From: Pyropia yezoensis
Taxonomy: Eukaryota > Rhodophyta > Bangiophyceae > Bangiales > Bangiaceae
Length of the DNA: 64,000 nucleotides
NCBI GenBank assembly: GCA_009829735.1
Contig: CM020619.1
Coordinates: 28,174,063 to 28,238,062 of the forward strand
Direction of reading: 5' to 3'
In this document: piece by piece, positions 1 through 64,000 of the stretch
How positions within the stretch are numbered: position 1 is the first letter of the stretch
Layout of the letters: each line of letters starts with the position of its first letter
Program-made: the position numbers and the translations under genes
The notes under the pieces: model-generated
What the model saw: the letters and a program-made list of their open reading frames with translations, nothing else
The model's database searches: none
Told to the model about the DNA's origin: nothing

Positions 1-920
1 ACCCACCGCCGGCGCCCCTTCCCCACCAAGCGCCGCCGCGACGGCCGCCTCTCCCCCTGTAATGGGATCCGCGTACCCCCCCTCCCCCACCAGGAAAGAG
101 GCGTCCCACTCGACCCCCCCCGGCGGCGGGGGCACCCCCCCCGCGCTGACTGCGGCGCCCACTCCGCCTACCACTCGGGGCACGACGGGAACTCGCGCGC
201 CTGCCACCGCCCGCGCGGCCATCTGCGCCCGGCGCGCGGCCGCTGCGGCCGCGGCGGCCGCGTCGGCCGCGTCGGCACGGGCGCGCTCCGAGCGGGCCAG
301 TCGGCACTCACTCGCGGGCCAGTCGGTACCACAGGACACCACGAATTTCCTTTGGCGACCGAAATTTGCCTCAGTGTAGAGGCTGTTTAAATCTGGGCGA
401 ACCGGCTCGTGGCTGACCGCGCTATCGGATCTGTTGTGGACCAGCATAAAAACCAGAGGACCGGCGACCATTGAAACCCTCGGAGCAATATGTGGGAATA
501 GAGTTCATGATATCGGCTCTTGGGAGAGAGTGGGAAAACCTGGTACAGCGTTCCAGGTTCTTTGTCCACAGAGCTGATTCCATCCACCTGTTGTCGGACC
601 CTCCAGACCTCAAGATGCCAGAGCTATTCGGAGCAGCTGTTTTTCAGCACTGCTCGCACCCCGTTTCTTCTTCGTGACCCTATTTTTGTGCCCTGGTCGC
701 ACAACACACGTCTTTTCTTCGCCCTCCCGTTCTCCCGGCCCGCTCCTTGCCACTCTCCCCCCAATGCCGCAACTCGGGCGCCCTTGAGCGTCCTCCCGCA
801 CACTGTCCGGTGCTCTGGTCCAGCCAGCTATCGTCCCGTACTATTCCACCACCACACCCCCCATACCCCGCTCTCGCACAGACATCCCCCGCACACACAT
901 CCCCCGCCTCGACGTCCCTC
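1..920. other. no supported gene; low-complexity DNA
   Basis: The first 370 bases are C-rich and Pro/Ala-codon-like on the plus strand, with a GCGGCC-type run near 230-270. The rest is pyrimidine-rich. Open frames exist but overlap on both strands and look like composition effects. No family signature is recognisable. Confidence 0.5.
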
Positions 921-1367
921 TCAAAAACCCTTCCAATGTGAACCGTCCGTATCAGGGATATACGCGGCGGTGAGCACAAACACATTCGCCGGCGTACGGC
1001 GTAAGAACCGTGGCCGGGTGTACAACAGAGAGTGCCTCATGGGAGTAGGCGTCGGGGACATTGACACCTCCATGGGGATGAAGATCATCAGTCGTTGAAC
1101 TTGGTCTGCAGGGCGTTCGCCCTGATATATGGTGAGCACCTCACCTGCCGGGCTGCCATGGGCTGTCCTGCCCATGGTCAGCCAGCCATTGGCAGGTGGC
1201 TCCACCACGAGAGCGGCGCTGCTCCTTGCCAGGTACTTGTGGTTCACTTGCAAACGCACGCCCTGGCCCCGCTTAGCGGCGGGCGTCTCGCCCGTCCACG
1301 GTGTCACGACCACAGCACCCCCCGGGGACACATCGGCCGTCGGGTGGGGCAAGAAAATAGGCTCCAT
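921..1367 (-). CDS. possible small protein, unrecognised
   Basis: A 148-codon open frame starts with an ATG at 1367 and reads on the minus strand. The predicted product has mixed, protein-like composition (hydrophobic stretch near LMIFIP, then FVLTAAYIP) rather than simple repeats. It shares no clear motif with a family I know. It lies near frames that do form a family (3344-12000) but does not align convincingly with them. It could be an exon, a decayed fragment or chance. Confidence 0.2.
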   Translation of the reverse strand: MEPIFLPHPTADVSPGGAVVVTPWTGETPAAKRGQGVRLQVNHKYLARSSAALVVEPPANGWLTMGRTAHGSPAGEVLTIYQGERPADQVQRLMIFIPMEVSMSPTPTPMRHSLLYTRPRFLRRTPANVFVLTAAYIPDTDGSHWKGF

Positions 1368-3343
1368 GTCGACAGCTCAACTACACACAGCACGAAGATT
1401 CCCAGCGTGTGGACACGGCGCGTGAGTGGGTGTGCCATGGATGAGCGAGGTATGCTCTTCCTCCCCCCCCTCTTCCTCACCCTACCCTCACTATCCACAT
1501 GGCGACTCCCTGTCGAACAAGCTTAACAGCCATGTACGATGATGCCCAACGTCACCACTCCCCACACCATCTCCCAGTCATACATGCACACCCGACCTGT
1601 AGCATGCCAGCCAACCTCCTCCCCACCCTCCCCCCGACAGAACAACGCAATAGGTCCTGCGTACTTTCACGCTCCCAACTCACGTGAGAAACACAGGCCA
1701 AGTCGACACAAGCCGTGTCTGCGCACAAGTGCGGCGCGAACGGGGTTCCTCCGCGAAAAAGAATGGTGAGGACGCGCAGTTCTGGAGATGGCGGTCCGGA
1801 TGCGAGCACGGGGACAGTGCCGCTGCCCTGAAAGAGAGAACAGACAGGTTGGGCGTCAGCGAAGTCGCACCGGTGAGGACCGCACAGTGGATGGCAAGGA
1901 GTCGCTCAGCATCAGCTAGGCACACGCGGCCGGAGGGGGACGTGGGCGACAGTACAGTGGGCGCAAACGAGCCGCGCAGGACCAGCCTGTCACACCGGGC
2001 AGGAGGGGCAGGAGCGGGATGCGGGCGACTGCAGAGTTCGTGGGAGGGAGCCGCGCAGGACCAGCAACCAGCAGACGGCTCCACACCGCGTCCTAAAGGC
2101 AGCGTGCAGCGCGCCCCGCTCGCAGGTCGCCCGCCCTGCAAGCCTATGGCCATATTGCCCGGGCAATGTGGGAGGGGACTGCTCCTGGCTGTGAGTTTGG
2201 GCGCGCACTCCCCCGGCCCCGCCCAACCCCCCCGGACAGTACCGTGGGCGCGGTGACTGCGCTGGCCATGGCTGCCCTGCCGTGCGATTGCGCGCGGTCC
2301 CCGGTGCGCTTGGGCGGGCAAACGTTGGCCGCAGTGTACAATTCGGGATACCTCCGTGGTGTCCCGCGACGAGAGGGGGATGTGGACTGCACAGGTCACG
2401 CAGCCGAATGGGGGGGACAGACTTGAAACGGATGCTGACACACGGTTGCCCTCACAGAAGCGCTGCCCTGCCAGTCCAGTGCCGCTGATTGGCCAGCGTT
2501 TCAGTCGGCACGTAGGTTGCGGCGGCGTGTCGTGCGTTCACAGGCACGTGACGTGTACGCACCGTTTGCTTTGCGATGATTGGCCATTGATGACGCAAGC
2601 TCTTTGAATTTCATTTTCGGTGCGCACAAAGTACCCCCATTCCGTCCAGCCCTCGCGGTCCGTGTCAACGTTGACGCGCCCCTTCCCAGTCGACCGGCCG
2701 GCGTCCGCGTCCGCATGCGCGTTGCGAGAAGGCTCGTGTCTCATCGGGTCATCGTTCAAAGGACCCAAACGGGGAAGTGACGGTGTTGTCCGTGTGGTTG
2801 TCCGTGGACGGTGTGGTTGCGACTGGGCCAGGACGGGGTGGTGGCGGGGGCGGTGGATGGGGCGGCCTCGGCGGGTCTGCAGCGCCAGACGTTCTTCGAG
2901 GAGGCTCCCACCTTGCTCGGCTCCCCTGCGGATAGAGGCTCTGCGATGCGGCTTGGGGGGCGCCGGTAGCGGGTCGTGGCTGAGGATCGGCGTTGGCCCC
3001 GGTGGTGCGGGGAGGCTACCGCCTCGCTCAGTCCTGTGCGGCAGCATCGTGGGCAAAGCGGGGAGGCTACCACATTGCTCGATCCTGCGCGGAGGCGTGG
3101 CGGAGTTTACTGTCGACGTGTGGCCTGTCATAGAAAATGAAGACCCTACCCTTAGGGAACCCCACCCTCCGTACGTCTTATACACATGTCCGTTCCCCCC
3201 CCACCGCGCTTCCGTGGGCCGCACAATGCAGGAAGATATGTCAATGCGAGAGGAGCTGCACGCTTAAAAGGACGGGCGAAGCCCTCCTGCTGCCCTATGC
3301 ACATGCATGTCTCACAGACATCATGAGTCAACGTGTTACCATG
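1368..3343. other. no supported gene
   Basis: Several overlapping frames of up to about 250 codons occur on both strands, all with compositions expected of GC-rich non-coding DNA. None contains a recognisable domain. Nothing else stands out here. Confidence 0.4.
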
Positions 3344-4294
3344 CTAGCAAAAGCCATGCTTGAGCTTGAGCACATCAATCTTCTCTCGTGTCGTCTGCCG
3401 CGGCAGCAGCAAGCGCCAGGCGCCAGGTCCCGAAATGACCGACCCCACACGGTCTGGGGCCAACCTGGAGTTCCATTCAAAAGTCTCGTCCATCACCATT
3501 TCGCGCAGCTGGTCCGCAATGACCGGCAAGGCGGCGTCATCCGCGGCAATCGGGTACGACACGAAGGCCTCCAGGATAGAGACGGAATCCTGCACCAAGC
3601 AACCACGCACCTCCCTGACAGTTCCTGCTCGTGTCGTCTCGGTCGTGCCGTTCCTGTCCCCGTCCTCGTTCTCAAAGTGACGATTGGTAGCACCAATAAA
3701 CATCTTCTTTGAGTACGCGTAGTGCTTGCTTCCAACGGCGTCGTTCGCGTCGGGATTGTCGACGTCAGGGTAGCACATGACGATGTCCACATTGACGCCG
3801 TCCCTGTTGTCAACGTGGTAAAGAACGGCATTGTACAACACACGCCGAAACATCGACCGCCCGTCCACCTGCCGGCGCATGACACACAACTGCAGGGCCT
3901 CGTCGCGCCGGCCGAGGTTGTCCTTTTTCACCGTGGTGTAGCCACGGAACACCTCATGGATGGCTCCTCCCTGGCGTGCATGCATCCGGTCCAAAATGTC
4001 TTGCATGACATCCCCCACTATGGCTTCCGCTTGCTGGCATACCCAAGCATTTTTGTCTGGTCCCCGGTATTCTGGCGGCACCAGAGGAGTGATGACATCT
4101 CCTCGAGACGCCGGGTCGGCCGACAAGCGCATAAAGTTCTTCTTCAGCGCATTCAGCGTTGAGGACAGGACCATGTCCCTCGAAACCGCACGGTCAATTA
4201 AGTCGCAGATGTCCATCATCGGCGTCGACGCAATGTCCATCGCCACGTCGCGGCGTGCACGTGATGGAGAGCGTTTGGTGGGTGCAGACGACAT
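3344..4294 (-). CDS. lineage-specific family protein, member 1
   Basis: This is a 316-residue product if translation starts at the ATG at 4294 (MSSAPTKRSP...). The frame stays open to an ATG at 4465, but the extra 57 residues look non-coding. No known domain is recognised. Two blocks recur in neighbouring genes. The first is a segment with an Arg-Arg/Arg-Ser-rich entry into an aromatic or hydrophobic stretch (SMFRRVLYNAVLYHV). The second is the C-terminal block GPGAWRLLLP, matching GPGDWALLLP in the gene at 11275-11964. This argues for a local, diverged gene family. The function is unknown, and it could be a mobile-element accessory gene. No upstream signal could be assigned. Confidence 0.5.
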   Translation of the reverse strand: MSSAPTKRSPSRARRDVAMDIASTPMMDICDLIDRAVSRDMVLSSTLNALKKNFMRLSADPASRGDVITPLVPPEYRGPDKNAWVCQQAEAIVGDVMQDILDRMHARQGGAIHEVFRGYTTVKKDNLGRRDEALQLCVMRRQVDGRSMFRRVLYNAVLYHVDNRDGVNVDIVMCYPDVDNPDANDAVGSKHYAYSKKMFIGATNRHFENEDGDRNGTTETTRAGTVREVRGCLVQDSVSILEAFVSYPIAADDAALPVIADQLREMVMDETFEWNSRLAPDRVGSVISGPGAWRLLLPRQTTREKIDVLKLKHGFC

Positions 4295-5964
4295 GCGCAG
4301 AGGTGGGGTAATGAGAGCGCAGACAACAGCGCGTGAAGCAGCCAGCAAGTCAGCGCAGCTGTTCAGATTGAGGGTGTGTGGGCGACTGAGGTCAGAACGC
4401 GAGTCGACGCATGGGGTGGGCCGCCTTTTGTACGAGACACAGGTCTGTGCAAGCCGCATGTCCAAGAAACTCTCTTCATAGGGCGACCCCTCTCGGAGAG
4501 GACAGTAAGCGCCCCCCCCTCCCCTCGCACCCTACGACGCACATGGTGCTCCCCGGCCAACGTCCGCCAACCTTTGACACTCGCGTTCTCGTACGCAAAG
4601 AGCACTCGAAAGAACAGACATATCCAGTCACAGGAGATTCATCGCACGGCCTCAGGCAGACGGCGGTCCCCAAGAACAGGTCGCCGTGCAAGGGACACCA
4701 CAGAGCCAAAACCACATTTCGAAGGGAAGACACCTGCCAAGCCGCCTGAGAGACTCTTCGCCAGGGTGTCGCGGAACAGGGGAGGCCATCGCTTCATTCA
4801 GCGCTGGCCTCTTGCGCTGTCTCGGACAGGTAGCCGCTCGATCATCACGTTCTAACGCGACTGGCAAGCGGGGCGAGCGGCTGTATCACGTCAGGGCCGC
4901 TCATTGCCTGTTATGATTATGGGGCAGTTAGACTCCGCGTCAATTCCTTTTTCGGCTGTCTCGTGGCGCTCCCTGACACCGGACGCGTGACCGCTGCCAT
5001 CCAAGAACACGCCATCCCCATGTAGTCCGTGGAGGCAGCTGGCCGCTCCCTCTGATACCAACGGCCATCGGGAACATGGGCCCTTGCTAGGCCGCGCTGT
5101 TCTGTCTTGTCGCCGGTGGCTGGACACGAGAGCGGTGCGCCGTCTCTGTCCGCCAAGGATACTGGAGTCAGCCTGCCGCCCGAGAGCTGCACGCTGCTGA
5201 GGCGCCATCATGATGGTCACCCCCTCAAGCAACGGCCCTCTCTCTCACGGACCTCACTCGAGCGCCTTCCGCACATGTGTGGCGCGCGAGATCGCCGTTT
5301 CGCCTCTGTCAGTGCCGTCGGGGAAGGGGGGGTTGAAGGGCCACGGCGGTGGCGTTGGCGGAGACTGTGAGATTCTAGAAGTCCCGACGCAAGCCCTCCC
5401 TCATCGTTGGTCTGTTGCCTGTGACAATGCCTCGCACTAATCTCGTCCTCTCTTGGGGGTGGATCGAGCAGGCGGGCGGGCGCTTCTGCGTACGGCGTCG
5501 CGGATCCGTGCCAGTCACGGGAGCTGCCATTACGCCGCTCGGTCGGTGGTGCAAGCCCTGGGAGATACAGCTCTTGGTGGCACGCTTCATTTTCACGTGC
5601 GGCGCTCATCAGCCCATCTGGCACCAAGGAGCCACCACCCCCCTTAATATTGAGTGCGGCCGCGGGAGGACAGGTGTGCGCTGGCGCGCTGACCCCCAGA
5701 CGGCACGACCCCGTCGACGCCCGCTCACCTCCTATACACCTGGCCATCTCGGCCTCCCTTCCCATTACGCGTGGTATTGTGGCCGTGACGCTGCGTGGCT
5801 CCGTTGTTGTGGCGGTGACTCTGAGTGGCTCTTGTACTGCGGTGGTGGATCTGTGTTGGCCCGTTGCTTCGACGCTGCGGCTGACTGTGTCCAATACAGG
5901 CGGGCGCCTGGGCGGGCCGCAGCGTTCGCCACAACCTCCAAAGGCGACCGACGAGGACGTGATC
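4295..5964. other. no supported gene
   Basis: No convincing coding region is seen. The frame used by the next gene is open from 5650, but the residues before the ATG at 5965 are simple Val/Ser/Thr-rich text without protein-like features. Confidence 0.4.
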
Positions 5965-6873
5965 ATGTCGGTGACGACGGACGAGGACGCGACGGTGTCG
6001 TCAGCGGAGGACGCGGTCGGCGGCGCGGACCAGGTAGGCGTTGGAATCCGGCAACTCGGCATGCGCAATGACTCTGGCCGCAGCGTGTTACATCTTTGGG
6101 CTCGACTTCTTCCCCCGGGCATGTTCGACGGTCATCGGAGCGCAATGGTAGCCCCTGACGACCTTTTGTTCCATGGCATCACGAAGCGGCTGGTCACCGG
6201 AACGTTTCGCTTGCTGGACGTGTCGCAGAGGAGGCGGGTCGGCGTCTCACTACGTGAGGCGCTGGCAAGGAGCCACTATCCAACGACGACAGTGTACAAC
6301 GCTAAGCTAGACAAGGTGTCAAGTGTCGGCATCTCGGAATGGGCTGCCACGCTGACCGTTTTCGCAACTGTCCTGCGTCGGACGCTGCACAGTGCCACGC
6401 GGAGTGCGACCGCCGCCGTGACGCCGCTGCTGACCGCCATGGAGGTTATTGACTGCTTTTCCGACATGGTTTGCCCCGCATACTTTTTCCCGCGGCTGGA
6501 TATGGACGGCGAGACAGCGTGCCGGGCGCGTTTGTCAACGGCAGACCTGCAGTCGAAAGCGGAGGAGTTCTTCTCGCTCGTTCACGCGGCTTGCTTGCGC
6601 GAGGACGCGGCCGTGAAGGCGTTTGGCATGATGTTGGACACGCCTAACCTCCACCGCCTTCGCGAGCTTGTTGACCATGTTATCCCCGCGCTGTTGCACA
6701 TCCGTCATGCACAGGAGCTGCTCTTTGAAAACGCGCATCAACCTTTAAAACGTGCTGTTCTCTCTGGGAATGGTCGTGCCGACGCTCGGCGGGCCATGGC
6801 GCGATATGTTCATGACGAGCTGGCTGCCAGGCTCAGGCTGGACTTCACGTTCTTCGAAGTCCCTCCTGCGTGA
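5965..6873 (+). CDS. transposase-like C-terminal region
   Basis: This is a 302-residue frame from the ATG at 5965; the frame is open from 5650. The middle has a D-x2-LFHG-x-TKRL block, followed by a segment containing ISEWAATLTVF. The C-terminal third contains LPNL-like text (DTPNLHRLREL) and HIRHAQELLFENAHQPLKRA. This order (Asp/His block, Glu-Trp block, then an HxRHxxEL...HQPLKR block) resembles the post-catalytic part of large eukaryotic DNA transposases such as CACTA-type proteins. That assignment is from memory of the families, not a search. The N-terminal catalytic part is absent upstream, so this is likely a remnant or a 3' exon. It lies among the unrecognised family genes and might belong to the same mobile unit. 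Confidence 0.42.
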   Translation: MSVTTDEDATVSSAEDAVGGADQVGVGIRQLGMRNDSGRSVLHLWARLLPPGMFDGHRSAMVAPDDLLFHGITKRLVTGTFRLLDVSQRRRVGVSLREALARSHYPTTTVYNAKLDKVSSVGISEWAATLTVFATVLRRTLHSATRSATAAVTPLLTAMEVIDCFSDMVCPAYFFPRLDMDGETACRARLSTADLQSKAEEFFSLVHAACLREDAAVKAFGMMLDTPNLHRLRELVDHVIPALLHIRHAQELLFENAHQPLKRAVLSGNGRADARRAMARYVHDELAARLRLDFTFFEVPPA

Positions 6874-7074
6874 ATTGGGCATGCTGGCGTGTCCTCCTGT
6901 CTGTCCCACGCAAGACCGCTGTGGAGCAAGGCCGGCGCCGTCTGGCGGTGCACGACTGGAGCTCTCCCTCAAGCCAGTCTACATCCAAGTGTCGTGCGCA
7001 TTGGCCAGGCCCGCTCCGATCCTGCGTCTCGCATCCGCTGGCGCTGTCGAGCGTCTCGCAGCAGCACGGAGCGT

Positions 7075-7437
7075 ATGCAAGTGAATGATGCCGTATCCGT
7101 CCGCGTCGTGGAGACATGTAGCACTATTACTGTACAGGAAGCGCGCGCTATCGGTAACGGGATGATGGCGTACTTCCAGGTGATAGCGTATTTTACGACG
7201 CGTACTGACACTCCCTCTGCGGTCGTGCACCCATTCATTCCAATCGGAGGCCGGCGCCACCGAGTTGCTACGGATATCTTCTTGTATCTAGCGCTCTCTC
7301 CTGGTGTGCGGCGCGCGCTGGTACTCCATGATTGCCAGCTCTCGTGTGAGATATCAGCGACGGAGGTGTCTCATACTTCAACGAACGTGTGGTTCTTGTT
7401 TAAGCGCCGCCATGGCTACCCTGCTCGCAGCGGTTGA
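7075..7437 (+). CDS. fragment of the local unknown family
   Basis: This is a 120-residue frame from the ATG at 7075. It contains MMAYFQVIAYF followed by an R-x-D-x-PSAVV segment. This lines up by eye with MIAFFFIVLGSRIEL in the 11275-11964 gene and with AVLYHVDNRDGVNVDIV in the 3344-4294 gene. It lacks the N-terminal half and the GPG-x-W-x-LLLP end, so it looks truncated. The function is unknown. Confidence 0.33.
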   Translation: MQVNDAVSVRVVETCSTITVQEARAIGNGMMAYFQVIAYFTTRTDTPSAVVHPFIPIGGRRHRVATDIFLYLALSPGVRRALVLHDCQLSCEISATEVSHTSTNVWFLFKRRHGYPARSG

Positions 7438-7540
7438 GGCAGTATAACTAAGTGGCTCGCGGCTTTTGTCAGGCTGGCAGGGGAAAGACATCGTGGCGCT
7501 TCTCCTGCGCGGTGCTTCTCACACTAAAACGACTGTTGTT

Positions 7541-8584
7541 TTACATGACCTTCGATACCAACGCATGTACGCCCAGCGGTAGAACCTCCATGGTGCAGCA
7601 CGGAATGCTTGCGGTGACCGACCCGCACGCCGCCCCACCCTCCCACGTGTCCATCGACGAGCTCACAATCGTTTCACGCCATGAGATGAAACAAGGGCAC
7701 AATACAGGTATAGCAGGCACCTCTTCGCGTGTCACCATGCTCTCGACCAAGTCGTGCACGTATGCCCTCCGCCGGACATGATACTGCTCCGAATCACGGG
7801 ACGCGACCATCGCGCCCCCACTGTCCAGCACGCGGCTCACAATATAAAACTTCCGACCGTTCTCGCTCGTCACACGCTCTAGCAACGTCCGTGCAGGAGC
7901 TGACCCATCGGCTCGCTTGAAATGCCTGCACATGTTCTCCATCACAACGGGCACCTCTAAGGCCCTCAGTAGAGCCGATGCGCTCGAGAAATGGAGAGTC
8001 CAAACAGGACGAGTCGACCGCCTGCCCGCTGTCCTTGCGGTGTACGCCAGAAAGAGCATCGCCCTGCGCTCGTCTATGCCGCTTCTGGGGAACAGCACGT
8101 CGAGGACGATAGCCGTTTGTTCTTGCCGTGCCCTTCCAGCGAGGGGTCGATTTCCAGGAGGGGCGCGCGCCGGGCATAGCTTCAGGCGATCCAACAGGCG
8201 GTTGGCCAACACTTTCTGGAGCGCCCGTCCTAAGACAAACTCCTCCTGCCGTGCCACTGCTCGAAAGACGTCCAAACCGTGCAGGGCTTGCCGAGAGCCG
8301 CGGAACTCCTCGCGGACAACAGACAGATTGTCTGACAGCTGGGCCTCGCGCAACGCCAGTTCTTGAACTTGGCGCCGAGGGCGCTCAAAACCAGCCACTC
8401 TCACGGACCTGCGAGCTGCCACTGACGGCCGCGCCCCTTCATCAGCGGGTACGAGTGTCATGGCCGCATCGACCGCGGCAGGCGGTGGTGCTACACGTCC
8501 CCCTTCCTCCGCATGCTCCGGTGGCGGCGCGGCTGAGCCAACGTCGGCTGCCGAGATTGTGACAGCTTTACAACGCCGGAGCAA
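7541..8584 (-). CDS. lineage-specific family protein, probable member
   Basis: This is a 347-residue product from the ATG at 8584. It has an Ala/Pro-rich N-terminus of about 80 residues. A probable alpha-helical or coiled segment follows (RQVQELALREAQLSDNL, about 90-130), and then RALQKVLANRLLDRLK. Next comes a block with ERRAMLFLAYTA, which matches the position of the aromatic block in the 3344-4294 and 11275-11964 genes. A later R-H-F motif (NMCRHFKRADG) resembles TNRHFENEDG of the first member. There is no known domain. It is oriented opposite to its nearest neighbours. Confidence 0.42.
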   Translation of the reverse strand: MLRRCKAVTISAADVGSAAPPPEHAEEGGRVAPPPAAVDAAMTLVPADEGARPSVAARRSVRVAGFERPRRQVQELALREAQLSDNLSVVREEFRGSRQALHGLDVFRAVARQEEFVLGRALQKVLANRLLDRLKLCPARAPPGNRPLAGRARQEQTAIVLDVLFPRSGIDERRAMLFLAYTARTAGRRSTRPVWTLHFSSASALLRALEVPVVMENMCRHFKRADGSAPARTLLERVTSENGRKFYIVSRVLDSGGAMVASRDSEQYHVRRRAYVHDLVESMVTREEVPAIPVLCPCFISWRETIVSSSMDTWEGGAACGSVTASIPCCTMEVLPLGVHALVSKVM

Positions 8585-10606
8585 GAGAAGACCGCAGGCA
8601 GCCGAGAAGGGGACAGAAGGATGTCAAACGAGGCGACCACCACATGCCAGCTTCAGTCTGCGTCAGGAAAGCCACCAAGAACCGGGAAAGCCGGCACTCG
8701 CGGCACTTGTGCCACCCAGACAGCCCCAAAAACCACGCCCACAGAACGACAAGTAGCGGCTGTGACGGCGTTACAGGTAGAGTACCAGGAGCTGCGTCTG
8801 TGCCGGCGTTACAGGTAGAGAATGCACATCAGAAGGCAATGGCTAAGGAAGCAAGGCCAGGCACCGGGTCACCTGCGAAGGTAGGGGGGAGGGGACAGTC
8901 CCGGACAGCGGGGGGCAGCACCACGCGTAGATGTCGGCGACAGGAAGAACGGACGCGGCGATAGCGGATACAGTGAGTGCCTTTACGATTGAACTGACGG
9001 CGCCGGCAGAGGCGCTCGTGTGAGAACGCAGATCCAGAGGAATGGTCGCATTGCCCGTAGCCACCGGTCTCCGATCAGGGATTCCTCACGCGACTGCTGC
9101 TGGACCCGCCTGTCCTGTCCCGTGCTCGCTTCCGCGTACACGTGTACTGGCGTGTCTTCCGGTCGCCTTGTCATGCCTTCCACGCATGTCAGCCAATGGG
9201 AAGGCCACAATCCCCGTTTTCATCCCTCGGCGGCGCCCAGCGGCGACTGTCGCTCATGACCCACCTTCATGAGCTAGTCTCTAACCACTAGTCCTCTCGG
9301 AGGCGCTTAGTTGGGCCCCACGTGCACCCCCTCGGACCGCGTCCGGTGGGGGGCATCACGGTGGTACACCTGCGGGTATGTAACAACCCCCCCCCCCCCG
9401 TGGACCCAACTTTCGCTGGTCTGCTCCTTTGGCGGCGCCTGTGTGCACCTCGTGTGCAATTCCCACGCTGGTTCGCGCTACCTGTCTCTTCGCGTGTGCA
9501 CGGGAGAACATGTATGTTTGTCCCCGGTCGACCATGCCCGGCGGCTGTCTTTGCTTTTGTACACCCATGTGCCTGCGGATGTTCTACGCCATCGACGCCC
9601 TATACGACTGGGCCTCGGACCATCTTTCTGAGGGCCAGGTGGTCGATCCTGGGTGTGGTCGCTCGCGTAAGACTCCTTCACACTGTCGTCCGCAGCTCCA
9701 GGCGACAGGCGCCGCTGGTGTTCGCGATGGTCGGCCTCCCGTTCCGTGCTGATACAAATGTCTCACGAGAGGAACCGCCGGCGAACTGCGCTACGCCAAG
9801 AGATGACCCTGTCGGGTGGCATCCTGTCAGCGTGGCCCGTGGTCTACTCCCGCACCGCTCGGTGGCCATGACAGCGATGGCGGGTGTGCGGCCGCGTCCG
9901 CTCACGCCTGACCACGTCTTCTGCCCGCGACTGTCTTGGTGGACCGCGCTTAGAGGTTGCCGAGAAAGGTCACCCTTAGCTGCTTGAGGGGCCCCGGCCC
10001 CGGCTGGGTAACTCTCCGCCACTTGATGCCTCGGTGGTACCCGGTTGCGTATTCGGTGGGCTTCCCCACTTTGGCTGACGGTCGATAGTGTCGGTCGCTC
10101 GTCGCCCCCTTCGCGTTGCCGTGAGACCCATCCGCTGTCCGCCCTACGCGGTAACCGAGGGCAATGCCTGTCGTACATCTCGCTCCTCGCGGATTGCGAC
10201 AGCGGCTCCTGTTTTTCTCCCGCCGCCGCGGGCATAAGGGCACCTCCTGCCAGCTGTCCAACTATGTACGTGCTGCGAGTTGTGTCACTGCCCATCGGCG
10301 GCTGTGAGCGCCCAAGTGCATAACCGCCGCTGTGTGAAGTGTCTGTCATTAACATTGCATACACCTGTACAACATCAACCCCAAGGTATGCCTCGCAAGC
10401 GTGGCCCGTCCAGCTGACCCTCACGACTATTCGAACGATGACGGGCGCAGTCCGGGCAGAGCAGATGCCCGTCGGCAAGTCGGTCGTCGCACAGCTCGAC
10501 CTGTACCCGCTGACACGCGTGCTTCTGGTGCACCATACGAGGAATACCTTGCACGACCTCCATCTGCGGGGCTCCCCGTCAACTGCCGCAGCAAACGCCA
10601 CCCCTC
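8585..10606. other. no supported gene
   Basis: A minus-strand frame of 336 codons (9678-10688) and several plus-strand frames overlap here, but none is protein-like. A C-run lies near 9388-9400. A frame starting near 10401 could be an N-terminal extension of the next gene after a frameshift, but I cannot support it. Confidence 0.35.
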
Positions 10607-11248
10607 TTGCCGGTGGTACATCTACGGGCGGCCGACCCTGGTTCAATCTTTGCTGGCGCCCCGCTGCCGCCGGCGGCTGCCGGCACACACTCTTCGTTTC
10701 ACGATGAGCTGGCGCTGGACATCACGCGCGCTGCTGGTGCACGGCCTGTCACGATGGACAACCTTCTGGGGGTGGAGACAAGGCTGTCGGTGTTGATTCA
10801 CTCGAGATTTGACGCGTTGGTCGACTCCTCAGGTGCTCTGAACGTGATGGTGGGCGCCAAGGTCAAGGAGGAGCTCGAGCTGCATACAGAGCGCCAGCCA
10901 AGTGCCGACTCGCTGGCTGACAGCACCGCGAAGAAAGTGTGCGCCGCTGTCAGGCACACCATTGCGACGACGCCGCAGTTTCGAATTGCTGACCAGATGA
11001 GCAAGGACGAGCTGGTGGTTGCAGCGAGGCGCGCCGCCGGGGGACCCAAGAAGCTGCGGGAGCTCTTCCCAGAGATTTTAGTGAAGCGCATACTCGCGCT
11101 TGTGGAAGGCGCCTCAGACGAGGAGATACTGGACGTCCTCACCATCTCATTCCCAAGCTCGACCAAGAAGGCAAAGACGTTCTCTAACACAGAGTTTGAG
11201 AAGATGGTGCGCGGTGTTGTTCACCAGCTGTACTCCTCAACAAGATAA
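10607..11248 (+). CDS. lineage-specific family gene, 5' part
   Basis: The frame runs to TAA at 11246-11248. The first clear ATG is at 10754 (MDNLLGVETRLSVLI), and the upstream start is uncertain. The product is helical and charged, ending in FEKMVRGVVHQLYSS, which aligns with AEAIVGDVMQDILDRM in the 3344-4294 gene. The homologous sequence continues downstream in another frame (codons ITPKEQRPP... then the 11275 frame). The gene therefore appears to be one unit broken by a small indel near 11225-11245, or to use an unrecognised intron or frameshift. The function is unknown. Confidence 0.48.
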   Translation: MPVVHLRAADPGSIFAGAPLPPAAAGTHSSFHDELALDITRAAGARPVTMDNLLGVETRLSVLIHSRFDALVDSSGALNVMVGAKVKEELELHTERQPSADSLADSTAKKVCAAVRHTIATTPQFRIADQMSKDELVVAARRAAGGPKKLRELFPEILVKRILALVEGASDEEILDVLTISFPSSTKKAKTFSNTEFEKMVRGVVHQLYSSTR

Positions 11249-11274
11249 CGCCCAAGGAGCAGCGACCTCCCCTG

Positions 11275-11964
11275 ATGCAAGCCAAGACTTTTCTCAACGT
11301 GAAGAACTTTGACGCCCTGGACGAGGCGTTCTTGGGGAATACGCGCACCTCCGTTCACGACGGGCGGTCCGAGGCACGGAGGGTCTTCTATCGCATGATT
11401 GCGTTCTTCTTTATTGTCCTCGGGTCGCGGATTGAGCTCGTGAGCAGTACTGCGGCTGCCCCACTACTCGGCGCTCGGGCGGGATCATCCTACTTCGCGG
11501 TCGAGCAGACTCTCAGGGTGTCGGAGACGGGGGAGGTGCCCGCCGGCGGCGGCGACTCTTCCGTGCGCCAGGTGACCCGCCGCGTGTGCTTGTACGCTGT
11601 AGCTGGGATGTTCCTGCAGGCCATCGTGATGATGCCCTACACGTTTGAAGCGGCGGTCATCGACGCAGCTGCAAAGAACATGCGGCGCATTGTGGCTGCG
11701 CCTGATCGGTCCTGGTGCAAAACCAAGGGAAAGGACGCGGAGTGGCTGGTGGGACCGGGTGACTGGGCGTTACTTCTGCCAATGCCCGATGGATGGGCGC
11801 TCCTGGACAAGGCCGTCCAGAAGATGACGGCGTCGGACCAGCTGGTGGCTTCTGCGGGACCTGCAGGGGGTGCGGCGGGTGCTGAGGACGGTACTGTGCG
11901 CGTAGAGGATGCAGACTCGACCGCCGAGCCCGAGGACCTTCCAGACTACCTCGGTAGTTCTTGA
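11275..11964 (+). CDS. lineage-specific family gene, 3' part
   Basis: This is a 229-residue frame from the ATG at 11275; the same frame is open a little upstream. It contains VFYRMIAFFFIVLGSR and, near the end, EWLVGPGDWALLLP, both matched in the 3344-4294 protein (VLYNAVLYHV and SGPGAWRLLLP). It ends in an acidic tail (DADSTAEPEDLPDYLGSS). Together with 10607-11248 it gives a product longer than member 1. The break between the two halves could be a mutation, an assembly error or an intron. Confidence 0.5.
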   Translation: MQAKTFLNVKNFDALDEAFLGNTRTSVHDGRSEARRVFYRMIAFFFIVLGSRIELVSSTAAAPLLGARAGSSYFAVEQTLRVSETGEVPAGGGDSSVRQVTRRVCLYAVAGMFLQAIVMMPYTFEAAVIDAAAKNMRRIVAAPDRSWCKTKGKDAEWLVGPGDWALLLPMPDGWALLDKAVQKMTASDQLVASAGPAGGAAGAEDGTVRVEDADSTAEPEDLPDYLGSS

Positions 11965-12175
11965 GAGGTACAGGCGTATCACGCCGCATCTAGAATCTCT
12001 AAGAACGGGTGCGGCGAGCGGTGGTCCGAAAAGAGTTGCGCACGGGAGGGCGAGGCGCAAGATGGGTTCGAGTGGCGCTGGGTCATGTCGGGGTGGGCGG
12101 GTTTATGGTGAGTGCAATGCTGGCAACTGTTGGTGTGACCATTGCTCCACGCCGTCGACAATGGCCGTGTGAGAG

Positions 12176-12675
12176 NNNNNNNNNNNNNNNNNNNNNNNNN
12201 NNNNNNNNNNNNNNNNNNNNNNNNNNNNNNNNNNNNNNNNNNNNNNNNNNNNNNNNNNNNNNNNNNNNNNNNNNNNNNNNNNNNNNNNNNNNNNNNNNNN
12301 NNNNNNNNNNNNNNNNNNNNNNNNNNNNNNNNNNNNNNNNNNNNNNNNNNNNNNNNNNNNNNNNNNNNNNNNNNNNNNNNNNNNNNNNNNNNNNNNNNNN
12401 NNNNNNNNNNNNNNNNNNNNNNNNNNNNNNNNNNNNNNNNNNNNNNNNNNNNNNNNNNNNNNNNNNNNNNNNNNNNNNNNNNNNNNNNNNNNNNNNNNNN
12501 NNNNNNNNNNNNNNNNNNNNNNNNNNNNNNNNNNNNNNNNNNNNNNNNNNNNNNNNNNNNNNNNNNNNNNNNNNNNNNNNNNNNNNNNNNNNNNNNNNNN
12601 NNNNNNNNNNNNNNNNNNNNNNNNNNNNNNNNNNNNNNNNNNNNNNNNNNNNNNNNNNNNNNNNNNNNNNNNNNN
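12176..12675. other. assembly gap of exactly 500 N
   Basis: Five hundred Ns. The round size suggests a placeholder rather than a measured gap. The sequence on its right is the middle of a family-B pol. The sequence on its left (11965-12175) is unrelated. The integrase end, antisense gene and 3' LTR of that B element, and the 5' half of the A element it interrupts, should lie here. Confidence 0.95.
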
Positions 12676-14324
12676 GTCCCCTGGAATACCCCCTCCTCAT
12701 GAGGAGGCCATCGTCTCCCAGGAAGAACCGCGTCTCCGCCACTGTATCCAGGGTATCCCTCTGCGACTTGCAGAAGGGATCCTCGGCCTGGGCCTTCACT
12801 ACTTCGTCCAGGGACAGGGGCAAGTACTTCTTGTTCCCTGGCGCCTCGGGATTCAACGCCTGACCCGAGCGCGTGACTACCCCACGATGGGATGTCCTCA
12901 TCGACTGGGGTGGTGTCCAGTCCCTCGGTAGGTACCCGAGAGAGGCCGTCGGCAAGGGCATGTTGCCTGCCAGGTCGGTACTCAATATCAAAGTTGAAGG
13001 GTGCAAGTCGCACCCTCCACCGGTTGAGACGAGTGTTCGTACAGTCCGTCTTGAAGATGAACTGCAACGCGCGGTGGTCACAGCGGATGAGGAACTTCTC
13101 ACCCTCTAGGTAGTGACGAAGTGACGTCACCGCCCATACCACTGCGAGTCCTTCCAACTCGGTGACTCCGTAGTTCTTCTCGGCCGAGTTTAGCCCCTTG
13201 CTGAAGTATCCCACCGGCAAGTACTCCTTGTCCGGCTGTTGCTGAAGCAACACACAACCAAGTTGGTCGTAGCTAGCGTCCACATCCAGGATGTAGTGGC
13301 CTCCCAACCTGGGAATAGCCAAGATGGGGGGCTTCAGCAGAAGGTCCCGAAGAGTCTCAAAGGATTCCTGCTCCACCCGACTTGGGGGAGGCAGGTTCTT
13401 CGGTAGCGTTGAGCTCACTAACTCATTCAACGGCTTCGCCACTTTGGCGAAGCCCTTAGTGAAACGTCGGTACACGTTACACATCCCGAGGAAGCTCCTC
13501 ATCTGGGTCTGGGTCCGGGGGTACTGAGCCTTGCGGATGGCCCTCAAGTTTTTCTCGTTGACACTGAGACGCCCCGGACGGACAACATGTCCCAAGTACT
13601 CCACCTCTTGAGTGAAGAGGTGGCACTTACTCGCCTTCAGTGACACTCCGGCGTCAGCAAGTAGCTTGAACACCTGGCCAAGATGGCCAATGTGTTCCTC
13701 CGGACTTCGGGAGAACACAATGATATCGTCTAGGTACACGAGACAGATCTGCCACCGTACTCCGGCCAGAATCATGTCCATAGCGCGCTGGAAAGTTGCC
13801 GGCGCGTTACACAGGCCAAACGGTAGACGCTTGCACTGGTAGGTACCACAGTGACAGGTAAAGGTAGTTTTATGCCTGTCCTCCGGGGCAATGGGAATTT
13901 GCCAGTACCCCGCGTTACAGTCCAGGGTAGAGAACACGTTTGCCTCCCCCAGAGAGTCCAGACAGTCATCCATCCGAGGTAGGGGATAACTATCCTTCAC
14001 CGTGCTCTCGTTGAGCTTACGGTAGTCGATACAGAACCGGGGGGTCCCATCAACTTTGGGGACGATCACCACCGGACTCGCCCACTCGGCGTTGCTGGCC
14101 TCGATCACATCGAGGGCCTCCATGCGAGCAACTTGCTCCTTAACGAGGGCCCTTGAACGGGGTCCCCCCCTATACGGTTGTTGGCGTATAGGGGGCGCAC
14201 CGGGTTTCAACTCGATCCGGTGTTGGGTAGCTCTCATGAGTCCCAATTGACCATCCCACAACTTGTGATATTGGTCCAAGAGGCGTTCAACTTGAACCCT
14301 CAACCTGGGTGGAACACCCTCCAT
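12676..14324 (-). pseudogene. pol: family-B pol: reverse transcriptase and RNase H
   Basis: The frame opens with MEGVPPRLRVQ at 14324. RT motifs include FCIDYRKLNES, STLDCNAGYWQIP, LPFGLCNAPATFQRAMD and the catalytic YLDDIIVF. RNase H follows (YILDVDASYDQLGC, a TELEGLAVVWA segment, CDHRALQFIF, HALADGLSR). The frame is lost just after PVDEDIPSW near 12890. The homologous linker to integrase (LDEVVKAQAEDPFC) continues in a neighbouring frame to the gap, so this copy carries a frameshift. RT and RNase H copy the element's RNA to DNA inside cytoplasmic particles. The integrase itself falls in the gap. Confidence 0.85.
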
Positions 14325-14326
14325 GT

Positions 14327-15304
14327 TTACCTGGGGCCGAGAGAGGCGGCCGACTTGGCTTGATGCTTCTCCTTTCCGGACTTCGGGTCGCTACTTGCGC
14401 CCGCGCTGAGGGTGACCGCTACTACCGGTCCCTCGTGTTGGTCGATATAGCCGAACTTGGCCCCCGACTTGAAGAACTTGGGCGACGAGCTCAGGTTCAT
14501 CACCTGGATCCTCCACGGGACTCCGGCTTTGGAGTCCATCGTGCCAAGGGCAACATGCACTTGGTGCTTGCGAGCAAGACGGGGGTTAGGGTGCACCAAC
14601 CCGTTCCCCGCATAATCAGTTACAACATCCACGTGCGCCACCGAGTTGGGGGGCAACATGACTTTACGGGCTAAACGCAGAGTAGCAGTAAACCCTTCCC
14701 TCACAGAACAAACAGGCTTCGACTGTGAAACTGTCACAGGAGCCACAGACTTTCCCTTACCAAGGATGGGGATAGTCTCCCCATTCATCAACTTGACCCA
14801 GTACTCAGGGCCACAAATCAAAGGCACTTGTGTTACGACATAAGGGGTACCCAGAAGCAGGGGTACCGATATATTCTCAACTACACCATAGGTCACGTCG
14901 ACCTCATGGGTCCCCAACCGAGTTGGTAGGGTCACGGCACCAACGATGGGAAGTACCCCACCATTGATATCGATCAGATGGTCAGCTTTAGACTTCCAGC
15001 GTTGGAGCCTCATCCCCTTTGGTAATAGCGACTTGCGTATCAAGGAGGCTCCTGACCCGGTATCAAGTACGATACGGACACAACAGGCGCGGCCGGGGGC
15101 AAGTTGCACCCGTCCAGCCACCTGGAAGTTCTCACCCGTCAGCACCGCGATGACCCGACGTGGGTTTACGTTCTTGGGAAGTCCCACCCGAGGTGGGCGG
15201 ACTCCCTTAGGTCGCCGCAGTATCCGACACGGTTGGTTCGTCCTCTTGGCCCACTTGGCCGAGGCTGCCGTTGTGAGCTTCGGACGACCAGCTCCAACGG
15301 TCAT
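14327..15304 (-). CDS. family-B aspartic protease
   Basis: This is a 325-residue frame. The retropepsin active-site motif is IVLDTGSGASLIRKSLL near residue 80, followed by hydrophobic flap-region text (VPLLLGTPYV). It would cut the Gag and Pol precursors. Its ATG overlaps the gag stop codon (ATGA at 15301-15304), suggesting reinitiation. It ends with TAA two bases before the RT frame's ATG. In the family-B copy at 39767-44784 the same junction is in frame, because it carries one more base. The protease/RT split here is therefore probably a one-base deletion rather than a natural gene boundary. Confidence 0.8.
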   Translation of the reverse strand: MTVGAGRPKLTTAASAKWAKRTNQPCRILRRPKGVRPPRVGLPKNVNPRRVIAVLTGENFQVAGRVQLAPGRACCVRIVLDTGSGASLIRKSLLPKGMRLQRWKSKADHLIDINGGVLPIVGAVTLPTRLGTHEVDVTYGVVENISVPLLLGTPYVVTQVPLICGPEYWVKLMNGETIPILGKGKSVAPVTVSQSKPVCSVREGFTATLRLARKVMLPPNSVAHVDVVTDYAGNGLVHPNPRLARKHQVHVALGTMDSKAGVPWRIQVMNLSSSPKFFKSGAKFGYIDQHEGPVVAVTLSAGASSDPKSGKEKHQAKSAASLGPR

Positions 15305-17271
15305 TCGTTTCCCGCCGACTTGGCGTCCGAATCTGAGGGCGAAGGGGACGACGACGAGTCCGAGGACGACGTGTCCGCCCCCTCCGTCGAGGGTGTGGCG
15401 ACCGCCACCACTGGTCGAGACCCACCCTCGCGGCGTGAACGCACTTCGTTCGTAGCCGACTTCTTGCTCGCATTCCTAACAAGCTGTTGGATGCGTTTAC
15501 TCAACTTGGGGCAATCATATGCCCAGTGACCATCGGAGTTGCAGTTCCAACACCGATGATCAGTTCCCGGAGGGGTCTTCCCAACTGGGGAAGACGACGA
15601 GGTACCTTGGGAAGTTCCCACGGCAGCTACCACCCTCTCCTTGCGGATTCGGCGTGCCTCTCGCAACTCTCTGGCCTGGCGCGCCTCTTCCCGTTCCTTG
15701 GCCAACTCGGCCTGACGCTCCTGGCGTTGTTCTTCCCGCAACTTGCGGTAGGCCTCGCCTCTGCGGTAGGCGAACCTAGCCAACTCGGCCAGGGTCGCCC
15801 GGGCAGTGTTATGCTCCCGGGTCTCCATCCGGACTGACCAGTGGAGTCCTTCCACAAACCGACTCTTCACCACAGCTTGTGGATGAAGAAACCCACAAAG
15901 ATTGTTGAGCTTACGGACTCGCTCCGCAAAGGACAACTCGTCCTCCGCCTCTTCCTGATGGGCTTGCGTAAACTCCTCGACTTGAGAAGCCAACGCCGCT
16001 TCATCAACCATGGCCCTCAACAACCAGTTGACGAGCTCCAAATAGGACGTCACCTCCCCAGCGCCTCCACTTGAGGAGCTGGGCATGACGGACATAAGTT
16101 CTGTCCGCAGGTCTCCCTTCGTAAACTCCTGTAGCATGTAAAAAGCCATGCCTTCACTTATGGCATTGTCGTCACAGGCTTTTGTGAAACGACGTAGGAA
16201 CTCAAAGACACGGAGGGGGGGAGTTCCATCCCACTCCGCTTTGTGCCCAAAAGAGTGAAGTGCATTCTTCTTGGCACGGCCCATGGCTCGGGCCTGGTCA
16301 GGACCATACGCCACCGACTTGTTGTGGAGGGCGTAGGTCTCACAGTCAAAGATCCTCTGGTAGACCGGGTTGGCTACCTGGATCTTGGGCGGCACCTCAC
16401 GTTGAGGGAACAGCCGCTGTGGCACTGGGGTAAGTTCACCCACAGTGCCTGTAGTCCGGCGCGGCGCGCTTGGTGTAGCCGCCGGTGTTGTCGGGGGGAA
16501 CTCCCCCATGAAGGGCGTACGCCCCACCGAGTATGGTGTGGCTCCCTCGTTGGGAGTCACAGGGGTCGCCCCCTGTTCAGGGCGACCCGAGATAGGTGTC
16601 AGGGGGGGCACCCCCTGCGCCTGCGGGCTCGAAGGCCCCAATCCGGTCTGGACATTAAGGCCATCTGGCAAACTCGCCACAATCTGATTCAGAATAGTAT
16701 TCGTCATCGTGACCACCAGGTCCGGCAAAGTCTGCCGCAACACAGTGGTCGCCTCCCGACGGACAGTTTCCGCGAGGAGTGGATTGACGACTCCAGTTGA
16801 GTCTCGGTCCACCTCCGGGAGTCCACCTGAGGGGTAACCACGTTCCTCAGGGGTCTCAACCGGGGGCATGGGCGCGAGCCCATCGCCGACCAACGGAGGT
16901 CCGCCGTCCTCCGAAAGCCTAGTTGGCTATGGCTCCATGCCAAAGTTGGCTCCAACCCGAGTGGAACTCGCGGGGACAGTCCTCACCCCTTGGGACGTTC
17001 CCGTTGAGTATACCACGCGGTGGCCAGACTTCGGCCCACCCACGTCAGAAGTGTCACCCGAGTGAACTCCCGACTGAGTCGGGGTGGCCTGTTGCCCGCC
17101 CGCACTTCCAGTCCTGCTGGCTTGAGGGACCTCTAGTCCCTCTGCGACCCCAGGTAAACCCACCTGTGTCTCACCAGTATTCAAAGGCACTGAAGTACGT
17201 GCGTCACCCGTGTACTCCCCGGACGACGGGGGGTCCGAGCTAGCCATGTTGGCTAACGATCCGTATGACAC
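15301..17271 (-). pseudogene. gag: family-B gag with a nonsense codon
   Basis: The gag frame starts at MSYGSLANMA (17271). An in-frame TAG at 16927-16929 interrupts it, and it is then open from about 16926 to 15301. The other family-B copy has TCG at the equivalent codon, so the stop is a C-to-A change. The downstream part has a gag-like core (WDGTPPLRVFEFLRRFTKA, then SEGMAFYMLQEFTKGDL), a long charged helix, and a nucleocapsid zinc knuckle CWNCNSDGHWAYDC (C-x2-C-x4-H-x4-C). The tail is Ser/Asp-rich. Gag forms the particle and binds RNA. An ATG at 16893 could still start a 530-residue product. Confidence 0.82.
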
Positions 17272-17347
17272 GGTCCAAGTCCACCGTTCCTCTGAGACAG
17301 AGGGCCCCCTACACCCGGGTGCACCCGGAGGTAAAGTTTACCTCTGT

Positions 17348-17364
17348 CCCCTGCTGCTCCACCA
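17348..17364 (-). other. primer-binding site, family B
   Basis: On the minus strand this reads TGGTGGAGCAGCAGGGG, two bases after the end of the 5' LTR. A TGG start is expected for pairing with a tRNA 3' CCA. The same 17-mer follows the 5' LTR in the other B copy and in family C. Confidence 0.8.
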
Positions 17365-17366
17365 AA

Positions 17367-17833
17367 TGTGGCAAAAACCACTCGCACACACAGTACCCAA
17401 GTTGGGGCGGTGTGCGAGGGCTGCCTCCCGTGTCGGGGGAACCGGAAGAAGTGCAAGTCGCACACACTCTATCCCTGTTGTGGGGCAATCCCCCCACGGA
17501 CAAACAAGAAGATGGTGTGTGGTCCAACAGTTTCTTGGTCGGGACGGGGACGCAGGGCCAAGCCCCGCTGTCCCTCCCCTTATCCCCCCAGGGTCCACTC
17601 AGAATCTCCCACTCAGAATCTCCCACCCCAGCACCTGCCCACCGGGCCACACGAAAATTCAAGACGATAAATGCAGAAAACCCTCAAATCCAAGTTGGAT
17701 TTACTACTAAGCTAACTATCCCGAACTTAGGGAATATGGACCCAAATGCAGGGGGAGGAACGGATCAGGCTAGTGGCCTGCCGCCCCTTGCATGGCACGT
17801 GTTGCCCCCTACCTGGGGGTCAATACTGCCACA
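17367..17833 (-). repeat. family-B LTR (5' LTR, minus orientation)
   Basis: This is a 467-bp LTR beginning TGTGGCAAAAACC on the plus strand and ending ACTGCCACA. It is a near-identical reverse copy of the LTRs at 39767-40234 and 44317-44784. It has TG...CA ends with a short inverted TGTGGCA/TGCCACA. Confidence 0.93.
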
Positions 17834-20800
17834 CAAGGAAGCCACGTTAACGTGGCTGAGGTGTACGCAAGCGTCGAGCCGAAGACACTTCGGTTGGCCA
17901 AGCGAACTCGCTTTGAGCCGTTGTCGGAGACAGTCCTCCCGGTTAACTGCGACCTCGCAGGCATCTGCAGAGTCCAGTCCAACGTACGGACGTACAAGCG
18001 CCATGGGTTGACCATGGCCAACGGTCTCATAGACCTCCCAGCAGGAGGGTCGTCCCTCCTAGTGATGGCGAACTATCGCCGTAAGGCAGTCACCCTCCCG
18101 AAGGGAACTATCCTCGGGATTGCCGAACTCTACGAAGGAGATATCCTTACCCCTGATAAGGAAGGTCAAGTGGAACCACTTGAAGTACTGGCGGTCGCCG
18201 AGACCACCGAGCGACAGCAACCCGATGACGGGAAGCCTAACCCATCGGCGGCTCCGGCGGACCTGCCGCCAAAGGACCAAGAAGCACTGAAGGCCCTTGC
18301 CGAGGCTGACCTCGACCACCTTCCCCCTTCGGTAGCCGAAGGGGTACGACGGATGCTAAGAAAGCATGACGTCATGTGGACAGGCGGGGCCCTGGGTACC
18401 ATTGGGGCAACCCAACATTGTATAGACCTGGTACCAGGCGCACGACCCGCCCGGTCACAACCGCACCGAGCGGGACCTATGCAAGGAGAGATCTTTGATG
18501 GAGAAGAGAAGAGGTTGAGCGAAGCGAAGGTGATCCGACCTTCGATGTCGGAATGGGGTGCCCCAGTCGTTATTGTGCCGAAGAAGGATCAAACCCCTCG
18601 GTTTTGCATCGATTATCGACGCCTCAACTTGGTTACCAAGAAAGACTCATACCCTTTACCAAGGATGGATGAATGCATCGACTCCCTGGGGGAGGCTACG
18701 GTGTTTACCACCATCGACTGCAATGCCGGATACTGGCAGATCCCAGTGGCGGACGAGGATATCCCCAAGACGGCATTCGTCTGTCACAGTGGAGTGTACG
18801 AGCTCCTAAGGATGCCCTTCGGATTGTCCAACGCCCCCGCTACATTCCAGCGGGCTATCGACATCATACTGTCGGGGGTGAAGTGGCGTAACTGCCTAGT
18901 GTACCTCGATGACGTCATCGTCTTCTCGCGTAACATGGATGACCATGTACAACATGTTGACGAGGTACTCACCCTCTTGAGGAACGCCGGGGTAACCCTG
19001 CGTCTGAAGAAGTGCGCCTTCTTCCAACAGGCGGTCGAGTATCTGGGCCACCAGATAACCCCTGGTAAACTAGGGGTACTCGAAGCCAATACCCGGGCAC
19101 TCCGGGATGCCCGGTTCCCTAACACCCAGACGCAGCTCAAGAGCTTCCTGGGAATGTGCAATGTATACCGACGGTTCGTCAAGGACTTCGCTCGGATAGC
19201 TAAACCGTTAACGGTTCTTACGAGCAGTACCTTACCCAAGGTACTCCAACCCCCTTCGCCTAGCGAAGAGGAGGCATTCGAGTCGCTGAAGCGAGCCCTA
19301 CTAGCCCCACCCGTCCTTGCGTTACCGCATAGACGGGGTACCTTCGTCATCGATGTCGATGCGTGTGATACACAAGTGGGATGCACCCTGTTACAGGGAG
19401 AGACGTTGATAGGTACCGACAACGTTATCCCGGACCTACGTCCGGTAGGGTACTTCAGCCGGACACTCAACCCGGCTGAGCGGAACTATAGTGCCACCGA
19501 GCGTGAATGCCTCGGAGTTATATGGGCAGTGCAACTGCTCCGTCCATACCTGGAGGGCTCCAGGTTCATCGTGAGGTCCGACCACGAACCCCTACGATGG
19601 CTCCTCAACCTTGGTGACAAGGACTCCGATAGCCATGGGAGGCTAGCCCGATGGAGGCTGAAAATGGCCGAGCACGACTACCGCACGGTGTATAAGGCTG
19701 GGTCAACCCACCACCTCGGAGACGCGTTGTCTCGACTCGACACCCCGAGCGGGGATACCCGCCCGGTGGACGAGGACATCCCGGTAGTACCGGTGTGCAT
19801 GGTGGGTAATGCTACCCAGGATATGGCTGACCATACCATGGCACACCTTGCGTGCCCATTGACCCTCGCGGACTTCCGCGAGGCACAGGCCAACGACGAT
19901 GACTGTAGACGTCATCGTGCTAACCTCCTGGCCGGTACGGCCGGCATCTTCTCCGAGAACGAAGACGGACTCATATACCGGCGGGCACCCGCCGATGGAC
20001 GACATCAAGTCGTGGTTCCCGTGTCCTTACGGCAAGCCGTCATGAAACGAGAACATGAGAACCCTACAGCCGGACACCCGGGGGGTTCACGTATGTTCGC
20101 AGCAATGCGAAGGTTCTTCTACTGGCCAGCAATGGCCGTCGACGTGGTCGACCACGTAAGGGGATGCCACCCCTGTGCACGTAACCGCATGAGTCTACAT
20201 AGGCGGGCGTCTGCCATGAAGCTATTCCCACCTGATGGGCCCTACGAGCAAGTCGCTATCGACATACTCGGGCCACTTCCGATAACGGAAGAAGGGAACA
20301 GGTACATCCTGGTCATGTCTGACCGCTTCACTAAGCTGTCAAGAGCGGCAGCCATCCCGAATGATACGGCATACACGATCATGAACGCAGTGGTTGACCA
20401 CTGGATCAGTGCATACGGAGTCATGAAGCAACTCCTCTCCAATGACGGAGCAAACCTTACGTCAGCATTCTGCACTAAGGTCCTGGGCATGTTCGGTATC
20501 GAACCACGTCGGGCATCCGACTACCACCCGCAGTCCAACGGGCAGGTGGAGCGGTTCAACCGCACCATCGTCAAGATGCTACAGTGCTACGTGGCCGAGC
20601 ACACGAACACTTGGGACAGGCTTCTGTCCGTACTCACCCTGGCATACAATGCCAGGCCACATCGGAGCACAAACATCGCTCCGCTGGAGTGGGTCAAGCC
20701 ACTAGGCGTCGGTAACCTGACGCTGCCACCAGGCAGGTGCACTCGGTATGATACACCGAAGGGCCGACCGGCCGAACGTATCCACCTAGCTTGGTTGGCC

Positions 20801-21331
20801 AAGCTATCGTGGATGATTCGTAAGCTCAAGGGTGCCCTTGACAGAACACAACTTCGATATAAGAAGAACTTCGACGCCCGACTACGGGTGCGCAACGCAA
20901 CCCTGGTAACAGGTGACTGGGTCTATATCAGACACCAGAAGTTCCGAGGGAACAAGCTTATGCAACCGGTCAAGGGACCGTACCAGATCCTCCACAGAGA
21001 TGACCACTCTGTTATCTTACACTCCGATACGGAGATTCAACGCATCAGCATGAATGATGTCACACCTGCTCCGATGCCGGAACAGCCTCAGCCGGTACCG
21101 GCTGGGTTGCTACATGAAGCTCTTACAACCCACCGGTCAGATGACCCGGTGGGACCGGATGGGATTCCATACCAAGTAGAGAGCGTGGTCGGACACACCG
21201 ACCCGGACCTACCAGGACCCTGGTACGTCAAGGTTATGTGGGTCGGATACGACTCACCCACCTGGGAACAGGCGGCAAATATACCCCGCCAACTCCTCAT
21301 GCCGTACATGAGGCGACGACGCCTACTGTAA
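17834..21331 (+). pseudogene. pol: family-A pol, 5'-truncated (copy A2)
   Basis: The frame is open for about 1165 codons but begins inside the protease/RT linker, where the B element is inserted. The apparent start upstream lies in the B LTR. Domains in order are RT (FCIDYRRLNLV, DCNAGYWQIPV, YLDDVIVF), RNase H (FVIDVDACDTQVG, ATERECLGVIWA, SDHEPLRWLL), the integrase zinc finger (HENPTAGH ... CHPC), the integrase core (AIDILGPLP, then YHPQSNGQVERFNR) and a C-terminal chromodomain-like segment (YQVESVVGH ... VKVMWVGYDSPTWEQA). One oddity: the usual DNG of the second integrase aspartate reads AAT GAC (Asn-Asp) at 20441-20446, where other copies have GAT AAC. The catalytic Asp appears displaced. 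Confidence 0.9.
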
Positions 21332-21809
21332 CAACCCAACCGACACCGACTTCGGCTGTTGGGGGGTGAGGCTTATACCTACTAAGTAGGGTGTGACATG
21401 GTTACGGCAGACTTAGGTTTCTAAGTCAAATCAGACTTAGGTTTCTAAGTCGAACCAAGCTTAGGTAACTAAGTAGAGCTAAGCTTAGGTAACTAAGCAA
21501 AACCTGAACCTTAATAAGTTAACTTAAAGGTAAAGGCTAACTCCGATAATATCGAAGTAACTAGGGAGCTTACACGGGAGGATGACCTCCCCAAGCCAAG
21601 ACACCAAGTGAGGGAGGATGACCTCCCCAAGCATGAACCTACCGGAAGAAGTTGGACGGGAGGCAAGGCACCACTGAGCCAGAAGGGGTACTCCCCAGGG
21701 CAGCAAACAGAGGCAAGCAATGCCCCCAAAGGGGATGAGTTTATACTCACTACTACCCGGCTACCATAAGGGTTGCCGGGGCCCTCTCACGCACAAACAA
21801 TAGCACTCC
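21332..21809. other. convergent spacer between pol and antisense gene
   Basis: This spacer of about 480 bp separates the pol stop from the stop of the opposing gene. It holds the palindrome array annotated separately. It also has a twice-repeated GGGAGGATGACCTCCCCAAGC element (near 21576 and 21612), itself partly palindromic. No gene is seen. The layout is conserved at 38021-38498. Confidence 0.7.
21378..21498. repeat. palindrome array at convergent gene ends
   Basis: Five short palindromic units occur in about 120 bp. They are CCTACTAAGTAGG (21378-21390), GACTTAGGTTTCTAAGTC twice (21410-21427 and 21434-21451), and AGCTTAGGTAACTAAG-type units twice (from 21458 and 21482). All are built on CTTAG/CTAAG arms. 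Corresponding arrays lie at 38067-38187 and 48521-48641. A role in terminating or separating the two opposed transcripts is inference. Confidence 0.8.
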
Positions 21810-24257
21810 TCAGTGGGTAGACCCACTGCCCGAGGGAGGCCACTCACGCGTAAGCGCGTAGACCTCCGTGCTCCACCGGTCGGCAACGTCACGACGGTCG
21901 ACCACCCGAGTTACCTCGGTGCATAGCTGGACGAGGGTGCTGCGGCCAGCCTCCACGTCCTCCAGAGCTTTCTGGAGGCGGTCCAGCACGCCACCGAAGC
22001 AACGCGCTGACCCAACCAGCGCAGCACCCGGGGGGATATCCCCCCAGCTAACAGAGAGACCCCCACGCATTGCGCGGGTAACAAGGGCGTCAACGCCCTC
22101 ATACCAGAGACGGGGACCCCCGTCATGTAGGACAGGGGCGGGAGGTGACACTGGCGCAGCCAGAGGGGCCACAGGAGCCGACACGGCTACCACCGGAGCC
22201 GGTGGCACCTGATACGAGGCCCGGTAGGACCCTACCGAAGGGGCTCCACCGTAACCACGGCGGTACTCCGCCCGACGACGGGACACCTCACGCTCCCCAC
22301 CCACAGAGCCCCACTCTCGGGGACGACGGCCAACCGCCGCCGGCATCGGGTTACCGAACCACGGAGCAAGGACCTGAAGAGGGTCATGGATAACCATGGG
22401 AATACCCAGGTCAGCAACAGCCTCGGTGGATGCCCACCCATGGCAACTGGGCTCACCCGGCTGAGTACGCCGGACACGCAACGAGTGACGAGGCAAGGGG
22501 GAAGCCCCAGCCTGCGGGTCCCGGTACGGGGGAAGGGCCAACACCCCAGCCCAGTTCACGGCATCGTGAACAGCCAGCAGGGCTTCGAACTCCCGGGCCA
22601 ACCCGGTCTTGGCGGCTATCAGATCCACGCCCAACTGCGCGATGTGCCGACGGACACCCGTCGGAAGATGAAACAGACGCCCCTGCCGGCGGACGGACAG
22701 CAAGAAGGATGAAGCCTGCCCGAGGGTAACCTCAAGGGTGAAGGTACCCTGCAACGGGTGGACCGGTCGCGAGGCCAACACACTCCCGAAGTATCGGAGA
22801 CAGGAGCCGGTGTCAAACCGGAAAGCAGGCGCGGGTTCCCACCCCTCCTGCCATAGCGGCGGGCGCACGGGAGTGTATACCGGAGCACGACCGTTGCCGG
22901 TCTGCAACGCACACGTTATATCCGTGCGGAACGCATCCGCCATGACACCATGGTTACGTCGCCAACTCGACGCCGACTTCAACCCCGCCATGGGCGGGTA
23001 GGGAGCCGTCAACGACAGATACGGGGGTACCGCCGGGTAGTAGTCAAAGTCGGGATACCGACCGGTACTGCTCACCGTCTCCCCAAACGCAACCGGCTCC
23101 GCCGCCGCCGCAATCCCCCGAGCACTAGCCGGGTAGTCAATCTCCCGCGGCAACGCGGGGGCAATCAGGTCGCAGACCCCGAAGTTGGGGTCGAGGTAGA
23201 CCTCACCCCGTCCCACCCGGGTGCGCCAGAGCTGCGCATGCCGGTCGTCCGGCTGACTCAGGATCCAATGGTGTTCCACCCGGACCGCGTTCGGCTGGTT
23301 GACCAGCCGCACCAACTCCCGCTCCCAGCTCGGGTCCACCTTGACGCGCCGGGAGGACTCTCCACGGGGATGCACCAGGTGGAAGTCCACCCGCATACGC
23401 CCATCGGACTCCATCGACTCTTGCACCGTGAGGTTTCTAACCCGAGCCACCAAGTCGGACACCGACATGGCGGGTTGACCCGCCGCCACGGCGACGCCGC
23501 CACCCAACGGGGCAACCCGGGCAGGACCAGGAAGAATCGGGGGCGCCGGGGGACGCACCACCGGCAGAGGGGCAGACGTCGGAGATGGACGAGGCCGAGG
23601 AGGAAGAAGAAGGGCGGGCGCCCGCCCGGAGTAACTCCCGGTGTCAACCGCCATGGGAGAAGGAGCGTCTTGACCGCTCGACACCCGCGGCACCGCAGGT
23701 ATGGTACCGGCGCCGGCACCACCCGTCGGCGTAGCCCCCGCCTCGGAAGAGGAAGGCACTTGGACAGCCTCCGGAGCCGGAGCCCCGGCCGTGCGGGCAC
23801 CCGCACCGTCTTGACCCGCCGCACCGGGTGTCGTACCGCCACCACCACCCGCGTCAACGTCGGGACCGCCTCGAGGAGTCACCGCCCGGACACCCGGACC
23901 ACCTTGACCAGCCGGAGTCGGCTGCGGGTCGCCACCTCCGCCGCAGGGCGGACCATCTTGAGGTAGCTGCGGTGAACCGGCACCGGCACCAGGCTCCATC
24001 CGGGCAGCCGGCAGAGAGGGGGTAGAAGCCGCCACGCGCGGTTGACCGCCGGGTTGACCTCCGGCCGACGGCACCGTCGTGCCGCTGCACACGGACGACA
24101 GTCCTCCGGCCGACAGACGGACGGACACCGCAGGCTCGTCGTCGTCAGACGAGCTCACCCCGTAACGCGCGGCGTCGGGACCGACAGGCGCGTCGTCCTC
24201 CATCTCCTCCCCGATCAGGAGGTCTTCCTCCTCTTCAAGCACCTGGGGATAGGACAT
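21810..24257 (-). CDS. antisense accessory gene of family A (copy A2)
   Basis: This is an 815-residue product from the ATG at 24257 (MSYPQVLEEEEDLLIGEE). That start is preferred because it is shared with copy A3; the frame is open to 24512. The N-terminal third is acidic, then Pro/Gly/Ala/Ser-rich and probably disordered. A conserved middle begins near SDLVARVRNLTVQ, includes RVKVDPSWERELVRLVNQP and EHHWILSQPDDRHAQLW, then YLSLTAPYPPMAGLKSASSW, and RYFGSVLASRPVHPLQGTF with RRQGRLFHLP. I recognise no known domain. The gene lies opposite to gag-pol between pol and the 3' LTR. Homologous genes are in all three LTR families here. Two stretches compared with copy A3 show mostly synonymous differences. 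Function is unknown; the conservation argues it is used by the element. Confidence 0.85.
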   Translation of the reverse strand: MSYPQVLEEEEDLLIGEEMEDDAPVGPDAARYGVSSSDDDEPAVSVRLSAGGLSSVCSGTTVPSAGGQPGGQPRVAASTPSLPAARMEPGAGAGSPQLPQDGPPCGGGGDPQPTPAGQGGPGVRAVTPRGGPDVDAGGGGGTTPGAAGQDGAGARTAGAPAPEAVQVPSSSEAGATPTGGAGAGTIPAVPRVSSGQDAPSPMAVDTGSYSGRAPALLLPPRPRPSPTSAPLPVVRPPAPPILPGPARVAPLGGGVAVAAGQPAMSVSDLVARVRNLTVQESMESDGRMRVDFHLVHPRGESSRRVKVDPSWERELVRLVNQPNAVRVEHHWILSQPDDRHAQLWRTRVGRGEVYLDPNFGVCDLIAPALPREIDYPASARGIAAAAEPVAFGETVSSTGRYPDFDYYPAVPPYLSLTAPYPPMAGLKSASSWRRNHGVMADAFRTDITCALQTGNGRAPVYTPVRPPLWQEGWEPAPAFRFDTGSCLRYFGSVLASRPVHPLQGTFTLEVTLGQASSFLLSVRRQGRLFHLPTGVRRHIAQLGVDLIAAKTGLAREFEALLAVHDAVNWAGVLALPPYRDPQAGASPLPRHSLRVRRTQPGEPSCHGWASTEAVADLGIPMVIHDPLQVLAPWFGNPMPAAVGRRPREWGSVGGEREVSRRRAEYRRGYGGAPSVGSYRASYQVPPAPVVAVSAPVAPLAAPVSPPAPVLHDGGPRLWYEGVDALVTRAMRGGLSVSWGDIPPGAALVGSARCFGGVLDRLQKALEDVEAGRSTLVQLCTEVTRVVDRRDVADRWSTEVYALTREWPPSGSGSTH

Positions 24258-24842
24258 GATAACGGGTGCGGAGTCCCCCGCGCCCACAAGCCGTCGACGG
24301 CTACGACCCGGTACGGTGGGATAACCGGGACGAGCCAGGGAAGCGCGGGCACCCGCGCTTATGACCACAAACGGCCACGAGAAGCGCCGCAGGCACGCGG
24401 GTCGACCCGCGCCCCACGGGGCTACGGCCGCGCTCCACCCAGGCACCTGGGCGGGACGGGGCCACCCCCACACCCGGGGTAAGCAAGAGGGGTCACCCCC
24501 AACCGACCCCACTCAACGCGGGCAGCCCCCGCCCCCCACTCAATCGTCCACACGAGAGGGGCCCCCCTACCACCAGGCACCTGGTGGCGGATCCGCTTGC
24601 ACCACCCCTCAGAGGGGGGTCGTGAACAGCAACCCGCATCGGGAATTTAACGGTCCGGAAAACGAATCGTGTGTGTGTACCACACAAAGGGGGGCACCCC
24701 CCTCGGACAACCTCGAAAAGGGGTGTCTGTCGCGACGGGGCGCAAAGCCCCACCCGACTGGTAAACGGTCACGCGACCCACTTACATTCGGTAACCCGAA
24801 TGCAACTCGACCCGAGGACGGGCCGAATCTAAGGGGGGGATA
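24258..24842. promoter_or_regulatory. upstream region of antisense gene, with polypurine tract
   Basis: No gene is seen. The roughly 330 bp nearest the LTR (GGGAATTTAACGG..., ACACAAAGGGGGGCACCCCCCT..., GTTACCGAATG-type text) recur almost unchanged at 46150-46476 and 51740-52050. They should contain the antisense gene's leader or promoter, and they end in the plus-strand primer tract 24831-24840. No promoter motif can be pinned down. Confidence 0.45.
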
Positions 24843-25204
24843 TGTAGCAATATGGTTGTCCGTATTGTGACCCTAATATTAGGGGGGCTACTTCTAATCC
24901 TTAACTTCAATTTGAGAGTCCGAGCTGGTCACGGTATCTATAAGTTACGTATGACCAGAGGGACTTGCATCTTGGGGTGGAGGGTAGTTAGTAGTGTCTC
25001 CGAGGGTTTATAACGAGGGGGCCGGTGGCGAATCCACCGCCGGCCAAGGTAGAACAACAAACCCCTCCCATTTGGGCTCCCATCTTGGTCCCGTGGCCTG
25101 CGCTCCAAGGACAGCAACCTTGGCCTCCCGGTGACGTTGGTGCCGATCCCCCTTGGTGAGTGTTCCCTGAGAGTGGACGTGCGACGGATTCCTATTGTGC
25201 TACA
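24843..25204 (+). repeat. family-A 3' LTR (copy A2)
   Basis: A 362-bp LTR, TGTAGCAATATGG...ATTGTGCTACA, with 7-bp inverted ends TGTAGCA/TGCTACA. It contains GGGTTTATAAC, a TATA-like element. In its diagnostic variants (CCGAGCTGG, GCGACGGATTC) it matches the LTR at 46477 rather than those at 31073 and 52051. Confidence 0.95.
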
Positions 25205-25740
25205 CAGCCGCGCACGCCCCAGCCGCACAGGCCAGCCCCTTCCCCCCAACCCCCACGCCCGCCCCCCACACCCCCAGTTAAGCCGCGTGCCGAGAGCGGA
25301 CACTAGGGTTCAGAGCGAATCCGGATCAGCCATTGGCCCAGAGCGCTGTGTCAGGAGCAAATACGACATATATTGAAAATTGTCACGCTATTCCAGGGTT
25401 CAAACGACGTGTCTGATGAGAATTGGAGCACAGCTGCCTGGGGCTTCTCAGGCGGACCTCCCGGGTTGAAAATCGACATGGAATCAGCACATCTCTTCTC
25501 AACGGGAGAGCGCACAGACCTTTTCAGGCATCACCACTGCAACGGCAAAGTCACACAAGGGAGCCCAAGAGAGGGGGAGTGCGTCGTTTAAAGCCAAAGG
25601 GGGGAGCTGCACGGATAAAAGAGCGGGTTGGTTTTTCCCCGCATCCCAGGGGGAAGCTGAGCGAAGAGAAAGGAGCCTGGAAGACGTCCGAGCGACCGTC
25701 CAGCGTGCACACGTCATGTGAATGAACAGCCCGTGTATAT
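25205..25740. other. no supported gene; flank of the transposase gene
   Basis: The first 110 bases are C-rich. The remainder has ordinary composition with no coding frame I can support. It probably includes the 3' flank of the transposase gene that ends at 25741. Confidence 0.5.
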
Positions 25741-26310
25741 TTAATTGTCAAGCAAGATGGCAAGGCACATTTCCTGTGCGGCAGCAAGCAAGGCATCGTC
25801 GGCCTCCGCTTCGGCCTCCGCCGCGGCTGCTGCCTTGTCCTTTCGCTGACGATAGGCAGCTATCTTGGTCACACTCCCTGCGACCATATTTGTCGCCCAC
25901 TTGTCCATGTCGTCGTCGCGCTTCTCGACACAGGCCGCCGACTCCGCAGGGCTGGTCCCGGTTGCTATCTTGGCACTATTCGTGCGCAAGTCCGACTCCT
26001 TGGTCGCTTTGCGAGCCCCAGCCGCCGCTGGGGCTCGACGCTTGCCGAGGTTGAACGTCGAGCCGCCCATGCCGCATCCCGCGGCCGCTTTCTGCAGCAG
26101 ACGCACACAGCGCTCCGGGAAGGTCGCTCCAACGAGCGCTTTGTTGTTCTGGTAGTCATGGACATGCCACGCTTCCAAACCTTGCTCACTGTAGAGGCCA
26201 ATGGATCCGTGCCTGTCCAGGAAGTCGCGCGCGTGGCAACAGAGGATGTGGAACTTGGGAATGACACTGCACCACTCGAAGTCCGCAATGAGGCTGTCAA
26301 CAAAGGTAGC
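25741..26310 (-). pseudogene. large DNA transposase gene, 3' part
   Basis: This 190-codon segment completes the gene whose 5' part lies at 58980-60885; the two are split by element C. Reading from 26310 it begins at the exact codon where the other part stops, with the GTAGC target duplication at 26306-26310. Visible motifs are DFEWCSVIPKFHILCCH, then GLYSEQGLEAWH, followed by a Lys/Arg- and Ala/Glu-rich tail ending LLDN. The 'PK-x-H ... EQ-x2-E' pattern is typical of the third acidic residue region in some large eukaryotic transposases, known from memory. The frame itself is intact apart from the insertion. Confidence 0.7.
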
Positions 26311-26950
26311 TGTGGGTGTTTACCGCACCCCTCGGACTAGGGGCATCCCCCTTCAGGGGGAGGCGGATCGTGGCGACCTCTGCCCCTGACCAATCGGGGG
26401 CAGGAGGGGGTCGCTCCTCCCTCGGGAGGGGCACGCCACGTCATCCTCGCTGGATCCCCCCATGAATGGGAGGGAAGATAAGATAATATCGGGTAGAGCG
26501 ATTACGCCCTCCCGATTGGAATTGGCCTTCTGGCCAGTGAAGGGAAGTTACATAGGGCGGGCTACTTCCGCCCCAATCTGGCTGAGATTTAGTGAGATCC
26601 CTCCACTGAGCGTGTTTTGCGTGGAGAGATGTGTTGGAGGGCTCTGAGTGTTTTGATTGGGTGTTTAGTGTAGGGAGTGTTGGCCCGCACTCCGGGGTCC
26701 CACAGGGGGCCCTGGACCGGCGGGCCAAAGAGGGATATCTGCGCCTGGGGCTGCGCCCGTTGCTTCCCCCTCACAAAAAATCAACCTTGCGTTACCCTCG
26801 TGTTCCCCGTCCAGGACGCTTCCACCTTCGCGTGAAGCTCTACGTTCCGGCGGTTCTGACTCTAGGGTTTATACCCCGGGTTCCCCACCATCTCCTTCAG
26901 GAGGATAAGGTACCCCGTTGGTGTGGGCTTACGCCCAGATAATCACCACA
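26311..26950 (+). repeat. family-C LTR (left copy)
   Basis: A 640-bp LTR, TGTGGGTGTTTACCGC...AATCACCACA, flanked on both sides by GTAGC. It differs from the LTR at 58340-58979 at only a handful of sites and has the same length. It is followed not by a primer-binding site but by transposase sequence, so as it stands it looks like a solo LTR. The wider context (1287-bp duplication ending in telomere repeats) shows it is part of a repair scar. Confidence 0.9.
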
Positions 26951-27597
26951 GTAGCTACTCGCCGACGGAAGGTAGCTCGTTCCGCCGGCGGGATGACCTC
27001 AGCTCGGTTCATCACTGGGATGATGGAGCCCCAGAGAGCGCACGCGTCGCGATAGGCACGCGCGCGCGAGTCGGGCACAAATGTGTCTAGCACGTCGCAC
27101 ACGAGGTCCAGCTTGCCAGTAATCTTGTGGCACTGCTTTCCAGCGAACGTGCCCCCGTGGTACGGAGCCGGGCATACACCCGCGCCGGACCGGAGGACCT
27201 CAGCCATTGCCGTGGCGTACTCAGCCGCCTTCTCCGGCCCCTGATCGATGACAACCGCTTCCACGCCGAGGGTGAGAAGGTAGCCCGTGCCACCTTGCGT
27301 CACGTGCAGCGGCATGGGGGCGATGTCAGCGACGTCAATGATGAGGAGGGGCTTCCGCTCAATCGAGAGGCGCTCAGTCTTGTCCAGGGGCTCCTCCATG
27401 CCTGCGAGCGGCACATCTTGATACGCAAGAGCCATGTCGTCCGCGTTCTGGATCGTACGAAGCCGACCCCCAGCCTTGCTTCCAGCTTGCATGTTGCCAT
27501 ACTCATGCAGGTGGTCGGCGCTTACCTTCGTCGGCCGCGCCCACGCAGTGCAGTACAGGCATGGCATCCGACAGGTAGCTTCGGCGTGCCCCAGGTG
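26951..27597 (-). pseudogene. duplicated fragment of the transposase gene
   Basis: This is a copy of 58980-59626, identical in length and differing at three sites I can see (near 27247, 27341 and 27527). It encodes the segment with GTGYLLTLGVEAVV, the CRMPCLYC end and AERATFRRRVAT. It stops abruptly at CCAGGTG, where telomere-type repeats begin. It has no start or end of its own and is not a functional gene. Confidence 0.85.
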
Positions 27598-27636
27598 TTA
27601 GGGGTTAGGGTTAGGGTTAGGGTTAGGGTTAGGGTT
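27598..27636 (+). repeat. interstitial telomeric repeat (TTAGGG)n
   Basis: TTAGGGG, then five perfect TTAGGG units, then TT. It lies exactly between the end of the duplicated transposase fragment and a 126-bp tail of the family-C LTR. It is too short to be a chromosome end in this assembly. Confidence 0.95.
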
Positions 27637-27637
27637 C

Positions 27638-27763
27638 CCTTCGCGTGAAGCTCTACGTTCCGGCGGTTCTGACTCTAGGGTTTATACCCCGGGTTCCCCA
27701 CCATCTCCTTCCGGAGGATAAGGTACCCCGTTGGTATGGGCTTACGCCCAGATATCCACCGCA
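27638..27763 (+). repeat. family-C 5' LTR tail (126 bp)
   Basis: It corresponds base for base in length to 26825-26950. It ends CCACCGCA rather than TCACCACA and is followed by the primer-binding site, so it is the true 3' end of this element's 5' LTR. The preceding part is replaced by the telomeric scar. Confidence 0.85.
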
Positions 27764-27765
27764 TT

Positions 27766-27782
27766 TGGTGGAGCAGCAGGGG
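27766..27782 (+). other. primer-binding site, family C
   Basis: TGGTGGAGCAGCAGGGG, two bases after the LTR end. It is identical to the family-B site. Confidence 0.8.
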
Positions 27783-27909
27783 AGGGGATTCGCTCCGCCT
27801 TCTGGTAAAGTCTCCTCTCCTTTTGTTGGGTGGTTTCTTGGTCGTGTGCTCTGTGGTGGGGTTGTGACCCTTGGTACCTTTTCTTTCTAGCCTTTACAGG
27901 TGGGTCAAG

Positions 27910-29955
27910 ATGCAGTCTGATACTTCTGCTCCTCCTTAAGGAGGAGGTCCTACACCTGTGGAAACGTCAAACGTGACAGCAGGCACCGGCGAACCTCCCG
28001 GTGGCGCCTCACGGACCAACCCTGGTGTTGAGTCGGCCGCTCAGCGGGAACGCACGAGTTTGTCCCGTTTAGACCTGCCTCCGGGTGGAGTGCCAGGCGC
28101 CGGAGAGGCTCCCGGCCTGGCACAAGCCACTCCAGGCGCGACCCCTGATGGGGAGGCAGCCCACGGCTTCGGCGACCGCTCTACGTTTACCTCCCGTGAG
28201 TGGGGGGCCTGGGCCTCACCCGCGGGTGGGGGTACGTTTGCATCGCCCACCCAGGACCGTATGGATACGGATAATTTCAGAGGCGCCCCTTTGGGGGGCG
28301 TACCCGCTGTGGGGGGGTCGTCCTCCACGGCTATGGGAACTGTTCCTCTGGCGGCTTTCCGTCAGATGTTGACGGAGGTGGTCTCACCAATTTCGGCTCG
28401 ACTCGAAAAGGTCGAGGGTTCAATCTCTCGATCTGGTCGGCGGACTCGCCGCCGACCCCATGGTTATTCGCAGACATCTTCCTCTTCGGAGGCAAGTGAT
28501 GTTGATCCTGAGAGGCGTGGGGCGAGGCGCTTAAGCGCTTCGACCCACCGCCGGGTAGCCCGTGTGCTATCCCCCGGACGTGACGGGGAACCGAAGCGGG
28601 TTATCCCGCTCAAGATAATACCCGATGATGATACCTTTAAAGGGATCCTGGATTGCGAGTCTTATGCACTCGCCAATAAGAGCGTACGCTATGATGAAGA
28701 GATGGCTCACGGCTTAGGCCGGAAGCGCAAAGAGATATCCCTCACGTTTGGGCGTGACGCCCTTTGGGACGGGACCCCCCCTCTAGTGTCTATTCTACCT
28801 TGAGCTTCATTTGAATCTTTTAGATTCATATGAAGCTCATTTTCAATCCAGTTTTCTTGTGGACTGGGTCATCCTGTCTTGTTTCGGACAGCAGAGACGT
28901 GGTCAGCGCTGTCAGTTTACCCTTGGAGCCAATTATGGTCCCTAAACTCACGGTAAATTCACGGCAAGGCGGACTTTCCGTCTCGGGACGGATTCATATG
29001 AATCTTTTGCAAGGTAGAATAGACACTAGCGGTGTTCGAATTCCTAAATCGCTTCAGTAAGGCTAGCGATGACAACGACCTCTCAGAAGGTCGAGCTATG
29101 TACCTCCTTCCGGAGTTTACCAAAGGGGAACTCAAGAAGGAGCTCCTCTCCCTTATCCCCTCTAAGGCGGGGGGACGAGCGGGAGAGGTCACTTCATATC
29201 TGGAGCTGTTTAACTGGCTCCTCTGCAGTTACGCGGACGAGGAAATTATATCATCCCAAGTGGCAGCGTTTAATAACGTTGCCCAAGAGGATGATGAATT
29301 CGAGACCGCCTTTTACCGGCGCGTCCGCGATGCAAATGCGCTCTGCGGGTATATTCATACTGCGAGCCAACTTAAGGGCCGCTTTATGCAAGGGGTCTGG
29401 TGGGAGGTACGGACTGATGTCCGTGAACTTAATACACCAGACAAGCCCATAGAGGCGTTGGTACGCTATGCTCAACGCAAAGGCGACATATGTCGCCGGC
29501 GCAATGAGGAGCTGCGGGCCCAATGGTCCGCAGACGCCGCGGAGCGTCGGGCTCGGCGCAATGCCTCAAAAGGCATTGCAGCGGGGGTAGCTACTACCCC
29601 CAGCGGTTCCTCCGTACCTTCGTTGTACGGGGGGAAGGCCAAAGTTGGCACCGATGCGGGGAGGGAGCGTTTAAATCGCTACCCCTGCTTGGCTTGTATT
29701 AGCCATGAGCATTTTACGCGCCACTGTCCCGACCTTAGTGTCGAGACGCGGGCCAAGTTTGAGAAAGCTCGTAAGGAGCGCGCTCGGGTTGAGGGCCGTA
29801 TCCCGCGGGGTACGGCGGGGACAGCGCAGCCCGTAGCGGTTGTCTCTGAGGGGGGGCCTTCTGGCGCCCCTAAAGGGGGGCCTGGCCCCCAGGGGAATTT
29901 TGAAGAGTCAGAAGACTCTTCATCTGAGGATACCCCCTCCTCAAAAAACGATTAA
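27910..29955 (+). pseudogene. gag: family-C gag, interrupted
   Basis: The frame starts at the ATG at 27910 (MQSDTSAPP), is stopped by an in-frame TAA at 27937-27939, and is then open to 28797 and, after a 241-bp insertion, from 29029 to 29955. The Gag core matches family B on both sides of the insertion (LWDGTPPL ... VFEFLNRFSKASDDNDLSEG, LLPEFTKGELKKEL). The nucleocapsid knuckle is altered: PCLACISHEHFTRHC still keeps C-x2-C-x4-H-x4-C. The tail is Ser/Glu/Asp-rich. It is dead as it stands because of the stop and the insertion. Confidence 0.82.
28786..29026 (+). mobile_element. small inverted-repeat (MITE-like) insertion
   Basis: A 241-bp insert in family-C gag with perfect 18-base terminal inverted repeats (GTGTCTATTCTACCTTG... 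and its complement). It is flanked by TA on both sides (28784-28785 and 29027-29028), or by CTAG if the palindromic flank is counted. Removing it with one flank copy restores the gag frame (…PPLAVFEF…), which proves it is an insertion. It contains an internal hairpin (GAGCTTCAT...ATGAAGCTC). No coding capacity. TA duplication would suit a Tc1/mariner-type source, but the ends are not diagnostic. Confidence 0.85.
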
Positions 29956-30155
29956 GGGGGAGGCCTGATGAGGATGATTCCTCCCCCGGGGAAGAGGATG
30001 TCGTGTTGAAACGCATCTCACCCCGACCTCGTGGGGTGAAGCGTAAGATGGTCCGCCCTCAAGGGAAGGACGAAGCTGAACAAGCAGCTCGGATGGTGGC
30101 ATTAGTGTCACCACCCACGGCTAATCAATTAGCCGTACGGCTTTTTATTACTTAG

Positions 30156-31067
30156 GGATATGAATGGGCGACGAGGGCCATCCTCGATACCGGGAGTGGC
30201 CCTTCGCTCGTCCGGAAGCAGGCATTACCTCGGGGGTTCCCTATGGAACCCCTGGGAGACCTGGAAACCTTAAAGTTTTATGATGTGAACGGGGGATGGC
30301 TCCCCATAGTGGGAAGCGTCACCCTGGGGGTCTGTGTGGGAAAACAAGTCTCATACATATCCTTTGGCGTGGTTCCGAGTATGTGCGTCCCTGTTATCCT
30401 GGGGAACACATTCGTGGACCACGAACCTAAGAGTATTAACTTGGAGGACCAGACGGTCACCCTCTTATCGGGGGAGACCGACCCCATCCTGCGGGGGGTT
30501 CAGAAGAACCCCCGCCGCAAGCCGAACAGGGAGGCGGTGTGTGCGTGTCCCCAAGAGGGGGGAACGCCCGCCTGGTCCTTACCCACAAGACGCTTATGCG
30601 TCCGGGTACGATTGCGCACGTTCAAGTGCGTGGCAACTTTCAAGGCCACGGATACATCCGTGGCAAGAGCACATTGCACTCCATTCATGCAGCGCAACTG
30701 GCCGAGGGGCCCGCCACGCTTAAGCCTGGCCAGCCTACTACGGTACAGGTTATGAATCCAACTAAGCGGCCGGTACGTTTACGTGCCGGCATGGCCATAG
30801 GACACATTACTGTGTTTGATGGCGTCAGCCAAGAGGCTTCCACCGAGGAGTTGAAGGATCCGGAGCCGAAACCGGTTTCGAAAGAATCCTCCCTCGCCCC
30901 AGGCATAGACCTGGGGAAGGTGCCCGAAGGCCTACGAGCTAAGCTCACGGCGCTTTTAGAGAGATATAATTCTCTCTGGGATGGCACCCTCGGAACGATC
31001 AAAGAGACGGTACACCGTATCCGGCTTAAGCCAGGAGCGGTCCCCGTCCGACAACATCCTTACAAGT
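30156..31067 (+). pseudogene. pol: family-C protease and start of RT
   Basis: The retropepsin motif AILDTGSGPSLVRKQAL lies just after an in-frame TAG (30153-30155). The flap-region text is VPVILGNTFV. The frame shifts between about 30480 and 30545. The later frame carries the protease/RT linker (VLTHKTLMRPGTIAHVQV ... RAGMAIGHI) and the RT entry (LWDGTLGTIKETVHRI, AVPVRQHPYKSG). At 31068 it meets the target site of the family-A insertion and resumes at 52415. Inactive. Confidence 0.78.
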
Positions 31068-31072
31068 CTGGT

Positions 31073-31436
31073 TGTAGCAATATGGTTGGCCGTATTGTGA
31101 CCCTAATATTAGGGGGGCTACTTCTAACCCTTAACTTTCAAGTTGAGAGTCCGTACTGGTCACGGTATCTACAAGTTACGTATGACCAGAGGGACTTGCA
31201 TCTTGGGGTGGAGGGTAGTTAGTAGTGTCTCCGAGGGTTTATAACGTGGGGGCCGGCGACGAATCCACCGCCGGCCAAGGCAGAACAACAAACCCCTCCC
31301 ATTTGGGCTCCCATCTTGGTCCCGTGGCTTGCGCTCCAAGGACAGCAACCTTGGCCTCCCGGTGACGTTGGTGTCGATCCCCCTTGGCGAGTGTTCCCTG
31401 AGAGTGGACGTGCAGCGGATACCCTATTGTGCTACA
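31073..31436 (+). repeat. family-A 5' LTR
   Basis: 364 bp, TGTAGCAATATGGTTGG...GTGCTACA. It shares CCGTACTGG, GTGTCGATC and GCAGCGGATACC with the LTR at 52051, which identifies these two as the pair of one insertion. Confidence 0.95.
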
Positions 31437-31437
31437 T

Positions 31438-31454
31438 TGGTGGAGCTGCAGGGG
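31438..31454 (+). other. primer-binding site, family A
   Basis: TGGTGGAGCTGCAGGGG, one base after the LTR. It differs by one base from the family B and C site (GCTGC for GCAGC). Confidence 0.8.
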
Positions 31455-31661
31455 ACGGGTTTCCGTCACCCTTGTGGTGACGCCGTCTTCGGCCCTAGCA
31501 CACGGATAGGGATCCGGTCCTTTTCTTGTACTCGTGGTGTTGCGACCTGATCGATTGTGTTGAGTTTTTACCTTTGACTGTGATCTACTGTTACTCTCCC
31601 CAATCTACCCCCTCGCTCTCTAATTCGTGGTGATTCTTACGTCGGTTGACTGATTGTGACT

Positions 31662-33734
31662 ATGTCTACCCAAGAGACGGGGAACGTTCATGATGACGGA
31701 TCGGCGTCGACGCCGACTCCGGAGGTGACTACGGGAACCGGGATCGGGAACCCGATCGACAACATTGAGACGCCAATGCTTTCCGGTGCCGGATCGACGT
31801 TTGGCACGGCTCGGACGGCAGGAGGCGGGGGCCCGCCTCAACTGTCATCGACCGACCTCGCTCCGCCGCCTCCTTCACCAGGGGATTCCCTGATGGCATC
31901 ATTGGCCCGCATCGAGGCCCTGTTTTCCGGACTCGACGCTCGTCAAGAGCGCACGGAGGACGCAATGGCAGTGTTGATGTCAACACGCCACACGACGGGA
32001 CCCCGTCGTGTTCCTCCCACACCGGTACGGTTTGAACCGGCCGGACTACTTTCGGAGTCCACCGGGGTCGACCCCGGCGCAGCACCTCCCGGACAGCTTC
32101 CGGACACAATGGGGTATGCATCCGACTCTTCGGCAGAGTTGGAACGGGGTCACACGGAGCGATACGCTCGGAGCACCCGAAGCGGACTCCGCGGACACGA
32201 CCCGGCGGATACTTACGCCGGTGGACAGTCGGTTATTGGGGGAGGGGGTACCCCCTTACAGTATCCCCACGACGAAGGAAGCCAAGCAACTCGGGTTCCC
32301 GAGGTGCCGACGCCTGAAGTACCATCTTCAGTGATGGAAGCTATGACCGCGCAGGTAACTGCGAGCCTACTGAGGCGGATGGAGTCCGATGAGTTTGCTC
32401 ATCAACTGGCTAAGCGACTGGATATCCAGGACACTGACATGGAGATCGTCAACGAGGTCTTCTGGTCGGTCCTTACTCCGGAACGTTATCGTTTGGAGGA
32501 CCGCTCTACCACCGTATCGGAATCGATGCGTAATACGTCGCATCGGGCGATCCGCTCTATGCAGACCCTTATGAAGGGAGTCCCTATGTTCGGGGGGCCG
32601 AACGGACGCCCGTTGGCAGTCATCGGCTTCTTTACTAGCTTTAAGGCAGCCGCAGACAAGGCACTCGTCAACGAGGGACTGGCCCTGGAGATCCTCCCGT
32701 TCTTTGTTGATGAACGGGTGCGAGGCATCCTTCGCCAGGCATCCCCGATGCCGGGAATGAGGGTCGCGGCCACCCCCATGGATGACCGTGGGATTCTCAA
32801 GGAGCTGCTGAGCAGCTACCTCAGTGAGGACAAGTGCGAGGACCACTACCGGGCCCTGCGCACTGCCACCGCCCAGAGCTGGGAGGATGAGGAGATGTTC
32901 AGACGACGGATTCAAGAGCTCGACTACGAGCTGGGGAAGCTCCTCGGAGAAGGGGAGCTACGGGCCATCCTGTTCGCAGGAGTACCCAACTACGTGCGGA
33001 TATCCGCACGGGGCGCCAACACGGCACGGACGAACTTCAGTCGACTGATGCATATGTGCAAGTCCCTGGGGGACGCCTACCGGGTGCTTCACCCGGAGTG
33101 TGCTCTTGCCTCAAAGCCCAAGGATGAGGGGAGCAAGCTCAATCTTACCCCGGTACCGAGGCAAGACAAGATTGAACGGAAGGCCGCACCGGTACTGTCG
33201 GCTACCGATTACGCTCCCACGGGCGAGGAGGAACCACTGGTTGACCAGCAGGGCCACCTGCTGTTACCGGCTACGCCGGTGATCGATGAGCAAGGTACGG
33301 TAGCGTACATCGCTTCGGCGGGGACCCAGTTCCAGGTCAGCGAGGGCACGGGACGTCGCTTCCCGTACGTACGGACTACGGGGTACTCCCCGGTCACGGG
33401 TAACCCTCACCAACCCTTGCCAACATGGGCGGTGCGCACGGAGGAACCTCCGCAGATTGCGGGCCGACCCAACCGGTTGGGGGAGTCCATGTTCCGGTTG
33501 ACCCAAGGACCCAAGGCCTACCAGGGAGCAGGCACTCGGGCGCCCGAGGGAGGCAACCGCCGCTACGGGGCTACCCCGATGCGAACTCAAGGGGGGACCG
33601 GCTCGTCCGGATGTATGTTGTGTGGGGATCCCCAGCACTGGGTGTCTTCCTGCCCACTCATCCCCGAGGAGTCTCGGCGGGCAGCGGCGCAACGCAAGGC
33701 ATCCACCGGGGGGTATCCCGCCAGAGCACCCTGA
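31662..33734 (+). CDS. gag: family-A Gag
   Basis: A 690-residue product from the first ATG at 31662 (MSTQETGNVHDD). The N-terminal 240 residues are Thr/Ser/Pro/Gly-rich and low in structure. A helical capsid-like core follows (MTAQVTASLLRRMESDEF onward; SHRAIRSMQTLMKG; LSSYLSEDKCEDHYRALR). The nucleocapsid zinc knuckle is CMLCGDPQHWVSSC near residue 655 (C-x2-C-x4-H-x4-C). Gag assembles the particle and packages RNA. The TGA stop at 33732-33734 is followed by pol in another frame. Pol's frame has a TAG at 33746-33748, so a simple frameshift fusion is not available; reinitiation is more likely, or this copy is damaged there. The leader 31455-31661 holds no gene. Confidence 0.88.
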   Translation: MSTQETGNVHDDGSASTPTPEVTTGTGIGNPIDNIETPMLSGAGSTFGTARTAGGGGPPQLSSTDLAPPPPSPGDSLMASLARIEALFSGLDARQERTEDAMAVLMSTRHTTGPRRVPPTPVRFEPAGLLSESTGVDPGAAPPGQLPDTMGYASDSSAELERGHTERYARSTRSGLRGHDPADTYAGGQSVIGGGGTPLQYPHDEGSQATRVPEVPTPEVPSSVMEAMTAQVTASLLRRMESDEFAHQLAKRLDIQDTDMEIVNEVFWSVLTPERYRLEDRSTTVSESMRNTSHRAIRSMQTLMKGVPMFGGPNGRPLAVIGFFTSFKAAADKALVNEGLALEILPFFVDERVRGILRQASPMPGMRVAATPMDDRGILKELLSSYLSEDKCEDHYRALRTATAQSWEDEEMFRRRIQELDYELGKLLGEGELRAILFAGVPNYVRISARGANTARTNFSRLMHMCKSLGDAYRVLHPECALASKPKDEGSKLNLTPVPRQDKIERKAAPVLSATDYAPTGEEEPLVDQQGHLLLPATPVIDEQGTVAYIASAGTQFQVSEGTGRRFPYVRTTGYSPVTGNPHQPLPTWAVRTEEPPQIAGRPNRLGESMFRLTQGPKAYQGAGTRAPEGGNRRYGATPMRTQGGTGSSGCMLCGDPQHWVSSCPLIPEESRRAAAQRKASTGGYPARAP

Positions 33735-33853
33735 CCCGCACCGGGTAGGCAGCCAGCTCCAGGTGGAGTACTGGCCGTCGAGGAGGCACCTCCTCAGCCG
33801 GAGGTCCCGGCGGACAGCACCCTACCAAGGGCGGGAAACGAGTAAGAGGAAGG

Positions 33854-36800
33854 ATGACCGGGGGGCGCTGTGGTTACCCAAGCAAGCCACCCCGGAGTAC
33901 CGCGGGGAAAGCCCCACGGAGAGCGCGGTTGAGCCGACGCCGCATCAACCCCCGGGTACACCTTCCGGCCCCGACGACACGGCGTCAGGGGATTGATGAC
34001 CACCCACCAAGGTTGGGAGGAGAGGACGGGAAGCCCCGTCACATGGAACCAGACAAGGGCCCTGTTCAGGATGCCCGAGCTACGCCGGATATCGGTGTAG
34101 GCCACGTACTGTTCACCTTGGAGAACTTCAAGGTATCAGCCACACTGGGGGTAGACCCCCAGACGACCCGATCGTATTACCCCGTACTGGATACAGGGGC
34201 TGGACCCAACCTTATCCGGAAGGACACCCTCCCGGACAAGTGGCTCCCGCGAGTCAGAGTTGCTCGGGGACCCACCATCAAGGACGCGAATGGTCGCCTC
34301 ATTCGTACGACCGCAGCGATGTCGCTGCGGGTTACCATCGGGGAGCTCACTACGGAAGTTGACTTCCTGGTGTGTGAGACCCTATCGGTGCCCTGCATAC
34401 TGGGGTGCACCTTCATCAACGTTCACGTGGATGCAATCCGGCCAGGCCGGAGGACCGTCGAGCTTCAAGAAGCCGACGGGACGAAGCGAGGACATACGGC
34501 TATCGTCAGGGACCTGACGCTACAAGGAAGCCACGTTAACGTGGCTGAGGTGTACGCAAGCGTCGAGCCGAAGACACTTCGGTTGGCCAAGCGAACTCGC
34601 TTTGAGCCGTTGTCGGAGACAGTCCTCCCGGTTAACTGCGACCTCGCAGGCATCTGCAGAGTCCGGTCCAACCTGCCGACGTACAAGCGCTATGGGTTGA
34701 CCATGGCCAACGGTCTCATAGACCTCCCAGCAGGAGGGTCGTCCCTCCTGGTGATGGCGAACTATCGCCGTAAGGCAGTCACCCTCCCGAAGGGAACTAT
34801 CCTCGGGATTGCCGAGCTCTACGAAGGAGATATCCTTACCCCTGATAAGGAAGGTCAAGAGGAACCACTTGAGTTGCTGGCGGCCGCCGAGACCACCGAG
34901 CGACAGCAACCCGATGACGGGAAGCCTAACCCATCGGCGGCTCCGGCGGACCTGCCGCCAAAGGACCAAGAAGCACTGAAGGCCCTTGCCGAGGCTGACC
35001 TCGACCACCTTCCCCCTTCGGTAGCCGAAGGGGTACGACGGATGCTAAGAAAGCATGACGTCATGTGGACAGGCGGGGCCCTGGGTACCATTGGGGCAAC
35101 CCAACATTGTATAGACCTGGTACCAGGCGCACGACCCGCCCGGTCACAACCGCACCGAGCGGGACCTATGCAAGGAGAGATCTTTGATGGAGAAGAGAAG
35201 AGGTTGAGCGAAGCGAAGGTGATACGACCTTCGATGTCGGAGTGGGGTGCCCCAGTCGTTATCGTACCGAAGAAGGATCAAACCCCTCGGTTTTGCATCG
35301 ATTATCGACGCCTCAACTTGGTTACCAAGAAAGACTCATACCCTTTACCAAGGATGGATGAATGCATCGACTCCCTGGGGGAAGCTACGGTGTTTACCAC
35401 CATCGATTGCAATGCCGGATCCTGGCAGATCCCAGTGGTGGACGAGGATATCCCTAAGACGGCGTTCGTCTGTCACAGTGGAGCGTACGAGTTCCTAAGG
35501 ATGCCCTTCGGATTGTCCAACGCCCCCGCTACATTCCAGCGGGCTATCGACATTATACTGTCGGGGGTGAAGTGGCGTAACTGCCTAGTGTACCTCGATG
35601 ACGTCATCGTCTTCTCGCGTAACATAGATGACCATGTGCAACATGTCGACGAGGTACTCACCCTCTTGAGGAACGCCGGGGTAACCCTGCGTCTGAAGAA
35701 GTGCGCCTTCTTCCAACAGGCGGTCGAGTATCTGGGCCACCAGATAACCCCTGGTAAACTAGGGGTACTCGAAGCCAATACCCGGGCACTCCGGGATGCC
35801 CGGTTCCCTAACACCCAGACGCAGCTCAAGAGCTTCCTGGGAATGTGCAACGTATACCGACGGTTCGTCAAGGACTTCGCTCGGATAGCTAAACCGTTGA
35901 CGGTTCTTACGAGCAGTACCTTACCCAAGGTACTCCAACCCCCTTCGCCTAGCGAAGAGGAGGCATTCGAGTCACTGAAGCGAGCCCTACTATCTCCACC
36001 CGTCCTTGCGTTACCGCATAGACGGGGTACCTTCGTCATCGATGTCGATGCGTGTGATACACAAGTGGGATGCACCCTGTTACAGGGAGAGACGTTGATA
36101 GGTACCGACAACGTTATCCCGGACCTACGTCCGGTAGGGTACTTCAGCCGGACACTCAACCCGGCTGAGCGTAACTGTAGTGCCACCGAGCGTGAGTGCC
36201 TCGGGGTTATATGGGCAGTGCAACTGCTCCGTCCATACCTGGAGGGCTCCAGGTTCATCGTGAGGTCCGACCACGAACCCCTACGATGGCTCCTCAACCT
36301 TGGTGACAAGGATTCCGATAGCCATGGGAGGCTAGCCCGATGGAGGTTGAAGATGGCCGAGCACGACTACCGCACCGTGTACAAGGCTGGGTCAACCCAC
36401 CACCTCGGAGACGAGCTGTCTCGACTCGACACCCCGAGCGGGGATACCCGCCCGGTGGACGAAGACATCCCGGTGGTACCGGTCTGCATGAAGGGTAATG
36501 CTACCCAGGGTATGGTTGACCATACCATGGCACACCTTGCGTGCCCATTGACCCTCGCGGACTTCCGCGAGGCACAAGCCAATGACGACGACTGTAGACG
36601 TCATCGCGCTAACCTCCTGGCCGGCACGGCCGGCATCTTCTCCGAGAATGAAGACGGACTCATATACCGGCGGGCACCCGCCGATGGACGACATCAGGTC
36701 GTGGTTCCCGTGTCCTTACGGCAAGCCGTCATGGAACGAGAACACGAAAACCCCACAGCCGGACACCCGGGGGGTTCACGTATGTTCGCAGCAATGCGAA

Positions 36801-38020
36801 GGTTCTTCTACTGGCCAGCAATGGCCGTCGACGTGGTCGACCACGTAAGGGGATGCCACCCCTGTGCACGTAACCGCATGAGCTTAATTAGGCAGGCGTC
36901 TGCCATGAAACTGTTCCCACTGGATGGGCCCATCGAGCAGGTCGCTATCGACATACTCGGGCCACTTCCGGTAACGGAAGAAGGGAACAGGTACATCCTG
37001 TTCATGTCTGAACGATTCACTAAGCTGTCACGAGCGGCAGCCATCCCGAATGATACGGCATATACCATAATGAACGCAGTGGTTGACCACTGGATCAGTG
37101 CTTACGGAGTCATGAAGCAACTCCTCTCCGATAACGGAGCAAACCTTACGTCAGCATTCTGCACTAAGGTCCTGGGCATGCTCGGTATCGAACCACGTCG
37201 CGCATCCGACTACCACCCGCAGTCCAACGGGCAAGTGGAGCGGTTCAACCGCACCATCGTTAAGATGCTACAGTGCTACGTGGCCGAGCACACGAACACG
37301 TGGGACAGGCTTCTGTCCGTACTCACCCTGGCATACAATGCCAGGCCACATCAGAGCACAAACATCGCCCCACTGGAGTTGGTCATGCCGATGGGCGTCG
37401 GTAACCTGACGCTGCCACCCGGCAGGTGCACTCGGTATGATACACCGAAGGGCCGACCGGCCGAACGGATCCACTTAGCTTGGTTGGCCAAGCTATCGTG
37501 GATGATACCGAAGCTCAAGGGTGCCCTTGACAGAACACAACTTCGGTACAAGAAGAACTTCGACGCCCGACTACGGGTGCGCAACGCTACCCTGATGACA
37601 GGTGACTGGGTCTACATCAGACACCAAAAGTTCCGGGGGAACAAGCTCATGCAACCGGTCAAGGGACCGTACCAGATTCTCCACAGAGATGACCACTCTG
37701 TTATCTTACACTCCGATACGGAGATCCAACGCATCAGTGTGAACGATGTGACACCTGCTCCGAAGCCGGAACAGCCTCAGCCGGTACTGGCTGGGTTGCT
37801 ACATGAAGCTCTTACAACCCACCGGTCAGATGACCCGGTGGGACCGGATGGGATTCCATACCAAGTAGAGAGCGTGGTCGGACACACCGACCCGGACCTA
37901 CCAGGACCCTGGTACGTCAAGGTTATGTGGGTCGGATACGACTCACCCACCTGCGAACAGGCGGCGAATATACCCCGCCAACTCCTCATGCCTTACATGA
38001 GGCGACGACGCCTACTGTAA
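33854..38020 (+). CDS. pol: family-A Pol polyprotein
   Basis: 1388 residues from the ATG at 33854; the frame is open from 33749. Domains by residue are protease (VLDTGAGPNLIR, about 110), RT (FCIDYRRLN near 480; YLDDVIVF near 580), RNase H (FVIDVDACDTQVG near 728; ATERECLGVIWA; SDHEPLRWLL), integrase zinc finger (HENPTAGH...CHPC, about 962-1000), integrase core (AIDILGPLP near 1032; SDNGANLTSAF near 1092; YHPQSNGQVERFNR), and a chromodomain-like tail (YQVESVVGH...VMWVGYDSP, about 1335-1388), a feature of chromoviruses that steers integration to marked chromatin. The length is normal for the clade. RT has Ser for Tyr in NAG-Y-WQ (35420), so activity may be reduced. Otherwise uninterrupted. Confidence 0.92.
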   Translation: MTGGRCGYPSKPPRSTAGKAPRRARLSRRRINPRVHLPAPTTRRQGIDDHPPRLGGEDGKPRHMEPDKGPVQDARATPDIGVGHVLFTLENFKVSATLGVDPQTTRSYYPVLDTGAGPNLIRKDTLPDKWLPRVRVARGPTIKDANGRLIRTTAAMSLRVTIGELTTEVDFLVCETLSVPCILGCTFINVHVDAIRPGRRTVELQEADGTKRGHTAIVRDLTLQGSHVNVAEVYASVEPKTLRLAKRTRFEPLSETVLPVNCDLAGICRVRSNLPTYKRYGLTMANGLIDLPAGGSSLLVMANYRRKAVTLPKGTILGIAELYEGDILTPDKEGQEEPLELLAAAETTERQQPDDGKPNPSAAPADLPPKDQEALKALAEADLDHLPPSVAEGVRRMLRKHDVMWTGGALGTIGATQHCIDLVPGARPARSQPHRAGPMQGEIFDGEEKRLSEAKVIRPSMSEWGAPVVIVPKKDQTPRFCIDYRRLNLVTKKDSYPLPRMDECIDSLGEATVFTTIDCNAGSWQIPVVDEDIPKTAFVCHSGAYEFLRMPFGLSNAPATFQRAIDIILSGVKWRNCLVYLDDVIVFSRNIDDHVQHVDEVLTLLRNAGVTLRLKKCAFFQQAVEYLGHQITPGKLGVLEANTRALRDARFPNTQTQLKSFLGMCNVYRRFVKDFARIAKPLTVLTSSTLPKVLQPPSPSEEEAFESLKRALLSPPVLALPHRRGTFVIDVDACDTQVGCTLLQGETLIGTDNVIPDLRPVGYFSRTLNPAERNCSATERECLGVIWAVQLLRPYLEGSRFIVRSDHEPLRWLLNLGDKDSDSHGRLARWRLKMAEHDYRTVYKAGSTHHLGDELSRLDTPSGDTRPVDEDIPVVPVCMKGNATQGMVDHTMAHLACPLTLADFREAQANDDDCRRHRANLLAGTAGIFSENEDGLIYRRAPADGRHQVVVPVSLRQAVMEREHENPTAGHPGGSRMFAAMRRFFYWPAMAVDVVDHVRGCHPCARNRMSLIRQASAMKLFPLDGPIEQVAIDILGPLPVTEEGNRYILFMSERFTKLSRAAAIPNDTAYTIMNAVVDHWISAYGVMKQLLSDNGANLTSAFCTKVLGMLGIEPRRASDYHPQSNGQVERFNRTIVKMLQCYVAEHTNTWDRLLSVLTLAYNARPHQSTNIAPLELVMPMGVGNLTLPPGRCTRYDTPKGRPAERIHLAWLAKLSWMIPKLKGALDRTQLRYKKNFDARLRVRNATLMTGDWVYIRHQKFRGNKLMQPVKGPYQILHRDDHSVILHSDTEIQRISVNDVTPAPKPEQPQPVLAGLLHEALTTHRSDDPVGPDGIPYQVESVVGHTDPDLPGPWYVKVMWVGYDSPTCEQAANIPRQLLMPYMRRRRLL

Positions 38021-38066
38021 CAACCCAACCGACACCGACTTCGGCTGTTGGGGGGTGAGGCTTCTA

Positions 38067-38187
38067 CCTACTAAGTAGGGTGTGACATGGTTACGGCAGA
38101 CTTAGGTTTCTAAGTCAAATCAGACTTAGGCTTCTAAGTCGAACCAAGCTTAGGTAACTAAGTAGAGTCCAGCTTAGGTAACTAAGC
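38067..38187. repeat. palindrome array, copy in A1
   Basis: The same order of five units as at 21378-21498: CCTACTAAGTAGG, two GACTTAGG-(T/C)TTCTAAGTC units, and two AGCTTAGGTAACTAAG units. Substitutions fall largely outside the CTTAG/CTAAG arms. The surrounding spacer (38021-38498) has no gene. Confidence 0.8.
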
Positions 38188-38498
38188 AAAACGCGAACCT
38201 TAATAAGTTAACTTAAAGGTAAAGGCTAACTCCGATAATATCGAAGTATCTAGGGGGACTACACGGGAGGAGGACCTCCCCAAGCCAAGACACAGAGTGA
38301 GGGAGGATGACCTCCCCAAGCATGAACCAACCGGAAGAAGTTGGACGGGAGGCAAGGCACCACTGAGCCGAAAGGGGTACTCCCCAGGGCAGCAAACAGA
38401 GGCAAGCAATGCCCCCGTAGGGGATGAGTTTATACTCACTACGACCCGGCTACCAGAAGGGTTACCGGGGCCCTCCCCCTCACAAACAATAGCACTCC

Positions 38499-39766
38499 TC
38501 AGTGGGTAGACCCACTGCCCGAGGGAGGCCACTCACGCGTAAGCGCGTATACCTCCGTGCTCCACCGGTCGGCAATCTCACGACGGTCAATCACCCGAGT
38601 TACCTCGGTGCATAGCTGGACGAGGGTGCTGCGGCCAGCCTCCACGTCCTCCAGAGCTCTCTGGAGGCGGTCAAGCACGCCACCGAAGCGACGCGCTGAC
38701 CCAACCAGCGCAGCACCCGGGGGGATATCCCCCCAGCTAACAGAGAGACTCTCCCGCATTGCGCGGGCAACAAGGGCGTCAACGCCCTCATACCAGAGAC
38801 GGGGACTCCCGTCATGTAGGACAGGGGCGGGAGGTGACACTGGCGCAGCCAGAGGGGCCACAGGAGCCGACACGGCTACCACCGGAGCCGGTGGCACCTG
38901 ATACGAGGCCCGGTAGGACCCTACCGAAGGGGCTCCACCGTAACCACGGCGGTACTCCGCCCGACGACGGGACACCTCACGCTCCCCACCCACAGAGCCC
39001 CACTCTCGGGGACGACGGCCAACCGCCGCCGGCATCGGGTTACCGAACCACGGAGCAAGGACCTGAAGAGGGTCATGGATAACCATGGGAATACCCAGGT
39101 CAGCAACAGCCTCGGTGGACGCCCACCCATGGCAACTAGGCTCACCCGGCTGAGTACGCCGGACACGCAACGAGTGACGAGGCAAGGGGGAAGCCCCAGC
39201 CTGCGGGTCCCGGTACGGGGGAAGGGCCAACACCCCAGCCCAGCTCACGGCATTGTGAACAGCCAGCAGGGCCTCGAACTCCCGGGCCAACCCGGTCTTG
39301 GCGGCTATCAGGTCCACGCCCAACTGCGCGATGTGCCGACGGACACCCGTCGGAAGATGAAACAGGCGCCCCTGCCGGCGGACGGACAGCAAGAAGGAGG
39401 AAGCCTGCCCGAGGGTAACCTCAAGGGTGAATGTACCCTGCAAAGGGTGGACCGGCCGCGAGGCCAACACACTCCCGAAGTATCGGAGACAGGAGCCGGT
39501 GTCAAACCGGAAAGCAGGCGCGGGTTCCCACCCCTCCTGCCACAGAGGCGGGCGCACGGGAGTGTATACCGGCGCACGACCGTTGCCGGTCTGCAACGCA
39601 CACGTTATATCGGTGCGAAACGCATCCGCCATGACACCATGGTTACGTCGCCAGCTCGACGCCGACTTCAAACCCGCCATGGGCGGGTAGGGAGCCGTCA
39701 ACGACAGATACGGGGATACCCCCGGGTAGTAATCGAAGTCGGGATACCGACCGGTGTCGCCCACCG
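38499..39766 (-). pseudogene. antisense gene of family A, C-terminal part (split)
   Basis: This is the C-terminal 420 or so codons of the antisense gene, nearly identical to 21810-23070, including RYFGSVLASRPVHPLQGTF and RRQGRLFHLP. The gene is cut by the family-B insertion; the N-terminal part lies at 44785-45891. The apparent start at 39854 (MQGEERIRL...) is LTR sequence and not a real beginning. Target duplication CACCG is at 39762-39766. Confidence 0.88.
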
Positions 39767-40234
39767 TGTGGCAGTATTGACCCCCAGGTAGGGGGCAACA
39801 CGTGCCATGCAAGGGGCGGCAGGCCACTAGCCTGATCCGTTCCTCCCCCTGCATTTGGGTCCATATTCCCTAAGTTCGGGATAGTTAGCTTAGTAGTAAA
39901 TCCAACTTGGATTTGAGGGTTTTCTGCATTTATCGTCTTGAATTTTCGTGTGGCCCGGTGAGCAGGTGCTGGGGTGGGAGATTCTGAGTGGCGAGATTCT
40001 GAGTGGACCCTGGGGGGATAAGGGGAGGGACAGCGGGGCTTGGCCCTGCGTCCCCGTCCCGACCAAGAAACTGTTGGACCACACACCATCTTCTTGTTTG
40101 TCCGTGGGGGGATTGCCCCACAACAGGGATAGAGTGTGTGCGACTTGCACTTCTTCCGGTTCCCCCGACACGGGAGGCAGCCCTCGCACACCGCCCCAAC
40201 TTGGGTACTGTGTGTGCGAGTGGTTTTTGCCACA
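39767..40234 (+). repeat. family-B LTR, left
   Basis: 468 bp, TGTGGCAGTATTGACC...GTTTTTGCCACA. The direct partner is 44317-44784, with no difference seen. Confidence 0.95.
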
Positions 40235-40236
40235 TT

Positions 40237-40253
40237 TGGTGGAGCAGCAGGGG
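40237..40253 (+). other. primer-binding site, family B
   Basis: TGGTGGAGCAGCAGGGG, two bases after the LTR. Confidence 0.8.
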
Positions 40254-40329
40254 ACAGAGGTAAACTTTACCTCCGGGTGCACCCGGGTGTAGGGGGCCCT
40301 CTGTCTCGGAGGAACGGTGGTCTTGGACT

Positions 40330-40787
40330 GTGTCGTGTGGATCGTTAGCCAACACGGCTGGATCGGACCTCCCGACGTTCGGGAAACTCTCCGGTGACGA
40401 CTTTACCCCGGCGCCTTTGAATACTGGCCAGACACAGGGTGTACCTGGGGTCGCGGAGGTGCTAGAGGCACTCCAGCCAGCAGGGCCGTGGGTATCGGTG
40501 CGGGCGGTATGCCACCCCGACCCAGTCGGGTGTTCACCCTGAGGGTCTTTCTCGGACCGGTGGTTCGCACTTCGGCCACCGGGTGGTACACTCAAAGGGA
40601 ACGTCCCAAGGTGAGAGGACTGTCCCCGCGAGATCCACTCGGGTTGGATTCAACTTCGGCATAGAGCCGTCGCCAACTAGGCGGGTGGAGGACGGCGGAC
40701 CTTCACTCGTCGGTGATGGGCTCGAGCCTGTGACAGGGGTCGTAGCAAGTTGCTACCCCCGCCACACTCAAAGAAAGTATCTTTGAT
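40330..40787 (+). pseudogene. gag: family-B gag remnant
   Basis: It begins MSCGSLANTAG, the same start as family-B gag at 17271, but the frame shifts and the sequence homologous to the later gag start has lost its ATG (LVGDGLEPV for MVGDGLAPM). At about 40785 it jumps into the protease C-terminus (GAKFGYIDQHEG), so the capsid, zinc knuckle and protease active site are deleted. Confidence 0.7.
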
Positions 40788-40924
40788 CGGGAGCCAAGTT
40801 CGGCTATATCGACCAACATGAGGGACCGGTAGTAGCGGCCACCCTCAACGCGGGCGCGAGTAGCGACCCGAGGTCCGGAAAGGAGAAGCACCAAGCCAAG
40901 TCGGCCGCCTCTCCTCGTCCCCAT

Positions 40925-41920
40925 GTGAACATGGAGGGTGTTCCACCCAGGTTGAGGGTTCAAGGTGAACGCCTCTTGGACCAATATCACAAGTTGTGGG
41001 ATGGTCAATTGGGACTCATGAGAGCCACCCAACACCGGATCGAGTTGAAACCCGGTGTACCCCCTATACGCCAACAACCGTATAGGGGAGGGCCCCGTTC
41101 AAGGGCCCTCTTCAAGGAGCGCTTCAACAAAACTATTGTTAGGCAGCTACGCCACTATGTGAGTGAGCATGTGAAAACGTGGGACCAATACATTTCTATT
41201 CTTACCACTGCCTACAATTCGCAGGTTCACTCATCTACCGGGGAAGTACCCCTCGCTTTTGTGACCCCCCGTCGCGTGCGGTCTATTGCTGTGCGGCGGT
41301 CGCTCCCAACTAGGGAGGATGATGGCAGCACGCCTACTCCTACTGAGAGTAAGGCGGAGTTCGCCGCTAGGCTTGAAAACCTCATCCCTAAAGTCAGGGC
41401 TGAGATGGACAAAGCACAAAAGCGCTACAAGCGTACCTTTGACAAAAAGGTGCGCAATGCTAAACATGTCCCCGAGCAGGGTGACTGGGTGCTGGTACAC
41501 TCGCACACCCCAACTGGGGGTAAGCTGGTATTCCAGACGAAGGGACCGTACCAGGTCCTTCGTACTGATGGGCGGCGTTTCAACATCGAAAGTAACGATG
41601 GGGTCCGCACAGTGAACGGACAGGACGTGGTCAAAGTTGCACCACCGCCTGCAGGCGACCCAGCTTGGGCGCGTGCTTTGGAAGCGTGGCGCCTCCCCTC
41701 ACTGCCTGCGGCCAAACAGGGCCCGCAGGAGTACGTGTTCGATAAGTTCATCGACCACGGATGGGATGAGGATACTAACCGCCTCATGTTGAGGGTGCGT
41801 TGGTTTGGCTACAAAGCCAAGGATGATACGTGGGAATATGTGGAGGACCTTCCCGCTGAGAAGGTCCGGGCGTACTGTGCCCGGAATGAGATAGACCCTA
41901 ACAGCCCTCCCTCAACGTGA
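40925..41920 (+). CDS. family-B pol fusion: leader plus integrase tail/chromodomain
   Basis: A 331-residue frame. The first 57 or so residues (MNMEGVPPRLRVQ...RSRALFKE) are the start of the RT region. The frame then passes without a break into the end of integrase (RFNKTIVRQLRHYVSEHVK, SILTTAYNSQVHSS), a linker, and a chromodomain-like tail (YVFDKFIDHGW...LMLRVRWFGYKAKDDTWE). The deletion keeps the frame. No catalytic aspartates of RT, RNase H or integrase remain, so it cannot catalyse; the tail might still bind chromatin or sit in a particle. Whether it is made is unknown. Confidence 0.75.
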   Translation: MNMEGVPPRLRVQGERLLDQYHKLWDGQLGLMRATQHRIELKPGVPPIRQQPYRGGPRSRALFKERFNKTIVRQLRHYVSEHVKTWDQYISILTTAYNSQVHSSTGEVPLAFVTPRRVRSIAVRRSLPTREDDGSTPTPTESKAEFAARLENLIPKVRAEMDKAQKRYKRTFDKKVRNAKHVPEQGDWVLVHSHTPTGGKLVFQTKGPYQVLRTDGRRFNIESNDGVRTVNGQDVVKVAPPPAGDPAWARALEAWRLPSLPAAKQGPQEYVFDKFIDHGWDEDTNRLMLRVRWFGYKAKDDTWEYVEDLPAEKVRAYCARNEIDPNSPPST

Positions 41921-42031
41921 GGGAAGGCCGAGCAACAGTGCCAAGAGAGTGCTTCAAGTCGAAGTGGTACGCAGAGTGGCTTTTAACTACAGCCCTAACC
42001 CTCACACTCTCACAACAAAGGCAGCTGCCAA

Positions 42032-43975
42032 CTAGGCACGCATGCTAGACTCTCCCACTCCGCGGCCCTCGCCCTCACGTGGAGGCGAGCGGCGAGACCC
42101 ACGCCGATAACGGTCTCCACTTGTTGGAGGGGGCGGCGGCTCCAAGTCGGAACCGTCGCGCCCCTCACGGTCGCGCAAGTGGCGCCGACCGTGGCCACTC
42201 TTCTGCCTGGTCTTGCGCGCAAGTTTGCGACGCAGACGCTGGACAGACTCCGTCTCCGACGGGGTAGAGGACTCCGAAACGGAGTAAGACAACTCGTCTT
42301 CCGATACAGAAGGAGAGCGCCGCGAGTGTCGGCGACGACGGCGAGGAGGCGAGTATGCCCGGCTCGCGCGACGTTTGCCACGCCCAAGTGGGGCTGGCTG
42401 GGGCATAATAGCCCCAATGCGAGCCAACTCGGCTGTCATAAACTCCGCCACCGACTCGCAACTCGCGGTCGCCACTGCAGTACGAACGCGCTCCTCAAGT
42501 TGAGGAGTCTCGGAACTCTGTAGGGTTGCGGTCGACGCGGCCAACCAGGAAATGGTGCGCACCAACGTGGTGATCATCATCTCTGAGGTTAGAGGCGTGG
42601 GCGGCAACACCAACTTGGGGTATACCGTCAGGAGGGTGGCCCCCAAGTTGGGAGACACCGGTGTGGATGACTCCACGGCCACGCTGATCGGGATGTTCCC
42701 GTGAGGCTGGAAAGGAACAGGAGGAAGCGGAGGGGCACGCCGAGGTGGCGGTACCCGGGTGTAACTGCGACCCCGACTTGGGGCCCCCGCAGTAGGTTGA
42801 GTCATATGGTCATCATATGAGGGCACAGCCATAACTATGGGCTTGTCCGGGGGTGGCGCAGTGTGACGATCCACCCCCGGGGCATACGGGTAGTCCCCGG
42901 TGCCCAACCCCTCTCGTAGGACCACACGGCCGTCGTGAAGTTCACGAGCGACCCACACGAACTGGCGAAGTGCGCCATCGTCCTTGGGCCCCCGAGTGGG
43001 GCGGCGCAACTTGTGCTCAATGCTCTCCCACTCGATAAACTTGTGGAGGCGGAGCATCTCCTCAAGTAGAGTGAGTTGTCCTGACGAGCACCCCTCAGCA
43101 ACTAGCTGAGGGGTGAGCTGTTCCAAACCCTGGATGAGCCGGAGGGGGAGATGCCAGAGCATCCCCCGCCGCTGAACACATGACACCCAGGTCGACATGA
43201 CCTCGAGGAGCCACTGGGTGGCCAACATGGCCCACACCAGATGATCAGGGCCAGCCGTCAACATGACGGAGCCGAAGTGGTCAAGCAACCGTGGCAACAA
43301 TGCCGGGAACCCGTAGGGGACCTCAACTTGAGGCCACCACTCGGGCTTCTTCGGGTAGTATTGCTCCTTACTGGCAGCAGACTGCTGAGGAAACTCAAGT
43401 TGAGCCGAGGTCACCAAGTAGGGACCTCGCCGGAAGTCCTTCTCCATCCGCACATCAAAGTGATGAGTGTGCGGATCGGCCTCGTGAAGGTACGGGGGGC
43501 GAGTTGCCACCGCGTCCCAAGTGAAGGTCGGCAAGTCGCCGGGACCCGGGATAGTTCCCCCGCGGTCCACCATGGCCTTGGCCCGCTGCACGTCCTCGAC
43601 CTCCTCGTCGTCCAGGAAGGCAAACTGGTCCGTCCTGAAGCCGGCAGGGAACCCGACCCTACGGGGATACTTCTCCCGTAGGCGGTCCCATACCCGACCC
43701 ATCGCTGCGCCGAGTCGGCCACAGCGAAGAACAGTCAACCCCTCCTCATACAGAGGCCAAGCGGGGTAAAACCACCGCCCCAAGGCCTCACGCGGGACAA
43801 CTTGTCCCGCCTCCGGGGGAGATCCTGCCGTCAACCCAAAGCCGGGTGACGCGGGAGTCCCACCCCCCGGAGCGATCGCGGAGCCCCCGCCGGAAGTCCC
43901 GGCAGGCGCTGCACCGTAGGAGGTGTCCTCCATACGCTCATCGAGAGAGTCCGTCTCCACTTCCGGAGTCGCCAT
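42032..43975 (-). CDS. antisense accessory gene of family B
   Basis: A 647-residue product from the ATG at 43975 (MATPEVETDSLDERMED); the frame is open to 44146 in the leader. The core contains KKPEWWPQVEVPYGFPALLP, DHFGSVMLTAGPDHL, TQWLLEVMSTWVSC and RRGMLWHLPLRL, followed by FVWVARELHDGRVVLREGL. The same order appears in family C (VPPWWSSLEVPRG..., TSWLVEVADIF, LVSRELSPGDQRLLL) and, more weakly, in family A. The C-terminus is strongly basic and Ser/Arg-rich (PPRRRRRHSRRSPSVSED and beyond), as in nuclear or RNA-binding tails. It lies opposite to pol with a spacer of about 110 bp. It is the only complete normal gene left in this deleted element. Function unknown. Confidence 0.85.
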   Translation of the reverse strand: MATPEVETDSLDERMEDTSYGAAPAGTSGGGSAIAPGGGTPASPGFGLTAGSPPEAGQVVPREALGRWFYPAWPLYEEGLTVLRCGRLGAAMGRVWDRLREKYPRRVGFPAGFRTDQFAFLDDEEVEDVQRAKAMVDRGGTIPGPGDLPTFTWDAVATRPPYLHEADPHTHHFDVRMEKDFRRGPYLVTSAQLEFPQQSAASKEQYYPKKPEWWPQVEVPYGFPALLPRLLDHFGSVMLTAGPDHLVWAMLATQWLLEVMSTWVSCVQRRGMLWHLPLRLIQGLEQLTPQLVAEGCSSGQLTLLEEMLRLHKFIEWESIEHKLRRPTRGPKDDGALRQFVWVARELHDGRVVLREGLGTGDYPYAPGVDRHTAPPPDKPIVMAVPSYDDHMTQPTAGAPSRGRSYTRVPPPRRAPPLPPVPFQPHGNIPISVAVESSTPVSPNLGATLLTVYPKLVLPPTPLTSEMMITTLVRTISWLAASTATLQSSETPQLEERVRTAVATASCESVAEFMTAELARIGAIMPQPAPLGRGKRRASRAYSPPRRRRRHSRRSPSVSEDELSYSVSESSTPSETESVQRLRRKLARKTRQKSGHGRRHLRDREGRDGSDLEPPPPPTSGDRYRRGSRRSPPREGEGRGVGESSMRA

Positions 43976-44316
43976 GGCTCTCCCCAAGTTGGGGAGAGAC
44001 GTCCTGGCTATCGCGGCACGAGACCCGCCTCGAGTTGAGGGGGACTCGGATCGTGGGTAAACGGGTGGCCTCCCCAGCGGGGGGTGGCCCCGTGTAAGGT
44101 GAAGGAGAAGTGGTGGTGGTGGTGAGGTGTGAACCGAGGAGAGCAAGCTGCCAAGTGGGCAAGCTTGAGGAGAGGGGCGGCCAACGTGACCGCCTCCACA
44201 TCCGCGTTACGTACTCAAGGGGGGACAGCAAGTCGCGTCCCCCCCAACGCCGAGACGTGCGTTTACGCACCCCCTCACAGGGCCGACCGGGTCGGTCGGA
44301 ACTGAGGAGAGGGGAG
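43976..44316. promoter_or_regulatory. upstream region of family-B antisense gene
   Basis: About 340 bp between the antisense start and the right LTR. It holds the plus-strand purine tract 44304-44316 and, presumably, the antisense gene's leader or promoter. No specific motif recognised. Confidence 0.4.
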
Positions 44317-44784
44317 TGTGGCAGTATTGACCCCCAGGTAGGGGGCAACACGTGCCATGCAAGGGGCGGCAGGCCACTAGCCTGATCCGTTCCTCCCCCT
44401 GCATTTGGGTCCATATTCCCTAAGTTCGGGATAGTTAGCTTAGTAGTAAATCCAACTTGGATTTGAGGGTTTTCTGCATTTATCGTCTTGAATTTTCGTG
44501 TGGCCCGGTGAGCAGGTGCTGGGGTGGGAGATTCTGAGTGGCGAGATTCTGAGTGGACCCTGGGGGGATAAGGGGAGGGACAGCGGGGCTTGGCCCTGCG
44601 TCCCCGTCCCGACCAAGAAACTGTTGGACCACACACCATCTTCTTGTTTGTCCGTGGGGGGATTGCCCCACAACAGGGATAGAGTGTGTGCGACTTGCAC
44701 TTCTTCCGGTTCCCCCGACACGGGAGGCAGCCCTCGCACACCGCCCCAACTTGGGTACTGTGTGTGCGAGTGGTTTTTGCCACA
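44317..44784 (+). repeat. family-B LTR, right
   Basis: 468 bp, apparently identical to the left LTR of the same element; followed by target copy CACCG. Confidence 0.95.
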
Positions 44785-45891
44785 CACCGTCTCCCCAAAC
44801 GCAACCGGCTCCGCCGCCGCCGCAATCCCCCGTGCACTAGCCGGGTAGTCAACCTCCCGCGGTAACGCGGGAGCAATCAGGTCGCATACCCCGAAGGCGG
44901 GGTCGAGGTAGACCTCACCCCGTCCCACCCGGGTGCGCCAGAGCTGCGCATGCCGGTCGTCCGGCTGACTCAGGATCCAATGGTGTTCCATCCGCACCGC
45001 GTTCGGCTGGTTGACCAGCCGCACCAACTCCCGCTCCCAACTCGGGTCCACCTTGACGCGCCGGGAGGACTCTCCACGGGGATGCGGCAGGTGGAAGTCC
45101 ACCCGCGCCAGCCCACCGGACTCCATTGACTCTTGCACAGTCAGGCCGCGAACCCGAGCCACCAAGTCGGACATCGACATGGCGGGTTGACCCGCCGCCA
45201 CGGCGACGCCGCCACCCAACGGGGCAACCCGGGCAGGACCAGGAAGAATCGGGGGCGCCGGGGGAAGCCCCACCGGCAGATGGACCGGTGCCGGAGGGGC
45301 ACGGGGCCGAGGAGGAAGAAGAAGGGCGAGCGCCCGCCCGGAGTAACTACCAGAGTCCACTGCCATCGGTGTAGACCCACCTTGACCACCAGACGCCCGC
45401 GGCACCGCGGGCAGAGCAACGCCGCCACCCGAGCCCGGCGGGGGCACCTCGGGGGCAGCAGGGGTAGACCCGTCACCCGCAGCCGCGGATGAACCACCCG
45501 GGCGGGCACCCGCGCCGTCTTGACCCGCCGTCCCGGTCGGGGTGCCACCATAACCGCCCGACACGCCGGCGACGCCGTCTTGAGGTTGAGCCGCGCCGGC
45601 ACCGGCGACAGGAGCCATCCGGGCCGCCGGAGGAGTAGGGGTAGACGCAGCAGCTACCCACGGTTGCCCGCCACCCGACAGAGCCGTCGTGCCGCTGGAC
45701 ACGGACGACAAACCGCCCGGAGCACCGTCCGGAGCCACGCGAACGGTCACCCGGTCGCCCTCGTCTTCGGACGAGCTCGCCAAGAAACACTCGGCGGCAG
45801 TGGCAGAGACGGGAACGTCGTCCACCATCACCTCCTCCTCCTCCTCAAGCAGGAGGTCGTCCTCACCCCCGGGTACCTGGGGGTCCGACAT
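44785..45891 (-). pseudogene. antisense gene of family A, N-terminal part (split)
   Basis: Starts at ATG 45891 (MSDPQVPGGEDDLLLEEEEE) and runs into the family-B insertion at 44785. The part nearest the insertion (SDLVARVRGLTVQ to PVAFGETV) is close to copy A2, but the first 200 or so residues differ greatly from A2 and A3 while keeping the same style (acidic start, SSDE-type patch, Pro/Gly/Ala-rich linker). This is fast N-terminal evolution or a recombinant origin. Confidence 0.85.
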
Positions 45892-46476
45892 GGTGCAACC
45901 GGGGAAGCAGGGGCGCCCCGTGCAGAAAAGCCGAGGCCGGCTCGACCCGGTACAGAGAACGCTCGCACGGACGAGCCAGGGATGCGCGGGCACCCGCGCT
46001 TATAACCACACAGTTCAGTACGAGCGATACGGCAGCGCGGGACGACCCGCGCCAGCCGGGCTACGAGGGCGCTCCACCCAGGCACCTGGACCGGAGCCAC
46101 GCCCCCTCCCCAAGGGGTAACCAGAGGGGTCACCCCCAACCGCCCCCACGCAACGCGGGCAACCCCGCCACCCACTCAATCGTCTCACGAGAGGGGCTCC
46201 CCTACCACCAGACACCTGGTGGCGGATCCGCTTGCACACCCCTCGGAAAGGGGGGTCGTGAACAGGAACCCGCATCGGGAATTTAACGGTCCGGAAAACG
46301 GATCGTGTGTGTACCACACAAAGGGGGGCACCCCCCTCAGGCAACCTCGAAAAGGGGTGTCTGTCGCGACAGGGCGCAAAGCCCCACCCGACTGGTAAAC
46401 GGTCACGCGACCCACTTACATTCGGTAACCCGAATGCAACTCGACCCCAGGACGGGCCGAATCTAAGGGGGGGATA
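45892..46476. promoter_or_regulatory. upstream region of antisense gene, with polypurine tract
   Basis: No gene. The LTR-proximal portion matches 24510-24842 and 51740-52050. It ends with AAGGGGGGGATA before the LTR. Confidence 0.45.
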
Positions 46477-46839
46477 TGTAGCAATATGGGTGGCCGTATT
46501 GTGACCCTAATATTAGGGGGGCTACTTCTAGCCCTTAACTTTCAATTTGAGAGTCCGAGCTGGTCACGGTATCTACAAGTTACGTATGACCAGAGGGACT
46601 TGCATCTTGGGGTGGAGGGTAGTTAGTAGTGTCTCCGAGGGTTTATAACGTGGGGGCCGGCGACGAATCCACCGCCGGCTAAGGCAGAACAACAAACCCC
46701 TCCCATTTGGGCTCCCATCTTGGTCCCGTGGCTTGCGCTCCAAGGACAGCAACCTTGGCCTCCCGGTGACGTTAGTGCCGATCCCCCTTGGTGAGTGTTC
46801 CCTGAGAGTGGACGTGCGACGGATTCTTATTGTGCTACA
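46477..46839 (+). repeat. family-A LTR, right end of inner A copy
   Basis: 363 bp with TGTAGCA/TGCTACA ends. Its variants (CCGAGCTGG, GTGCCGATC, GCGACGGATTC) group it with the LTR at 24843, not with the outer pair at 31073/52051. It is followed directly by pol codons (GCTGGGTCAACC). Confidence 0.95.
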
Positions 46840-48474
46840 GCTGGGTCAACCCACCACCTCGGCGACGCGTTGTCTCGACTCGACACCCCGAGCGGGGATA
46901 CCCGCCCGGTGGACGAAGACATCTCGGTGGTACCGGTGTGCATGGTGGGTAATGCTACCCAGGGTATGGTTGACCATACCAGGGCACACCTTGCGTGCCC
47001 ATTGACCCTCGCGGACTTCCGCGAGGCACAGGCCAATGACGATGACTGTCAACGCCATCGCGCTAACCTCCTGGCCGGCACGGCCGGCATCTTCTCCGAG
47101 AACGAGGACGGACTCATATATCGACGGGCACCCGCCGATGGACGGCATGAGGTCGTGGTTCCCGTGTCCTTACGGCAGGCCGTCATAGAACTAGAACACG
47201 AGAACCCCACAGCCGGACACCCGGGGGGTTCGCGCATGTTCGCAGCAATGCGAAGGTTCTTCTACTGGCCAGCAATGGCCGTCGACGTAATCGACCACGT
47301 GCGGGGATGCCACCCGTGCGCACGGAATCGCATGAGTCTTCATAGGCGGGCATCCGCTATAAAACTGTTCCCCCCGGATGGACCCAACGAACAAGTCGCT
47401 ATCGACATACTCGGACCGCTTCCGGTAACGGAAGAAGGGAACAGGTACATCCTGGTCATGTCGAACCGCTTTATTAAGCTGTCACGGGCAGTAGTAATCC
47501 CGGACGATACGGCCTACACCATCATGAACGCAGTGGTTGACCACTGGATCAGTGCTTACGGAGTCATGAAGCATCTCCTCTCCGATAACGGAGCAAACCT
47601 TACGTCAGCATTCTGCACTAAGGTCCTGGGCATGTTCGGTATCGAACCCCGTCGCGCATCCGACTACCACCCGCAGTCCAACGGGCAAGTGGAGCGGTTC
47701 AACCGCACCATCGTCAAGATGCTCCAACGCTATGTGGCGGAACACACGAAGACGTGGAACAGGCATCTGTCCGTCTTGACCCTGGCATACAATGCCAGGC
47801 CCCACCGGAGTACCACCATTGCCCCCCTGGAATGGGTCATGCCGATGGGCGTCGGTAACCTGACGCTGCCACCGGGCAGATGCACTCGGTATGATACACC
47901 GAAGGGCCGACCCGCCGAACGGATCCACTTAGCTTGGTTGGCCAAGCTATCGTGGATGATTCCAAAGCTCAAGGGTGCCCTTGACCGTACACAACTTCGG
48001 TACAAGAAGAACTTTGACGCCCGGCTACGGGTACGCAACGCAACCCTTGTAACAGGTGACTGGGTCTATATCAGACACCAGACGTTCCGCGGGAACAAGC
48101 TCATGCAACCGGTCAAGGGACCGTACCAGATCTTACACAGTGATGACCACTCTGTTATCCTGCACTCCGATACGGAGATACAACGCATCAACCTCAACGA
48201 TGTGACACCTGCTCCGAAGCCGGAACAGCCTCAGCCGGTACTGGCTGGGTTGCTACATGAAGCTCTTACAACCCACCGGTCAGATGACCCGGTGGGACCG
48301 GATGGGATTCCATACCAAGTAGAGAGCGTGGTCGGACACACCGACCCGGACCTACCAGGACCCTGGTACGTCAAGGTTATGTGGGTCGGATACGACTCAC
48401 CCACCTGCGAACAGGCGGCGAATATACCCCGCCAACTCCTCATGCCTTACATGAGGCGACGACGCCTACTGTAA
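46840..48474 (+). pseudogene. pol: family-A pol, 3' part of host element A3
   Basis: Begins at GSTHHLGDALSRLD (the end of RNase H) and continues through the integrase zinc finger (HENPTAGH...CHPC), core (AIDILGPLP, LLSDNGANLTSAF, YHPQSNGQVERFNR) and chromodomain-like tail to the stop at 48474. The upstream RT part was lost when the inner A insertion recombined with its host. The reading frame of the rest is uninterrupted. It differs from the inner copy at many sites, so it is a distinct lineage of A. Confidence 0.88.
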
Positions 48475-48520
48475 CAACCCAACCGACACCGACTTCGGCT
48501 GTTGGGGGGTGAGGCTTCTA

Positions 48521-48641
48521 CCTACTAAGTAGGGTGTAACATGGTTATGGCAGACTTAGGCTTCTAAGTCAAATCAGACTTAGGTTTCTACGTCAAATCG
48601 GACTTGGGTTTCTAAGTCCAGCCAAGCTTAGGTAACTAAGC
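48521..48641. repeat. palindrome array, copy in A3
   Basis: CCTACTAAGTAGG, three GACTT(A/G)GG...CTA(A/C)GTC units and one AGCTTAGGTAACTAAGC unit. The unit composition differs from the other copies (3+1 instead of 2+2) while number and spacing are kept. Confidence 0.75.
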
Positions 48642-48653
48642 AAAACGCGAACC

Positions 48654-51464
48654 TTAATAAGTTAACTTAAAGGTAAACGCTAACTCCGATAATATCGAAG
48701 TAACGAGGGGGCTTACAAGGGAGGATGACCACCCCAAGCCAAGACACCAAGTGAGGGAGGATGACCTCCCCAAGCATGAACCAACCGGAAGAAGTTGGAC
48801 GGGAGGCAAGGCACCACTGAGCCAGGAGGGGTACTCCCCAGGGCAGCAAACAGAGGCAAGCAATGCCCCCAAAGGGGATGAGTTTATACTCACTAATACC
48901 CGGCCAGCATAAGGGTCACCGGGTCCCTCACTCTCACTCCCACAACCAGCAGCAGGGGGCCAGTCACGCGTCGCCGCGTACACTTCCGTACCCCAACGGT
49001 CGGCTATCTCACGCCGGTTGAGCGCCTGAGCTACCTCAGCGCTAAGATGCACCAGAGTGCTGTCACCAGCCTCCACAGCATCCAGAGCCATCTGTAGGCG
49101 GTTGAGCACCCAACCGAGGCAACGCGCGGTACCGACCAGCGCAGCAGCTGGGGAGATGTCCCCCCAGCTAACCGGAGGCGCCTCCGTCAACTCACGAGAG
49201 AGAAGGGCGTTAACGCCCTCATACCACAAGCGAGGACCCCCGTCGGGCATAACGGGAGCCGGCGATGCCACCGGAGGAACCGGAGCTACAGCCGGAGGAG
49301 TGGACACAGCCACCGCCGGAGGCGGCGGTAGCTGGTAAGGAGCACGGTACGACCGTGAAGGAGGACCAGACTCCTGGGCAGAACGCCAACCGGGAACCCG
49401 GTGGAACTCCCCACGACGACGATACGTCTCGCGGCCCCCACCAGTGGAGTCCCACTCACGGCGACGGCGACCCGTCCCCATAGGAGTCGGTTTACCGAAC
49501 CAGGGGGTTCCCACCTGGAGAGGGTCGGGCAGGACCACGGGAATACCCAGGCCGGGTACCGACTCGGTGGATGCCCACCCCTGGTATCCATCCTCACCCG
49601 AGGTATCTCGGCGGATACGTAGCGAGTGACGAGGCAACGGGATCGTTCCCGGTTGCGCGTCGCGGAACGGCGGCAAGGTCGCCACCGCCGACCAGTTCAC
49701 GGCATCGTGAACGGCCACGAGCGCAGTCAGCTCACGGGTTACCCCCGTCCCAGTAGCAATGGCGGTAACGCCTAGCTCCCCAAGGTGCCGTCGGACACCC
49801 GTCGGAAGATGGAAGAGCCGGCCCTGTCGGCGAGCCGACAACAGAAATGAAGAAACCTGCCCGCGGGTAACCTCGAGGGTGAAGACCCCCTGCAGCACAT
49901 GCGTGGGCCGAGCGGCCAGCACACTGCTGAAGTAGCGCAGGCAAGGACCTGTGTCAAACCGGAAAGCCGGGGCGGGCTCCCACCCCTCTTGCCACCCAGG
50001 CGGGCGCAACAGAGTGTATACGGGCGCACGACCGTTACCGGTCTGCAACGCGCACGTTACATCCGTTCGGAATGGGTCCGCCATGACACCATGGTTTCGA
50101 CGCCAGCTGGACGCCGACTTCAGGCCACCCATGGGCGGAAAGGGCGGCGTCAGCCACAGATACGGGGGATCCCCCGGGTAGTAATCCAAACCGGGATACC
50201 GGTTGGTACCAGGCACGAGCTGCCCGAAGGCCACAAGGGGCTGGGTAGCAGCCACCCCGCGGGCACCCGCAGGGTAATCCACCTCCCGCGGCAGCGCGGG
50301 GGCAACCAAGTCGCACACCACAAAGGCGGGGAGGAGGGCAGCCTCAGGCCGCCCGACCCGGGCGCGCCAGAGCTGAGCATTCCGGTCGTCCGGCTGGCTG
50401 AGTATCCAATGATGCTCGGCGCGAACCGCGTCAGGCTGGGCAACCAGCCGAGCCAACTCCCGCTCCCAACAGGGGTCCAACGGGACCGGACGGGAGGTAC
50501 CTCTGCGGCGACCCGACGGGTGGAAGTCCACCCGCATCCGACCGCCCGAATCCATGGGCTCTTGCACGGTCAAGCTGCGCACCCGGGCCACCAGCTCGGA
50601 GACCGACAACGGTGGATGTCCCACCGTAGAGGCGTCGCCGCCACTCGCGCAGGCGGTACCGCCAACCGCAGAGGCGACGCCGCCACCAACCAAGCCAACG
50701 CGGCCACCCAACGGGGCAACCCGGGCCGGCCCAGGAAGAAGCGCCGGCGCCGGCGGAAGCCCAACGGGTAGGTGCACCGGAGCCGGAACACGGGGACGAG
50801 GAGGAAGAAGTAGGGCGGGCACCCGCCCGGAGTAGCTCCCGGTGTCAACCGCCATGGGGGAAGGAGCGTCTTGACCGCTCGACGCCCGCGGCACTGCGGG
50901 TACGGTACCGGCACCGGCCCCACCCGTCGACGTCGCCCCCGCCTCGGAAGGGGGAGGCACTTGGACTGCCTCCGGAGCTTGAGCATTAGCCGTGCGGGCA
51001 CACGCACCGTCTTGACCGGCCACCCCGGGTGTCGCGCCACCACCACCACCCGGGTCAACGTCGGGATCGCGTTCAGGATGCACCGTCCGGACTCCCGGAG
51101 CACCTTGCCCAGCCGGAGTCGGCCGGGGATCGCCACTTCCGCCGTAGGGCAGGCCATCTTGGGGTAGCTGCGGCCAGCCGGCACCGGCACCAGGCTCCAT
51201 CCGGGCAGCCGGCAGAGAGGGGGTAGAAGCCGCCACGAGCGGTTGACCGCCGGGTTGACCCCCGACCGACGGCACCGTCGTGCCGCTGCACACGGACGAC
51301 AGTCCTCCGGCCGCCAGATGGACGAACACCGCAGGCTCGTCGTCTTCAGACGAGGTCGCCCCGTAACGCGCGGCGGCAGCGGCAGGACCGACAGGCGCGT
51401 CGTCCTCCATCTCCTCCCCAATCAGGAGGTCTTCCTCCTCCCCAAGCACCTGGGGATAGGACAT
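48654..51464 (-). CDS. antisense accessory gene of family A (copy A3)
   Basis: 936 residues from ATG 51464 (MSYPQVLGEEEDLLIGEE). Same plan as copy A2: acidic start, Pro/Gly/Ala-rich linker, then the conserved core (RSLTVQEPMDSGGRMRVDF, EHHWILSQPDDRNAQLW, GLKSASSWRRNHGVMAD, RYFSSVLAARPTHVLQGVF, RRQGRLFHLPTGVRRH). The normal stop near the end of TRDWPP is lost, adding about 60 residues that run through the spacer to 48654. In 57 codons compared with A2 (22773-22847 and 22932-23027) I count 17 codons with synonymous and 7 with replacement differences. The function is unknown. Confidence 0.85.
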   Translation of the reverse strand: MSYPQVLGEEEDLLIGEEMEDDAPVGPAAAAARYGATSSEDDEPAVFVHLAAGGLSSVCSGTTVPSVGGQPGGQPLVAASTPSLPAARMEPGAGAGWPQLPQDGLPYGGSGDPRPTPAGQGAPGVRTVHPERDPDVDPGGGGGATPGVAGQDGACARTANAQAPEAVQVPPPSEAGATSTGGAGAGTVPAVPRASSGQDAPSPMAVDTGSYSGRVPALLLPPRPRVPAPVHLPVGLPPAPALLPGPARVAPLGGRVGLVGGGVASAVGGTACASGGDASTVGHPPLSVSELVARVRSLTVQEPMDSGGRMRVDFHPSGRRRGTSRPVPLDPCWERELARLVAQPDAVRAEHHWILSQPDDRNAQLWRARVGRPEAALLPAFVVCDLVAPALPREVDYPAGARGVAATQPLVAFGQLVPGTNRYPGLDYYPGDPPYLWLTPPFPPMGGLKSASSWRRNHGVMADPFRTDVTCALQTGNGRAPVYTLLRPPGWQEGWEPAPAFRFDTGPCLRYFSSVLAARPTHVLQGVFTLEVTRGQVSSFLLSARRQGRLFHLPTGVRRHLGELGVTAIATGTGVTRELTALVAVHDAVNWSAVATLPPFRDAQPGTIPLPRHSLRIRRDTSGEDGYQGWASTESVPGLGIPVVLPDPLQVGTPWFGKPTPMGTGRRRREWDSTGGGRETYRRRGEFHRVPGWRSAQESGPPSRSYRAPYQLPPPPAVAVSTPPAVAPVPPVASPAPVMPDGGPRLWYEGVNALLSRELTEAPPVSWGDISPAAALVGTARCLGWVLNRLQMALDAVEAGDSTLVHLSAEVAQALNRREIADRWGTEVYAATRDWPPAAGCGSESEGPGDPYAGRVLVSINSSPLGALLASVCCPGEYPSWLSGALPPVQLLPVGSCLGRSSSLTWCLGLGWSSSLVSPLVTSILSELAFTFKLTY

Positions 51465-52050
51465 GATAACGGGTGGCAGAGTTACCCGCGCCCACAAGCC
51501 GTCGACGGCTACGACCCGGTACGGTGGGACAACCGGGACGAGCCAGGGAAGCGCGGGCACCCGCGCTTATGACCACAAACAGCCACGAGAAGCGCCGCAG
51601 GCACGCGGGTCGACCCGCGCCCCACAGGGCCACGAACGCGCTCCACCCAGGCACCTGGGCGGGACGGGGCCACACCCCCGTACGGGGCAACCAAGAGGGG
51701 TTCACCCCGAAACCGCCCCCGCGAAAAGCGGGAGCGGCCGCCCCCATTCACTCGGTAACACGAGAGGGGCTCCCCTACCACCAGACACCTGGTGGCGGAT
51801 CCGCTTGCACCACCCCTCGGAAAGGGGGGTCGTGAACAGGAACCCGCATCGGGAATTTAACGGTCCGGAAAACGGATCGTGTATGTACCACACAAAGGGG
51901 GGCACCCCCCTCAGGCAACCTCGAAAAGGGGTGTCTGTCGCGACAGGGCGCAAAGCCCCACCCGACTGGTGAACGGTCACGCGACCCACTTACATTCGGT
52001 AACCCGAATGCAACTCGACCCGAGGACGGGCCGAGTCTAAGGGGGGGATA
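51465..52050. promoter_or_regulatory. upstream region of antisense gene, with polypurine tract
   Basis: No gene. Shares most of its sequence with the corresponding regions of the other A copies and ends TCTAAGGGGGGGATA at the LTR. Confidence 0.45.
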
Positions 52051-52414
52051 TGTAGCAATATGGGTGGCCGTATTGTGACCCTAATATTAGGGGGGCTACT
52101 TCTAACCCTTAACTTTCAAGTTGAGAGTCCGTACTGGTCACGGTATCTACAAGTTACGTATGACCAGAGGGACTTGCATCTTGGGGTGGAGGGTAGTTAG
52201 TAGTGTCTCCGAGGGTTTATAACGTGGGGGCCGGCGACGAATCCACCGCCGGCCAAGGCAGAACAACAAACCCCTCCCATTTGGGCTCCCATCTTGGTCC
52301 CGTGGCTTGCGCTCCAAGGACAGCAACCTTGGCCTCCCGGTGACGTTGGTGTCGATCCCCCTTGGCGAGTGCTCCCTGAGAGTGGACGTGCAGCGGATAC
52401 CCTATTGTGCTACA
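52051..52414 (+). repeat. family-A 3' LTR of outer element
   Basis: 364 bp; differs from 31073-31436 at two sites seen (GGTTGG/GGGTGG and GTGTTCCC/GTGCTCCC). Followed by target copy CTGGT. Confidence 0.95.
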
Positions 52415-53592
52415 CTGGTCCTAGGACCCGTCTAGTGGAAGAGGAGCAAGTCCGATTAATGGACTCGCTCGGGGTCATAGAACCCTCCCACGGGGAATGG
52501 TCTAGCCCCGTGGTAATCGTGCCCAAGCCTGGGGGCGGCAAACGATTTTGCATCCACTACCGTCGCCTTAATGAGATGACGGTGAAGGATGCATATCCTA
52601 TCCCGCGTATGGACGAGTGCTTAGATTCACTCGGGAACGCCAACGTCTTTTCGACGTTGGATTGTAATGCTGGCTACTGGCAAATACCGGTAGCCAAAGA
52701 GGACCGGCCGTTAACGGCCTTTACGTGCCACTCTGGCACTTGGCAGTGCAAGCGCCTCCCTTTTGGGTTGTGCAATGCACCAGCCACCTTTCAGCGTGCC
52801 ATGGACATGATCCTGGCAGGCGTGAAGTGGCAGATATGCCTCGTCTACTTGGATGACGTTATTGTCTTTTCCAAGTCGGCGGAGGATCATTTAGAGCACT
52901 TTGAGACGGTGCTCTCGCTCCTCAAGGCCCATGGGGTTTCCCTCAAGGCCAATAAGTGCCACCTCTTTCAAGAGGAGGTCGACTACCTCGGCCATGTCAT
53001 AAGACCTGGTCGCGTTCTCGTTAACGAGAAAAATACGAGAGCGCTACGAGGGTTGCAATACCCTGGTACACAAACCCAGATGAAAAGTTTTCTGGGGATG
53101 TGTGGCGTCTATCGGCGCTTCGTACGGGACTTCGCCAAAGTAGCGAAGCCACTAACCGCGCTGACGAGTACCAAGCTTCCTACGAAGCTATCTCCCCCCC
53201 CAGAGGTGGAGAGGAGCGCTTTCGAGACGCTACGGGGGCTGCTTCTATCACCCCCCGTTTTAGCGATACCTCGGATGGGCGGCCACTATATAGTGGACGT
53301 GGACGCGAGCTATGAGCAGCTCGGCTGTTGTTTATTACAACAGCAGCCCGACGGGGAGTACCTCCCTGTAGGGTATTATTCCCGGCCGTTGAATCCGGCC
53401 GAGAGAAATTATCACGTCACCGAGATTGAAGCGCTCGGTGTCGTATGGGCCGTGACACACCTACGATCCTACCTTGAAGGGGAGGAATTTGGAATAAGGT
53501 GTGATCACCGTGCCCTTTTGTCGGTGCTGGCTACAAATAGCCCAAACATACGGATTAACCGTTGGCGGCTTCGGCTGTCTGAGTTTACCTAA
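52415..53592 (+). pseudogene. pol: family-C pol: RT and RNase H
   Basis: Continues the frame broken at 31067. RT motifs are FCIHYRRLNEM (His for the usual Asp), STLDCNAGYWQIPV, LPFGLCNAPATFQRAMD and YLDDVIVF. RNase H has YIVDVDASYEQLG, TEIEALGVVWA and CDHRALLSVL. An in-frame TAA at 53590-53592 stops it within the RNase H end; the same frame then continues (KLRNKPGADHN, VADALSRL). The text before 52415 in this frame is family-A LTR, not pol. Confidence 0.85.
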
Positions 53593-55361
53593 AAACTCCG
53601 GAATAAACCGGGGGCCGACCATAATGTGGCCGACGCTTTGTCACGCTTGCCCACGGACGAGCCTGATAAGGCTCCTATAGATGAGGACCTACCGGTCCTC
53701 GCCACGGTGACCAGGTCTGCTCAGGCTTTGGCCGGGCGGAGCGAGAAGCATCGCCCTTTGGGGCCTATTACGGTAGAGGAGCTTGTAAGAATTCAGGCTG
53801 AGGACACCTTCTGCCTGGAACGGCGGAAGGAATGGGAGTCGGTACCTCCCCCTGACCCAAAATGGGCCAGGAAGGCTTTCTTCTTTGAGAACGAAGAAGG
53901 AATACTATGCCGGAGGTCCATCTTCCTGGACACCACTCAGATGGTGATCCCCTCATCTCTGCGGGAGCGTCTTATGACGTACCACCATGAATTACCATTG
54001 GCGGCCCATCCTGGGGCTCGCCGGATGTACGCCACGCTGCGGCGTGGGGTCTACTGGCCCACCATGATTGTAGACGTGTACAAACACGTCTCCCAGTGCA
54101 CGGGGTGTGCTCGGAATAGGCTGGATGAGCGTAGGCATACGTCTACGCTCAAGCTATTTTCAGCCAACGGGCCCTTCGCCAGCCTGGCGATGGATATTCT
54201 CGGACCCTTACCCGCTTCTGGAAACGGTAACAGGTTTATACTTGTTATGGTGGACCGTTTTAGTAAGCTCACCCGGGCGGTCCCCATGAAGGAGATTACC
54301 GCGGTGGCAGTGGCTTCGGCCTTTATTGACGTCTGGGTAGCGTCTTATGGCATACCCGACTCAACGCTGACCGATAACGGTCCGCAGTTTGCTTCCTTTT
54401 TTTCCAGGGGGTCTTAGGACTCCTAGGGATTGAGGCGAAGTATACGACGCCTTACCACCCCCAAACAAATGGGCAGGTGGAGCCATGTAATCGCACTATT
54501 ATGAGGCAGCTCCGGGTTTATACCGCGGAGCACCCAAAGGAGTGGGACCGTTATGTCTCACTCCTCACAACGGCCTATAACACTCAAGTGCATTCTAGCA
54601 CTGGACAGGCCCCCCTCATGTTTGTGAGCCCAAGGTGGCTCCACACCATGGGGTTCGAGCGCCTCCCTAAGCTCCGTCCCCTTAAGGAGAAGGAGGACTT
54701 GGGGGAAGGCGAGGACGAGGACTCGCAGACCGCAGCCTTACGGTTTGTGGAAGACCTGAAGAGCATTATCCCCCAGGTGCGTAAGCACCTGGCCAAGGCG
54801 CAGGAGGCGTATAAGAAAACCTTTGACGCCACTGTCGCGGAGAAGAATAAGGACCTACGGGAGGGGGACTGGGTCTTCCTGGCCTCCCATACCCGTAAGC
54901 GGTCTAAGCTCGCTCATAAGAGCGTGGGCCCCTACATGGTCTTGAGGACCGATGGGCGACGTTTCACTGTGGAGACCCCTTCAGGGATCCGAACGGTTAC
55001 GAGTGACCATGCCACTCGTGCCCCGGCACCCCAAGCAGGCCATCCTGCCTGGGCACGTGCCGAGGCAACACGAGCCAACTTTAAAGTGGCTCAGCCCTCC
55101 CCGAGTACAGGGGATGGCAAAGCGTACGTGTTCGAGAATTTTGTGGACCACCGCTTTAATGCGGGGGGCGCGCTTGAATTGCGCATACGCTGGTTCGGCT
55201 ATGGCCCCCAGGATGATACCTGGCGGCTAGCAACGGGTTTGCCGGCTGAAGCCGTGCGAAAATATTGCAAAAGAAGAAAGCTTAAAATTCGGGTTACCCC
55301 GAGTGGCATCTTCTTTTATGCAACGGCACTAAAAAGTAAGGGGCAAAAGCTTTTACTCTGA
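53593..55361 (+). pseudogene. pol: family-C pol: integrase and chromodomain-like tail
   Basis: Integrase zinc finger HELPLAAHPG ... CTGCARN, core AMDILGPLP and TDNGPQFASF. The frame then breaks in a T-run near 54395-54402 (stop at 54415), and the rest (TPYHPQTNGQVEPCNRT) continues in the next frame to 55361, ending with a chromodomain-like segment (YVFENFVDHRF...LELRIRWFGYGPQDDTW). A one-base loss in the T-run explains the shift. Inactive in this copy. Confidence 0.85.
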
Positions 55362-55445
55362 TGGAAGCCGTCTTAATATGTCCTCACGCGGACCTACGCA
55401 AGCAATGCCCCTCGGGGTAAACTCCTATTGACAAGAAACAAAGCA

Positions 55446-55463
55446 CCCCGGCTCAAGCCGGGG
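55446..55463. terminator. hairpin between family-C pol and antisense gene
   Basis: CCCCGGCT-CA-AGCCGGGG, a perfect 8-bp stem with a 2-base loop, in the short spacer (55362-55473) between the two opposed stops. Its position mirrors the palindrome array of family A. A termination role is inference. Confidence 0.35.
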
Positions 55464-55473
55464 AGTACAACCC

Positions 55474-57348
55474 TCAATACCTCCGATAATGGGGGGATGA
55501 AGGGGGGTAGGTCCCATACCCGGGGGAACGGTATGGACCTGCCTGGGACTCCTCCCCACGGTCGGTACCCGAAGAGCGGCCCCCCGCTGAACCGGGGGCC
55601 CAACCATAAGCGGCTCCCGCGGCCTCTCCATAAGGAGTGGCCGGTGATGAAGCCCGACCCCGTAGTGCCTGGGTGTGGAGGGCTTGCATGTCCACCAGGG
55701 CCCGCGTCTCAGAAGTCGCGACCCCCGACTCACGACGCATACGCGTCGTGAGATTCTCCGCCGACAGGTCCGCTAAAGTGGCCTGACGTTGGGAAGGAGA
55801 GGCACCCGCCAACACGCCAGCCATGTCGTTGGCCAAGCCTGTATAGGCCCGGAATAACGCCATAGTCAATACTGACTGGGTGCCAAAGGTAACCTCGGCC
55901 GGGAGGTCCTCTCCAAAGGAGGCCCTCATCCCGAACAAAAGTTGGGGGGACATAGTGCCCCCCACCTCCAGACGAAGTTCGGGGTTCCACCGAAAGGGTG
56001 GGACCCTCGGGGGGGCAACCAGACGGTTACCCCCATAACCCCCATCAAGGCCAGCTCGGCCTCGACCGAAAGCTCCTCGGGAGGAAGCCCCACCCCGGCC
56101 TTTCCAGGCCGAGGTCGCCGCCGGTTGCCCGGTGGTGGCTCCCGCGCCAGCGCGAGGTGCTCCTGCTCCCGGCGGCCGGGCTGGGTCACAAGGGATCCGG
56201 TCGGACCCCCAGAGGGAGGAGCCCCCTCCCGTATGGGAGGGGCGCTCCCCGGGAGGGACGACCTCCCCCAACTCGGGGAAGAGCCTTGGGCCCTCCCGGC
56301 ACATCTGCACGTCGGGGTTGGGAACCCGAGTGGATGCAGTAATACCCTCACCGTAAGGGAGGGTCGGGATGTCAAGCCCCTCCATAAGGAGGAGCCGCTG
56401 ATCCCCGGGGGAAAGCTCCCGGGAGACCAAGACGAGTCCTCGGCGACCGCCTTGATCGCGGAGGCGCTCGTCAGGAACGAGCGACCTCACCCGCCGAAGG
56501 AGTGAAAGGGCCTCGTCAAAGAGACCCGCCTTGACAGAGTCCTCCTCTTTAAGGAGGAGGGAAGTGTCCAACGCAGAAAGAGCCTCAAGAAGGGGCTCGT
56601 TCAAGAGCCATAAATGGCCATGAAACGTGACGGCGGACAAAAAGATGTCCGCCACCTCCACCAGCCAGGAAGTGGAGGCCATGGCATTCTCCCGCCCCCC
56701 TAAAGGGGAGCGGACAAGAAGGCTTCCTCGCAGGAGGAAGAACGACGGAAGACGGCAAGCCATTCCCCGTGGGACCTCCAAGGAGGACCACCACGGGGGC
56801 ACAGCCGGGTAGAGCCCCCCCCTCATAGGGGTGGGGACGTGATGGTACTCCTTCTGCTCCCCATTATTGAGGAGTCCAGGAAATTCCCGTAGGCGCCACT
56901 CCGCCAGAGCGCCCCGAGTATAATACCCGGGGTCGTCCAAGCCGAAAGTGGGGATGGGCCCCGGGTAGTACTGGAGGTCAGTGCATGGTCCCTCCTCTGT
57001 AAAGGGGGGGCCCGCCAGTATCTCCTCGTCCCCCTTAAGGAGGTCTATGTCAAGGCGACCCCTGTAAAAGGGTAAGTCCGATGGCAGCACCTCCGACACG
57101 GTATAAACTGTGCCGTACTGCATGCGCAGGTTGCGCCAGATGTTAACCATCGGGAGTACACCTACGGCTTGATACCGTAGGTGTGAAATGCTACTTGACC
57201 GGGGACCCCTGGTTGAGTCGTACCGATCCTCATCGATAGCGATGAGGGGTACGCCCAGGTGAGTGTCAACATCATCAGGGGTTGACCCACGGTCACCCTC
57301 CGGTAGGTCATCCACCCCCATAGGGGGGTGGTCTCCCGGAGAGGACAT
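55474..57348 (-). CDS. antisense accessory gene of family C
   Basis: 624 residues from ATG 57348 (MSSPGDHPPMGVDDLPEGD); the frame is open upstream through a minisatellite to 57831, which I treat as non-coding. Core: YYPGPIPTFGLDDPGYY, YPAVPPWWSSLEVPRG, RGSLLVRSPLGG, TSWLVEVADIF, GHLWLLNEPLLEAL, then LVSRELSPGDQRLLLMEGL. These align in order with family B. The C-terminal third has Arg/Gly-rich patches (KGRGGASSRGAFGRGRAG) and a Tyr/Ser/Pro tail. There is no stop or frameshift, although gag and pol of the same element are broken several times. Unknown function. Confidence 0.82.
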   Translation of the reverse strand: MSSPGDHPPMGVDDLPEGDRGSTPDDVDTHLGVPLIAIDEDRYDSTRGPRSSSISHLRYQAVGVLPMVNIWRNLRMQYGTVYTVSEVLPSDLPFYRGRLDIDLLKGDEEILAGPPFTEEGPCTDLQYYPGPIPTFGLDDPGYYTRGALAEWRLREFPGLLNNGEQKEYHHVPTPMRGGLYPAVPPWWSSLEVPRGMACRLPSFFLLRGSLLVRSPLGGRENAMASTSWLVEVADIFLSAVTFHGHLWLLNEPLLEALSALDTSLLLKEEDSVKAGLFDEALSLLRRVRSLVPDERLRDQGGRRGLVLVSRELSPGDQRLLLMEGLDIPTLPYGEGITASTRVPNPDVQMCREGPRLFPELGEVVPPGERPSHTGGGSSLWGSDRIPCDPARPPGAGAPRAGAGATTGQPAATSAWKGRGGASSRGAFGRGRAGLDGGYGGNRLVAPPRVPPFRWNPELRLEVGGTMSPQLLFGMRASFGEDLPAEVTFGTQSVLTMALFRAYTGLANDMAGVLAGASPSQRQATLADLSAENLTTRMRRESGVATSETRALVDMQALHTQALRGRASSPATPYGEAAGAAYGWAPGSAGGRSSGTDRGEESQAGPYRSPGYGTYPPSSPHYRRY

Positions 57349-57369
57349 AGCGGCCGCCCAGGAGGGCGG

Positions 57370-57802
57370 CCGTGGAACAAGAAGATAGGCGCCCGCCCAC
57401 AGCAGCGACGCGTCCGGCCAGAAGTTGCCCGCCCACAGAGGGGGCGCGACGACAACAGGAGCGCCCGCCCTTGGTGGCGGCGCGACGGGGAGGAAGAGGT
57501 CCGCCGACAGCGACGGCGCAGCCACAACGACAGCGCCGGCCCGCAGCGGCCGGACGAAGACAGCGGCGACCGCCCACAGCGGCGCCGCAAGAAGGACGAC
57601 AAGGCCGGCCCATAGCGGCCGGACAACAGCAAAGCCGCGCGCCCGCAGCGGCAGCGCGGCCACGACAACGCTGGCCCACAACGGCCGGACCACAGCAACG
57701 GTGCCCGTCCGCAGCGGCGGCGCGCCGAGGAAGAGGTGCGCGCCCGCAGCGGCGGCGCACAGAGGAAGAGGTGCGCGCCCGCAGCGGCGGCGCACAGAGG
57801 AG
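57370..57802. repeat. GC-rich minisatellite upstream of the antisense gene
   Basis: Degenerate repeats of about 35-36 bp built on CCCGCAGCGGCGGCGC. The last units are nearly exact: 57713-57747, 57748-57782 and a partial 57783-57802. Read on the minus strand it gives a repeating hydrophobic pattern (…PLWAGxVVV…), but the start codon inside it is not conserved in other families. Confidence 0.7.
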
Positions 57803-58339
57803 CCGATGGTGGCCGCCCGGAAGGCCGGCATACTCCGAGCGGAGACCCCCCTTTAAAGGGGGGAAGGGGGGGGGCGAATACCTCGAAGGGCCAAGGTGCC
57901 CCGCCGAGAAGCGGTGGGGTCCCACAAGGGGGCCGGCGGCTCCACCGTATGGAGGAGCCAAGGACGAGGTCGACAAGGAGGGGAGGGGTGACACACTCTC
58001 TCCCCTACAAACCCCGCGGTTGCACCCTCGTATGAGGGTGCGAAGAGCGAAGACGCCCGGGAAAACCCGGGTTGCACCCGTTCGGCGCAGGCCCGGTGCC
58101 CCCGGAGGGGGGCACGTGGGTTGGCCACCCCGGGTGAAGAGCAGCAATCAGGGGGTGCGTGTGTGCACCCCCCGTGCGCTCCGTCTGAGGGCACCCCCCT
58201 GAAGGGGGCTGCCCAGGGCGGGAAGGGGGTGCAATGGCCGTCCCAAGGCGGCACCCCCTTTGAGGGGTGCGTCACACGACCCCTTCTCGTCAGTGTCGGC
58301 ATATGCCACACGGGACGCGTGGCCTTAAGGCGTGGGGAG
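57803..58339. other. upstream region of family-C antisense gene
   Basis: No gene. G/C-rich with short runs of CCCC/GGGG pairs able to form small hairpins, and a purine-rich end (AAGGCGTGGGGAG) that should be the polypurine tract. Confidence 0.45.
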
Positions 58340-58979
58340 TGTGGGGGTTTACCGCACCCCTCGGACTAGGGGCATCCCCCTTCAGGGGGAGGCGGATCGT
58401 GGCGACCTCTGCCCCTGACCAATCGGGGGCAGGAGGGGGTCGCTCCTCCCTCGGGAGGGGCACGCCACGTCATCCTCGCTGGATCCCCCCAGGAATGGGG
58501 GGGAAGATAAGATAATATCGGGTAGAGCGATTACGCCCTCCCGATTGGAATTGGCCTTCTGGCCAGTGAAGGGAAGTTACCTAGGGCGGGCTACTTCCGC
58601 CCCAATCTGGCTGAGATTTAGTGAGATCCCTCCACTGAGCGTGTTTTGCGTGGAGAGATGTGTTGGAGGGCTCTGAGTGTTTTGATTGGGTGTTTAGTGT
58701 AGGGAGTGTTGGCCCGCACTCCGGGGTCCCACAGGGGGCCCTGGACCGGCGGGCCAAAGAGGGATATCTGCGCCTGGGGCTGTGCCCGTTGCTTCCCCCT
58801 CACAAAAAATCAACCTTGCGTTACCCTCGTGTTCCCCGTCCAGGACGCTTCCACCTTCGCGTGAAGCTCTACGTTCCGGCGGTTCTGACTCTAGGGTTTA
58901 TACCCCGGGTTCCCCACCATCTCCTTCAGGAGGATAAGGTACCCCGTTGGTGTGGGCTTACGCCCAGATAATCACCACA
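58340..58979 (+). repeat. family-C 3' LTR
   Basis: 640 bp, TGTGGGGGTTTACCGC...AATCACCACA, followed by target copy GTAGC and transposase sequence. Contains AGGGTTTATACCCC, TATA-like. Confidence 0.95.
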
Positions 58980-60885
58980 GTAGCTACTCGCCGACGGAAG
59001 GTAGCTCGTTCCGCCGGCGGGATGACCTCAGCTCGGTTCATCACTGGGATGATGGAGCCCCAGAGAGCGCACGCGTCGCGATAGGCACGCGCGCGCGAGT
59101 CGGGCACAAATGTGTCTAGCACGTCGCACACGAGGTCCAGCTTGCCAGTAATCTTGTGGCACTGCTTTCCAGCGAACGTGCCCCCGTGGTACGGAGCCGG
59201 GCATACACCCGCGCCGGACCGGAGGACCTCAGCCATTGCCGTGGCGTACTCAGCCGCCTTCTCCGGCCCCTGATCGAAGACAACCGCTTCCACGCCGAGG
59301 GTGAGAAGGTAGCCCGTGCCACCTTGCGTCACGTGCAGCGGCATGGGGGCGATGTCAGCGACGTCAATGAAGAGGAGGGGCTTCCGCTCAATCGAGAGGC
59401 GCTCAGTCTTGTCCAGGGGCTCCTCCATGCCTGCGAGCGGCACATCTTGATACGCAAGAGCCATGTCGTCCGCGTTCTGGATCGTACGAAGCCGACCCCC
59501 AGCCTTGCTTCCAGCTTGCATGTTGCCATACTCATGCAGGTGGTCGGCGCTCACCTTCGTCGGCCGCGCCCACGCAGTGCAGTACAGGCATGGCATCCGA
59601 CAGGTAGCTTCGGCGTGCCCCAGGTGCGTCGTCATGAAGGCATAGTCTCCCATCATGATAAGATGGACCGGCCTCAGCCCGTCCCCGACAGTCACGCCAT
59701 TCTTACCCAGGTCCTCGATGTCGTCCGGGAAGAGGTCAGCCATTGTTGCTTGAGCGGCATAGTCGTCCTTCCGACATGGGAAGGCCCCAAAAAGGATGGT
59801 GTTCTCCCGGCTGCAAGGATGCTCCTGGTTGCCACACCCCAATACCGCCTTGCACGTGCTCTGGGTGCCCCCCTTGTCCATCCCGAAAAGCACAATGACG
59901 GCGTCCGTAGACTTGCCTACCAGCTTGCGCTCGATGGAGGCACCGCTCCTCCACAGGCGCTCAACCATCGCCTCAAGCGCTGCGCGAACGTTTGCGAGCG
60001 TCGCTCCGACCTCCGTCGAGGTCACAAGGTTGCAGCTCTTGATGTACTCGGCCTTCAACCCCGCACGCATCACCTCTCGGCTGGCAAGACCGCTGGCGGG
60101 TCCGCCTTGGAGGCGACGCAGAGCCGCCCACGTCTCCTGCGTCATGTTCCGGGCAACAACGAACTTGGCCTGCACGTCGACGGGAAGAGGAGCAAGGGCG
60201 CGTCGCGGCACAACCGCGATAACGCCATCACGTGCAGCTCTCCGGCTAAGGTCCCCAATCAACGTCTCGTACGAGTCCGCCCGGGACTCGCACAGGCCGG
60301 ACAAAGTATCCCAAGCGACAAAGGAGCGGCGTCGCAGCTGGCGTGGACCCACATCTCCACCGAGAGGGACGCTCAGGCGCCGATACAGCATCAGTCGGCC
60401 ATTGCCCCAGCGCCCCCGCACATCAACGGGCTTCATGAGCTCAAGGTACATCTTCACGATGCTCAGCACGTCCTCACGCTGCGCGTCGTCCATCCAGACG
60501 AAAGACCACCGCACCAGGGCGATCGCCTCACCAGCCGCGCGGGCGGGGGGAGCGGGCGGCGCGTCGAGCGCGCATGCTCCTAGCGTCGTAATGAGACGCG
60601 GGGCGGTAGCCGAGGCCTCACACGCGGCACAAGCTGGCACAGCTGCACGCGTGCGCACCCCGTCCACAGGTGCCGACCCACAACCGCGGCGAGGAGGCCC
60701 TCCCGGGCCACCGAGCTGCGAGGCATGTGCCAGGCGATCACCGCCCGCTTGAGCGTCACCACGTTGCGTGCGTCTTGAACGTACGCCTGCGCTTGTGCCG
60801 GGTCTCACTCCTCGTCTGAGGTGGTGTCGCCGTCCAGCCCGTTGACGCCAATGTCCTGGTCGCTGCCGTCGTAGTTGTCGCTCAT
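58980..60885 (-). pseudogene. large DNA transposase gene, 5' part
   Basis: Most likely start is ATG 60885 (MSDNYDGSDQDIGVNGL), then a stop after DTTSDEE with GTGAGA just at that point (60808-60803), a possible splice donor; the main frame is open on the far side and up to 61075. The main frame carries FGMDKGGTQSTCK, SRENTILFGAF, then MMGDYAFMTTHLGHAEATC, a C-x2-C pair (CRMPCLYC) and PMPLHVTQGGTGYLL. Two aspartates (in MDKGG and MGDYAF) plus the glutamate region in the 3' part (SEQGLE, 25741-26310) suggest a D-D-E transposase. The gene is cut by element C at GTAGC. The family is not identified; CACTA- or KDZ-like proteins are possible. Confidence 0.68.
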
Positions 60886-61686
60886 CGTGAGTCTGGGGCG
60901 GGGGCGGGGGCAGGGGGGGGGGGGGGGGGGAGGGGGGGGGGAGAGGGGGGGAGGGGGCAAGGGGGCGGAGGTGGATGAGCGGGTGGTGTATTTGGGGACG
61001 TCTGTGAGGAGGGTGGGTGGGATTGTCGACGGTGGCTGATGGGGTTGGCAAAGATGGGGAACCGCGGGGCACCACCTACCGCCCTATTTATCGTCTGCCA
61101 AGGCCCCATCCGGGCCGGGGTCCTCACTCGCTGCCGTACGCGTGCTGTAGACGCGTGCGGTGGGCTACACGAGCCGACAGGAGGCCGGCGGTCCGGGTCC
61201 TCCCAACCCCCCTATCTTCCCCCTCCTCCTCCCCCCACCGCCCCCCAACCGTCACTGCCTCTCGCCCCCTCGGCATCTGCGCGTACACCGTCGTCGCGCA
61301 GCAAGCAACTGTGCCAGAACAAGCTGCCGTCGGTCGTCGTGGGTCATCGACCACTGCCGGGCAGGGGGCAGAGCGGAGGACGCTCGCACCGCCATGTGCC
61401 CCTGTGGGCTGTCGCGTGGCCTTAGCTCGCCGCCCCGAAAATGAAAGGTCCTTCTCATCTCCACGGCACCCGTGTCCGACGGTGGCTGCCATGAGAGTGT
61501 CCTGTGGTGGTAGTGGCGGTGGTGGTGTGGCGGCGGCGGTGCTGGTGGTTGTGGTGGTGATGGGGTTGGCGGCCCCATTGCAGATCGTGCACAGACGCCG
61601 TGCTCATGGCACCCGCCAGTAGCACGACGGCGGGTGTGGGACGGAGTGCACCGCATGCCCTGCGGCATTTGAGCCGACTGACACGC

Positions 61687-61738
61687 CAGCATCCGTGCGG
61701 CTCGCCCAACCACAGCATCCGTGCGGCTCGCCCAACCA
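61687..61738 (+). repeat. tandem repeat, 26 bp x 2
   Basis: CAGCATCCGTGCGGCTCGCC followed by CAACCA, repeated exactly once more (61687-61712 and 61713-61738). Confidence 0.9.
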
Positions 61739-63327
61739 TGGCGAGCGAGCGCCCGCCCCCCCACAACCCACCCCCCCCCCCCCCCCCCTGTTCCCCCTTC
61801 CACCGGCGACACGAAAACACGTCTACACGAGCGGCGGGTTCCGGCTGCCAGTGACCGCGGAGGGGGGGGGGGACAAACGCGGACAGTTTGCCGACGGCAC
61901 GTATGGGAGAGTGACCACCACCGTGCTGGCGGGCAATAACGACATTGCAATTGAACACACCCTCGGCACTGCCTGCTCACCACGGTGCATGTGGAGCGGC
62001 GTGTTGGGACGCGGGCACCCAGCCTTTTCGTGCTTCCGGCAGGCCCCCTCCGTTTGAAATGCACTACGAGCACCGTTTGGGAAAAATGTCATCATGGACG
62101 TTTTGGTGGGAGGGTTGGGAAGGGGTGCAGTCGTCTACTGCATACCCACCACCACAGACGGCATTGTCTTGCTGCGAGCTCACCGCGCGGTGCATCCAAA
62201 TGGCCTGTCACCAGCACAGGACACCACGCGGGCCGCGTGGACCTACGAGCTCTCGTCGGACTCGGGGGCGTCGAGGGAAGCGACTGACCTGACCTGCATG
62301 TGGCTGACCGTGCGGCCGACGGATGAGAGCACCCATCCCCGGACACCCCCGTCACCGTCCAATTCCACATCATCTCGTGCCGCCGCCCAAATCCCCTCCC
62401 CTCCCGTTTGATCCGCTACTGTACCCCTCTTGACAAAGACGGCCCTCCTATCTATTTAGCGTCGGCGTCGGCCGGTCATCGGGCTCCTCAGAATTCGTAA
62501 TTCCAATCGTCCCCCCTCCCCCGCCCCTCGCTCTGTGTTGATGGTCTCCCCCCCACTCCCACCTGACTCTCTTCTGTGAGAGGGTGCTCGAGTGCATTCG
62601 AGCCTGCCCCCAGCCCAGCACTGCTTATCAACATTTTCTTGCTTTTTTGGGAGATTCTCGAGCAAGAACCTGCGTAAAATCGGCATCGACCCCCCCTCAA
62701 GGCATCATAGACACCGCTTTTACCCCCGTTTCTTTCTTTTTGCCTATATCAGGTCGGGCGATTGGTGGTCGCCACCTCCCTTGGTATGAACGGAAGCGCA
62801 CGGGGCAACAGCACCCTCGTGAAGCGCAAAGAAGCGACCGACCATCGCTACGCTTGGGAGCAATGTTTAAACAATGTTTAAACAAACGCGTTTAAAAATC
62901 GCGCAATCTCTCGCACTGGTTAAGCAAGAACCTGCGCGACGACAGCTTTCGATGGTCTGCGCGGAAGAATCTCTCCGCCTTGCTCGACGTCTACAACGTG
63001 AATTCTGACCAATGGAACGCTCCGTCCAGCAAACAGCGGCACCACCGCTGTTGTCATTGGTTGACAGAACACCGACAGCGGCCGTCGTGTCGGTCATCCT
63101 GGGGGAGATTCTTTGACCTCAGCCCATCCCCTCGATCAGAAAAGCCTCATTCCGCTCGAGCCGTTTATTTTCGTGCTCGAGCAGAGCAAGAATTTGCACA
63201 ACGAAGCAAGAGACCTGGCCAAAATCGGGCTTGCTTCTTGACATGCGATAAGCAGTGCTGCGCCGGGATGTCCTCCTGTCCACCGAAGGGTAGATATCTA
63301 TGGTATCTTGCACAAAAAAAGACACAT

Positions 63328-63417
63328 CGAGGTTTTTCTCGGCCCGAGAAAAACCTCGCCCGATTTTTTTTTATTCGGGCCGGGGCACGACACCGGCCGT
63401 GACGGGGTTCACGGCCG
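63328..63417. repeat. cluster of three adjacent hairpins
   Basis: Three inverted repeats in 90 bp. The first is a 15-bp perfect stem with one base between the arms (CGAGGTTTTTCTCGG / CCGAGAAAAACCTCG, 63328-63358). The second is GCCCGA...TCGGGC around a T-run (63358-63380). The third is CGGCCGTGA-6 bases-TCACGGCCG (63394-63417). Role unknown. Confidence 0.75.
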
Positions 63418-64000
63418 CCATGCTGGCAGAAGGATCACAGAGCCTCATGCCAACTCATCAGGTCCTTTTGTCTTTCGGCCGTTGTACCGCTCTCAGGGAC
63501 ACCCTGGGTGGACCGGTTGCAGTCGACCCTGAAATGGGGTCCGTGTTTTCGCATTGACTTGCCCGGCTCGGGGGTCGGTTCGGGCCCATGTGCTAACTGA
63601 GGCTCGGAAGAGGGGTGGTCGATTTTGGGGAGGAGCCAGGGGACGGCTGGAAGCCATTTTTTTGAGAACCTTTTTCCGTGTGCGGGTCCCCGTATTTGCG
63701 ATGGCATTTCCTGGGATAAATGTTCCATGTCATGGGCACGTTTGATTGGTCCGCGAAGAAGCCTGGGACACATGTGCGCCATGCCCTTTCGAGCATCATC
63801 GGGAGGTGCCCCCCTCACCTCCTCATGAAGCGGCCTCTCACCCCTCTGCCTCTCCTGGTCCCCTCTCCTGGACCGGGCACCTCGAGGAGGGAAAGCCCCC
63901 CAGCCCTCCACCCTCCGCGACGGTCCCTCATGCGGTAACTTGGTCGGTTCCACCTTCGGCGGACGGAGCGCTGTGCGGGCGGGTGTGCCCAGATGGAGTG

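What the first reader, a model, noticed from the sequence alone, without database searches (positions are those of the whole stretch)
21810..57348. A homologous gene on the strand opposite to gag-pol in three different Ty3/gypsy families
Seen: between pol and the 3' LTR, elements of families A (21810-24257, 48654-51464, and split 38499-39766/44785-45891), B (42032-43975) and C (55474-57348) each carry one long minus-strand gene. B and C align in order (P-x-WW-x3-EVP-x-G; GS; W-L-x-EV; LW-x-L; REL...EGL). A shares FGSV...LEV...R-x-G-x-LFHLP with B. Known: extra and antisense ORFs near the 3' LTR exist in some plant Ty3/gypsy elements, but I know of no family matching this core. Inference: it was acquired before the three families split and is kept because it helps the element.
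Basis: partly seen in the sequence, partly recalled or inferred. Interest (0 to 1): 0.92.

Follow-up and report, generated by a model that had tools for sequence, protein, structure and literature searches.

The report
Antisense gene of red-algal jumping genes
Three related families of retrotransposon, probably from a red seaweed, each carry an extra gene of unknown fold on the opposite strand; it is kept as a protein and its two halves have been swapped between copies, which suggests it is a real working part of the element and not leftover DNA.

Summary
Families A (three copies), B and C of a Ty3/gypsy group each carry one long minus-strand gene between pol and the 3' LTR. B-C and A-B homology is significant (BLASTP 5e-21 and 4e-8); A-C is not significant directly and rests on B. 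Coding is shown for A by dN/dS about 0.3 in that frame. Gag, pol and the antisense gene diverge in parallel, which fits one ancestral gain. No credible Pfam, NCBIfam, PHROG or PDB match; the three named homologues are from the red alga Pyropia vietnamensis. New here: the gene is a two-module mosaic. Among A copies whose pol ends, flanks and LTRs are mostly above 90% identical, the N-module (with upstream DNA) and the C-module were exchanged separately, meeting in one conserved motif. The layout is known from plant Grande, RIRE2 and Retand, but this protein is not TRP28. Best reading: a nuclear regulator of its own element, perhaps anti-silencing; unproven. Structure prediction and own-genome search never ran.

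The parts
21810..24257 (-). Antisense gene of element A1, 815 aa from ATG
   Evidence: dN/dS 0.30 against A3 in this frame
48654..51464 (-). Antisense gene of element A3, 936 aa from ATG
38499..39766 (-). C-terminal part of the antisense gene of element A2, cut off by the B insertion
   Evidence: mostly 95-100% of A1 at DNA level; in frame to 39764
44785..45891 (-). N-terminal part of the antisense gene of element A2, 369 aa, other side of the B insertion
42032..43975 (-). Antisense gene of element B, 647 aa from ATG
   Evidence: BLASTP to C 5e-21, to A3 4e-8; 97% identical protein P0008 from an unnamed source
55474..57348 (-). Antisense gene of element C, 624 aa from this ATG (ORF open to 57831)
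39766..44784 (+). Element B: LTRs (identical 469-bp match 39766-40234 and 44316-44784), target duplication CACCG, most of gag-pol missing, chromodomain-like pol end 40925-41920, antisense gene
31073..52414 (+). Outer A element: LTRs 31073-31436 and 52051-52414 (99.2% identical over a 369-bp match) with CTGGT on both sides, inserted in C; contains A2 and, inside A2, B
17833..25204 (+). Element A1, 3' part: pol (ORF from 17792 to 21331), antisense gene, 3' LTR about 24843-25204
52415..58979 (+). Element C, 3' part: pol to 55361, antisense gene, 3' LTR 58340-58979
23637..24500 (-). N-module of the A-family gene (codons 1 to about 207) with upstream DNA: A1 and A3 82-96% alike in 100-bp windows, A1 and A2 mostly 58-76%
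21800..23636 (-). C-module of the A-family gene (about codon 207 to the stop) with the core shared with B: A1 and A2 mostly 95-100% alike, A1 and A3 mostly 62-83%
23568..23657 (-). Conserved motif (codons 201-230, PMAVDxGSYSGRxxALLLPPRPR) in which both exchanges meet
   Evidence: found in 9 of 11 A-type rows; the other two start after it
24343..24368 (-). Promoter-like block 86-111 nt upstream of the A1 ATG; same block at 45984-46009 (A2) and 51551-51576 (A3)
   Evidence: pattern, taken from these three sites, has no other match in the window and none in 100 shuffles; best A1-A2 41-column window 95% against a mean of 68%
21408..21504 (.). 24-bp dyad repeats (CTTAGG-NNN-CTAAG type) between pol and the antisense gene of A1; also about 38097-38186 (A2) and 48551-48640 (A3)
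   Evidence: RNA fold z -5.0 on the plus strand of A1
21713..21726 (+). 14-mer GCAAGCAATGCCCC near the end of the antisense gene; also 38402 (A2), 48856 (A3, inside its longer ORF) and 55398 (C)
   Evidence: 4 matches with up to 1 mismatch in the window, all exact; 0.04 expected

Best explanation
An ancestral Ty3/gypsy element, probably of a red alga, gained a protein-coding gene on the strand opposite to gag-pol, between pol and the 3' LTR, and families A, B and C inherited it (homology shown; single ancient gain inferred). The gene runs towards pol, probably from its own promoter just upstream of its ATG (inferred from a conserved TATA-like block, seen in A only). It makes a 620-940 aa protein without a transmembrane-like segment: an acidic, low-complexity N-terminal region, a conserved core of about 185-240 aa, then proline-rich or basic stretches and a C-terminal region. 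I think it acts in the nucleus as a regulator of its own element, activating or de-silencing the LTR or tuning copy number, in the manner proposed for Grande gene23 and for the VANC anti-silencing proteins (inferred). Purifying selection keeps the protein (shown for A), while template switching between co-packaged RNAs reassorts diverged N- and C-modules among otherwise similar elements (mosaic shown; mechanism of exchange inferred).
For: Homology. Coding and purifying selection: A1/A3 dN/dS 0.30, substitutions by codon position 149, 116, 279; the real minus frame has 1 codon position with a stop, the other five frames 17-34. Parallel divergence: gag A-B 24%, A-C 24%, B-C 40%; RT-region pol A-B 54%, A-C 58%, B-C 69%; antisense A-B 23-24%, B-C 30%, A-C none at E 1e-3. 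Mosaic: A1/A3 dS 0.16 (0.09-0.23) in codons 1-200 against 0.90 (0.64-1.31) in codons 396-600, with 0.31, 0.36 and 0.17 in the three thirds of the compared pol; A1/A2 dS 0.87 (0.62-1.23) in codons 1-200 against 0.03-0.19 in the rest of the gene and 0.06-0.14 in pol. Breakpoints at about 21770-21800, 23607-23636 and 24470-24560. Trees conflict: N-module groups A1+A3 (97/96) and A2+P0002 (86/98); C-module groups A1+A2+P0002 (100/99) without A3. P0002, from another source, carries the A2 combination, so that one is not an artefact of this assembly. Promoter-like block. No transmembrane-like stretch (highest 19-residue Kyte-Doolittle mean 1.69) and acidic first 40 residues in A1, A2, A3, B and C (net -13, -12, -9, -6, -9).
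Against: No structure, localisation, binding or expression data: structure prediction was never accepted by the busy machine. Direct A-C homology is not significant. Nuclear and regulatory action is analogy only. The promoter block is not tested and was seen in A only. Two exchange events in three copies do not prove that the gene is a special target of exchange; A1 and A3 also differ in pol (92% identical, dS up to 0.36), so they are not near-identical elements. The A3 combination has no independent copy. In some segments with little divergence the dN/dS interval includes 1 (for example A1/A3 codons 1-200: 0.55, 0.29-1.08).
Confidence: 0.45

Rival explanations
1. The protein is a sequence-specific anti-silencing factor like VANC of VANDAL transposons: it binds repeated motifs in the element's own non-coding DNA, and its modules are swapped because specificity evolves in an arms race.
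For: Non-coding 24-bp dyad repeats lie beside the gene in 3 of 3 A copies. The N-module is exchanged together with the DNA upstream of its ATG. [quoted passage not shown]
Against: No sequence relation to a known protein was found. No such repeats are listed or seen by eye in B or C between pol and the antisense gene. The repeats could equally be RNA hairpins or terminators (z -5.0). VANDALs are DNA transposons (recalled).
Confidence: 0.2
2. Copy-number control: the protein, or the antisense RNA itself, restrains related elements, and diverged modules let an element escape control by its relatives.
For: Antisense transcription towards pol is expected from the convergent layout; antisense RNA control is discussed for LTR elements in PMC7264820. 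Diverged alleles in otherwise similar elements fit escape from self-recognition.
Against: An RNA-only function does not explain the codon-position pattern. No match at E 1e-3 between the antisense proteins and the window's gag or pol.
Confidence: 0.15
3. A structural or particle-associated protein (env-like or an accessory of the virus-like particle).
For: Position next to the 3' LTR, where env-like genes lie (PMC7264820); size of 620-940 aa.
Against: No transmembrane-like segment; opposite strand to gag-pol, unlike env; no match to the gag of the same elements.
Confidence: 0.1
4. Separate captures or swaps: the families exchanged the gene after they split, instead of inheriting it.
For: Exchange of parts of this gene among A copies is demonstrated.
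Against: The gene is at least as diverged between families as gag is (antisense B-C 30% against gag 40%; about 24% in both for A-B), so no recent exchange between families is visible.
Confidence: 0.15
5. No function: long spurious open frames of a GC-rich sequence.
For: GC of 61% makes long chance ORFs likely, and other long ORFs without a Pfam match are present.
Against: Frame-specific purifying selection and distant homology best in this frame; homologous proteins predicted in another named species.
Confidence: 0.03

Closest known systems
Antisense additional ORFs of plant Ty3/gypsy elements (Grande gene23, RIRE2, Retand with TRP28 / PF04195)
   Same: Antisense gene between pol and the 3' LTR, conserved across related families, often with tandem repeats in the same interval, and in Grande an own promoter and nuclear protein (passages of PMC11963269; parts 1 and 2 of PMC7264820).
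   Different: No TRP28 match in 12 of 12 members scanned at E up to 10. Retand is described as non-chromovirus and found in eudicots and Liliopsida only; B and C here have a weak chromodomain-like pol end and the host is probably a red alga. Module exchange was not mentioned in the passages that I read.
Boty of Botrytis cinerea
   Same: Antisense ORF between pol and 3' LTR outside plants, as cited in PMC7264820.
   Different: The protein was not compared; no sequence was at hand.
HBZ and the antisense proteins of HTLV-type retroviruses
   Same: Antisense accessory gene in a retroelement, with nuclear localisation (cited in PMC11963269).
   Different: No sequence comparison was made; the HTLV antisense promoter lies inside the 3' LTR, while the candidate here lies between LTR and gene. 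That HBZ has a bZIP is recalled; no bZIP match appeared in Pfam.
VANC anti-silencing proteins of VANDAL transposons
   Same: Element-coded protein with conserved and variable regions, acting on repeat motifs in the element's own non-coding DNA (passages of PMC5735166).
   Different: Another kind of element; VANC sequences were not compared; binding not tested here.

Membership tests
Ty3/gypsy LTR retrotransposon (the host elements) | gag with zinc knuckle, then protease-RT-RNase H-integrase in that order, between LTRs | tested here: met
   RVT_1, RT_RNaseH, Integrase_H2C2 and rve in A pol, with a gag-asp_proteas match below its cut-off; zf-CCHC in the gag of the minus-strand B relative; LTRs, primer site and purine tract seen. 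The A and C gag ORFs gave no Pfam match; C pol is in several ORFs.
Chromovirus | Chromodomain at the integrase C-terminus | tested here: inconclusive
   Chromo E 4.7e-5 (B) and 2e-4 (C), both below Pfam's own cut-off; none listed for A; no RT tree against named clades was made.
Antisense aORF of plant Ty3 elements (arrangement) | Antisense coding gene between pol and 3' LTR, shared by families | tested here: met
Retand-type TRP28 protein | PF04195 domain | tested here: not met
   No match in 12 of 12 members at E up to 10
Antisense aORF of plant Ty3 elements (arrangement) | Transcription from an own promoter, as in Grande | not testable with these tools
   Only a conserved promoter-like block was seen
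Env-like protein | Transmembrane segment, sense strand | tested here: not met
   Minus strand; highest 19-residue hydropathy mean 1.69
VANC anti-silencing factor | Binds motif arrays in its own element and causes loss of methylation | not testable with these tools
   Repeats present in A; binding unknown
HBZ-type antisense retroviral regulator | bZIP domain (recalled) and antisense promoter in the 3' LTR | tested here: inconclusive
   No bZIP match listed by Pfam; promoter position not measurable

The most novel reading that the evidence does not exclude
A previously undescribed antisense gene family of red-algal Ty3 elements encodes a two-module, self-specific regulator or anti-silencing factor. 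Its N-module travels with its own upstream control DNA and its C-module is swapped separately at a conserved junction, so that elements with similar engines wear different regulator alleles in a contest with host silencing or with sibling elements.
Probability: 0.22. Interest if true: 0.85.

Novelty: new variant of a known kind. Interest (0 to 1): 0.62.

Why it matters
Antisense genes before the 3' LTR are described in flowering-plant elements, in the fungal element Boty and in some retroviruses, and the function of the retrotransposon ones is stated to be unknown (PMC7264820, PMC11963269). A protein family without a TRP28 match in another, probably red-algal, lineage suggests that elements have gained such genes more than once, which argues for a general need. 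The module exchange gives a handle: different alleles in similar backgrounds let one test directly whether the gene sets self-specificity.

Tried and rejected
Spurious ORF: rejected for A by the frame-specific substitution pattern, and for B and C by distant homology in this frame.

Known domain: Pfam gave only DUF6214 at E 0.014-0.09, below its cut-off and in 3 of 12 members, taken as chance; NCBIfam and PHROGs gave none at E up to 0.1 for 4 of 4 proteins; the PDB gave one weak hit each for alignments A1 and A4 (E 0.77 and 0.96, taken as chance) and none for alignment A6.

The search with alignment A1 found 7 proteins, three named Pyropia vietnamensis and four unnamed; the B+C search found one, P0008. 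Only the 8000 candidates sharing most words were scored in each, so absence elsewhere is not shown. Scans of viral contigs with the A3 protein, alignment A1, A1 pol and B, and of prokaryote genome contigs with alignment A7, gave no confirmed relative. Rfam and tRNA scans of the window gave nothing.

Direct A-C homology: tried and not significant. RNA folding of the C interval between pol and the antisense gene was ordinary (z -0.9 and -0.2).

Dropped rows: the comparisons with the A2 C-terminal piece were out of frame and are not used; they were redone. In the trees, P0004 was left out of the N-module (too short there), and P0001, the A2 C-terminal piece and P0008 were left out of both; the C-module tree used at most 200 residues per row. 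P0003 has a long branch in both trees.

No title that I saw listed described antisense ORFs in red-algal elements; the library lacks most subscription papers, and supplements were not open. PMC7264820 was read as parts 1 and 2 of 3; PMC11963269, PMC3350952, PMC7423979, PMC12477816 and PMC5735166 only as found passages; the rest as search listings.

Not obtained: structure prediction (alignment A5 only) and own-genome search were answered busy every time, so no fold and no genome-wide copy count exist.
Full report
WHAT IS THERE. The window (64,000 bases, 61% GC, one gap of 500 N at 12176-12675) is a nest of Ty3/gypsy elements. Element C carries its 3' part at 52415-58979. Into C went an A-family element with LTRs at 31073-31436 and 52051-52414 (99.2% identical over a 369-bp match) and CTGGT on both sides. 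That element holds parts of two A copies: A3 (pol from 46840, antisense gene, 3' LTR) and A2 (pol, antisense gene, 3' LTR 46477-46839); A2 seems to lack a 5' LTR of its own, so recombination or an assembly join is possible. Element B (39766-44784, LTR match of 469 bp at 100%, CACCG on both sides) sits inside the antisense gene of A2. Element A1 (3' part 17833-25204) and a minus-strand B relative (pol and gag 11979-16893, LTR about 17367-17834) lie to the left. The RT, RNase H and integrase matches fit Ty3/gypsy. A2, B and C share nearly the same primer binding site.

THE ANTISENSE GENES. The five copies whose 3' part is in the window (A1, A2, A3, B, C; 5 of 5) have one long minus-strand ORF between pol and the 3' LTR, tail to tail with pol: 815 aa (A1), 936 aa (A3), 647 aa (B) and 624 aa (C) from the chosen ATG, and two pieces for A2. 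The intervals between the pol stop and the antisense stop are 478 (A1, A2), 179 (A3), 111 (B) and 112 bp (C).

ARE THEY HOMOLOGOUS? B-C: E 5e-21 over 237 aa. B-A3: 4e-8 over 230 aa. C-A1: 0.071. Profile comparisons give probability 90% (E 1.4e-6; B+C against A1) and 87% (E 3.8e-6; 3 rows against 8), over the same part of A1. Local shuffles: none of 300 reached A1-B, A3-B or B-C; 221 and 88 of 300 reached A1-C and A3-C. So A-B and B-C are homologous, and A-C follows through B, since the aligned parts of B overlap (B residues 95-319 and 145-377). An exact 14-mer, GCAAGCAATGCCCC, near the end of the gene occurs four times in the window, in A1, A2, A3 and C (0.04 expected with one mismatch allowed). 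It supports an A-C relation independently, although I noticed it by eye before testing, and the three A sites are not independent.

ARE THEY CODING? Between A1 and A3 (813 codons), changes by codon position are 149, 116, 279; dN 0.174, dS 0.573, ratio 0.30. In a nucleotide alignment the real minus frame has one codon position with a stop and the other five frames have 17-34; four of those five give ratios above 1, and the remaining plus frame, which also has most changes at its third positions, gives 0.47. By segment, the 8 diverged comparisons give ratios 0.19-0.39 with bootstrap upper bounds of at most 0.591 (100 resamples); segments with little divergence have wide intervals, some including 1. 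The same method gives 0.12 for pol, so the antisense protein is less constrained than pol. B and C could not be tested, because no second copy with DNA was at hand.

VERTICAL DESCENT. Identities fall in parallel: gag A-B 24%, A-C 24%, B-C 40%; pol RT region A-B 54%, A-C 58%, B-C 69%; antisense A-B 23-24%, B-C 30%, A-C none at E 1e-3 (B gag and RT are from the minus-strand B relative). This fits one ancestral gain. It does not prove it, since no wider set of elements was available.

A MOSAIC GENE. Sliding identity shows that the end of pol, the flanks and the LTRs are 87-100% alike per window among A1, A2 and A3, mostly above 90%, while the antisense gene is not. In the C-terminal part (about 21800-23636) A1 and A2 are mostly 95-100% alike, and A3 is mostly 62-83% from A1 (one window of 48% holds an indel). 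In the N-terminal part and upstream DNA (about 23637-24500) A1 and A3 are 82-96% alike and A2 mostly 58-76% from A1 (one window of 7% holds an indel). Synonymous divergence says the same: A1/A3 0.16 (0.09-0.23) in codons 1-200, 0.64 (0.51-0.88) in 201-395, 0.90 (0.64-1.31) in 396-600 and 0.84 (0.68-1.12) in 601-815, with 0.31, 0.36 and 0.17 in three thirds of the compared pol; A1/A2 0.87 (0.62-1.23) in codons 1-200 against 0.03-0.19 in the rest and 0.06-0.14 in pol. Synonymous sites differ about four- to five-fold between neighbouring segments, which relaxed constraint on the protein cannot explain; exchange with a diverged lineage can. At 30-column resolution both exchanges meet at about 23607-23636, inside a motif (codons 201-230) found in 9 of 11 A-type rows, Pyropia vietnamensis included, the other two starting after it; the outer edges are at the stop codon (about 21770-21800) and 210-300 bp upstream of the ATG. 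N- and C-module trees conflict with support. A protein from another source, P0002, has the A2 combination. This is a sample of three copies and two events, and A1 and A3 are themselves only 92% identical in the compared pol.

ARCHITECTURE. The first 40 residues are acidic (net -13 A1, -12 A2, -9 A3, -6 B, -9 C). The core follows, then proline-rich or basic stretches; B is strongly basic near its end (+10 and +6 per 40). No transmembrane-like segment. A 41-bp block about 70-110 nt upstream of the ATG is 95% identical between A1 and A2 where the region averages 68%; it holds a TATA-like ATAAG and a GC palindrome. I read it as a candidate core promoter. The interval between pol and the antisense gene of A holds 24-bp dyad repeats in all three copies that would fold as RNA (z -5.0 and -3.5 on the two strands in A1, -5.2 in A3), while the C interval does not stand out (z -0.9 and -0.2). 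They may be terminators or binding sites.

HOST. Of seven relatives found with alignment A1, three are named, all Pyropia vietnamensis, at 43-49% identity; four are unnamed. I infer a red alga, probably of the Bangiales; I found no gene in the window that names its host. One survey reports no retrotransposon chromodomains in the red algae it searched, including Porphyra yezoensis (passage of PMC3350952); B and C here have weak chromodomain-like pol ends. LTR elements are the predominant repeats in Pyropia yezoensis (passage of PMC7423979).

COMPARISON WITH THE KNOWN. Antisense genes between pol and the 3' LTR are described in Grande, RIRE2, Retand and PvRetro13 of plants and Boty of a fungus, and their function is said to be unknown; Grande's protein is nuclear with its own promoter; 97% of the clusters of recently active Retand elements encode TRP28. 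The layout here is the same. The protein is not TRP28 (12 of 12 members without a match) and matches nothing else tested. So it resembles that class in layout, but as far as tested it is a separate family.

MECHANISM. Shown: homology, coding and purifying selection in A, module exchange. Inferred: own promoter, nuclear location, regulation of the own element. Among regulators I cannot separate activation, anti-silencing and copy control; my split is in the rivals. The central gap is the lack of a structure and of a genome-wide count, both blocked by busy machines.

Noticed in passing
26311-27763 and 58340-59626: The C 3' LTR plus 647 bp of right flank (58340-59626) is repeated at 26311-27597 (99.4%); there it is followed by five TTAGGG units (27605-27634) and then by the last 126 bp of a C LTR and its primer site. 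It looks like a healed chromosome end fused again, or an assembly join of two haplotypes.
   Followed up: partly
26306-26310, 26951-26955, 58980-58984: GTAGC lies on both sides of a C LTR at 26311-26950 and after the C 3' LTR, as if a solo LTR and a full element shared one target site.
   Followed up: partly
58958-61075 (-): 705-aa ORF next to C with a weak DUF1280 match (E 0.002, below cut-off); by its look possibly a transposase (recalled impression, not tested).
   Followed up: no
11979-17834 (-): Minus-strand relative of element B with gag, protease region and RT-RNase H, running into a 500-base N gap; no second LTR or antisense gene of it was found in the window.
   Followed up: partly
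31425-31470, 40220-40262, 27750-27800: A2, B and C have nearly the same primer binding site, TTGGTGGAGC-GCAGGGGA, so all three families probably use the same tRNA primer.
   Followed up: partly
40925-41920 and 54477-55361 (+): Weak chromodomain-like ends of pol in B and C (E 4.7e-5 and 2e-4, below Pfam's cut-off).
   Followed up: partly
21514-21786 against 48654-48930: The A3 antisense ORF runs about 90 codons past the place of the A1 stop; DNA beyond the A1 stop translates to a stretch 91% alike to this A3 end (85% in A2) although it is outside the A1 and A2 ORFs; which state is ancestral is unknown.
   Followed up: no
5650-6873 (+): 407-aa ORF without a Pfam match, outside the elements described.
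   Followed up: no
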